This document shows positions 1-35,323 of a stretch of DNA of 35,323 nucleotides, piece by piece. Each line of letters starts with the position of its first letter. The first letter of the stretch is position 1. A model generated the notes under the pieces. That model saw nothing but the letters and a program-made list of their open reading frames with translations, was not told where the DNA came from and did not search any database. Origin of the DNA: a virus; IMG/VR virus record IMGVR_UViG_3300040801_000642, positions 1-35,323 of that record; one strand, given 5' to 3'. The position numbers and the translations under genes were made by a program.

Positions 1-141
1 AATAGGGTGATCACCGACATGCCGTCCAAACCATGCATATGTTTTCTGGTTCTCTACAAATTCCAATCCCAATCGGTCACAAGCTTTCTTTAGGGATTTG
101 AGCGAATGAATCTCTGCACGTATAATTGCAACATGAGACAC
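1..141 (-). CDS. DUF1257/Ycf35-like protein, partial (C-terminus beyond window)
   Basis: Only the first 47 codons are visible; the frame stays open to base 1. The likely start is GTG at 141, with an AAGG-type SD about 6 bases upstream; no in-frame ATG fits. The protein begins (M)SHVAIIRAEIHSLKSL and continues with TYAWFGRHVGDHP. These two stretches are typical of the small DUF1257/Ycf35-like family found in phages and bacteria. Family members often sit close to Ycf46-like AAA+ ATPases, and one is encoded at 1457-2950. Function is unknown. The family call rests on pattern recognition from a fragment. Confidence 0.6.
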   Translation of the reverse strand, partial: MSHVAIIRAEIHSLKSLKKACDRLGLEFVENQKTYAWFGRHVGDHPI

Positions 142-159
142 AGTACACCTTCCTTTCAT

Positions 160-663
160 TTAAATTGATTTAAATGTCCACTTTCCCTTTTTAGCTGTTT
201 TACATCCTCCTATTCCTTTTAGTATTTTATAAATTGTATGATAACAAAAGCCATTATCTCTTGCAAATTTCCTCATTGTATTACTTTTAAATCTTTCTCC
301 TGTTTTAAGGTTAATAGCAATAAACCATTTGTTTTTAGAAGTATTTTGTTTATTCATTCTTGGTGTTACAAATCTACAATTAGATTTACAATAATTACCA
401 TTATTATTTATACGATCTAATTGAACATCATTACCATATTTACGTTTTGCAATGAGATATGGAATTAGCATATCTTGTTTAAACCCAAGGTAATCATTCC
501 ATTTAGAATCAATTGAAATATGTTTATAGTACTTATGTTTTGTATTATTAGGATTATTACATCTTTGTTTCATATCTACCCATATTTTATAGAATCTTCT
601 ACGAGAATCATTATGTTTTGTATTATTTGGGATTCCAGTTATTTTGTTAATTCCCGTAGGCAT
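160..663 (-). CDS. AP2/HNH-type homing endonuclease-like protein
   Basis: The 167-residue basic protein has the layout of phage HNH/AP2 proteins. It carries RRRFYKIWVDMKQRCNNPN near residues 21-39, a W..YLGFKQDM stretch at about 55-65, then LDRINNNGNY..SNCRFVT at about 82-100, the part that normally carries the metal and active-site fold. The C-terminal 50 residues contain a short helix-turn-helix-like segment (FARDNGFCYHTIYKILKG), like the DNA-binding repeats of mobile nucleases. It sits between the DUF1257-like gene and a 55-codon ORF and has a strong AAAGGAGG SD. A paralogue lies at 30273-30755. It probably acts as a free-standing selfish endonuclease; cleavage activity is inferred. Confidence 0.75.
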   Translation of the reverse strand: MPTGINKITGIPNNTKHNDSRRRFYKIWVDMKQRCNNPNNTKHKYYKHISIDSKWNDYLGFKQDMLIPYLIAKRKYGNDVQLDRINNNGNYCKSNCRFVTPRMNKQNTSKNKWFIAINLKTGERFKSNTMRKFARDNGFCYHTIYKILKGIGGCKTAKKGKWTFKSI

Positions 664-670
664 ATTCTCT

Positions 671-838
671 TTAATCCTCCTTTTCTGCTTTAACTTGATT
701 TAATTCATCAATTGCCCGATCAACACAATTCAAACTGATTTCCCAACATTGTTGTGTAGTTCTATCTCCTCTCATCAATTGGGATTTAAGTCCTTGATTC
801 AGAATACGTTTTGCTTTTTCAATTCTTTCTTCTGTCAT
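671..838 (-). CDS. Small hypothetical protein, 55 aa
   Basis: A short ORF starts at ATG 838 and ends in TAA at 671. It reads MTEERIEKAKRILNQGLKSQ and continues as a charged, mostly helical protein ending in KAEKED. It fills the gap between the CxxCxxCC gene (stop at 841) and the HNH-type gene, and its last codons contain the AAAGGAGG SD of that gene. Tight spacing and lack of alternative coding support it. No function recognised. Confidence 0.6.
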   Translation of the reverse strand: MTEERIEKAKRILNQGLKSQLMRGDRTTQQCWEISLNCVDRAIDELNQVKAEKED

Positions 839-840
839 AA

Positions 841-1131
841 TCAATCATCCTTTCCCCATAAGCATTTGCTTTTCATAAATGGATCTTCTCTGCCATCATA
901 CTCCTTACAATACAATGGTCTTTTCTCGTATATATCACATCCTTTCTCTGTTAAATGATGACATTTGAATGGAATAATAACAATTAAATGACCATCTTTT
1001 ACAAACGTCTTGCATCCTCTGATTTCATAAAAGCTACGTTCAAAGTAATTGTTGGGATCAATTGCAGAAACAACACCGATCCATTTACAACATTCCAGGC
1101 ATTTCAAGCATAGCTCAGATTTTCTTTCCAT
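841..1131 (-). CDS. YkgJ-like CxxCxxCC metal-binding protein
   Basis: From ATG 1131 the protein starts MERKSELCLKCLECC, placing a CxxCxxCC cluster at residues 8-15. Later cysteines fall in GCKTF, FKCHHL, GCDIYEKRPLYC and KSKCLWG. This spacing is typical of the YkgJ/UPF0153 group, small proteins thought to bind zinc or an iron-sulphur cluster. An upstream in-frame ATG at 1152 would add seven residues, but AGGTGG lies at a proper distance before 1131. The start overlaps the end of the Lar-like gene by 17 bases, so translation is probably coupled. Role in the phage is unknown. Confidence 0.65.
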   Translation of the reverse strand: MERKSELCLKCLECCKWIGVVSAIDPNNYFERSFYEIRGCKTFVKDGHLIVIIPFKCHHLTEKGCDIYEKRPLYCKEYDGREDPFMKSKCLWGKDD

Positions 1132-1453
1132 TTCGTGTATTCCACCTATCAATCAATTCCGTTCTGCTTATATCTTCCAGTCCAAATAAGCAGCGTTCAC
1201 ATTCAATGAACCATTCTTCCCCGTTATTTTCTGGTCCATTTGGTTTATTGCCACAGAAAGGACAGGATAATACCGCTGTTTCAAATGGATCTGGTTTGCA
1301 TCTAATTACTGCTTGTCCATCAATACAAACCCAAAGCGTGTCTTCCCTTGTTAGAATTTGAAAACCAACCGATCCTTTGAAGTGTGATCTTTTGATGTCC
1401 TGTTCAATTGAGATAATTACATTCTTAAATGTCTTTTCAAATACGTTTTCCAT
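1115..1453 (-). CDS. Lar-like zinc-ribbon protein (restriction-alleviation family domain)
   Basis: The C-terminal half contains CPFCGNKP at residues 64-71, then W.IEC..C ending at 88, then ISRTELIDRWNTR. This CPFCG...C..C...A/E..WN.R arrangement is the signature of the Lar restriction-alleviation family (TIGR03655-type), common in prophages. The first 60 residues do not belong to the motif and include a charged strand-rich stretch. Lar in the Rac prophage modulates type I restriction; many phage proteins with this domain have no tested function, so antirestriction is only a possibility. It is followed without a gap by the YkgJ-like gene. Confidence 0.65.
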   Translation of the reverse strand: MENVFEKTFKNVIISIEQDIKRSHFKGSVGFQILTREDTLWVCIDGQAVIRCKPDPFETAVLSCPFCGNKPNGPENNGEEWFIECERCLFGLEDISRTELIDRWNTRNGKKI

Positions 1454-1456
1454 TGT

Positions 1457-2950
1457 TTATTCTCCCAATTTAAGTTGCCGTTTAATTCCCCTTAACTTGA
1501 GATTAACAGTTGAATTGGCATGACGATAAATAGCTGCTTTCTCTTTCAATGCCGACAATTCCTTTTCCCGGTACTGCGCCAGAATTGGAATCTGTTTCAT
1601 TGCTGTTTCCAAATCCTTTTCATAATGGGAATCCTTGGACAATTGTTCAATCTCTGCACCAGACCATTTCTCTTTAAACAATCTCTGACAGAAATCATCA
1701 TCTACAGGCAATTGGGAATTCCAGATCTTGTTCTTGATTTGAATTATATCCCTGATTTCTTTTGGATTGGGAAGATTGACAAAGAATATGGCATCCCATC
1801 TACCGGATCTCAGGAATTCAGGAGGAAGTATATCCAGATTGTTTGCAGTTGCTACTACAATTGCATCTGTTTTACGTTCCTGCATCCAGGTAAGGAAATG
1901 TCCTAATATACCCTCACTTGTTTCATGAGCCATCCCTTTGCCGGTTCCACCAAATGCCTTTTCAATTTCATCAATTGCAACTACGCACTTTCCAAATGCA
2001 TCAATTGTCTTTGTTGCCAATCGGGTTTTCTGTTCTGTTTCCCCTACCAGACTACCTTTTAATCCACCAATATCCAGCATGATCCCAGGCCAGCCAAGCA
2101 GCGAACACAGACACTTTATGGCATGACTCTTACCTGTCCCTTGAAATCCTACAAGCAGCACAGATTTGATCTTGGGCTTGATTGAATCGGGGTTTTTGAA
2201 TGGTTCCAATCGGGAAGTGAAATACTGTTTGAATAACTCCAAACCACCAAGAGTTTCAATTGGCAATACTTCAAGGAAATCCATAAAACCAGTTTGCTTG
2301 ATAACCTGACGTTTACGCTCAAGGATGGTCAGAAGATCAAATGTCCTTTTGGTAATTGCAGAATAAGCCAGGACGTTTTCAATCTCTTCATAACTCATTC
2401 CCTGACTGGCATCAATAACCTCATTGCTGATAGTGTAATTGATCTTATTGAATTCCTCTTGAGTGAACTTGCCACTTTCCAGCATTTCCTTTGCGGAGGC
2501 ATTTGCAGATTCAGCGATATTCTTTGCAATTGTTTCAATTTCCTCTTTTGTAGGAAGTTTGAAATCAATTACAGGAATGAACTCCTTCAATGCGGTGGGG
2601 ATTCTTTTGGAATTGGTTCCTATGATAATCAAACAGGTCTGATTGGCTTTCAGCATTTCGTAAGCATTGAGTAGTGCTTGCATAATTTGGAAGTTCTCAA
2701 TGAATTCATCGAAGTTTTCCATTATGATTGCACTCTTTTCTGTCTTGGTTGCTTTTTCAATGATTTCCAAATGATCACATTCAATGTCTTCAGTTGTATT
2801 GTGGGGATCGTTAATGATTCCTCTAATTGGATTCCAGTAGATCTTATTGAATGTTTCGTTAAATGTAATGGATCTGATTGCTCTTTTGATTTCAGTTGTT
2901 TCAACAAAGAGCATTCCATAGCCAGCTTGAAGATAGTTACTCAGATTCAT
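1457..2950 (-). CDS. AAA+ ATPase, Ycf46/FtsH-like
   Basis: A 497-residue protein with a C-terminal AAA+ module. Walker A GFQGTGKS lies at about 268-275, Walker B CVVAIDEIEKAF at about 322-333, sensor-1 ATANN near 367, and an arginine-finger region FLRSGRWD near 380. The N-terminal 220 residues lack a complete Walker A motif but resemble a degenerate ATPase domain, as in Ycf46-like proteins of cyanobacteria and their phages. SD AAAGGAG precedes ATG 2950. It probably remodels a protein or nucleoprotein complex; the substrate is unknown. The DUF1257-like gene at the left edge is a frequent partner of this ATPase family, so the two may act together. Confidence 0.8.
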   Translation of the reverse strand: MNLSNYLQAGYGMLFVETTEIKRAIRSITFNETFNKIYWNPIRGIINDPHNTTEDIECDHLEIIEKATKTEKSAIIMENFDEFIENFQIMQALLNAYEMLKANQTCLIIIGTNSKRIPTALKEFIPVIDFKLPTKEEIETIAKNIAESANASAKEMLESGKFTQEEFNKINYTISNEVIDASQGMSYEEIENVLAYSAITKRTFDLLTILERKRQVIKQTGFMDFLEVLPIETLGGLELFKQYFTSRLEPFKNPDSIKPKIKSVLLVGFQGTGKSHAIKCLCSLLGWPGIMLDIGGLKGSLVGETEQKTRLATKTIDAFGKCVVAIDEIEKAFGGTGKGMAHETSEGILGHFLTWMQERKTDAIVVATANNLDILPPEFLRSGRWDAIFFVNLPNPKEIRDIIQIKNKIWNSQLPVDDDFCQRLFKEKWSGAEIEQLSKDSHYEKDLETAMKQIPILAQYREKELSALKEKAAIYRHANSTVNLKLRGIKRQLKLGE

Positions 2951-2965
2951 TTTAATCTCCTTTCT

Positions 2966-4204
2966 TTAATTGATGTTTTTGTACGCATTGACTCGAAACA
3001 TTTCCAGCCAATTCTTTCCAAAACTCCAATCGGTTTTCATTTTTACGGATTGTGTCCAGGGTAAATGGGGTTTGTTACACATAATATCATCTACCATATC
3101 AATGTAATCTGGTGCTTCATATTTATAAACGTTATTGTAGGCTGAATCGTGAACCTGTCCAATTGGGTGAGATTTCCAATTATCATCATTTTCAATTATT
3201 TCTTCAATTCTTATTAATGAATCAAGTAACAATAGAAAGGAAGTAGATTGAATTGGATAATTGATTATTTCATTTCTGCTAAGTGGATAACGTCTTCTAA
3301 ATCCAAAAGGGTTTTCCACATAACCTGTTTTATAGTAATTTTCAACTAATGAATCTTGCCATGTTTTGTAAACATTATATCTATTATAAAACGCATTTTG
3401 ACATTCTGCAATATGATTTTCACTAAATTCTATATAATATTTCTCCCAATTAGATTTGAATTTACTTTGTTTATAAAATCCTCTTACGTATTCCTCATAG
3501 AAAGGTGATTTACGCATTTCCTGTGCAATTGAAGTATTAACAGCACCAAAGAAGTTTGCAAAGGTAAAGTTGTTTTTAGCCAGGAATCTATATGTATCAT
3601 CATATTTAACTTTAACTTCCTTGTAGCTCATTCCTTTTAATCCAAATAGTTCAATTGCCCAATGGGAATGCATATCTAAATCATGATTCAGATCTTCAAT
3701 CATTTGAGGATCATTTCCAAGCATCCCGGCTACTTTTACTTCCGCACCATCATAATCAGTTTCAGCAACAAACCAATCTTCAATTGGATCTAATGCTTTA
3801 AACATCTTACGGATGATTTTCCAATCTATACCATTAACTATTTCCCCATGTTTTGGTATGTTTTGGAAATTGGGATCGGTTGATGAACTTCTATATGTTT
3901 CAGCCGTATTGAGCCAAAAGTCGGGGTGTAATTTGAAATCTTCATCCGATATGTTTCTCAATATGTCAGCCAAATAGGTGTTTTGGGCTTTCAATAACTT
4001 ACGATATGCAACCAATAAAGCACAGAATTTAACCCCATGATTTTCTGCATATTGTGTAATTGTAGCTTCATCAGTTGATTCATTACTTGTTATTTTACTG
4101 ACCTTAATTGGTTCTAATTTCAAAAATCCATATAGAAATTCACGTAATTGTAGAGTTGAATTAAGATTAATCAACCAATCGGTATAATCATAACAGAATT
4201 TCAT
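2966..4204 (-). CDS. DNA polymerase family A, polymerase domain (C-terminal half of a split polymerase)
   Basis: The 412-residue protein covers only the polymerase part of a family A enzyme. It opens at the INLNSTLQLREFL segment of the thumb, then shows SSSTDPNFQNIP near 106-117 and motif A DYDGAEVKVAG with the catalytic Asp at about 150. A motif B-like RFLAKNNFTFANFFGA lies at about 206-221 and motif C QVHDSAYNNV at about 350-359. Motif C has Ser where most family members have Glu (HDE), and motif B has one extra residue after its Lys. Both metal-binding Asp residues are present, so activity is plausible. The ATG overlaps the preceding stop as ATGA. Exonuclease and UDG-like parts are in 4790-6349. 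Confidence 0.9.
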   Translation of the reverse strand: MKFCYDYTDWLINLNSTLQLREFLYGFLKLEPIKVSKITSNESTDEATITQYAENHGVKFCALLVAYRKLLKAQNTYLADILRNISDEDFKLHPDFWLNTAETYRSSSTDPNFQNIPKHGEIVNGIDWKIIRKMFKALDPIEDWFVAETDYDGAEVKVAGMLGNDPQMIEDLNHDLDMHSHWAIELFGLKGMSYKEVKVKYDDTYRFLAKNNFTFANFFGAVNTSIAQEMRKSPFYEEYVRGFYKQSKFKSNWEKYYIEFSENHIAECQNAFYNRYNVYKTWQDSLVENYYKTGYVENPFGFRRRYPLSRNEIINYPIQSTSFLLLLDSLIRIEEIIENDDNWKSHPIGQVHDSAYNNVYKYEAPDYIDMVDDIMCNKPHLPWTQSVKMKTDWSFGKNWLEMFRVNAYKNIN

Positions 4205-4842
4205 CAGGCTCTTCCCATATATTTTAAATCAATACTGTTAAGATCAATTTGACCGTCATTTTTAGATTCTTTATCGAAATTACTTATAATATCTTTAATA
4301 GCTTCAATTATAGGTTCAAAGCCATCAATTCTTTTGTTTGTTTCGGGATCAATAATTACCATTGGTATTTCATTATTTTGGATTTGTTTATTCAATTTAA
4401 CCAAACCCATAAAAATAGCATAATCAACACAATCAACAATATCAAGAAGCATTTTTAAAATATCAAATGGTTTTTTAGGAAACAGGTAATGGAAATCAGG
4501 CTTTTCAAAATTGATTACATTAAAAAGGTATGTCATGCTTTTCAATGCTTCAAAAATAGTGAAGTTGAAATCATCTAATAGAAATGCTTGTCTTTCTCTT
4601 TTCTCCTTTTCAAAATCTGGATCTTTAAAGATGTAATCATATTTCATATCAATTCGTTTTAATCTTTCAATCAATTCTTCCTTGAACATTATATGGGGTG
4701 TTACCAGTTTTAGGTTTTCAATTAAAGAGAAATCGGTTATTTCTAATTCTCTTTCTTTAATTGAAATAGTAAAGATACCGTTATTGTTCTTAGCCAAATG
4801 ATACTTTTCGGTTAATTCTGCTAATCTTTCTTGTTTCTTCAT
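4204..4842 (-). CDS. Unknown 212-aa protein encoded between the two polymerase halves
   Basis: A charged, mostly helical protein starting MKKQERLAELTEKYHLAKNN, with an acidic C-terminal region and no motif I recognise. It does not resemble a polymerase thumb, and the flanking fragments together already cover the expected polymerase segments, so it looks like an added gene. It overlaps the end of the upstream half by 53 bases and the start of the downstream half as ATGA. It lies in a different reading frame from both halves, which share a frame with each other. Translational coupling suggests co-production with the polymerase, and an accessory or bridging role is possible but unproven. Confidence 0.75.
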   Translation of the reverse strand: MKKQERLAELTEKYHLAKNNNGIFTISIKERELEITDFSLIENLKLVTPHIMFKEELIERLKRIDMKYDYIFKDPDFEKEKRERQAFLLDDFNFTIFEALKSMTYLFNVINFEKPDFHYLFPKKPFDILKMLLDIVDCVDYAIFMGLVKLNKQIQNNEIPMVIIDPETNKRIDGFEPIIEAIKDIISNFDKESKNDGQIDLNSIDLKYMGRA

Positions 4843-6349
4843 CCTGTTCTCCTTTCTTTGTTGCTTGGATTAATTCAGTAAGTTTATTATCACCTTTCTT
4901 TTTGGAAGTACTTTGTTTTTCCAAATACTTGTTGTATTCAATAAACTCAGGTATATTTGATATTTCATTTGTAATCTTATCAATATTGTTTTCTAATAGA
5001 GAATAGAAATTACTAAATTCAGTTTCATCAATTGAAACACCCCTTTGGGTCATATTGGCAAATGCCCAATGTCCTTTATGTAAGAACTCATAGTTTTCAA
5101 ATGCTTTGGGATATGCATTTGGCATTATTTCATTTGTTAATACCAAGTAATTGTTGAATGTAGTAATTACATCCAATCCAGCATAAAGAATCAAATCATC
5201 ATGGGGTGCATGTCTTATTCTATTGCACTTATCATCCTTTTCTTTCTTCATTAAGAATGCTTTAACAGTTTCAGAATAAGGTGGGATTCCAAACCGCATC
5301 AGGTTTTGGAAATCCAATGAAGTACACCCCCTTCTTTCATCAATTACATGAGTCGCCAGCATGGTGCAGAATGTATTCTCAATTTGTTTGATCTTGAATA
5401 TATATCTTGAACCAAGATCTTCAAATTTACTATTCTGAATTACTTTGAGAATGTTTGGATTGGTTAATATGGATTGCATATTCTTAATTACTTTATCCCA
5501 AACACTTAAATCATTTTGCCATAAGTTTTCATGAATTACCCATGCTATATTTTCCAATCCAAATGATATATGTGTTAATTCAAAGAAGCTGTCATATGGA
5601 TTAAGGTTTGTTGTTTCATAGTCCAAAGCTACTTTATCAAGTTGATTTACTTTTCTAAATACTTCATCAAGTTGATTGGCTTTAACTTCAATTATCTTGA
5701 TGTTATCCAGTATCTTTCTTTTCTTTAATAAACTGTTTATAAAGCTTCTTTTATGGTAATCCTTTTGCCATAACTTGGATATTCTGCTTATGTCTTTTTC
5801 AATTGCATATTGATAATGATATGCGTTTATATATAAAGGATTTAAGATAGGGAATACAATACAATTGAATTCGAAATTCGGTACAATTCGATTTCTAATC
5901 TTTGATGCAGCAATCTTGTTTTTGATTCCCATTACAGACTTAAATGCCATTTCACCCAATGTTACAATTACTTTTGGTTTTAATTCCAGAAGCTTTTCAG
6001 CAAGGATTCTTCTACAGCATTTGTATTGATTATCGGTAACTTTCTTTGATGCACATACCGCAGCATGAGTTATTGCCGCTTCATGTAATAGATTGATTCT
6101 GTTTTTATAGAAAGCACTTCTAATTGATCCAAGCTTTTCACCAACCAATAGATTCTTCTTTATATCTTCTTCTGGTGTAAGATGTTCTCCGACAATTACC
6201 AATCCATTATATTTGTTACCCACAACAGGTTCCATTTTTGGATTGATTAATTTGTCCTTGTTTCTTTCATATAACTTACATTTATCACAATCATAAACAA
6301 TCTTTGACTTTTTAACGACTTGTTCTGGAATAGGAAAGTAGAAACTCAT
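4790..6349 (-). CDS. UDG-like domain fused to DNA polymerase A 3'-5' exonuclease (N-terminal half of a split polymerase)
   Basis: Residues 1-200 resemble a family 4 uracil-DNA glycosylase. CDKC is at 21-24, VIVGEHLTPEED at 51-62, further cysteines at about 99 and 111-112 could complete an Fe-S site, and LKPKVIVTLGEMA is at about 123-135. The usual HP[SA] motif is NPLY (about 170-173), so glycosylase activity may be lost. Residues 235-410 form a DEDDy exonuclease: VALDYETTNLNP (D and E), IQNSKFEDLG, and YAGLD. The protein ends in a lysine-rich tail after the start of the thumb. UDG-polymerase fusions are known in SPO1-like phages; the split here is unusual. Confidence 0.85.
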   Translation of the reverse strand: MSFYFPIPEQVVKKSKIVYDCDKCKLYERNKDKLINPKMEPVVGNKYNGLVIVGEHLTPEEDIKKNLLVGEKLGSIRSAFYKNRINLLHEAAITHAAVCASKKVTDNQYKCCRRILAEKLLELKPKVIVTLGEMAFKSVMGIKNKIAASKIRNRIVPNFEFNCIVFPILNPLYINAYHYQYAIEKDISRISKLWQKDYHKRSFINSLLKKRKILDNIKIIEVKANQLDEVFRKVNQLDKVALDYETTNLNPYDSFFELTHISFGLENIAWVIHENLWQNDLSVWDKVIKNMQSILTNPNILKVIQNSKFEDLGSRYIFKIKQIENTFCTMLATHVIDERRGCTSLDFQNLMRFGIPPYSETVKAFLMKKEKDDKCNRIRHAPHDDLILYAGLDVITTFNNYLVLTNEIMPNAYPKAFENYEFLHKGHWAFANMTQRGVSIDETEFSNFYSLLENNIDKITNEISNIPEFIEYNKYLEKQSTSKKKGDNKLTELIQATKKGEQDEETRKISRINRKVSFG

Positions 6350-6369
6350 TTCGTTTATATCCTAATTGA

Positions 6370-6411
6370 AAATGGGGATGTTACCACCATAACTTGATAA
6401 CATCCCCATTT
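6370..6411 (-). terminator. Hairpin between polymerase and upstream gene, likely terminator or processing site
   Basis: A perfect 14-bp inverted repeat (AAATGGGGATGTTA and its complement) with a 14-base loop lies in the 88-base gap between 6438-8075 and 4790-6349. On the minus strand the stem is followed by a short T-rich stretch (TTTTC). This could attenuate transcription between the 545-residue gene and the polymerase genes. The weak T run leaves partial read-through or RNA processing as alternatives. Confidence 0.6.
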
Positions 6412-6437
6412 GTAAACAATCAGACTGCTTTTACCTA

Positions 6438-8075
6438 TTACAGATCATTGTCATTCTTGATAATCTCAATCAATTGCTTTACAACTTTCTTGATATGGAA
6501 GATAGATTTACCTTTCTCTGAATAAATAGGCTTTACTGCTGTAATGATTGTTGCTTCATCAGCCCCATCCAATACCATCTTCTCAATTATTTGATAAACC
6601 GAAATAGCATCTGCTTCAGGGGTTTTAGTTTCTTTCTTCCCTCTCAGGGACAACTTGCTTTTGCTTGTCTTTTCAGTTCTGCTTTTGGGTTCATCTTCAG
6701 GGACAACTTCAAACAGCTTTTCCGACATGGTTTTAATGTTTTTACGTTGAATTGAATTGAGCTTGATTTCAAATGCATCACACATACCCGCTAAGGTATC
6801 CTTATCTTTGGCTTTGATTGCATCTTCAACCATTGACCGTGTAATTGTAACTTCTTCTCCTTTTTCGGAATCTCCGGTATCACCTTCAGCAAATTCCACA
6901 AGCTTGTCTGCAATCATTTCAAGCATCTCTTCTTTGGTAGTTTTGGGAGATGCTTTCAATTCCAATTGCTTTACAAATTTGCGAAGCTTGGGAATTGGAA
7001 GTTCTTCTGCCGCTGAATAGACTTCATCAGCATCAAAATCTGTTGGATCAAATGGCACTTCATAATCTGATTCAACTTCCTCTTTCTTTTCTTCTTTCTT
7101 ACCGGATTTCTTCAATCGGTCTTTCAATGAAGGTTTCTTCTTTTCTTCTTCAACACCCAGGATCTTCAGCAATTGTGCTTTTACGCTTTCAACGTCTGTT
7201 TGATCTTCATCAATCTCAACGTCACCAAGAAGTCCCTGAACATCATCATCAGAAATGAATTCAAGCAATTGTTCTTCGTTTTCAATTGATTTGATGATGT
7301 CAATCAATTCATTCCTTGTTTCATCATCAATTTCAATTCCACCTTCTTCACCTTCTTCTTTACCCAAACATTCCAGCATAGCTTCTTTTAATGATTTAGC
7401 TGTTTTGTATTTGCTAAGGTCAAGTTTAAAGATTGATTTGAAATCAGGATCTTCACAAATCTCTTTCAGATCATCAATCTTTTTGGTTTCATTGATTACA
7501 GCTACCAATTCGCTCAGATCATCTTCTTTAACTTCTTCTTCTTTTTCTGCTTTGGGTTCTTCTTTCATATCCTCCGTTTCAGCCGCTTCGAAATACTTAT
7601 CTTCCAGGGTATCATACCATGCAACGAATTCCTGGCTGTATTCCTCTTTTGGATTGATTGATTTGATGATTTCAATAATGATTTCATCTTCATCCATTTT
7701 TCCCATTGCCAAAGGTTTCAATCCAACTTCTTTACCGAATTCTTTCAATTGTTTCATTTCCATGACTAAATCCTCCACTTTTAGATGTTTTACCCATTGT
7801 AGTTTCTGACATACTTCAATTTCTTCCCTTGTTGCAATTCCCAAATCATAAATGAGTACCGAATTGATTAAGTATTCATATCGGTAAACTCTTGCTTTTC
7901 GCATCACCCCCTTTGGTACATATTTACCAAACATTAATCGTAAAGTGACAATATCCTTTTGAGTTAATCCCAAATTAACCCAATTGGCATTAAGCCATTT
8001 ATACAATCTGTATCTTCTAATAAGAGTGTATAAATAGGCTTTCCATCGTGGCAATCGAACGACAATGGAATCCAT
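6438..8075 (-). CDS. Acidic multi-module protein with repeated HeH/SAP-like segments
   Basis: This 545-residue protein has a basic, aromatic N-terminal 95 residues and a long Glu/Lys-rich remainder. Several 35-residue helical modules recur, roughly L..(I/M)(C/F)...(x)10...S.KEA(M)LE.L, for example LKEICEDPDFKSIFKLDLSK, IPKLRKFVKQLELKASPKTT and LAGMCDAFEIKLNSIQ. They resemble helix-extension-helix (SAP/LEM-like) folds that bind nucleic acid or protein, joined by KE-rich linkers. Its start overlaps the previous stop as TAATG. A second strong SD (GGAGG) precedes an in-frame ATG at 7763, so a shorter 441-residue form may also be made. Family not recognised. Confidence 0.7.
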   Translation of the reverse strand: MDSIVVRLPRWKAYLYTLIRRYRLYKWLNANWVNLGLTQKDIVTLRLMFGKYVPKGVMRKARVYRYEYLINSVLIYDLGIATREEIEVCQKLQWVKHLKVEDLVMEMKQLKEFGKEVGLKPLAMGKMDEDEIIIEIIKSINPKEEYSQEFVAWYDTLEDKYFEAAETEDMKEEPKAEKEEEVKEDDLSELVAVINETKKIDDLKEICEDPDFKSIFKLDLSKYKTAKSLKEAMLECLGKEEGEEGGIEIDDETRNELIDIIKSIENEEQLLEFISDDDVQGLLGDVEIDEDQTDVESVKAQLLKILGVEEEKKKPSLKDRLKKSGKKEEKKEEVESDYEVPFDPTDFDADEVYSAAEELPIPKLRKFVKQLELKASPKTTKEEMLEMIADKLVEFAEGDTGDSEKGEEVTITRSMVEDAIKAKDKDTLAGMCDAFEIKLNSIQRKNIKTMSEKLFEVVPEDEPKSRTEKTSKSKLSLRGKKETKTPEADAISVYQIIEKMVLDGADEATIITAVKPIYSEKGKSIFHIKKVVKQLIEIIKNDNDL

Positions 8076-8524
8076 TATTTTGATTTAAGTTTTAGTTTGC
8101 TTAATCTGGACTTTAAGGTAGGAGTATCTTCTACTATGCGGGTTTCAATTGGATCTACATATTGAACTCCGACTTGGGGATATGATTTCTGCTCATATTT
8201 CTGTGCTACTCGTTCTGCTGCTTCAGTTCCATTAAATGCAATGAATTCCTCCTTCCATTTGATAGATGTCATTTTCTTATACCAAATCCAAACCCAATTG
8301 ACAGCTTTTGATTCAGCAAGTGGTTTTAACTTCTCTTTTAGTTTACTAATCTGATTTTCTGTTCTTTTTAACTCTTGTTTTAATTGTTCTCTCTTACGAT
8401 TTAATACAATTAAAGTCTGGTGTTCAATTGACAACTGTTTGAATTTGGGACCATTAACATCAATGTCTTCAATAACACCCTCAATCCTGCCAACACCATC
8501 TATCTTGCCTAATTGTTTAATCAT
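8075..8524 (-). CDS. Coiled-coil hypothetical protein, 149 aa
   Basis: The protein carries a clear coiled coil at about residues 38-75 (LNRKREQLKQELKRTENQIS and onward), a tryptophan-rich centre (VNWVWIWYKK) and a basic C-terminus (SRLSKLKLKSK). It is the first gene behind the promoter at 8581-8609, with SD AAAGGGGG before ATG 8524, and its stop overlaps the start of the acidic multi-module protein as TAATG. Operon position suggests it works with that protein, perhaps as a nucleic-acid-bound structural partner. No family recognised. Confidence 0.7.
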   Translation of the reverse strand: MIKQLGKIDGVGRIEGVIEDIDVNGPKFKQLSIEHQTLIVLNRKREQLKQELKRTENQISKLKEKLKPLAESKAVNWVWIWYKKMTSIKWKEEFIAFNGTEAAERVAQKYEQKSYPQVGVQYVDPIETRIVEDTPTLKSRLSKLKLKSK

Positions 8525-8580
8525 TTGTACCCCCTTTCTTCATTTGTTTTATTAAATAGGGCTTTTAAAAGATAAAGGTT

Positions 8581-8609
8581 AATATAGTCTAACTTGGATG
8601 ATTTGTCAA
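8581..8609 (-). promoter_or_regulatory. Consensus sigma70 promoter for 8524-8075 and downstream genes
   Basis: On the minus strand TTGACA (8604-8609) and TATATT (8581-8586) are separated by 17 bases. An A-rich GATAAAAAAGAG stretch lies just upstream, like the one in front of the 18073-18101 promoter. It sits in the 114-base gap before the coiled-coil gene. A promoter this close to consensus implies transcription by host RNA polymerase. Confidence 0.85.
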
Positions 8610-8638
8610 GCTCTTTTTTATCTAATACAATCTGCTAC

Positions 8639-8911
8639 TTAAAATTCCTCCGATTCATACCCTCTTGCTTGTAATGAATTTCCAGCTATCATCATTCTAA
8701 ATCTTTCAATTCTTCTTTTTAAATCATTTGATAATCGTTCTGCATCATCTACTGTTAAATCATATTTGTATTCTTTATTAAAGAAGATTAGAATTTCAAC
8801 TGGATTGGTTTTAAGTTCCATTTCATAAAACAATTCATACAAAAACAAATCATTCAATTCATTTCTGGATTTAGGATTTCTAATTTCATTATCTTTGATT
8901 GTCTTTTTCAT
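8639..8911 (-). CDS. Hypothetical protein, 90 aa
   Basis: A charged, helical protein starting MKKTIKDNEIRNPKSRNELN. SD AAAGGAG and the recurring ATTGAA spacer come before ATG 8911. It is the last gene before the promoter gap at 8525-8638, so it may end a transcription unit. No motif or family recognised. Confidence 0.65.
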   Translation of the reverse strand: MKKTIKDNEIRNPKSRNELNDLFLYELFYEMELKTNPVEILIFFNKEYKYDLTVDDAERLSNDLKRRIERFRMMIAGNSLQARGYESEEF

Positions 8912-8946
8912 TTCAATCTCCTTTTAAATTCAATTGTAATTCTGTT

Positions 8947-8977
8947 AAAATCTGGAGTGAATTGTCGTGTTGGAATT
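8947..8977 (-). repeat. Dispersed CACTCCAGATTTT element, copy 1
   Basis: On the minus strand this 31-base stretch reads CAACACGACAATTCACTCCA and then GATTTT. Related copies are at 18150-18180 and 21450-21480. All three lie in short non-coding gaps upstream of a minus-strand gene. A regulatory site or RNA element is possible; function unknown. Confidence 0.5.
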
Positions 8978-9188
8978 ACTCTTCTAAAATTTCAATCAAG
9001 TTAAATGCTTTTATTTCTTGTTTAACTTTATCTCTAAAGTCTTCTATCTCTTCCTGTGATGCATTTAATGAAATTCTGCTGCTTAATGCAGAATTGGATT
9101 TAACCTCCATTGGATTAAGAGAAACATGATACTCCAAATAGCCGTTTAATTCAATCAATTTATAAAAGACCTTGTTCCTTCTAAACAT
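8976..9188 (-). CDS. Hypothetical protein, 70 aa
   Basis: A small mixed-charge protein starting MFRRNKVFYKLIELNGYLEY, with an acidic helical C-terminal half. Its start overlaps the previous stop as TAATG, which argues for translational coupling with the 91-residue protein upstream. No motif recognised. Confidence 0.65.
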   Translation of the reverse strand: MFRRNKVFYKLIELNGYLEYHVSLNPMEVKSNSALSSRISLNASQEEIEDFRDKVKQEIKAFNLIEILEE

Positions 9189-9463
9189 TATGTTTTCTCC
9201 TTTGCCTTTTCAATTGTTAATTCAAACTCTTCAATTGGGAATACCCATCTGTTTTGTCCTGTTGTTCTTCTTCTCCCTTCATTTGACATATATGCAATTG
9301 TAGCTTTACCATGTTTGATTTCAGCATAGAAAAACTCAGGATCAATGTCTGATGTGTTCTTTTCAATTATGGTGAAATCAACAGGTTCTAAATTGTATTT
9401 GATTATTTCGTTATGATAGATAATATCCCCTATTTTCAATTGCTTTGCTTCATTTAACTTCAT
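9188..9463 (-). CDS. Hypothetical protein, 91 aa
   Basis: It begins MKLNEAKQLKIGDIIYHNEI, a strand-rich pattern (..L.IGD.I.) often seen in small SH3-like barrel domains of phages, and ends with an acidic helix. ATG 9463 overlaps the end of the arginase-fold-like gene by 14 bases. Function unknown; the barrel suggestion is only a pattern match. Confidence 0.65.
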   Translation of the reverse strand: MKLNEAKQLKIGDIIYHNEIIKYNLEPVDFTIIEKNTSDIDPEFFYAEIKHGKATIAYMSNEGRRRTTGQNRWVFPIEEFELTIEKAKEKT

Positions 9464-10190
9464 TATTTAATCCTTTCATTTGTTCTCTTATATTAGCCTC
9501 AAATTCCTTTGCAAGTTTGAAATCAAATGTACGTTTTCGAGATACATAATCAGTAATTACAGATTTATAACTCCTTTCAAATGGGAATATGAAATTCAAC
9601 CATTGTTTATCAGACCAGGGAGGAGTCCAGCAACTTGATCTACAAACAAATACATAATTAACATCAATCAATTGATCTGGTAATTCATAATTAATGCTTG
9701 TTATGTATTCTTTAACATCATTTAGATTACTTTCTGGTTTCTCCTTTCTCCAAGGTGGATAATACAAATGGTATTGATGTATTCTATTTCTTAGCATATA
9801 TGCCCAATTGCTACAATCCAATTTCAATTGGTTATCATAAAATATATCATGATGTTGGTCAAAATTGTGGATAATGAATTTGGTTCCTTTACCTTCAATT
9901 AATTCGGCAATATTGGAATGTGAATCATTTATATAAGCAATGAAGTTTGAGTTGTTATATAAATATGAAAGATCAAATACATTTCCCCAAAAGTTCTTTA
10001 GTAATTTGAAATTAGGATGAACAACTCTATTGGCTTTGGTCTTTGGATTGAATAGATCAACATTTCCCCATCTGAAAGGCCAAATGGATTCATAATAGAA
10101 ATTGTTCTGCTCATTCATTTGCCAATCAAAACCACTTAGATCGGGGAAAAAGTAATCCCAATCCACAGATAGGATGGTTTTTAATTGCAT
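9450..10190 (-). CDS. Possible arginase-fold (UPF0489-like) metal-dependent protein
   Basis: The 246-residue protein has an acidic/histidine motif series typical of metal-binding hydrolases: SVDWDYFF at about 8-15, INDSH at 87-91, HNFDQHHDIFYD at 108-119 and DCSNWAYML at about 125-133. The order and the D.HHD core recall the ureohydrolase/deacetylase superfamily and UPF0489. Such enzymes cleave C-N bonds in guanidino or acyl-amino substrates with two metal ions. It starts 2 bases after the stop of the winged-helix gene, so it is in the same operon. Substrate and even the fold remain uncertain. Confidence 0.5.
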   Translation of the reverse strand: MQLKTILSVDWDYFFPDLSGFDWQMNEQNNFYYESIWPFRWGNVDLFNPKTKANRVVHPNFKLLKNFWGNVFDLSYLYNNSNFIAYINDSHSNIAELIEGKGTKFIIHNFDQHHDIFYDNQLKLDCSNWAYMLRNRIHQYHLYYPPWRKEKPESNLNDVKEYITSINYELPDQLIDVNYVFVCRSSCWTPPWSDKQWLNFIFPFERSYKSVITDYVSRKRTFDFKLAKEFEANIREQMKGLNNEVK

Positions 10191-10191
10191 A

Positions 10192-10728
10192 TTAGCTTCC
10201 TTTCATAATATCTTGTAATTCATCCAATCGAATTGCACCACCTGACTTTTTCCTCAATTGTTCATTCAATTCATGGATCTTCTGTCCCTGTTTTGAAATA
10301 TGTCGATCCCTTTCTTGAATCATACCATCTTTATCTATGTTTTCCAATTTCAATTGCTTGATTTCATTTTCAAGTCTTTCAATTTGCTTGTTCTTGGATT
10401 CAATTAATTGTTCAATTGCATTTCCAATGTCAATGTAATCAATTCCATGTTGAGCTAACTTGGTTTCTTCTGGTTCTTCTTTTAGTTCTTCTTCAGGTTC
10501 TTTTGGTTCTGGTATATCAATTAAAGTATAGATTTTGGTTTTGCCTCTTTGTGCAATTGGTTTGATAACCCGCTTATTTTTGACTAAATCCCTTCTAACA
10601 CAAGTTGCAATTGAACTTGCATTTCGATCAGGTAATAGATCAATTACTTCTTGAGTTGTGAATTCACCTTTTTCAGCGACCAATAGATCAATAGCCTCTT
10701 TCACTTGTTCAATCAAAGTCATTTCCAT
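10192..10728 (-). CDS. Winged-helix-like N-terminus with C-terminal coiled coil
   Basis: Starting at ATG 10728 (AAGGAGAATTGAA just upstream) rather than the longer frame at 10782, the protein is 178 residues. Residues 1-75 look like a winged helix: VKEAIDLLVAEKGEFTTQEV, then DRNASSIATCVRRDLVKNK and a strand pair ending KTKIYTLI. A Glu/Pro linker follows, then a long heptad-rich coiled coil (IEQLIESKNKQIERLENEIK). This suggests a dimeric DNA-binding regulator or primosome-like accessory; the target is unknown. Confidence 0.65.
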   Translation of the reverse strand: MEMTLIEQVKEAIDLLVAEKGEFTTQEVIDLLPDRNASSIATCVRRDLVKNKRVIKPIAQRGKTKIYTLIDIPEPKEPEEELKEEPEETKLAQHGIDYIDIGNAIEQLIESKNKQIERLENEIKQLKLENIDKDGMIQERDRHISKQGQKIHELNEQLRKKSGGAIRLDELQDIMKGS

Positions 10729-10744
10729 TTCAATTCTCCTTCCT

Positions 10745-11020
10745 TCATTTAACAGTTGCAAAGAAATGTACTGCCCTTTCAATCAATTGATAATCATTAA
10801 TGGTCAATTCCCTTTCTTCTGGTTGACCACCTTTATAAAACCAAGGGGTGAACACAGTCTTATAAAGATGGTAGATTCTAATTCTATCAGGATTGCTAAA
10901 TTCATTACAATATTTAGCTCTCCTGCTATGGCAAGTCATTACCCGTTTCCAATTCTCCACAATGACTTGCCATTGCAGTCTATTCAATTCATTTCTATTG
11001 AATATGATTGCTAATCGCAT
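10745..11020 (-). CDS. Hypothetical protein, 91 aa
   Basis: A basic, tryptophan-containing small protein starting MRLAIIFNRNELNRLQWQVI. The start overlaps the previous stop as TAATG. It has a central cysteine pair (MTCHSRRAKYC) but no paired CxxC, so a zinc site is not clear. No family recognised. Confidence 0.6.
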   Translation of the reverse strand: MRLAIIFNRNELNRLQWQVIVENWKRVMTCHSRRAKYCNEFSNPDRIRIYHLYKTVFTPWFYKGGQPEERELTINDYQLIERAVHFFATVK

Positions 11021-11811
11021 TATGTAATCCCCAATCCAATCCGTTTACGCACATACCGTTTCAATGCAGTTGTCAATCTTTCCCTGGTCATATCCTCCGC
11101 AAATGGTTTTTGATCTTTCCATCCTGATTGTTTCCAATAGTATGCTATGTTATGGAAATCAATTGGTGCCAGCATAGCCTTGGATTCTTTGATTGCATTG
11201 TGAAGCATGGATGGGACAAAGTAATTGGAATTGATATGTCCCATAATATGATCGGGATCACCATCACCCATTGCTTTACCATTTTCAGCATCTACCATTA
11301 AACATAACCAACAATCACCATCAGATGGTGCTGGTATTTTATGATTGAAGAACTTATCAATAAACTTCTTACAGAATTCATCAGCCTTTCTTTTCTTCTT
11401 CTCAATCTTTTTCAATTCCTTTATATCATATGGTTTGTAATCCTTATCATTTACTGTAACTTGGTTTCCAGAAATTACCAATTCATCAACAAAGAGATAG
11501 GGATTTCCAGATACACTAATAAACCATATGAACTTTTCCTGAGTTATGCTGATATGATCCGGGGTATAGTAATTGATTCGATTCCTTGTAGTGATGGTTC
11601 TCCATCCATCGGTATTCAATTGAATGTTACCGTTTTTGAAGTATTTGACAATAATTGTATTGTGCAATCTGATTCCAACACAATTATCATCAATTCGAAT
11701 GATCCTGGTATTGTTTGAATTGCCATTTTTGGGTGCGGGTCTGCTCTCTTTGTTTTTGCCTCTTTCCAAATAAACAGCAATTGATTCATAATTGTTATTG
11801 AAATCGTCCAT
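11020..11811 (-). CDS. Phage-conserved hypothetical protein, 263 aa
   Basis: The N-terminal half is strand-rich (SIAVYLERGKNKESRPAPKN, GWRTITTRNRINYY). A lysine-rich helix follows, and then a C-terminal segment with PSDGDCWLC, DPDHIMGHINSNYFVPSMLH and a basic tail. I recognise this C-terminal pattern (DGDCWxC ... H ... Y.VPS(L/M)L..A) from many tailed phages; its function is not known. The Cys/His content may bind metal. It is transcribed between the 91- and 255-residue genes with SD AAAGGAG. Confidence 0.65.
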   Translation of the reverse strand: MDDFNNNYESIAVYLERGKNKESRPAPKNGNSNNTRIIRIDDNCVGIRLHNTIIVKYFKNGNIQLNTDGWRTITTRNRINYYTPDHISITQEKFIWFISVSGNPYLFVDELVISGNQVTVNDKDYKPYDIKELKKIEKKKRKADEFCKKFIDKFFNHKIPAPSDGDCWLCLMVDAENGKAMGDGDPDHIMGHINSNYFVPSMLHNAIKESKAMLAPIDFHNIAYYWKQSGWKDQKPFAEDMTRERLTTALKRYVRKRIGLGIT

Positions 11812-11844
11812 TTTAATTCTCCTTTCTTTTGTTTGAATATTGAT

Positions 11845-12609
11845 TTACCAATTGAGTTGACTCATATCCCCTACTTCTTCCAATTGAGCATCTATCCTTT
11901 CTTCATTTAAGGTTTCAATGCTGGTATCAATTGCAGATTTTGCCATGTCAAGTAATCCACTTTCTTCAAAGTCACCATAGAATCCCCAACATGAATCCAA
12001 ATCATTTTCATTTGGATCTTTAACATTAAAACCATATACATTTCCTGTCAAATAGTCATCATACAGTTTAACTTCAGATTTCAAAATGTCAACAACTTTA
12101 TCAATTCGATTCTTATTTAACTTCTTCCAATTGAATTCTTTCTTTACATTCTCCTTTGATACATAAATGAATCCTACTTGACCACTATCCCAAGGACAAT
12201 TGAATGGTCCTGTGCTGATTGTAATTACTGAATGATCGTAAAGGTAAAGCGGAAGTAGAATATAATTGGAGTCAATTGCCTTGTTAATGATTTTGTTGAC
12301 TCTTTCTTCTACTGCTTTATCAGCTAATGCAGAAGCATCTTTATATTTGTTTGCTATTTGTTGCCAACCTTCAAACCGTTCCCAATACTCAATTCGATCC
12401 CTTACGGTAGAATCATATTCTTTTGCCAATTCAACTCTGTATTCATTTGGATCAACGTTGGGTTGTTCGTGTCCAAGATCATAACGGGAATGCCAACAAA
12501 CCATTTTGCCCATCATATCAAACTCATCAATTGGGCTTAATGGATTGTCATCCAGATAGATTTCAATGATATGATCCTTGTATTCAATTGTCTCAATTGG
12601 TGCATCCAT
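11845..12609 (-). CDS. Widespread phage/plasmid conserved protein (LYLYDHS...CPWDSGQVG family)
   Basis: From ATG 12609 (AAGGAGG plus the ATTGAA spacer) the protein is 254 residues. It shows MMGKMVCWHSRYDLGHEQP, then LPLYLYDHSVITISTGPF.CPWDSGQVGFIYVSKE, and an acidic C-terminal region (DSCWGFYGDFEESGLLDMA). These blocks are the hallmark of an abundant but uncharacterised family carried by phages and plasmids. The longer frame to 12630 lacks a suitable SD. No enzymatic motif is obvious. Its neighbours are also of the accessory conserved-hypothetical kind. Confidence 0.7.
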   Translation of the reverse strand: MDAPIETIEYKDHIIEIYLDDNPLSPIDEFDMMGKMVCWHSRYDLGHEQPNVDPNEYRVELAKEYDSTVRDRIEYWERFEGWQQIANKYKDASALADKAVEERVNKIINKAIDSNYILLPLYLYDHSVITISTGPFNCPWDSGQVGFIYVSKENVKKEFNWKKLNKNRIDKVVDILKSEVKLYDDYLTGNVYGFNVKDPNENDLDSCWGFYGDFEESGLLDMAKSAIDTSIETLNEERIDAQLEEVGDMSQLNW

Positions 12610-12622
12610 TTCAATCCTCCTT

Positions 12623-12961
12623 TTATCCAATACATTTCAAAATGAATTCAGGATTGGAACTAATTGATTTATCCCATTCTTTGTATCTGACAAAGAATCT
12701 ATATAATTGTCTCCTTTTGTCTTTAATCCAAGCATCCAAATGAATGCCACTCACGTATCCAATTTCAAACGTTGCTGATACACCACCACATAATTCACTA
12801 CAATCTGGAAATCGTTTGAAAAAGGTATTCTCAGCTTGATTGATATACAAACGATCCCCTGAATCATTGATTCTACTGTAATCGAATCTATCCTGGGGAA
12901 ACCATTTAGGAATTGTAAATGTAACTCTAATTGAATCAATTGAAAATGGTAATTTATTCAT
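12623..12961 (-). CDS. Hypothetical protein, 112 aa
   Basis: A strand-rich protein (RVTFTIPKWFPQDRFDYSRI ... GGVSATFEIGYVSGIHLDAW) ending in basic RFFVRYKEW. SD AAAGAGG and the ATTGAA spacer precede ATG 12961, which overlaps the end of the 109-residue gene by 4 bases. Not recognised. Confidence 0.6.
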   Translation of the reverse strand: MNKLPFSIDSIRVTFTIPKWFPQDRFDYSRINDSGDRLYINQAENTFFKRFPDCSELCGGVSATFEIGYVSGIHLDAWIKDKRRQLYRFFVRYKEWDKSISSNPEFILKCIG

Positions 12962-13287
12962 TTCAATTCCTCTTTCTCTGGAATGATTACATCATCAAAC
13001 CACAATGATAACAAATAGGCACATCCCGCTTCCTTATGTTCATGCTTTGGATCAAATGATCGAAGAATTGAGACAATATGCCTTAATGCTTCTTTGGTAT
13101 TAATACCTTCTTTTGGAATGAATTCAGTTTCCTTTGGTAATCCTATAAAAAACCATCTTGAAACAATTCTATTCCATCTGGTATATCCATCCTTGAATTC
13201 TTTTGGAATTTGATCCCATTCAGGAAGTAATGATTTGATTTCCCCAAATGTTACATCTAAATTGGTCACTATTTTTGGTTTAATCAT
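12958..13287 (-). CDS. Hypothetical protein, 109 aa
   Basis: It starts MIKPKIVTNLDVTFGEIKSL and contains W..IP.EFKDGYTRWNRIVSRWFFIGL, a histidine/acid-rich centre (DPKHEHKEAG) and an amphipathic helix. Four-base overlaps with both neighbours (ATGA-type) mark it as part of a coupled gene string. Not recognised. Confidence 0.6.
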   Translation of the reverse strand: MIKPKIVTNLDVTFGEIKSLLPEWDQIPKEFKDGYTRWNRIVSRWFFIGLPKETEFIPKEGINTKEALRHIVSILRSFDPKHEHKEAGCAYLLSLWFDDVIIPEKEELK

Positions 13288-13688
13288 ATTGCTTCTCCCT
13301 CTTTTGTTTCTGAATTACCAACTGGAATTCCAATTGCATTCCATGCTCCATCGGTTATAAAGATAAACCGATGTTTCAATGCAAAATCAAGCATAGTACC
13401 ATTAATCAATTGTTTAACTGCTTCATCCTTGATTACAGCCCATTTACCTGTTCTATATGGATTGGGAGGCATTCCATCTTTTGATCGCATTTCTTCATCT
13501 GTAGTGTTATCATTAATTGAAATGAATATAATGCCTTGTTCCATCCATTTTTTGCAATCATTACAAGGCTCATCATTTATTACGCCACAATTCATTGGAA
13601 GTGAATTTTTGAGTCTTCTATCCAATACAATTCCCATCGGTTTATTGCAATAATAACAATTGAACATTCCAACATGAGACTTTTCCAT
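13284..13688 (-). CDS. Zinc-finger-like conserved phage protein, 134 aa
   Basis: Start taken at ATG 13688 after GAAGGGAG. Residues 10-60 hold CYYCNKPMGIVLDRRL, then NCGVINDEPCNDCKKWMEQGIIFISI: two C-x2-C pairs about 30 residues apart, typical of a zinc ribbon. The remainder (PYRTGKWAVIKDEAVKQLI) matches a family I recall from phage early regions without known function. Coupled to the downstream gene by overlap. Confidence 0.65.
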   Translation of the reverse strand: MEKSHVGMFNCYYCNKPMGIVLDRRLKNSLPMNCGVINDEPCNDCKKWMEQGIIFISINDNTTDEEMRSKDGMPPNPYRTGKWAVIKDEAVKQLINGTMLDFALKHRFIFITDGAWNAIGIPVGNSETKEGEAI

Positions 13689-13725
13689 TGTAATTCTCCC
13701 TTCATTCATTTGATTTAACTTCGAT

Positions 13726-15012
13726 TTAACTCATGAATTTATCAATGTATTCTTCAACCAAATCATTTCCAATCAATTCATTCAAATTCCTTTCAAGTTT
13801 GTAAATCAATCGTTTCGTTTTACTTGCCTTTTCCCTTTGGGATTTACTAAGCATATCAAACCCCAATTCATTTCCAAACTCTTCGAAATCAGGATGCTGC
13901 CATAGATAGGCAATATCAATTAGCATTGAATGCCAAACGTCTTTAACCAATGGTGGTTTGGCTACTCCCTGATCTTTAGGATAGGTTAAATCATTTACTC
14001 TCAATTCCATTTGACCATAACGATCCTGGTATTGTTTGAAATATACTTTCAATGCTTCAATTCGATCATCGACACTTGATTCCCGGTCAAACAATAGCCG
14101 ATGTCCGAATCCAGTTGAATAATAGAATGTCTTTTCAACTTCATTGCATTCCAATACTAATTTCCAATGATCCATTTCAGTTGAATCCATATTTGGATTG
14201 GAATACTCTTGAAATATGGAGTTGCATTTGATGTTATGGTTTTTCAACCATTCATCAATCTCATTGATCTGTTTTGATTTGTCAATTGAAGCTGGCAACG
14301 TAACAAAGAAATCAATTACCTCTTGTGGCAAGTATTCAATTAACCAATTGGTTCCGTATTTATATCCGCATTCAGGACATTCTTTGCAAAGTATGCCATC
14401 AGGATGTTCATATGGATAAGTCCAATTGGCAATCTTTTCCTCAGTTTTGTATTCAATTACACCATTATCAAACCAGGACTTTTCAAATCCTTCCGGTTCA
14501 TATTTCATGTTTTTCAATTGCATCAACTTTACCTTTTTAATCATCTTTCCAATTGGACTTGTGGGTAGATTATTCAAATTCATTCTTAGCACATTGAATT
14601 CATGTTTATTCTTTGGATTGTATTTCAATACGTCAAATAGCTTCGCTAATTCCTTATCTTTCATTTTCCAGGTGTTTACCCTGATATTTACTATTTCGAG
14701 CTTTTTAGACCTATTCCAATTCTTCTGATGAATACACCATGCTCTGGCATCATTTAAATGCCATTCTTTCCAATATTCAATCATTTGAAGCAAATCATTC
14801 TTATCCATATACAATTCATCCAATTCAAGCAACTCATCATATGCCTGTCCTCCCCAATTCATTGAATGAGCCGATATGGATAGCTTTTGATATGGTACAG
14901 CCGGTTTCAAATGGACATCCAGTTTTCCATTGACATCATTTTCGGTTTTCAATTCCCAATCCAATACAACTTGCTTTCCGTCTTGTTTTCCGATCACCAT
15001 TGACTTTTTCAT
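13726..15012 (-). CDS. Phage-conserved hypothetical protein, 428 aa (possibly two fused families)
   Basis: The N-terminal part has SMNWGGQAYDELLELDELYM, then MIEYWKEWHLNDARAWCIHQ. A central CPECGYKYGTNWLIEYLPQEVIDFF carries one CxxC. The C-terminal part has VKDVWHSMLIDIAYLWQHPDFEEFGNELGFD. Each block recalls a different small phage family (the WHLND.(x)2.C.HQ type, the YGxxWLxxxLP type and the FE(E/D)(F/W)..(E/D)LG(F/Y)D type), so this may be a fusion. None has a known function. SD GAAGGGAG lies before ATG 15012; the next minus-strand start is 38 bases past its stop. Confidence 0.65.
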   Translation of the reverse strand: MKKSMVIGKQDGKQVVLDWELKTENDVNGKLDVHLKPAVPYQKLSISAHSMNWGGQAYDELLELDELYMDKNDLLQMIEYWKEWHLNDARAWCIHQKNWNRSKKLEIVNIRVNTWKMKDKELAKLFDVLKYNPKNKHEFNVLRMNLNNLPTSPIGKMIKKVKLMQLKNMKYEPEGFEKSWFDNGVIEYKTEEKIANWTYPYEHPDGILCKECPECGYKYGTNWLIEYLPQEVIDFFVTLPASIDKSKQINEIDEWLKNHNIKCNSIFQEYSNPNMDSTEMDHWKLVLECNEVEKTFYYSTGFGHRLLFDRESSVDDRIEALKVYFKQYQDRYGQMELRVNDLTYPKDQGVAKPPLVKDVWHSMLIDIAYLWQHPDFEEFGNELGFDMLSKSQREKASKTKRLIYKLERNLNELIGNDLVEEYIDKFMS

Positions 15013-15063
15013 TTCAATTACTCCCTTCTTTCATTTGATTGAATGTTTTGCATTTAACTTGGA

Positions 15064-15582
15064 TTATTCGTCAATCATTCCAAATGAATTCTTTCTATAT
15101 GTTGGTTCAAGACAAACGATCAAGGAATAGTTTAATTGATTCTCCCATTGATAATATGGAACTGGTTTAACATAGCAATAAGGAATCCCTTCTGGATTGT
15201 TCCAAATGGATAGAATCTTTCCTTTGCGATTCAATCCAATATTTCCTGTAAATGTAATTGTTTGTCCTATTTCGTATTTAATTGGAAATAGTGTTACCAA
15301 TTCAGTTTCAATTCCTTCTCTAATGAATAGTCTTTGATTGACTTCATAACACCCCGAAACGGGTACGCCAAATAGATTCAATTCATCTGAATATGCAAAG
15401 AATGTTGTACCCAGGACCAAATGGTAATCCAATCCTGTTTGTTTTACAAATTGATCCAGCCATTGTTGCGGAAGTGCTGTATCCACAGTCACATCCAATT
15501 CCATATGTTTCAATAACTCTCCTTTTGTCCATCCAGTTCTTTCCAATTCATCCTTCTTAAAGACTTTGTGTTTGATTGTCAT
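15064..15582 (-). CDS. Hypothetical protein, 172 aa
   Basis: Start set at ATG 15582 after AAAGGGAGAATTGAA; the frame extends to 15636 but without an SD. It begins MTIKHKVFKKDELERTGWTK, then a strand-rich body with VPVSGCYEVNQRLF and KYEIGQTITFTGNIGLNRKG, which looks like a small beta-barrel. Its stop is followed by the shared CCAAGTTAAATGC leader of the next gene. Not recognised. Confidence 0.6.
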   Translation of the reverse strand: MTIKHKVFKKDELERTGWTKGELLKHMELDVTVDTALPQQWLDQFVKQTGLDYHLVLGTTFFAYSDELNLFGVPVSGCYEVNQRLFIREGIETELVTLFPIKYEIGQTITFTGNIGLNRKGKILSIWNNPEGIPYCYVKPVPYYQWENQLNYSLIVCLEPTYRKNSFGMIDE

Positions 15583-15779
15583 TTCAATTCTCCCTTTTGA
15601 TATTCTGCATTTGATTTGATTGATATGACTTCCCAATGTTGTGTGCCAGTAGTAACATCAGTTTGAATCAAATACATATTAAAGAATCGTTTGAAATAAT
15701 TCATATGTATTTGATTCAATCTAAATGATCCCATGCGCTCATTCTTTAGCCAAATGACCATGAATTTCTCATCATCCAT
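15579..15779 (-). CDS. Hypothetical protein, 66 aa
   Basis: A small strand-rich protein starting MDDEKFMVIWLKNERMGSFR, ending in KSNAEYQKGELK. It overlaps the next start by four bases and follows the 62-residue gene after a 3-base gap, so it belongs to a coupled string. The last codons encode the SD of the following gene. Not recognised. Confidence 0.55.
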   Translation of the reverse strand: MDDEKFMVIWLKNERMGSFRLNQIHMNYFKRFFNMYLIQTDVTTGTQHWEVISIKSNAEYQKGELK

Positions 15780-15782
15780 TAA

Positions 15783-15971
15783 TTAATCCTTTCTATTCAA
15801 TTCTTTACTCATATCAATATCAACATTAAAACTTCCATCAATATAGAATGCTTCAGTAGGTAGTGGGTAATCATCTGATTCAGCTATTGCAATTGCTTCT
15901 GTTAATGAATTAGCTTCGATATTCATTGTTGAATATACTTCCCAACTACATGAAACTTTAAATATAGCCAT
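15783..15971 (-). CDS. Small conserved phage protein, DpnD/PcfM-like pattern, 62 aa
   Basis: The pattern MAIFKVSCSWEVYSTMNIEA.SL.EAIAIAE....P....YIDGSFNVDID matches a widespread small alpha/beta phage family. There a beta strand is followed by (V/I)EA.SL.EA(I) and ends in Y.DGSF.VD. It resembles DpnD/PcfM-like domains in outline. Function unknown. The start follows AAGGGAGAATTGAA with the shared leader upstream. Confidence 0.6.
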   Translation of the reverse strand: MAIFKVSCSWEVYSTMNIEANSLTEAIAIAESDDYPLPTEAFYIDGSFNVDIDMSKELNRKD

Positions 15972-16021
15972 TTCAATTCTCCCTTCATTTGATTAAATGG
16001 ATTGTTTGGGCATAACTTGGC
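15972..16021 (-). promoter_or_regulatory. Shared intergenic leader (CCAAGTTA ... CAAACAATC ... GGGAGAATTGAA-ATG)
   Basis: Between the stop of the upstream gene and this ATG the minus strand reads GCCAAGTTATGCCCAAACAA, then TC...CAAATGAAGGGAGAATTGAA. The same modules in the same order occur before ATG 15012, 19285 and 19592, and in shortened form before 13688, 16858, 18037 and 18325. A repeated leader suggests duplication together with genes, or a common regulator acting on the mRNA. Confidence 0.6.
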
Positions 16022-16858
16022 TTATCCCAACCACCAATAATTGTCTTCAATTGGGGTTCCAACAGTATAGGATCGTTCACCCAATTCCCATGTCCTGGTA
16101 TCTGGATTGAATTCAGCTTCAGGGATTTGGTTTAAATGGTAATTGAGAAGCAAATAGAAAATGTGATCCATATCTTGAAAGATAAAATCTTCATCAGGAT
16201 GTGAATACCCTTCCCAATTGTCATTGCAACCACAATCACAATCATCTGGAAATGGATCATCAATCGGATTCCAATCAGGCTCATCCTCTTCTCGATTGAG
16301 AGTAGAGCAATTGAATTCATGGGAATCAAAGTCAGGAAGTTCTTCAGGTGGGAAATCTGTCTCAATTATAGTTAATTGAGAAACAGATGGAATTGCAACA
16401 AGATGGGATAGATAGGTAGGATAGTTATATAATTCAATTGAATTGCGGTCATATAACTTCATTTTAAATACAACGTCTTCGTAGCCAACATGAAATCCAT
16501 TTGGATTCATGGCATAACGGGAATATTTGATAATCATTTCAAATGAATCAGGATAACCCGGTTCTACTAAATGCAAGTTCCTTTTATCAATCCAAACAGG
16601 ATTGATTTCTACTCCTTCGATTGGATTGCCAAAGTTCTCTAATGCCTGTTTCAATGCAAAAGCATCAATGTAGGTTTGATTGAATATGGTGTTCTTATCA
16701 ACGTCATCAATTCGCTTAATTAAACGAATAAGTTCACCAACATCATTTGCTTTTGCTTTTAACTCATCAATTGAGTCTTTTTCATTTGTTTTGGTTAATA
16801 GTTCTTTGTAATTGGTAAGATACTTAACAACGTCTTTGTGATTGATTAGCTTTTCCAT
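16022..16858 (-). CDS. Hypothetical protein, 278 aa, acidic C-terminal half
   Basis: ATG 16858 is preferred to an in-frame TTG at 16864; AAAGGAG lies suitably upstream of the ATG. The N-terminal third is helical and charged (KANDVGELIRLIKRIDDVDK). The middle is strand-rich, and a very acidic stretch DPFPDDCDCGCNDNWEGYSH may bind metal. The tail is aromatic (YWWLG). It is the first gene behind the promoter at 16916-16944. A similar YLLLNYHLNQIPEAE block occurs in phage hypotheticals, but I cannot assign a function. Confidence 0.65.
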   Translation of the reverse strand: MEKLINHKDVVKYLTNYKELLTKTNEKDSIDELKAKANDVGELIRLIKRIDDVDKNTIFNQTYIDAFALKQALENFGNPIEGVEINPVWIDKRNLHLVEPGYPDSFEMIIKYSRYAMNPNGFHVGYEDVVFKMKLYDRNSIELYNYPTYLSHLVAIPSVSQLTIIETDFPPEELPDFDSHEFNCSTLNREEDEPDWNPIDDPFPDDCDCGCNDNWEGYSHPDEDFIFQDMDHIFYLLLNYHLNQIPEAEFNPDTRTWELGERSYTVGTPIEDNYWWLG

Positions 16859-16915
16859 TTCCAATCTCCTTTCACTTATTCAATTGGTTATTTGTGCTTA
16901 ACTTCATTCTGGTGC

Positions 16916-16944
16916 AATATACACTTTTAAAATGCACTTGTCAA
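16916..16944 (-). promoter_or_regulatory. Consensus sigma70 promoter for the 16858 gene string
   Basis: On the minus strand TTGACA (16939-16944) and TATATT (16916-16921) with a 17-base spacer. The expected start of transcription falls close to the GAAGTTAA piece of the shared leader. It lies in the gap between 16963-17355 and 16022-16858. Confidence 0.85.
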
Positions 16945-16962
16945 CATATTTTCAATTGCATT

Positions 16963-17355
16963 TTAACTATATTCTTTCTTTTCAATTGATTCATAGAAAT
17001 CCCCCCATGAAGTCAATTGATATTCTTTATTCTCAACATCATATACAATTGTTGAAGCATATGTTTCTCCCATATTTACGTATAATCCAATTGTATTACG
17101 CCAGAAGTTATCTACATGATAATTTTCAACTATAATTGATTCTACTCCAAAACCTTCCAGCATTTCGTTAATTGCATTCATTGTTAATTCAATCTTTTGT
17201 GGATAATTGTAACATTTCAATATCCACTTGATATTGGAATCAAACTCAATTAATTCTTCTACTTCTAAACCATCAATCAATTTCTTTGTAAGAATGAGTT
17301 TGATTGATTCAATTGTCGGAAACACTTGTCTCAATTCTTCAATTGTAATTGTCAT
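16963..17355 (-). CDS. Small conserved phage protein (YVNMGETYASTI ... SWGDFYE), 130 aa
   Basis: The C-terminal half, with ECxVE-like LEGFGVESI, then GLYVNMGETYASTIVYD and YQLTSWGDFYES, matches a widespread small phage/plasmid family recognised by Y.N.G(D/E)TY..T and SWGD. Function unknown. The first 60 residues are a variable helical extension. It follows the 77-residue gene after 2 bases and ends just upstream of the promoter at 16916-16944. Confidence 0.65.
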   Translation of the reverse strand: MTITIEELRQVFPTIESIKLILTKKLIDGLEVEELIEFDSNIKWILKCYNYPQKIELTMNAINEMLEGFGVESIIVENYHVDNFWRNTIGLYVNMGETYASTIVYDVENKEYQLTSWGDFYESIEKKEYS

Positions 17356-17357
17356 TT

Positions 17358-17591
17358 CTAATTCCTTTCATTGATTTGTTCAAGCAATCTGTTAATGATA
17401 GCCAATAGCATTTCTTTTGACATCCATTCCAATTTGATTTCTTTTAATTGATTAGGATTCAATTGGAAGTCTTCACCACAATACATATTCAATCCACCTA
17501 TATGATTTGGATAATTCATTTGGTAAACTGATTTGCCAATTAATACAACCAAATTAGGATTGTCTTTTTCTTCATAGATTTTGATATTCAT
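17358..17591 (-). CDS. Hypothetical protein, 77 aa
   Basis: Starts MNIKIYEEKDNPNLVVLIGK and ends in a helix (MLLAIINRLLEQINERN). Its ATG overlaps the stop of the membrane protein gene upstream by four bases. No motif recognised. Confidence 0.55.
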   Translation of the reverse strand: MNIKIYEEKDNPNLVVLIGKSVYQMNYPNHIGGLNMYCGEDFQLNPNQLKEIKLEWMSKEMLLAIINRLLEQINERN

Positions 17592-17701
17592 TTGTTTTGA
17601 ATCTCCCTTATAATTAGAATTAAGAATACTGTTACTGGAATTACAATTGTTAGCTTAAGCAAATGATATGGTGAATTCCAGATTGCCATATACAATTCCA
17701 T
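17588..17701 (-). CDS. Tiny single-span membrane protein, 37 aa
   Basis: From ATG 17701 (SD AGGTG five bases upstream) the product is 37 residues with one hydrophobic helix (LLKLTIVIPVTVFLILII) and a positive tail. The longer frame up to 17788 overlaps another membrane ORF and has no SD. It follows directly on the 42-residue membrane protein. A holin- or superinfection-type role is conceivable, with no direct evidence. Confidence 0.5.
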   Translation of the reverse strand: MELYMAIWNSPYHLLKLTIVIPVTVFLILIIREIQNK

Positions 17702-17705
17702 ACTA

Positions 17706-17834
17706 TCACCTGTTATAAAACAAGTTATTAAAAGTATCAAATGCAATTGGAAGTAGTTCAGGGTAAAATATGATAGTACTGAATCCAATTACAAAACCAA
17801 TCATCAATATAATACAAACCCATCTTTCAATCAT
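17706..17834 (-). CDS. Tiny single-span membrane protein, 42 aa
   Basis: ATG 17834 overlaps the stop of the zinc-finger gene as ATGA, with GGGAGG upstream. The product has one N-terminal hydrophobic helix (WVCIILMIGFVIGFSTIIF) and ends FNNLFYNR. Five bases separate its ATG-proximal stop from the next small membrane gene. No family recognised. Confidence 0.55.
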   Translation of the reverse strand: MIERWVCIILMIGFVIGFSTIIFYPELLPIAFDTFNNLFYNR

Positions 17835-18037
17835 ACATCCTCCCTAAATTGTTTCACCATTTGATTAAGTTCATTTGAAACACATTCAGGACATATTAAA
17901 TCAATCTTCTTTGGCCCCCCTATAATTAATGGTTTACCGCAATTGCAAACAAGTCTTTCGTTTGTAAATGGAATGACAAAACATCCATCGTCATCCCGAT
18001 TCAATTTGATTCGCCATATCTTCTTTGGTTGAGCCAT
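17831..18037 (-). CDS. Small zinc-ribbon protein, 68 aa
   Basis: The protein starts MAQPKKIWRIKLNRDDDGCF and carries CNCGKP around residue 31 and CPEC around 49, i.e. two CxC/CxxC knuckles as in short zinc ribbons. It is the first gene behind the promoter at 18073-18101 and carries the GAAGTTAAA leader piece and SD AAAAAGGAA. Likely nucleic-acid or protein binding; nothing more specific can be said. Confidence 0.6.
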   Translation of the reverse strand: MAQPKKIWRIKLNRDDDGCFVIPFTNERLVCNCGKPLIIGGPKKIDLICPECVSNELNQMVKQFREDV

Positions 18038-18072
18038 TTGAATTCCTTTTTTGAATTTAACTTCATTTTGAA

Positions 18073-18101
18073 CTTATACAAACTTGAATGAAATATGTCA
18101 A
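18073..18101 (-). promoter_or_regulatory. Sigma70 promoter for the 18037 gene string
   Basis: Minus strand TTGACA (18096-18101), 17-base spacer, TATAAG (18073-18078). The -35 and the 23 bases upstream belong to a 28-base sequence repeated exactly at 21744-21771. The A/T-rich GGATAAAATAAAG block may be an UP element. Confidence 0.8.
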
Positions 18102-18124
18102 GTCTTTATTTTATCCAATTAAAT
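18097..18124. repeat. 28-base exact repeat, copy 1 (partner at 21744-21771)
   Basis: The plus strand reads GTCAAGTCTTTATTTTATCC then AATTAAAT, identical at both places 3.6 kb apart. Here it covers most of a -35 hexamer and the A/T-rich region upstream. Identity of this length outside genes suggests recent duplication or a shared binding site. Confidence 0.8.
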
Positions 18125-18149
18125 TAACAAATTGAATTCAAAATAGCTC

Positions 18150-18180
18150 AAAATCTGGAGTGATTGCCATGTTGCGAATT
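18150..18180 (-). repeat. Dispersed CACTCCAGATTTT element, copy 2
   Basis: Shares AAAATCTGGAGTGA and then TTG.C.TGTTG with the copy at 8947-8977. It lies about 50 bases upstream of the -35 box of the 18073-18101 promoter, just past the stop of the 44-residue membrane gene. Confidence 0.5.
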
Positions 18181-18190
18181 AAATCGTTTG

Positions 18191-18325
18191 TTAATTGAAA
18201 AACAATGCTTTTATTAGCCAGGAAGCAAACCCAAAAACTGCTTCCACTATAAGAACGATCATCAGAATTGAATTGATCTTTTTCATGTATTTGACAATTG
18301 ATTGCTGATTAATTTGAACGTCCAT
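18191..18325 (-). CDS. Tiny single-span membrane protein, 44 aa
   Basis: ATG 18325 with SD AAAAGGGG and the shared leader upstream; stop TAA at 18191. The product starts MDVQINQQSIVKYMKKINSI, followed by one hydrophobic helix (LMIVLIVEAVFGFASWLI) and KALFFN. The leader and SD argue that it is translated. Function unknown. Confidence 0.6.
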   Translation of the reverse strand: MDVQINQQSIVKYMKKINSILMIVLIVEAVFGFASWLIKALFFN

Positions 18326-18428
18326 TTGGATTCCCCTTTTCAATTGATTGTTTGCATTTAACTTGGTTTTCCAATAACCTTATACGATCAATCATTATGC
18401 CCTAATCCAGAACAATCCAGATCGCCAG

Positions 18429-18488
18429 CAATAGCTATAAATCAGCCTGGGCATGGGTACATAGCCACAAAGCCAGATCATGGCATTG
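18429..18488 (-). repeat. CAATAGC hairpin element, copy A
   Basis: CAATAGC at the left end faces GGCATTG at the right, with weaker inner pairing including GGGCATG/CATAGCC. The 30 bases to its left (CCAGAACAATCCAGATCGCC) and right (GAATTGATTTTAG) align with copies B (18622-18682) and C (19649-19708). The unit is about 75-95 bases including flanks. RNA structure or small mobile repeat; undecided. Confidence 0.5.
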
Positions 18489-18621
18489 GAATTGATTTTA
18501 GATTGTTTGGGATTGGATTGTAATTCTGGAATACAAGGCAGGATTGATTGATATTATTTGATAATCAATAGGCAATTCCTCCACATAACTTGGGTTTAAT
18601 TCAGACCAATTCAAATCGCTT

Positions 18622-18682
18622 CCAATAGCTTTAAATTGTAAACTGGTATATTCCTATACCCTGTTTTAGTTTATGCTATTGG
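18622..18682 (-). repeat. CAATAGC hairpin element, copy B
   Basis: CCAATAGC pairs with GCTATTGG at the ends, and GGTATA/TATACC closes a TTCC tetraloop, with AAAC/GTTT pairing between. Left flank TTCAGACCAATTCAAATCGC aligns with copy A. It lies between the terminator-like hairpin at 18700-18748 and copy A, with no gene in between. Confidence 0.6.
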
Positions 18683-18699
18683 AATTGATTCTACAAACG

Positions 18700-18748
18700 C
18701 AAATAGGGCATATTACCATCCTGGTTTGGATAGCAATTGCCCTATTTG
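18700..18748 (-). terminator. CAAATAGGGCA hairpin, copy 1 (terminator-like)
   Basis: 11-bp perfect arms CAAATAGGGCA/TGCCCTATTTG, extended inward by ATT and ATCC pairs around a small internal loop. It starts 25 bases after the stop of the 170-residue zinc-ribbon gene. On the minus strand it is followed by a T-rich but interrupted stretch (GCGTTTGTAG). A near-identical hairpin follows the gene ending at 20095. Confidence 0.6.
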
Positions 18749-18772
18749 GATTTAACTTCGAATTACAATTGA

Positions 18773-19285
18773 TTAATCATTTCCCGATTGCCAATCCTTA
18801 CTTGTCCATTTAATCCAATCGGGATTAAAAGGCATAATCCAATCATGATTGCAATTATGACAAAGAAACTGGTATTTTGTAATTGATATGGCAAATGCGC
18901 TTTCCACATATTGATTGATTTTTCCACAATACGGACACATTTGATTGGCCCGATTGTAGCAATTCCAATCAATCCATTTGTCTTCGTGAATCCAATTACC
19001 ATTTGCCCTAAAAACAGGTTTCAATACTTTTGCCAATTGTCGTGGCTGAATCAATTTGTTTGAACTAATTATTTCAAATACAAATGTTTCTGCCCTATCA
19101 GGCATTGTTCGAATTGTTGGATTGACCTTGGATTCAATTGCAATCCAATCTTTGATTGATTCAAACCGATTGGTATCAATTGCCGTTCCAGCAAATATCA
19201 ATTTGATGTCAGCCAAATGGACATTGCCTTTAATCCAATCGACAGTACAACTTGAAAGTGACAATCCGATTAAGTGATTACTCAT
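18773..19285 (-). CDS. Hypothetical protein with C-terminal zinc ribbon, 170 aa
   Basis: Start at ATG 19285 (GAAAGGGGAATTGAA). The N-terminal 100 residues are mixed alpha/beta (VHLADIKLIFAGTAIDTNRF). Residues about 130-165 form a zinc ribbon, CPYCGK ... CHNCNHDW. The extra 37 residues of the longer frame cover the shared leader and are not coding. It is followed by a hairpin terminator. Function unknown; the ribbon suggests nucleic-acid binding. Confidence 0.65.
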   Translation of the reverse strand: MSNHLIGLSLSSCTVDWIKGNVHLADIKLIFAGTAIDTNRFESIKDWIAIESKVNPTIRTMPDRAETFVFEIISSNKLIQPRQLAKVLKPVFRANGNWIHEDKWIDWNCYNRANQMCPYCGKINQYVESAFAISITKYQFLCHNCNHDWIMPFNPDWIKWTSKDWQSGND

Positions 19286-19337
19286 TTCAATTCCCCTTTC
19301 ATTTGGATTGTTTGAGTTTAACTTGGTTTGGATTGAT

Positions 19338-19592
19338 TTAGAAATAACTGGAATGGTTTTCGATATATTCGACTTTGGAATCAATTGCGAGTTCAATCAA
19401 TTCGATGATTCTTTCCCTTGTCAATTCTTTATCCGTAACGTCAATGTCAATAAACCCATCGTTATTAATTGAAATATCCTCCGATTTGCAATTGGTCCAA
19501 ATAGTAATATTCGAATTGATTTCATTATCACAATATAAGTCAATTGAATTGCACTTAAACGGCTGATTGTAGCTACGATACATGATTTTCAT
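19338..19592 (-). CDS. Hypothetical protein, 84 aa
   Basis: Start ATG 19592 (AAAGGAATTCAA). Starts MKIMYRSYNQPFKCNSIDLY, strand-rich, ending in a helix ELTRERIIELIELAIDSKVE. The preceding in-frame codons lie in the shared leader. It sits between the hairpin element copy C and the 170-residue gene. Not recognised. Confidence 0.6.
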   Translation of the reverse strand: MKIMYRSYNQPFKCNSIDLYCDNEINSNITIWTNCKSEDISINNDGFIDIDVTDKELTRERIIELIELAIDSKVEYIENHSSYF

Positions 19593-19648
19593 TTGAATTC
19601 CTTTCATTTGATTGTTTGGGCATAACTTCATTTAATTCAGATCGGCTA

Positions 19649-19708
19649 CAATAGCATGAAACAGGCATAACTTGGTTTTGGTATATCCTAACCTGTTTCA
19701 TGCTATTG
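19649..19708 (-). repeat. CAATAGC hairpin element, copy C (17-bp perfect stem)
   Basis: CAATAGCATGAAACAGG (19649-19665) is perfectly complementary to 19692-19708 around a 26-base loop. The left flank TTCAGATCGGCTA aligns with copies A and B after a roughly 10-base gap. It lies 18 bases beyond the stop of the gene at 19727, so it may also act in 3' end formation. No clear T run follows it on the minus strand. Confidence 0.65.
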
Positions 19709-19726
19709 GATAGGCATTGGGATTGA

Positions 19727-20005
19727 TTATTTCGGTGCTTTCCAATTGTCGCAATCAATCACTTTCCAGCCAAATGACTCCCATCGTTTAAACGTCGGCT
19801 TCCAATTGCGATTAGATGCCATATGAATCAATTCAATCGGGCCAATTTCATTGTAATTATAAATACAGTCTTGATTGATTGATAAATCAATTGAGCTTGC
19901 ATCAGTACTGGTATTTGGATAACAAGCATCATAACGTAACATATCAATTGGGAAACGATTGATTAAACTGTTTGGGATTACTTTGAATCGAATTGGAGTT
20001 GCCAT
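19727..20005 (-). CDS. Small conserved phage protein (LRYDACYP type), 92 aa
   Basis: Start ATG 20005 after TGGAGGAATTGAT. The product starts MATPIRFKVIPNSLINRFPI and continues with DMLRYDACYPNTSTDASSI, a pattern I recall from a small family in many phages and prophages (LRYD.(A/C)(F/Y)P...(D/S)). Function unknown. The longer frame to 20080 would read through the hairpin at 20042-20092 and is unlikely. Confidence 0.6.
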   Translation of the reverse strand: MATPIRFKVIPNSLINRFPIDMLRYDACYPNTSTDASSIDLSINQDCIYNYNEIGPIELIHMASNRNWKPTFKRWESFGWKVIDCDNWKAPK

Positions 20006-20041
20006 ATCAATTCCTCCATTTGAATTGTGATTGAACAAACA

Positions 20042-20092
20042 CAAATAGGGCATATTACCATCCAATTGAATGAATAGCAATTGCCCTATTTG
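20042..20092 (-). terminator. CAAATAGGGCA hairpin, copy 2 (terminator-like)
   Basis: Arms CAAATAGGGCA (20042-20052) and TGCCCTATTTG (20082-20092) are the same as at 18700-18748, as are the inner CATATTACCATCC and TAGCAATTGCCC. It begins 3 bases after the stop of the gene ending at 20095. On the minus strand it is followed by GTGTTTGTTC. Confidence 0.65.
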
Positions 20093-20094
20093 AT

Positions 20095-20448
20095 TTAACG
20101 ACTCAATTCATTGGAACGGCTGATTGCCAATTGGGTCCAACTCCAATATTTGGGGAACAATCCATTTAATCCACGTTTAATCTCACGCGGAAACCAATGT
20201 TCAATTGCAATTGCAGTCGTATAATCCTTTCGCAATTCCTCAATTGCATTGCAATCCCCATTGAATACGAATTCGATTGTGGTATGAGGATGATGAAATG
20301 GATTGTGAGTCGGATTACCCAATTCACAATCCAAACAATGATATTCGCATTCGAATAAAGTAATGCCTTGCCAATTGCCATATTTGGATTGATTGAGCCT
20401 GGACAATTGGGTTTTCCGATTGCATCTTTTCTTGCGTGTCTTATTCAT
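20095..20448 (-). CDS. Hypothetical protein, 117 aa, Cys/His-rich
   Basis: Start ATG 20448 after GGAAGGGGAATTGAT. Residues 1-20 are very basic (MNKTRKKRCNRKTQLSRLNQ). CEYHCLDC and HNPFHHPHTT could bind zinc, and the C-terminal half is helical with aromatic residues (IAIEHWFPREIKRGLNGLFP). The promoter at 20527-20555 and a leader hairpin lie upstream; the CAAATAGGGCA hairpin lies downstream. Thus it has its own transcription unit. Not recognised. Confidence 0.6.
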   Translation of the reverse strand: MNKTRKKRCNRKTQLSRLNQSKYGNWQGITLFECEYHCLDCELGNPTHNPFHHPHTTIEFVFNGDCNAIEELRKDYTTAIAIEHWFPREIKRGLNGLFPKYWSWTQLAISRSNELSR

Positions 20449-20472
20449 ATCAATTCCCCTTCCTTTACAATT

Positions 20473-20513
20473 GGCAATTGGATCACCTGACCAATTCAGA
20501 TGACCCAATTGCC
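20473..20513 (-). promoter_or_regulatory. Leader hairpin between promoter and ATG 20448
   Basis: GGCAATTGGaTCA pairs with TGAcCCAATTGCC (13 positions, one mismatch) with a 15-base loop. It would lie at the very 5' end of the transcript from the promoter at 20527-20555. It might be a 5' stabiliser, an attenuator, or the terminator of the preceding unit. Confidence 0.55.
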
Positions 20514-20526
20514 TTTGATTATGGTT

Positions 20527-20555
20527 TAAATATCAGAATGCAATTGAGATGTCAA
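20527..20555 (-). promoter_or_regulatory. Sigma70-like promoter for the gene at 20448
   Basis: Minus strand TTGACA (20550-20555), 17-base spacer, TATTTA (20527-20532). The spacer itself contains CAATTG. It lies directly between the stop of the 257-residue gene and the leader hairpin. Confidence 0.7.
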
Positions 20556-20558
20556 TAG

Positions 20559-21332
20559 TTATTTAATTGCAGTTTTCAATCCACCCAAGCTAACCACTTC
20601 AGCCAAAGCATTTTTAAATGGAATCCATTCGGTAATTGATTCGGTAATTCCATTTGAATTGAGAACTACCATCCAATTGTTGCCAAAACCCCTAACCATT
20701 GCCAATTCATTATCAAACCGAATAAAGGCATCTTCGGTATTGACATTTGGATTGGACTTGTATTTGAATTCCACGATTGTTTCACGCCGAATACCCGAAT
20801 TGTCAATTGATTTGGTTTTTGCGTGTTTGATTGTTGGATTGTTTTTCAATGCCTGATTGTGTGCCTTAATTGAATCACGATTGGGTTTGGGGCTGGAATT
20901 GACAGGCTTGTTGGGAATTGGATTGGATTTGGGATTGGAATTGGATTTGGCGGGTTTGTAATCAATTAATAGTGCAGGATCGGTAATTGGTACAGGAATC
21001 CAAGGTAATTGGATTACATTACCAACATATCGTTTCGATTTGAATTGGGGTTTGGAATTGAGTTTTGCCCGATTGCCTTTGGGAATTGATTGTTTAATCC
21101 GATTGACTTCCTTTTTATGAATCAATTCCTGGTACAATTCAGGGTAGGCAAGCTTGAAACAACTGGTACATACCATATCCAGCAATTCAATTGTAATCGG
21201 GTGAATTGTTTTCCCATCGTAATAAGTTTTGGAATCACAATCAATCGAAATGTCATTTGAATTGATTGATTTTCCACAAAAATACCGATTGGCTTCCGAA
21301 TTGTAAAGGTGTTTTTTCAATTGCTTTTTCAT
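20559..21332 (-). CDS. Hypothetical protein, 257 aa, with Asn/Pro/Lys/Ser-rich linker
   Basis: Start ATG 21332 (AAAGGAATTGAA); the longer frame to 21416 lies in the leader. The N-terminal domain (residues 1-75) has CG near residue 19 and MVCTSC, a possible metal site. Residues about 120-180 form a low-complexity linker (SNSNPKSNPIPNKPVNSSPK), coded by repeated CAAT-containing codons. The C-terminal 70 residues are a strand-rich domain (AMVRGFGNNWMVVLNSNG). First gene left of the divergent regulatory region. Not recognised. Confidence 0.6.
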   Translation of the reverse strand: MKKQLKKHLYNSEANRYFCGKSINSNDISIDCDSKTYYDGKTIHPITIELLDMVCTSCFKLAYPELYQELIHKKEVNRIKQSIPKGNRAKLNSKPQFKSKRYVGNVIQLPWIPVPITDPALLIDYKPAKSNSNPKSNPIPNKPVNSSPKPNRDSIKAHNQALKNNPTIKHAKTKSIDNSGIRRETIVEFKYKSNPNVNTEDAFIRFDNELAMVRGFGNNWMVVLNSNGITESITEWIPFKNALAEVVSLGGLKTAIK

Positions 21333-21449
21333 TTCAATTCCTTTCTTTAATTGTGGGCAATGCCCATTTGAATTGTGGAAATTCTCAATCCAAACATTTG
21401 GATTTACTATTTCCACCTATTGGAATTGGAATTCAATTCCAAATATGTC

Positions 21450-21480
21450 AAAACCTGGAGTGTCGCCTGTTTGTTGGTTT
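21450..21480 (-). repeat. Dispersed CACTCCAGGTTTT element, copy 3
   Basis: AAAACCTGGAGTG followed by a diverged TTTGTTGG stretch. It directly abuts the -35-like TTGACA of the minus strand (21446-21451). The weakest of the three copies. Confidence 0.4.
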
Positions 21481-21577
21481 TTCAATCCAATTGATTAATC
21501 TCAATTGCCATGTTATGCCCTGGAGATTTGTTTGCAATTGGAAGGACCACCCGATCAAATGAATGATCTCCTGCGGA

Positions 21578-21619
21578 TTGCAATTATCCAATTGACTTAA
21601 AACAATTGGATAATTGCAA
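21578..21619. repeat. Perfect 17-bp inverted repeat with 8-base loop
   Basis: TTGCAATTATCCAATTG (21578-21594), loop ACTTAAAA, then the exact complement (21603-21619). The core CCAATTGACTTAAAACAATTGG appears again at 21640-21661. No T run follows, so a DNA-level role such as protein binding or an origin cruciform is more likely than termination. Confidence 0.75.
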
Positions 21620-21639
21620 TTGCAAGCTATAAGCAATTA

Positions 21640-21663
21640 CCAATTGACTTAAAACAATTGGAT
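21640..21663. repeat. Second copy of CCAATTG-ACTTAAAA-CAATTGG stem-loop
   Basis: Exact repeat of the centre of the 21578-21619 hairpin, including loop and GGAT to its right. Only 7 bp of stem are conserved. Confidence 0.7.
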
Positions 21664-21743
21664 TGCAATTAAAACAAGTAAAAGCACAATCTAATTGACT
21701 TTTACTTACAGGAAAAACCGTTTTCTCATAAGGAATTGAAAAA

Positions 21744-21771
21744 GTCAAGTCTTTATTTTATCCAATTAAAT
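21744..21771. repeat. 28-base exact repeat, copy 2
   Basis: Identical to 18097-18124. Here the -35 hexamer on the minus strand would be TTGACT rather than TTGACA and no good -10 follows at 16-18 bases. So this copy is probably not an active promoter but may keep a binding site. Confidence 0.75.
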
Positions 21772-21866
21772 AGGATATTTAAATAAGCAATTGAAAGCAA
21801 TTATAAGTGATTTAATTGCTTAAAATACAATTACAAAACAATATGCAATTGAGGCAATAAAAACGT

Positions 21867-21896
21867 TTGACATATTAAAAAGAACTATGATATATT
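21867..21896 (+). promoter_or_regulatory. Sigma70 promoter of the plus-strand transcript
   Basis: TTGACA (21867-21872), 18-base spacer, TATATT (21891-21896). It is 53 bases upstream of ATG 21949 and is the only plus-strand promoter recognised. Confidence 0.8.
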
Positions 21897-21948
21897 GCTT
21901 TCCGTAGTTGATAGCAGTAAACAAACAAACAAGGAAAGGGATTAGCCT

Positions 21949-22980
21949 ATGATCGAAACATTTACACCGTTTTATGATCACCGTGGGATTGCAGTACTTG
22001 GAAAGCCAGTATTAAGTGAAATTGAATTCAATCAAATGAAAGAAAGGAAAAGACAAATGAAACTGAATTCTTTGAAACTGCAATTGAACAAGGCAACCGA
22101 AACCCCGAAGCTTTCACTTTCCAAAGGCACGATTGCAAAGGAAAGCGAAATCACGATTGAGAAACTGAATAGGATTGAAAGTCTTGAAAGGAAAGTCGAG
22201 GAAATACTGAAACGATTGGAGGGAATTCATAACGCAATCGGAAAGCAATATGAAACGATTGCAAGCTTGAATACTGAACTTATACCGTCAATTGTGCATG
22301 GTATGAAAACCCTTAACGATATGCAAAGCGAGAACAATATGCTTTGCATTCAAGCCTTGAAGTCTCTTCAATCGAAACCGATTGAAACAACTTTGAGGAA
22401 AGGAAATACAATTGAAACCCCAAAGGCGATTGAAACCCCATCTGAAACAAGCGGAAATGAATTGGAAAGGCTTGCAAGCCTTTGGCGCAAACATTGGACT
22501 GGGAATTTTTGCGGATCTCAGGAAATTGAATTGAAAGCCTTTGGGGAATTCATTGCAAAGATCAATGAAGACGATCTTGAAAAATCGTTTGATAATGCGG
22601 CCAGCAATCCCATAGGCAAAGCGAAGTACCCAATTGCAAGGGTAGGCAAGGCCAAAGCCTTTGAAGGCTTTAAACAGGCTTTAGCTGAGTTTCAAGGCAA
22701 TACCGAAACCCCATCGACAACTGAAACCCCGAAACCGATTGAAACCGAAACCCCAAAGGCAAGTGAAGTTATTGACACAAAATTCTTCATGAAAGCCTTT
22801 GCAATCGGTTTGGATAATGTGCAGGAAATCAAACAAGCTTGGATTGATGGAAACGATACTAAAGCCAATCGGCAAGCTGTGAAAGACTTCATTGAAGAGT
22901 TGACAGCTTGCAAACCTGAAACCTTTGGCTTTAAGGTTTGGCAATTGTTTTTCAACTGGCTTAACGCTTTCAAGCGGTAA
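21949..22980 (+). CDS. Plus-strand protein of 343 aa with coiled coil and ETPK repeats
   Basis: The only long gene on the plus strand. SD AAGGAAAGGG precedes ATG 21949. Residues 60-100 form a coiled coil (KLNRIESLERKVEEILKRLE). Low-complexity segments built on IETPK/ETPK occur at about 150-165 and 250-275. Two globular helical segments (LWRKHWTGNFCGSQEIELKA; KAFAIGLDNVQEIKQAWIDG) lie between and after. Codons are richer in G and C than the neighbours. It has its own promoter and terminator, as expected for a regulator, initiator or moron-type gene next to a repeat-rich region. No family recognised. Confidence 0.75.
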   Translation: MIETFTPFYDHRGIAVLGKPVLSEIEFNQMKERKRQMKLNSLKLQLNKATETPKLSLSKGTIAKESEITIEKLNRIESLERKVEEILKRLEGIHNAIGKQYETIASLNTELIPSIVHGMKTLNDMQSENNMLCIQALKSLQSKPIETTLRKGNTIETPKAIETPSETSGNELERLASLWRKHWTGNFCGSQEIELKAFGEFIAKINEDDLEKSFDNAASNPIGKAKYPIARVGKAKAFEGFKQALAEFQGNTETPSTTETPKPIETETPKASEVIDTKFFMKAFAIGLDNVQEIKQAWIDGNDTKANRQAVKDFIEELTACKPETFGFKVWQLFFNWLNAFKR

Positions 22981-22989
22981 AATTGAAAC

Positions 22990-23027
22990 AGGCTTGTCAA
23001 AGGCTTTCAATTCGCTTTGACAAGCCT
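22990..23027 (+). terminator. Terminator-like hairpin after the 343-aa gene
   Basis: AGGCTTGTCAAAG and its exact complement (13 bp) with a 12-base loop, 10 bases beyond the stop, followed by TTC. The weak T run may allow read-through into the 47-residue membrane gene. Confidence 0.65.
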
Positions 23028-23065
23028 TTCATCAAAACCATATACCATATGAAAGGCAAAACATA

Positions 23066-23209
23066 ATGGACTCAATTACGGGCATTTTACAGGCTTTTGA
23101 AACGATACCGATTGAAGTACTTGAGGCTTTAATCCTTACAGGCTTTTTTGTTGTTGGTATGGTGCTTTTGCTGGCGTGTATTGTTTGCCGATATTGGACT
23201 GGCAATTGA
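23066..23209 (+). CDS. Tiny plus-strand membrane protein, 47 aa
   Basis: ATG 23066 with a GAAAGG SD about 10 bases upstream; TGA at 23207. The product starts MDSITGILQAFETIPIEVLE, then one hydrophobic helix (ILTGFFVVGMVLLLACIVC) and RYWTGN. It lies between two hairpins in the same direction as the 343-residue gene and is probably in its transcript. Could be a small membrane regulator or holin-like protein; unproven. Confidence 0.55.
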   Translation: MDSITGILQAFETIPIEVLEALILTGFFVVGMVLLLACIVCRYWTGN

Positions 23210-23235
23210 CATTCAAGTTGATGGGTACAGCACAT

Positions 23236-23289
23236 AAGAGCAATTAGCAATTGATTATTTGAATTGACTCTCAATTGCTAATTGCTCTT
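23236..23289 (+). terminator. 19-bp perfect hairpin, likely terminator
   Basis: AAGAGCAATTAGCAATTGA (23236-23254) and its exact complement (23271-23289), 16-base loop. Read on the plus strand it ends in CTCTTTTAA, giving a short T run 27 bases after the stop of the 47-residue gene. Confidence 0.7.
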
Positions 23290-23576
23290 TTAATTGCATA
23301 TCATAAGTTAATCCAATTGACTAATTCAATTGCATAGTCAATTGAGCAATTCAATTACTAATTCAATTGCCGACCGTAGTCAATTGAATTCCCAATTGGG
23401 GCTAAGCCCTCCCCCGCTAAATTTATAATCAAAATGCAATTTGGTTCATCCAAGTAATATTATTGTTATATTAATAGCTCAATTTCATATTCAGTTTCAA
23501 TTATCCCCATTGTTTTTTCAATTCCAAATTATATAGATTTACAAATTTCCCATACTGATTTATTCAAGTCCTGTTT

Positions 23577-24090
23577 ACCATCGGTAGATAGAGGTATTGA
23601 ATAGGTATAAAGTATATTTGTATTGGAAATTACAAATGTAATATAAAAGTTAATAGGATTTTTAATAAGGATGGATTTTTGTTCTGACTTTCTCTGCCGT
23701 GTCCCATCGGTGGGGAGAGGTCTTGGAAAGGTATAAAGTAAATCCTAATTGGAATTGAATATACATATTGATTTCTTAATAGGTTTAATATAAAGGGTGG
23801 TTTTTATGGTGGGGTGGGGTGGCTGTCGCCCGGCGAGAGGGAGAGGTCAGGATATGGTGTAACTATTAAAGTCATTAAAAAATGCAAATGTAATTGAAAT
23901 CCGATTAGGGATTCAATTGAAATGGATTGAGTAGGATAGGTCTATAGGTGGGGGGTGGCTGTCAGCCGGGGGGAAAAGAAGGTACTTGGATGAAGAAATG
24001 GGATGGGTAACTATTAAAGTCATTAAAAAATACTAACTGTTATGTAATTCGATTAGAGAATATAAACAGTAGTATTAAAGTCATTAAAAA
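23577..24090. repeat. Degenerate tandem repeats of about 110-135 bases
   Basis: Two units start CATCGGT(A/G)G..AGAGGT (near 23580 and 23704) and share GGTATAAAGTA. Two end GGGGTGGCTGTC (near 23828 and 23964). Three carry TATTAAAGTCATTAAAAAA (near 23866, 24015, 24073), the first two also sharing TGTAAT and CGATTAG. The units overlap as a chain of diverged direct repeats. GGTGGGGTGGGGTGG at 23808-23822 could form a two-layer G-quadruplex. Confidence 0.6.
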
Positions 24091-24129
24091 AGCCAAATAT
24101 AAGGCAAAATAACCCTAAATTTGGCTTTT
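24088..24129 (-). terminator. Rho-independent terminator of the right-hand minus-strand block
   Basis: AAAAGCCAAAT/ATTTGGCTTTT, 11-bp stem, 20-base loop. On the minus strand the stem runs into six T (GGCTTTTTTAATGA), 34 bases past the stop of the gene at 24163. The opposite strand gives TTTTC, so it may also stop plus-strand transcription. Confidence 0.85.
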
Positions 24130-24162
24130 CTATGTTTAAATTGTAATAAATCTACTAAATAA

Positions 24163-24435
24163 TTAGTGTTTTGGTATTGATTTTGGTTCTGGTCCTTTAC
24201 TGTAATCGAAAGTTGGAATCTCTATTACAGGATCTTCATCAATTATACCCAATCTGGATATATCAAACCAAGCAGATTCTTGTATTTTACCATCTTTGTC
24301 TATTCCTGGGTTGATGATAACTTGGACACAACCATATAGATCGAATGACACAGTTGTTACGACACCAGTAAATCCGGTGATGCGGTCTTTGACTTTCAAT
24401 CCAAGGTAATTGAGGTTTTCTTCGATGTTAATCAT
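24163..24435 (-). CDS. Small conserved phage protein (GFTGVVT...YGCVQV...WFD), 90 aa
   Basis: Start ATG 24435 after AAAAGGAGG. The product starts MINIEENLNYLGLKVKDRIT and shows GFTGVVTTVSFDLYGCVQVI and KDGKIQESAWFDISRL. This small beta-barrel pattern is frequent in phages and prophages and has no known function. It is the last gene of the right-hand block, directly before the terminator, and its start overlaps the end of the 350-residue gene by 8 bases. Confidence 0.65.
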   Translation of the reverse strand: MINIEENLNYLGLKVKDRITGFTGVVTTVSFDLYGCVQVIINPGIDKDGKIQESAWFDISRLGIIDEDPVIEIPTFDYSKGPEPKSIPKH

Positions 24436-25480
24436 TGGTATCCTCCTTTTTTGCGAAAGAATCAAGGTTGGTTTCATAGATCAGATCATTTATCAATTGA
24501 ATTGATTTGAAGGTGAGGTTGTTGATGATTGATTCGGATATGTGTCTTTCACTTTTAGGCATTGATTTAATATGAATCTTCAATTTGGAAATCATGTAAT
24601 CAAGGTTGAGTCCAAGAGTGTTGTCAAAGAATACATTTTGTAATGAAAGACAATCAAGACAGGTTTTATAGGTTACGAGTTTACTATGGATTTTGATTCG
24701 ATGGGTATGGTATGAATTGGGTGGTTGAATGATTTGATTGCATGAATTACAGATATGAGGTTTAATTGCTTTGACGATTTTCGAATTGATTGGTCTTATA
24801 TATTGGAATTCGTTTTCGATATGAAAGCAAAGATCGTTATTGGATTCATGTTCTTCTATAGGGACATCGGTTACGATGGGATGGGTCATGGCATTGACGA
24901 TTTCAATGAGATTGCGTTGATTCTCATTTTCAATGACATTCCATTTGATATTGAGTTTGCGTTTTTGAATAGAAGAGACAATCGTATAGATGAAATCAAA
25001 TGCATTTCTGGTTAAGGCATAGAAATACCTTGGATAGATCAATTTGACTTCTTTGAATACGATTGGGAAATAGCGTTTGATGGTGTCTTGGATATTGGGG
25101 TCGAATCGGTAATCGAAGAAGACTCTTAGAAAAGAACGACAGTCTGTGCAAAGGGGTAGAACACTATTTACGACGTTTTTGATATTACCGTTTTCATATG
25201 AATAGGTTTCATAGGTGACTTCATAATGGACATTGCTGGACATATCCATTTCGTAGGAACAGGAATTACAAATACAGAATTCATCGGTGTTTTCTTTTAT
25301 AGAAGAATGAATGAAATAATAAGCTTTGAATGATTCCTTGTTTTGTATTCTTTGTTTGTCTTCTTTAAGAATAAGATCGGAAATACTGTAAAGCTTCTTA
25401 TCGACTGATTTGGGTTTCATAATTGCCGCTTCAACCATTTGATCGACTGTGCTTTTGGGATCTTCAACCGGATTATCCAT
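24428..25480 (-). CDS. Hypothetical protein with two zinc-finger-like regions, 350 aa
   Basis: Two similar Cys4 sites are visible: CICNSC at about 69-74 with CTDC near 112, and CNSCNQII near 244 with CLDC near 276. In each, the second pair is followed by a helix beginning with an aromatic (SFLRVFFD; SLQNVFFD), suggesting an internal duplication. Between them is a helical region. The C-terminus is basic and helical. SD GGAGG before ATG 25480. Function unknown. Confidence 0.65.
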   Translation of the reverse strand: MDNPVEDPKSTVDQMVEAAIMKPKSVDKKLYSISDLILKEDKQRIQNKESFKAYYFIHSSIKENTDEFCICNSCSYEMDMSSNVHYEVTYETYSYENGNIKNVVNSVLPLCTDCRSFLRVFFDYRFDPNIQDTIKRYFPIVFKEVKLIYPRYFYALTRNAFDFIYTIVSSIQKRKLNIKWNVIENENQRNLIEIVNAMTHPIVTDVPIEEHESNNDLCFHIENEFQYIRPINSKIVKAIKPHICNSCNQIIQPPNSYHTHRIKIHSKLVTYKTCLDCLSLQNVFFDNTLGLNLDYMISKLKIHIKSMPKSERHISESIINNLTFKSIQLINDLIYETNLDSFAKKEDTND

Positions 25481-25492
25481 TTGATCCTCCTT

Positions 25493-25708
25493 TTATTTGG
25501 TTTCTTCTTTATTGGCAAGTTCCTGAGTGATTTGACAATGCATGAAACGAATTCCATTTGTAGCAAGGTTTGCAATCAGATCTTGTACGGACATATCTTT
25601 TAAAGCGGCCCAACAATAGAAGGATGGATTACCACCGGCTTCGTCAATAGACTCTAAAAGAGATTCATACATTTCAATTCCATTGGACATGACTTCTTTC
25701 ATTTCCAT
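25493..25708 (-). CDS. Hypothetical protein, 71 aa
   Basis: Starts MEMKEVMSNGIEMYESLLES with a helical, acidic body (ALKDMSVQDLIANLATNGIR). SD AAAGGAGG before ATG 25708; 12 bases separate it from the next gene. Not recognised. Confidence 0.6.
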   Translation of the reverse strand: MEMKEVMSNGIEMYESLLESIDEAGGNPSFYCWAALKDMSVQDLIANLATNGIRFMHCQITQELANKEETK

Positions 25709-25720
25709 TTGATCCTCCTT

Positions 25721-26053
25721 TTAGCTTGATTGTTTTGTTTTTAGTTTAAACTTGATAAACGCTTTTCGTACTGCTTTAATACGTTGTTTTATTCCACAAA
25801 TACGACTATGTAAATTAGAAATATATTCATTTAATTCTTCTTTTGTTTGAATTATATAATATCCATTTGAACAACTTCCAATTGGTAAATCTTCATCAAG
25901 AATGATTTCTTTAATTGCTATTCTGGCAACCGGATTGGTCAACCCGGTTTGTTCCTCTCCAATCATTTCAACAATTTTTGAAACTGTTATTGCCTGATTT
26001 TTACCATAATGAACAACCAACACATCAAGGATTCTTTGTTTCATGTTCTTCAA
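25721..26053 (-). CDS. Winged-helix-like small protein, 110 aa
   Basis: The likely start is TTG 26053, 8 bases after AAGGA; the first ATG (26044) is 17 bases away from it. The pattern MKQRILDVLVVHYGKNQAIT, then NPVARIAIKEIILDEDLPIG and SNGYYIIQTKEELNEYISNL is that of a winged helix. The first helices recognise DNA and the GYY strand forms the wing, followed by a basic helix. Similar proteins occur in phage regulatory regions. Target unknown. Confidence 0.6.
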   Translation of the reverse strand: MKNMKQRILDVLVVHYGKNQAITVSKIVEMIGEEQTGLTNPVARIAIKEIILDEDLPIGSCSNGYYIIQTKEELNEYISNLHSRICGIKQRIKAVRKAFIKFKLKTKQSS

Positions 26054-26070
26054 TCAAATCATCCTTTCGT

Positions 26071-26439
26071 TTAAGTGTAATAGAAACCAGAAGTGGTGGT
26101 GGTTGTTGTGGTAGTATCAGTTGTTGAATAAGAATAGGTTCTAACGAAAATAGCTGTGGGTGGTTCTCTTGTTAATCTTCTGATCTTAATTGATTTGATA
26201 ATGAAATGATAAAGATTGTTGATGATCTTGAAATCGTGTTGATTGCCTCCGTGATCTGGATGGTATTTTAAAGCGGCTTTGCGATAAGCGGTTTTGAATA
26301 TTGATTTGACTTCTTTGATGATTTGTTCCAATTCTTCAATGGATGCTCTTGGTTTTTTGATGTCTGGAAATGTATCTTTATTGATTTCGAAAATATCAAG
26401 GATTTCATTTAAAGTATAATGCTTTTTGTCAGGAATCAT
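26071..26439 (-). CDS. J-domain protein with Thr-rich tail
   Basis: Residues about 35-85 form a DnaJ J-domain: IIKEVKSIFKTAYRKAALKY, the invariant HPD at 60-62, GGNQHDFKIINNLYHFI after it. The C-terminal 25 residues are a run of Thr with Tyr (TTDTTTTTTTTSGFYYT) coded by simple GTT/GGT-type repeats. J-domain proteins stimulate Hsp70 (DnaK) ATPase; this one probably recruits host DnaK for phage assembly or replication, as phage J-proteins are thought to do. It overlaps its neighbour as ATGA-type. Confidence 0.8.
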   Translation of the reverse strand: MIPDKKHYTLNEILDIFEINKDTFPDIKKPRASIEELEQIIKEVKSIFKTAYRKAALKYHPDHGGNQHDFKIINNLYHFIIKSIKIRRLTREPPTAIFVRTYSYSTTDTTTTTTTTSGFYYT

Positions 26440-26819
26440 TAGTCTGCTCTTATGATATTATCTCTGTATTTATCTGTTACGTAAATCTTGCCATTTCCAT
26501 AATCTTCAGGGATACCATATCCTGGTGCTTCGAACACCATCATTCCATTTGGGGTCTTTTCGACGAAAGTGAAAATCGTATCCTTGAAATCACCATGCCA
26601 GAATGACATATCTTGACCATAGCCTATATCACCCTTGAATTTGATTTTCATACCTTTGCGTAGAGATTTTACTTTTATATCTTTCAATTGTTGTTTTTGA
26701 TAAAGCTTCCAAGCTTCTTCTGCTTTCTCCCAGGATTCCCGGTTTGCGGGTGATAATTGATTGTTCTTGCAGTAATCCATCAACCAGAACCATCTTTTCT
26801 GTCTTTCTGATAATTCCAT
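26439..26819 (-). CDS. Hypothetical protein, 126 aa
   Basis: N-terminal helices (MELSERQKRWFWLMDYCKNN) followed by a strand-rich part (LRKGMKIKFKGDIGYGQDMS ... DYGNGKIYVTDKYRDNIIRA). Start overlaps its upstream neighbour by no more than a base, and its stop overlaps the J-domain gene's start, so the genes are coupled. Not recognised. Confidence 0.6.
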   Translation of the reverse strand: MELSERQKRWFWLMDYCKNNQLSPANRESWEKAEEAWKLYQKQQLKDIKVKSLRKGMKIKFKGDIGYGQDMSFWHGDFKDTIFTFVEKTPNGMMVFEAPGYGIPEDYGNGKIYVTDKYRDNIIRAD

Positions 26820-27005
26820 TTAATAATCCTTTGGAATCTTTTCACCACATACTGGACAAAGAACTACCGGAACAAATCTATCATTGAACCAGATCGCTCT
26901 ATTGTTTTCAGCTTCAATAAGACCATCGGTTGATTCAATATCGGGCCAATTAAGTTTATTGGCATCTAAAAGAATAGCGCAACCATCACAACTGATCAAA
27001 TGCAT
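26820..27005 (-). CDS. Small zinc-binding protein, 61 aa
   Basis: CDGC at residues 6-9 and CPVCGEKIP near 50-58 form a Cys4 site flanking an acidic middle. Starts MHLISCDGCAILLDANKLNW. SD AAAAAGGAG before ATG 27005; lies right after the tRNA gene in transcription order. Function unknown. Confidence 0.6.
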   Translation of the reverse strand: MHLISCDGCAILLDANKLNWPDIESTDGLIEAENNRAIWFNDRFVPVVLCPVCGEKIPKDY

Positions 27006-27024
27006 TTTGATTCTCCTTTTTGAT

Positions 27025-27110
27025 TGGTGCCTGGGATGGGATTCGAACCCATAAGGCCAATTGACCGAGAGATTTTAAGTCTCTTGTGTAAACCGTTCCA
27101 CCACCCAGGC
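27025..27110 (-). tRNA. tRNA-Leu (anticodon UAA), CCA encoded
   Basis: The minus strand folds as a class II tRNA. Acceptor arms GCCTGGG (27104-27110) and CCCAGGC (27029-27035) match, the D arm holds GGAACGG, and the anticodon stem AGAGA/TCTCT encloses the loop CTTAAAA with anticodon TAA. A long variable arm follows, then the T arm GGGTTCGAATCCC. Discriminator A and an encoded CCA end at 27025. It reads UUA, common in this AT-rich genome, and lies between two minus-strand genes. Confidence 0.95.
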
Positions 27111-27117
27111 ATTTAAA

Positions 27118-27531
27118 TCAGTTTATAATGACTGTATCATTGAATCTCAAAGTATCTTTGGCTTTGGTTTTCTTGACAGGTATAATGGAATTCAAATTTA
27201 CATATTGATTTTCGATTAAAGTAACTCTTAATTCATATCTACCGGGGGAATAGGATTTGAACCATTGTTGATATATCATATCAGGATAGTTTTCAGCTAA
27301 TTGTTTGATAACGTCTAATTTATTCAGATCATCTTTGGTTTTAGGTTTAGCTTTGACAAAATACAATCTACAAGTGAAATCCTGACTGAATATCCATTTA
27401 CCGGGAATACCCTTTACAGGCATTTCTTTTATCTTCATGGATGATATTAATGCTGAAGATGCTTCTTTTAGAAAGAGTTTGATATTTGAGTTTTCCTTAT
27501 ATACTTTTTCCTTTATAATTAAGAGTAACAT
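27118..27531 (-). CDS. Hypothetical protein, 137 aa
   Basis: Mixed alpha/beta protein starting MLLLIIKEKVYKENSNIKLF, with FTCRLYFVKAKPKTKDDLNK and SPGRYELRVTLIENQYVNLN. The first residues are hydrophobic but too short for a signal peptide. The stop lies 8 bases before the tRNA. Not recognised. Confidence 0.6.
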   Translation of the reverse strand: MLLLIIKEKVYKENSNIKLFLKEASSALISSMKIKEMPVKGIPGKWIFSQDFTCRLYFVKAKPKTKDDLNKLDVIKQLAENYPDMIYQQWFKSYSPGRYELRVTLIENQYVNLNSIIPVKKTKAKDTLRFNDTVIIN

Positions 27532-27546
27532 GATTGAACCTTATTG

Positions 27547-28026
27547 TTAAATAGGTTTGCAGATATGCTCCTCTCCTTCTTCATAAAACTCACCACATTT
27601 GCGACACATCAATCTTCTTTCATTAATTCCTTCTACTGGTTCTTTTATCCTTCCAATTGTATCTTCAATTGATTCTTCTCTTACAGGTTCTTCTTTTCCA
27701 GGGTGAATATCTTTCAAGACCTTCTTTTCAATTTCATCAAATTCATCTTGTGCGTCCTGCCATTCCTTGGGATTGAACAACCATCCACATTTGGAACATT
27801 TAAGCATATTAATATTGACATTACCCTCTTTACCGTTTGGAGAAATATGGGCTGAGAGCTTCTTGAGCTTGGTTACGTTAATAAAGTACTCTTCTCCACA
27901 TTTGATGCAATGAATGTCAGGAAGTGAATTAATATCGACATTAATACTGGTTGAGCCGTTTTTGATTGGAAGTACATTCTTGTCTCTTTTACCAAATAGA
28001 TTGGTAACGTTGCCTTTCTTCTTCAT
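27547..28026 (-). CDS. Zinc-ribbon protein, 159 aa
   Basis: IHCIKCGEEYFINVTKLKKL at about 39-58, HISPNGKEGNVNINMLKCSKCG to about 80, and a second CRKCGEFYEEGEEHIC near the C-terminus. The first block, a zinc ribbon followed by (S)A.(I)SP(N/T)GKE, is familiar from phage proteins of unknown function. A KE-rich linker separates the two sites. Its start overlaps the end of the 69-residue gene by 4 bases. A transcription- or replication-linked role is possible but not shown. Confidence 0.65.
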   Translation of the reverse strand: MKKKGNVTNLFGKRDKNVLPIKNGSTSINVDINSLPDIHCIKCGEEYFINVTKLKKLSAHISPNGKEGNVNINMLKCSKCGWLFNPKEWQDAQDEFDEIEKKVLKDIHPGKEEPVREESIEDTIGRIKEPVEGINERRLMCRKCGEFYEEGEEHICKPI

Positions 28027-28232
28027 TCTGATTTCTCCTGTTTTTTGGGGTAAATGTCAAAATCACATCCTTGACCACAAGTGCATGGACCTTTATAACC
28101 AGCAACACAATCGGTTTGAAGTTCACCGCATGGAGCAAGATCACTTATTTCGCAAGCACATTCATTTGATTGATATAAACCATCATATCCATTTTTGATA
28201 AGATAGTTTCTTATGATACTTATTACATCCAT
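28023..28232 (-). CDS. Small Cys-rich phage-conserved protein (YDGLY..ECACE.SDLAPCG), 69 aa
   Basis: After a short helix the protein reads NGYDGLYQSNECACEISDLA, then PCGELQTDCVAGYK and CTCGQGCDFDI, with nine cysteines, many paired. The YDGLY(N/Q)..(E/G)CACE.SDL.PC pattern is a widespread small phage family with no known function, probably a metal-bound fold. It sits between a zinc-ribbon gene and an exported protein gene. Confidence 0.7.
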   Translation of the reverse strand: MDVISIIRNYLIKNGYDGLYQSNECACEISDLAPCGELQTDCVAGYKGPCTCGQGCDFDIYPKKQEKSE

Positions 28233-28242
28233 TTAAATATCC

Positions 28243-28743
28243 TTATTCTGCTATAACATCCTGGGGAATTGCAGGGGGTGTAAAATCGGTTTTAACGAAG
28301 ATTTGATCCAATGATCCAAGAGTATTGAAAACAAACACAGCAAATGTATTGATTTGTTCAGCGGAGATATTATCTGGATTATCGGACCATCCTATGGGTG
28401 ATGTTGCCGGTTCCTTGTCTTCTTCTGTTCTTATCATTTGAACACCAAAGTAATAAGAACCTTCTTCCAGTATTTCCAATGCGTCTTTTAATTTATATGA
28501 TTTTACATTTGTTTCTGCAACAAGTATTGGATTGTTTTTATCTGGATTATATGCAGGAGTACAAAAGATCTTATAGGATATTTGATCTTCCGGTATGATT
28601 TCCTTGGTTCCATCTGATAAAGTGATTTCAAGATCAATATTCCATGCTAATGTTGATGAATTGCCATAATACCATTTAAGTTCCGCATTAACAGGATTGT
28701 TATAGGTAAATATCAAAGCAAGAAGAACCAACAAGATTCGCAT
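28243..28743 (-). CDS. Exported protein with fibronectin-III-like fold
   Basis: From ATG 28743 (TGGAGGATTAT) the product has a signal peptide (MRILLVLLALIFTYNNPVNA, cleavage likely after NA). A strand-rich domain follows with a typical FN3-type order (ISYKIFCTPAY ... VKSYKLKDALEILEEGSYYFGVQMIRTEED) ending TDFTPPAIPQDV. The longer frame from 28755 is less likely. Similar FN3-like modules appear at 29816-30154 and 30755-31366, suggesting a group of related tail or surface proteins. Confidence 0.65.
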   Translation of the reverse strand: MRILLVLLALIFTYNNPVNAELKWYYGNSSTLAWNIDLEITLSDGTKEIIPEDQISYKIFCTPAYNPDKNNPILVAETNVKSYKLKDALEILEEGSYYFGVQMIRTEEDKEPATSPIGWSDNPDNISAEQINTFAVFVFNTLGSLDQIFVKTDFTPPAIPQDVIAE

Positions 28744-28755
28744 ATAATCCTCCAA

Positions 28756-28908
28756 TTAGTAATAATAAGAATACAAATTAATAAGAATCATGATAATAGA
28801 TCCAACCAACATTCCAAGCACAAAACAATAAATCCAAATCCTCCTTTTCTTAATCTTTATTGACTTCTTATATATGATGTGTTTTAGATCCTTATCATAG
28901 TGTTTCAT
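28756..28908 (-). CDS. Small membrane protein, 50 aa
   Basis: ATG 28908 overlaps the stop of the 75-residue gene as ATGA; TAA at 28756. It starts MKHYDKDLKHIIYKKSIKIK, very basic, followed by one hydrophobic helix (WIYCFVLGMLVGSIIMILI) and NLYSYYY. Topology is positive-inside, N-terminus in. A spanin- or holin-type role is possible given exported neighbours, but not shown. Confidence 0.6.
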   Translation of the reverse strand: MKHYDKDLKHIIYKKSIKIKKRRIWIYCFVLGMLVGSIIMILINLYSYYY

Positions 28909-29132
28909 TTCTTAACTTCTTTTGTGATTTGTGATATTTCATTTAAGATATTCAAAAGAGAATCACAACTTGCGTTCCATGCCTTACGCAATTTCTTGAC
29001 TTCAGGAAGATCCTTGATCTCTTCATAGGGTCTTTTATATTCAGAAGAAATGAAATCTTCAAAAGTAATGATTGTGTTATCTTCATACTGAAATATCGTG
29101 CATACCTTCTTGATTGAATCTTTATCAGGCAT
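28905..29132 (-). CDS. Hypothetical protein, 75 aa
   Basis: Acidic-to-basic helical protein starting MPDKDSIKKVCTIFQYEDNT, ending with a coiled-coil-like helix (SLLNILNEISQITKEVKK). Translationally coupled to the 50-residue membrane protein downstream. Not recognised. Confidence 0.6.
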   Translation of the reverse strand: MPDKDSIKKVCTIFQYEDNTIITFEDFISSEYKRPYEEIKDLPEVKKLRKAWNASCDSLLNILNEISQITKEVKK

Positions 29133-29152
29133 TTATTGTTTGGTCCTTTCCA

Positions 29153-29455
29153 TTAAGGATCAAATAAACAACCACAAGATTGAATACGTCCTCTTAATAA
29201 ATCGAGTTTCTTGATTACTTTGATATTTCCACAATCGCATTTACAGGTATAATAAGGACGGTTATTCTCTTTATTATAAAAGGTCAGAACAGTTAATTTA
29301 CCGAACTTTCTGTTTATTATTGGATCTTCCATTAATTGATAAAATTCATCACAAAATTCACATGCCATTTCATTGCATTTATTATCATAACGGTAATTAT
29401 TGAATAACTTGCAATAGAAACCGGATTTGATTTTGAGTTTGTATCGTTTAATCAT
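29153..29455 (-). CDS. Protein with CKCDCGN zinc-finger module of mobile-nuclease type, 100 aa
   Basis: Residues 60-100 read FGKLTVLTFYNKENNRPYYT, CKCDCGNIKVIKKLDLLRGR and SCGC. This is the zinc-binding FG.LTV..(x)n.W.C.CDCGN....LL.G...SCGC domain found before HNH/AP2 modules in phage endonucleases. No HNH part follows. The N-terminal part has four other cysteines. It may be a remnant of a mobile nuclease or an independent regulator. It overlaps the end of the exported 91-residue gene by 8 bases. Confidence 0.65.
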   Translation of the reverse strand: MIKRYKLKIKSGFYCKLFNNYRYDNKCNEMACEFCDEFYQLMEDPIINRKFGKLTVLTFYNKENNRPYYTCKCDCGNIKVIKKLDLLRGRIQSCGCLFDP

Positions 29456-29723
29456 CTGTCTTGGTCATTTTACGATGCTGACGCTTGTTTGGACTAAAAG
29501 GTTCATAGGTGTATTTTTCTCTCAAATACTGTTTCTTGATCAGTTTTCTTTCTATTTCATCATTGATGTGTTGAATGAATCTTGCACTTGGAGAGTTTTC
29601 CCAAGTAAAATCCCTTGTTCTAATATTCGTTTCTTCATAAGACCAATCTTTGGCACTTTGTTCATTTTCATCAGCATATACATTGGAAACAATCACAAAC
29701 ATTATAATAAAGATGTATTTCAT
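29448..29723 (-). CDS. Exported hypothetical protein, 91 aa
   Basis: A signal peptide is clear (MKYIFIIMFVIVSNVYADEN, cleavage after YA), followed by a charged, helical mature protein of about 73 residues ending in basic KRQHRKMTKTDD. Gene order among FN3-like exported genes suggests an envelope or tail-related role. Not recognised. Confidence 0.65.
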   Translation of the reverse strand: MKYIFIIMFVIVSNVYADENEQSAKDWSYEETNIRTRDFTWENSPSARFIQHINDEIERKLIKKQYLREKYTYEPFSPNKRQHRKMTKTDD

Positions 29724-29815
29724 GGTTTGATCCTTTCGTCGGGGAATTGGTTAAGGTTGATACTTCAATTTCTCTCTATCCACGATTTCTTTTACGGCTT
29801 CTATTATCTCTGAAA

Positions 29816-30154
29816 TCAGACGTAAATAATAGAAGCGTTCGTAGGAGGGTCCGGGGCAACAAAGTCCAGGGCAACGTCTTCCAAACCTTCCGTTAATAAA
29901 GCTGATTCGTTTCCGGCATCATCAACCGATGCAATACCCAAATTATAATGCCCATCAATTGATTCTTCAAACGCAAGAGTGGAAATATCAATCTCGACTT
30001 GACCGTTTGCATTGATAGGTGGATTATCAATATAAACTTTGGGTGATTGATGGGAAAGCACCAAATTCTCTGGTTCGTAATAAAGATTGTAGCCAACAAC
30101 ATCGGGTGAACCAGAAGGGGTGAAACGAAGGATTGCCTTTTTGGGATCTGCCAT
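29816..30154 (-). CDS. Fibronectin-III-like protein, 112 aa
   Basis: The sequence VGYNLYYEPENL ... GHYNLGIASVDDAGNESALL ... VALDFVAPDPPTNA follows the FN3 strand pattern: YN.YY, then Y.LG..SVD.AGNES, and a P.PPTN end. No signal peptide, so it may be a virion protein. The DFVAPDPP end resembles DFTPPAIP of the exported protein at 28243-28743, suggesting common ancestry. SD AAGGAG before ATG 30154. Confidence 0.7.
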   Translation of the reverse strand: MADPKKAILRFTPSGSPDVVGYNLYYEPENLVLSHQSPKVYIDNPPINANGQVEIDISTLAFEESIDGHYNLGIASVDDAGNESALLTEGLEDVALDFVAPDPPTNASIIYV

Positions 30155-30272
30155 TTATGAATCTCCTTATAGAATTAATGATTGTTTACTAAGTAAGCTG
30201 TGTAATCCCTCCTTTCTTATTGTATTCTACTCCAAACGATCTTTGTTTATTCAATTGTTATACTCCCATAAA

Positions 30273-30755
30273 TTAATCAATATATTCAAAAGAATACCCT
30301 TTAACAGATTTATTTCCATAAAGCTTTTTTAAACATTTGTTTATACTCCTATAATTACATCCAATCAATTTAGCTATTCTACGTTGACTTTTAGCAATTA
30401 TTGTTATTTGTAAATATCTATTAATTGCTTTAAATCTCCTATTAGATGTTTTATTATGCCATTGATCACTAAATTTAATAAAAGTACAATTTATTCTATT
30501 ATAATTACCATTAACATTTATTCTTTCAATAGATGGTTTTCTAATTTTCAACTGTTTAATAGTATATAAATATTCAAAATACATATCTTCTTTAAATCCC
30601 ATAAAGGATTCCCATTTGGGATCATAAGATATTCCCCTACCTCCATAATGACAATAACTTTTATCTGTTAAACTATTACATCTTTTCTTTATTCCTTTCC
30701 ATATTTCATAAAATCGAGTTTTAGACATTCCATGTGATTTATTATATAAAGACAT
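30273..30755 (-). CDS. AP2/HNH-type homing endonuclease-like protein, second copy
   Basis: ATG 30755 overlaps the stop of the FN3-like gene as TAATG. The 160-residue product has MSKTRFYEIWKGIKKRCN, YCHYGGRGISYDPKWESFMG, FKEDMY, then IERINVNGNYNRINC, the same layout as 160-663. The C-terminal region (QRRIAKLIGCNYRSINKCLK) looks like a helix-turn-helix. Compared with copy 1 it keeps YGGRGI but has INC.FIKFSDQW in place of NCRFVT. Base composition is more AT-rich than the neighbours. Likely an inserted mobile gene. Confidence 0.75.
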   Translation of the reverse strand: MSLYNKSHGMSKTRFYEIWKGIKKRCNSLTDKSYCHYGGRGISYDPKWESFMGFKEDMYFEYLYTIKQLKIRKPSIERINVNGNYNRINCTFIKFSDQWHNKTSNRRFKAINRYLQITIIAKSQRRIAKLIGCNYRSINKCLKKLYGNKSVKGYSFEYID

Positions 30756-31366
30756 TATTCTACCGTTATAGTTGCATTGGAAGCCGAAGAAGGATAGGCG
30801 TATAACCACCATCCTTGTTGTTTCATGGTGTTATCATCCTGAGTTACTACACCATCATCTTTTGAATTTACGTATTTACTGCAAAGACCTCTTTGTGATT
30901 TTGCTGCATTTTTCATATCTGCAAGAGTTGCATTGTCATTCCACCAGACACCAGCATCACAGACACCACCATTTGTATCGGGATGTACCAATTGTTTCAA
31001 TTCAGCTAAAGTGGTCTTTTTATCTATTTCTGCTTTAAATGCATCTGAAAGTGGTTCAAGTACTGCTCTTACATATAATTCATAATGACCGGATCGTGGC
31101 ATCTTGAATTTCAATGAAACACTATCGCCGCTTTCCGGTTGTGGTATTTTAGCAGCTAAAGCCTTTTCTTTATGTTCATAATGATACAAATAAAGATCAT
31201 AGGAAGTTGCTTCAGGAACTTTATCCCAAGCAACTGTTACATCATTTGATGATTGATAAACATAAAGAAACAGGTTTTCAACTACAACTCCTGCACCAAA
31301 TGCAGAACTGAAATTCAAAAACAAGGTAATTAGGAGGATGGACACCAAATTGGATATTCTTGCCAT
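30755..31366 (-). CDS. Exported FN3-like protein, 203 aa
   Basis: Signal peptide at residues 1-24 (SNLVSILLITLFLNFSSAFG) then an FN3 domain (VTVAWDKVPEATSYDLYLYH ... SGHYELYVRAV). Residues 105-203 form a second part with CDAGVWWNDNATLADMKNAA and GWWLYAYPSSASNATITVE, perhaps an Ig-like or binding module. Its start overlaps the cupin gene's end by 37 bases; SD GGGAG before ATG 31366. A surface or tail role is likely. Confidence 0.7.
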   Translation of the reverse strand: MARISNLVSILLITLFLNFSSAFGAGVVVENLFLYVYQSSNDVTVAWDKVPEATSYDLYLYHYEHKEKALAAKIPQPESGDSVSLKFKMPRSGHYELYVRAVLEPLSDAFKAEIDKKTTLAELKQLVHPDTNGGVCDAGVWWNDNATLADMKNAAKSQRGLCSKYVNSKDDGVVTQDDNTMKQQGWWLYAYPSSASNATITVE

Positions 31367-31788
31367 ATTTCACTCCCATTGTTGACTTTCATTGAATTGG
31401 TTATTCGAATACTGTCATCATCATCATGAAATGTTGATACTTCGATAATTCTTGTGATCTCTGAAATACCGCTGAAACAATGTTCTGTTCTTGGAGGTAA
31501 ATGAATTGATCTTCCATTGGGAATTATGAATTGATTAAAATCAAATTGATTTCCCCATTGAAAAAGACACATACCTTCCAAGAAATAGAATGTTTCATCT
31601 TTATCAATATGGTAATGCAAGGAACATTGATGATCCTTCTTGAGAATAAGAAGTTTGGAACAATACAATTCATTATTGACGATTACAACTTCCCACCCCC
31701 ATACCTTCTCAATCACTTCAGGTTCAACGGGATTACTTAAAGCAATGTTGGTCAGTTCTGTTTTTAGTGTTGTATTCCACATGCTCAT
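31330..31788 (-). CDS. Cupin protein, phosphomannose-isomerase-type/sugar-related
   Basis: A single cupin barrel: CSLHYHIDKDETFYFLEGMC at about 55-74 supplies the first motif (His58, His60, Glu65), and PNGRSIHLPPRTEHCFSG at about 90-107 the second (His103). It ends IIEVSTFHDDDDSIR, as in mannose-6-phosphate isomerase-type cupins (IEVS..H...D..R). N-terminal KVWGWE also fits. Such proteins bind or isomerise sugar phosphates. It stands between surface-glycan-type genes and FN3 genes, consistent with a role in sugar supply for the host envelope or virion. Confidence 0.75.
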   Translation of the reverse strand: MSMWNTTLKTELTNIALSNPVEPEVIEKVWGWEVVIVNNELYCSKLLILKKDHQCSLHYHIDKDETFYFLEGMCLFQWGNQFDFNQFIIPNGRSIHLPPRTEHCFSGISEITRIIEVSTFHDDDDSIRITNSMKVNNGSEIWQEYPIWCPSS

Positions 31789-31793
31789 TATTA

Positions 31794-32021
31794 TTATCTC
31801 TCCAATGAAATTTCAGCTTTGGAATTCATAACCGGACTGATTTTCTGTTCAGATACCCAATCCAGAAATCCTTGAAGATAACCACAAGCATCGTATTGAA
31901 GATCAAAGAGTAATTTATGACCTTCATGTTTTGTATTATACCAAATACCGTTTCTACGTCCCTGAATAACCCATTTCTTGATCTTGTAGTCTCTGCTGAC
32001 TCTCAGACTTCCACGTTTCAT
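31794..32021 (-). CDS. Hypothetical protein, 75 aa
   Basis: Basic N-terminus (MKRGSLRVSRDYKIKKWVIQ), then KLLFDLQYDACGYLQGFLDW and an acidic end. Strand-helix pattern, single Cys. It lies 6 bases upstream of the cupin start. Not recognised. Confidence 0.55.
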   Translation of the reverse strand: MKRGSLRVSRDYKIKKWVIQGRRNGIWYNTKHEGHKLLFDLQYDACGYLQGFLDWVSEQKISPVMNSKAEISLER

Positions 32022-32036
32022 CTTTTCACCTGTTAT

Positions 32037-32420
32037 CTATCGTTTATATTGCTTTAATTGATTCTGCCAATCTTTGGTTTTTCTCCAATTCAATTCATCT
32101 TGAGATGGTCCTTTGGGTGATTCTGTAATATCTGTAAATCTTTGTGGAATTGGGACATCCATATCAGTCTTTTTTCCACTAAATTGCTCTTTCATTGATT
32201 TCTGTTTCATGAAAGCCCTGGTTTCATCATCCAGAACATCAGGAAATACATTATAGAAATCAATAAGCTTTTGAACCTTCTCTTTTTCAATGAATTCAAT
32301 CTTCTTACCGGATTTAAACCAAATTACAATAACCATGTCATCTTGATTAACTACAGCTTCTACATGATCCCAATTGACCAGGATATTACCAATACGATTG
32401 ATAGCAGGTGTGTTGTTCAT
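32037..32420 (-). CDS. Hypothetical protein, 127 aa
   Basis: The first 60 residues are strand-rich (INRIGNILVNWDHVEAVVNQ; IVIWFKSGKKIEFIEKEKVQ), resembling a small domain of the IN.(x)I.(x)V.(x)V.F.(x)G....(x)..(A)...L type often seen in phages. The rest is charged and probably disordered. It ends 16 bases before the 75-residue gene. Not recognised. Confidence 0.55.
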   Translation of the reverse strand: MNNTPAINRIGNILVNWDHVEAVVNQDDMVIVIWFKSGKKIEFIEKEKVQKLIDFYNVFPDVLDDETRAFMKQKSMKEQFSGKKTDMDVPIPQRFTDITESPKGPSQDELNWRKTKDWQNQLKQYKR

Positions 32421-32422
32421 TG

Positions 32423-33385
32423 TTAATTTCCTTTTATAAATGGTACAATATCGTAAACTTCTTTGCCTACTTTTTCTAAATCGACATATTCTCCCAATTT
32501 CATATCATAGGAAACAAAGTGTATTCCTGCACCTTTAATATCTGTATTGAATTTTCTATGATATGATAATCCTACCCAATATCCTCCTTTCTCTTTGTCT
32601 TCACAAAGACCTCTTGTGAATCCATTTAATTTAGCTGATTTGTTATTGGTTATATCCCTTATCATGAATTCACTACTTTCACAAAAAAGGAGATTATCTC
32701 TACTATCAACCATAATTGAATGAGGTTGTTTACAATTTGAATAAACCTTTTCCAATTTCTTGAGATTATAGATCGCACCTGATTCCACTTTTCCATTTTC
32801 TCTCCAATTTGCATCTCTGATCTTTTTAGCTCCGTCTAATTGGAAATCGAGAAACATTGAAACATAAATGTCACCATTATAACTTAAAACACAATTATTA
32901 TGAAAAGAATCATCGTGTAAATATTCTTCATTCCAATTATAATTGACTCTTTCTTGGTTGGTTAAGAAATCGAAATATATATCTTCTGTAACAACTTCAG
33001 TTTCATGCGTTGTAATAATAGAGATTGAATCATTTTGTGTTGAATTAGCCAATATCAGATTATATATACCCTGTTTACCATATGAGGTTATGCTATGAAC
33101 TGCTTTTGAATACTTCAAATCATTGATTCTGGCTTTACCTGTATTGATATTTCTGATGATTAATTTACTTCCAACTCTATGTTCTTTTGCCAAACAAACA
33201 CCATACCAATAATTGTTAAGATAACACATCCCGGTTCCACGTACCATATTATAAGTGTTTCCAGGTGCGTGATCGAAGTTTAGAAAATAGCTCTTATTTC
33301 GATCATTGGTATCATAAATATAAAAGAATCTATTTATGTCATTGACACTATCATTCTCAGCCATCAAGCTAATAAGAATTTGCAT
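32423..33385 (-). CDS. Beta-propeller protein, DUF4915-like
   Basis: A 320-residue strand-rich protein with repeated blade-like segments: GTGMCYLNNYWYGVCLAKEH, QPHSIMVDSRDNLLFCESSE, FTRGLCEDKEKGGYWVGLSY and IHFVSYDMKLGEYVDLE. The PHS....(x).LL.C.S and G..RGL....(x)..WVG.S.(x)R phrases recall the DUF4915/TIGR03032 family, often near sulphotransferase or polysaccharide genes. Start is uncertain: ATG 33385 overlaps the methyltransferase end by 17 bases and lacks a clear SD; ATG 33364 is an alternative. Probably part of the surface-glycan group. Confidence 0.55.
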   Translation of the reverse strand: MQILISLMAENDSVNDINRFFYIYDTNDRNKSYFLNFDHAPGNTYNMVRGTGMCYLNNYWYGVCLAKEHRVGSKLIIRNINTGKARINDLKYSKAVHSITSYGKQGIYNLILANSTQNDSISIITTHETEVVTEDIYFDFLTNQERVNYNWNEEYLHDDSFHNNCVLSYNGDIYVSMFLDFQLDGAKKIRDANWRENGKVESGAIYNLKKLEKVYSNCKQPHSIMVDSRDNLLFCESSEFMIRDITNNKSAKLNGFTRGLCEDKEKGGYWVGLSYHRKFNTDIKGAGIHFVSYDMKLGEYVDLEKVGKEVYDIVPFIKGN

Positions 33386-34064
33386 AGTACAATACCATCG
33401 AAGTCCCTTCTATATGAGTAAAATTCCAGGCATCAATTGATTCTGCATAGATTTCATTCAAGGCTTTGGTTACTCCCGGCCAGCCATGATAATCATGCCA
33501 TAAAATGAAACCTTTGTTTTTTATGCATTTAAATGCATTATGTGAATCATTCAATGTATTTTCATATGTATGAGATGCATCCACAAAGATAAAATCAAAA
33601 TGTCTCAAATATTGATTTATAGGGAAATCAGCAGAATCCATCCAAAACTGATTTATCTTCTTTCTGATAAGTGGATACTTCTCATATAGTTTTCCTGTTT
33701 TACCAACATAACCCAATTCATCATTTTCATCTGTTTTGTTTATTCCTTCCAATGGAAATCTGGTTTTATCCTTTAATTCAACTGGAAGATCAACAGTTAT
33801 GATTTTAGCATATTCTTTAGTATTTACTGCGATGTTGGTTGTGGTTCGTCCATTGAAAGTACCAAATTCAAGAATACTTGTTGGATTGCAATTCTTGCAC
33901 AATAAACAAATAACAACCATTTCATATAAGGATATGTTTCCACTTTGATAATTCACTTCAGACATATCAAATGGAATTATATTGAAAGGTTTGCTTATTT
34001 GTTCAAAGAAGTCTTTGATACTATGAGTTGGAATAAAAGGTAAGGTTTTTGATTCAGGTTGCAT
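33369..34064 (-). CDS. Class I SAM-dependent methyltransferase (Methyltransf_24-like)
   Basis: Motif I SILEFGTFNGRTTTNIA lies near 63-79, IITVDLP at about 89-95, FDFIFVDASHTYENTLND at about 156-173 and FILWHDYHGWPGVTKAL at about 186-202. This is the order of Methyltransf_24/cephalosporin hydroxylase-type methyltransferases, which often act on sugars and glycans. It overlaps the zinc-finger gene by 11 bases and the propeller gene by 17 bases. Substrate unknown; the HldE and cupin neighbours point to surface sugars. Confidence 0.75.
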   Translation of the reverse strand: MQPESKTLPFIPTHSIKDFFEQISKPFNIIPFDMSEVNYQSGNISLYEMVVICLLCKNCNPTSILEFGTFNGRTTTNIAVNTKEYAKIITVDLPVELKDKTRFPLEGINKTDENDELGYVGKTGKLYEKYPLIRKKINQFWMDSADFPINQYLRHFDFIFVDASHTYENTLNDSHNAFKCIKNKGFILWHDYHGWPGVTKALNEIYAESIDAWNFTHIEGTSMVLYYANSY

Positions 34065-34380
34065 ATGTTATTTTCTCCTTGACCCGATCAATTGCTGCTT
34101 GCTTTTCAGCTACCTTTGATTCCAGCTTGTTTCGGTAGCTTGTTCTGTTTTGTACTCTTTTACATTTAATACAAATCAGGTTTCTTTGTTTTACAGCCCA
34201 TTTGGGCCAATTCTTTCCTTCAACCAATGAATCCCCACAGAATTTACATTTGGGTACTCTTATATCTTTAGTGATGTTTCTCTTGTGAGCGCCGCCGATA
34301 TGACCATCCAGTTTCTTCTTCTCAAAGAATACTTGATCACAATGAGGACATTTAAACTCCCCGTACTGTTTCTTCATCAT
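34054..34380 (-). CDS. C2H2 plus Cys4 zinc-finger protein, 108 aa
   Basis: ATG 34380 is preferred (AAGG about 9 bases upstream); 34386 and 34407 are in-frame alternatives. It begins MMKKQYGEF, then CPHCDQVFFEKKKLDGHIGG ending AH, a C2H2 finger. CKFCGDSL ... CIKCK follows as a Cys4 finger, then a basic coiled C-terminus. Fingers of this make-up are common in small phage and HNH-associated proteins. It starts inside the last codons of HldE. Likely nucleic-acid binding. Confidence 0.65.
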   Translation of the reverse strand: MMKKQYGEFKCPHCDQVFFEKKKLDGHIGGAHKRNITKDIRVPKCKFCGDSLVEGKNWPKWAVKQRNLICIKCKRVQNRTSYRNKLESKVAEKQAAIDRVKEKITYAT

Positions 34381-35323
34381 AACCATTTTCCTTAATGTTA
34401 TTTGCAATTTGCTTCAATATTTCTGTTGTGCTTAATCCTTCTATTAGAGGTACAATTTTAACTTCCCTGTCAATTATCTGCATAAAGTTACCTCCGACAA
34501 CTTTATCAATTGTGTAATCACCCCCTTTCACCAATACATCTGGAACTATCTTTTTAATCAATGATAAAGGTGTATCTTCATCAAAAACAGTTACAGCATC
34601 TACTCCAACAATATTTGAAATAATTGCTGCTCTTTGATCTTCAGATATAATCGGTCTGCTGCTTCCTTTTATCCTTTTAATTGATTTATCTGAATTGATT
34701 GCAACAATTAACTTATCGCCACTTTTTGATGCTTCATTGATAACAAATATGTGTCCTGCGTGTAAAATATCAAAGCATCCATTTGTAAAAGCAACTCTTA
34801 AACCTTGTTCTTTCCAATTGTTTACAACGTCAACCAATCTTTCCTGATCCATTACTCTTGTGGTACATTTCATGTTCTGGTTGTTGATTTCTCGTTCCAA
34901 TTCCGCATAAGTAATAGCCTGGGTTCCTACCTTTTTAATCACAACCTTAGCAGCGGAATTTGCCAGTTTTATTGCTTCCCGGTAGTTACAATAGCCACTT
35001 GTAATTGATAAAGCAAAAGTAGATATAACAGTATCCCCGGCACCGGAAACATCAAAGACCTCCTGGGCATCGGTCAATACATTGAAATGTTCATTATTGT
35101 TTATAAAACTAATTCCCTGTTTTCCTTTTGTAATTAAAAGGTAATTCAATGTAAAATCGTTTATGATTTCCTTTGCAGCTTGAACAATGTTCTTATTACA
35201 GGTAAGGGTAATATCCTCAGAAACCATTTGCTGAAACTCTCTGAGATTTGGAGTTAAACAGGTAGCCCGATCATATTTACCCCATGAAACACCTTTTGGA
35301 TCAACAAATATGGGAATATTATA
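34352..35323 (-). CDS. hldE: Bifunctional heptose-7-phosphate kinase / heptose-1-phosphate adenylyltransferase, partial (N-terminus beyond window)
   Basis: The reading frame continues past an in-frame ATG at 35227 to the window edge: the last 32 codons read IPIFVDPKGVSWGKYDRATC then LTPN, a typical PfkB-kinase segment. So the gene is cut by the edge and 323 residues are visible. The kinase ends with DVSGAGDTV (anion-hole GAGD). The second domain has TNGCFDILHAGHIFVINEAS, the HxGH nucleotidyltransferase motif, and INSD..(x)IKG..RP. HldE makes ADP-heptose precursor for LPS core in Gram-negative bacteria. A phage copy could change host surface or virion sugars. Confidence 0.88.
   Translation of the reverse strand, partial: YNIPIFVDPKGVSWGKYDRATCLTPNLREFQQMVSEDITLTCNKNIVQAAKEIINDFTLNYLLITKGKQGISFINNNEHFNVLTDAQEVFDVSGAGDTVISTFALSITSGYCNYREAIKLANSAAKVVIKKVGTQAITYAELEREINNQNMKCTTRVMDQERLVDVVNNWKEQGLRVAFTNGCFDILHAGHIFVINEASKSGDKLIVAINSDKSIKRIKGSSRPIISEDQRAAIISNIVGVDAVTVFDEDTPLSLIKKIVPDVLVKGGDYTIDKVVGGNFMQIIDREVKIVPLIEGLSTTEILKQIANNIKENGYDEETVRGV

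Follow-up and report, generated by a model that had tools for sequence, protein, structure and literature searches.

Phages are often poor in short palindromes. Why, then, would a phage carry one of them many times over within a single block of its genes? The question is raised by an IMG/VR phage record of 35,323 bases and 33.7% GC (IMGVR_UViG_3300040801_000642; this whole stretch is called the window), in which a script counted 151 copies of CAATTG. Base composition (order 0) predicts 12.1 copies, and Markov models of order 1, 2 and 3 predict 28.3, 52.3 and 82.4, which bears out the extreme enrichment claimed in the original prediction. The local counts made there by eye were exact as well (24 in 20,041-21,660, 7 in 23,271-23,400, 5 in 21,581-21,700 and 1 in 31,001-33,000).

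CAATTG enrichment and its extent in the window

Codon-preserving shuffles, proposed together with the Markov models as controls, were also carried out, and the excess survives both. Coding DNA contains 26 CAATTG in 1-8,638, 50 in 8,639-18,037 and 29 in 18,038-23,400, compared to 8.1, 19.6 and 13.9 in synonymous-codon shuffles, a 2- to 3-fold excess in every part of the island. With codons shuffled within genes, CAATTG reached a z of 26, the highest among all 6-mers tested in the window. The sites lie in all three reading frames, and a further 24 were found in the 1,846 non-coding bases of 18,038-23,400, so that coding and non-coding DNA are both affected, as had been claimed. The CAAT/ATTG core was likewise expected to be above chance, and these half-sites are indeed about 2-fold enriched; other words that contain them (AATTGA, GATTGA, CAATCA) are over-used too.

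An A/T-rich word that lies mostly within coding DNA could arise from base composition, codon usage or protein sequence. The excess nevertheless outlasts Markov, codon and synonymous shuffles, the island and the rest are similar in GC content, and GTTAAC and ACATGT, with the same composition as CAATTG, are nearly absent. Other A/T-rich 6-mers are not equally enriched either: the A/T-only words AAAAAA and AAAATT are strongly under-used and CAATTG ranks first. We therefore regard a compositional origin as practically negligible.

The CAATTG-rich island spans positions 1-23,400, holds 136 of the 151 sites and consists of an early/replication operon, whose genes are read leftward, together with its upstream divergent region. 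Confinement to 8,639-23,400, as originally described, holds on the right side, where the flank (23,401-35,323) has 15 sites against 9.9 expected (order 2) and thus no clear enrichment. It does not hold on the left, where 1-8,638 contains 29 sites against 9.2 (order 2), about 3-fold. The island therefore extends from base 1, with the contig beginning inside it, to a sharp end at about 23.4 kb beside a divergent gene. Its densest part, 18,038-23,400, packs 54 sites into 5.4 kb of small genes and the gaps between them.

On the minus strand, the island encodes an AAA ATPase (1,457-2,950; PF00004, phrog_8638) with 7 CAATTG in 1.5 kb, the polymerase domain of a family-A DNA polymerase (2,966-4,204), which served as query for finding relatives, and, as a separate gene, a uracil-DNA-glycosylase-like region with the 3'-5' exonuclease part of the polymerase (4,790-6,349). 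This split polymerase, with a gap or a small gene between its two parts, is common to the relatives described below (window 2,966-6,349; G014 72,752-76,087; G004 29,592-32,993). The Lar-like gene noted earlier near the island is real (1,115-1,453; phrog_599, E 3e-8); nothing ties it to CAATTG.

Several inverted repeats incorporate the word. In the divergent intergenic region, both arms of a perfect 15-bp inverted repeat (21,580-21,617) terminate in CAATTG where they meet the loop, ACTTAAAA, and a partial second copy with the same loop follows at 21,633-21,661. A perfect 18-bp inverted repeat followed by TTTT (23,237-23,292, plus strand) resembles a terminator hairpin and consists largely of CAATTG/AATTG. 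Other repeats were seen as well: two copies of a hairpin, AAATAGGGCATATTACCATCC ... GCAATTGCCCTATTTG, lie in the gaps between early genes (18,701-18,748 and 20,043-20,092), a 27-base repeat, GTCAAGTCTTTATTTTATCCAATTAAA, lies at 18,097 and 21,744, and TATTAAAGTCATTAAAAAA is present three times (23,863, 24,011 and 24,072) in the gap at the outer edge of the island, possibly as promoter or regulatory repeats. The sole Rfam match was a tRNA.

Distribution among related phages

Fifteen phage contigs with the same early/replication genes as the window were collected: seven IMG/VR contigs via the polymerase (61-68% identity), G014 via a profile and seven via the AAA ATPase. CAATTG is strongly enriched in 12 of them, weakly in two (2-fold in G021, in two 4-kb stretches in G016) and not at all in G015 across the 21.6 kb of that contig. 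Repeating the counts on a complete genome and on relatives, as had been suggested, thus recovered the enrichment in G014 and in most of the 15. The 12 include G003 and G007, which are nearly identical over 26 kb; the two (L007 and L011) come from different metagenomes and are 99.996% identical over that length.

G014 has a length of 108 kb and is probably a complete genome because it carries a 144-base direct end repeat. Here, the excess sets in near 56 kb, is greatest at 60-64 kb with 35 CAATTG in 4 kb against 4.3 expected (order 1) and fades past 84 kb, while the remainder is near expectation. Between 58.8 and 100 kb, genes are read rightward; the structural genes lie elsewhere and are read leftward. 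Measured against late-gene codon usage, CAATTG covers about 28 kb of the early operon at about 4.6-fold. The observed/expected ratios of successive stretches were 4.8, 4.6, 4.6, 4.6, 4.0, 3.7, 2.0, 2.9 and 1.0, which corresponds to a plateau near 4.6 at 58.7-74.5 kb, values of 4.0 and 3.7 up to 84.7 kb and of 2.0 and 2.9 up to 95 kb, and no excess at 95-100 kb; the late genes themselves gave 1.2-1.7. Since the codon-usage-referenced excess forms a plateau, the steeper raw gradient is due in part to amino-acid content, which has itself drifted towards CAATTG. The same layout was found in G004, and a gradient that agrees with it runs through the fragments G002, G003 and G007.

The sharp edge of the island falls at a divergent gene in the window (21,949-22,980, plus strand), in G004 (11,612-12,754) and in G014 (57,062-58,249). 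The G004 and G014 copies are 42% identical. The window gene shows weak similarity to them (E 0.003), and from its position and orientation we infer that it is their orthologue. No known domain was found in the boundary gene, and a structure model of its protein had a mean pLDDT of 47, a confidence too low for use.

The AAA ATPase tree places the window with the unenriched G015 on a deep branch and all other relatives on the other side. Judged from this tree, the trait may either be ancestral and lost in G015 or have been gained more than once. The G015 orthologue of the ATPase gene has 2 CAATTG against 7 in the window copy.

Outside this group, DLP5, JP1 and ZHS, named phages whose replication genes are related, have no comparable palindrome island; their top local palindrome is TATATA, in JP1. 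Viral contigs were also scanned for three CAATTG close together, which returned 120 loci, mostly attributable to chance. The strongest other locus (L047, IMGVR_UViG_3300031949_000082) is an unrelated phage contig that has a GC content of about 55% and tandem CAATTGT/CAATTGA heptamers in several gaps, and was set aside as a different phenomenon. Searches of the open-licence literature for CAATTG with phage palindromes, and for palindromes over-represented in the early regions of phages, brought up no account of the pattern.

Searching bacterial genomes with the polymerase profile for a possible host yielded distant Prevotella loci alone (26-27% identity), which lack the enrichment, and searches with terminase and head genes indicated no single host group. 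In the right flank of the window, a gene at 34,352-35,227 matches heptose kinase/adenylyltransferase families. A cupin and a general methyltransferase are nearby, and the three together hint at surface-sugar genes and perhaps at a Gram-negative host.

Strand symmetry and reduced synonymous change

Counted on the sense strand, CAAT and ATTG each exceed synonymous shuffles, which indicates that the pressure acts on double-stranded DNA and not on mRNA. The two half-sites overlap as CAATTG 13-fold more often than by chance, and none of their other spacings stands out. CAATTG sites show no helical phasing (10-11 bp), no flank preference beyond that of AATTG words generally and no tie to gene starts or start codons. 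Against each phage's own codon usage, taken from the late genes in G014 and G004 and from the right-flank genes in the window, CAATTG is the top-ranking 6-mer in all three (z 17.1, 14.2 and 15.2). CAAT is enriched 1.8-2.1-fold overall and 1.5-1.8-fold outside CAATTG, and the palindrome 4.0-4.6-fold. As the latter is near the square of the former (in G014, 4.6 against 2.1 squared), the true unit may be the half-site CAAT/ATTG, of which the palindrome simply holds two.

Raw site-by-site comparison of CAATTG between the window and its relatives revealed nothing special, as these sequences are too diverged, and closer pairs were analyzed instead. In G002 and G003, which are 93% identical, 89% of the island CAATTG are shared, compared to 71% for all hexamers. 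For a stricter, codon-matched test, we took codons whose amino acid was conserved and set synonymous changes within CAATTG against those in the same codon elsewhere. The odds ratios of eight island comparisons, which share genomes and so are not eight independent tests, were 0.54, 0.52, 0.44, 0.34, 0.36, 0.41, 0.35 and 0.47, and the two largest comparisons had z of -5.0 and -4.8. Pairs made up of different genomes gave z of -1.9 (G002-G003), -3.0 (G001-G005) and -4.8 (G014-G004). The neighbouring words TCAATT and ATTGAA are also low in synonymous change, GAATTC and GAATTG much less so. With synonymous change in CAATTG at about half the usual odds, natural selection appears, on the basis of these alignments, to keep the word at the DNA level.

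This result bears on the suggestion that the word is a by-product of mutational bias. A mutation or repair bias, such as biased gene conversion or the repair ratchet modelled for the HIP1 palindrome (PMC4390886), would have to act on the early operon only. It would account for sites that occur in all frames and in gaps and that alter protein composition. A raised rate of gain alone should not cut loss, however, and CAATTG is lost less often than identical codons elsewhere; no known process is tied to a single operon either. Biased conversion towards CAATTG would imitate selection, so the reduced loss is better explained by selection, or by conversion resembling it, than by a raised rate of origin alone. 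Mutational bias is accordingly disfavoured, and we consider it quite unlikely.

The original prediction also proposed a methylation or self-recognition mark. A host methyltransferase, or an unrecognised one of the phage, would target CAATTG, and the methylated sites would flag or time early DNA. In its form, an exact 6-bp palindrome without flank preference, CAATTG is typical of methyltransferase sites, and highly iterated palindromes accompany orphan methyltransferases (PMC4390886). On the other hand, the Pfam families searched for DNA adenine methyltransferases (PF01555, PF02086 and PF05869) were absent from the six phage contigs searched, one of which was the complete G014. Where early and neighbouring genes are annotated as methyltransferases, they fall into general Methyltransf families, and a strict 6-bp enzyme would not explain the enrichment of half-site words. 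A phage-encoded adenine methyltransferase is thus unsupported in these three families and six contigs, and we hold methylation in general to be improbable.

A third alternative starts from what the operon lacks. Early genes are the first to meet host nucleoid proteins, and an operon that evades silencers of AT-rich DNA, or spurious transcription, would shed long A/T runs and TpA while staying two-thirds A+T, with CAATTG-like words as what remains. H-NS, MvaT and Rok favour AT-rich DNA that contains TpA (PMC7002338, PMC8894471). Both depletions are present in the early operon: the TpA rho is 0.53-0.63 in the island compared to 0.71-0.88 in most of the remaining G014, and runs of A5 or longer occur at 0.33-0.67 of expectation. 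In positions 1-23,400 of the window, AAAAAA occurs 4 times against 67 in synonymous shuffles, and A/T runs are avoided to a lesser extent in the islands of the relatives. Evasion predicts no particular word, though, and CAATTG is first among 6-mers and selectively retained, with other TpA-free words that place four A/T between C/G, e.g. GAATTC, being less used. TpA depletion and CAATTG are also separable traits, since TpA is still low in G015 (0.60 at 16-21.6 kb), where CAATTG is near expectation. Silencer evasion accounts for the depletion of TpA and A/T runs but not for the specific word, and is an unlikely explanation of the island.

A possible operon-wide recognition word

The reading that we prefer, at a probability of roughly 0.4, is a selected, dispersed recognition word that is placed at high density over the early/replication operon and read by a sequence-specific DNA-binding protein. 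CAATTG, or the half-site CAAT/ATTG that the palindrome carries on both strands, would be recognized in double-stranded DNA, and a phage or host protein would occupy many low-affinity sites across the operon and treat it as one domain. The early genes might thereby be coated and silenced once the late genes take over; alternatively, early DNA might be held or protected. While we infer that a protein reads CAATTG, which protein this is, and whether it silences, protects or organises the DNA, is a guess. Among the meanings first offered for the palindrome was that a nucleoid or partition protein binds it. Strand symmetry, confinement to the early operon and reduced synonymous change agree best with a dispersed protein-binding word; the search for a candidate protein found none, the boundary gene being without a known domain. 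The near-square relation to CAAT, by which the palindrome may not be the unit, speaks against a recognition word, as do the retention of other CAAT words (TCAATT, ATTGAA) and the lack of enrichment over 21.6 kb in a close relative, G015.

The island resembles several dispersed-motif systems. To our knowledge, all highly iterated palindromes described to date belong to cellular genomes. HIP1 (GCGATCGC) and the alternate palindromes of cyanobacteria are, like CAATTG, short exact palindromes far above expectation in genes and gaps; they are reported to span whole cellular genomes and are tied to DNA methyltransferases (PMC4390886). CAATTG matches them in over-representation against composition (151 copies against 28.3 at order 1, top 6-mer) but differs in being a phage word confined to the early operon of G014 and G004, with no cognate methyltransferase among the families searched. 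Macrodomain sites are neither as short nor nearly as numerous (about two dozen matS) as CAATTG, which has 6 bp and occurs at 3-18 sites per kb. As in matS/MatP and maoS/MaoP of E. coli, where sites confined to one part of the chromosome let a protein treat a region as a unit (PMC7394560, PMC5023128), the CAATTG sites are regionally confined and apparently kept by selection (odds ratio 0.34-0.54 in eight comparisons). The stoperators of Cluster A mycobacteriophages are dispersed phage sites, too, and serve the phage repressor; they are asymmetric 13-bp sequences, of which a genome has about 30 at most, and the majority point one way relative to transcription (PMC6550527). CAATTG, by contrast, forms over 100 symmetric 6-bp sites inside genes, with half-sites enriched in both orientations. 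Finally, the xenogeneic silencers H-NS, MvaT, Rok and Lsr2/CgpS act over AT-rich foreign operons (PMC8894471, PMC7002338). They read A/T runs and not CAATTG, several of them favour features from which the island is kept free, and the phage word was gained, not lost. We file the CAATTG island as a new variant among dispersed-motif systems and not as a member of any one.

Going further, the phage may write a short symmetric word into a whole operon for recognition as a block by a DNA-binding protein, reshaping the protein sequences of the operon, with a sequence-coded chromatin domain in a virus as the outcome; this joint reading is tentative and, in our view, less likely than not. If true, phages can encode operon-wide DNA domains, and the trait has been kept across phages whose common AAA ATPase is only about half identical. 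CAATTG would then offer a direct 6-bp handle for finding its reader protein and would act as a compositional marker of early regions in uncultured phages.
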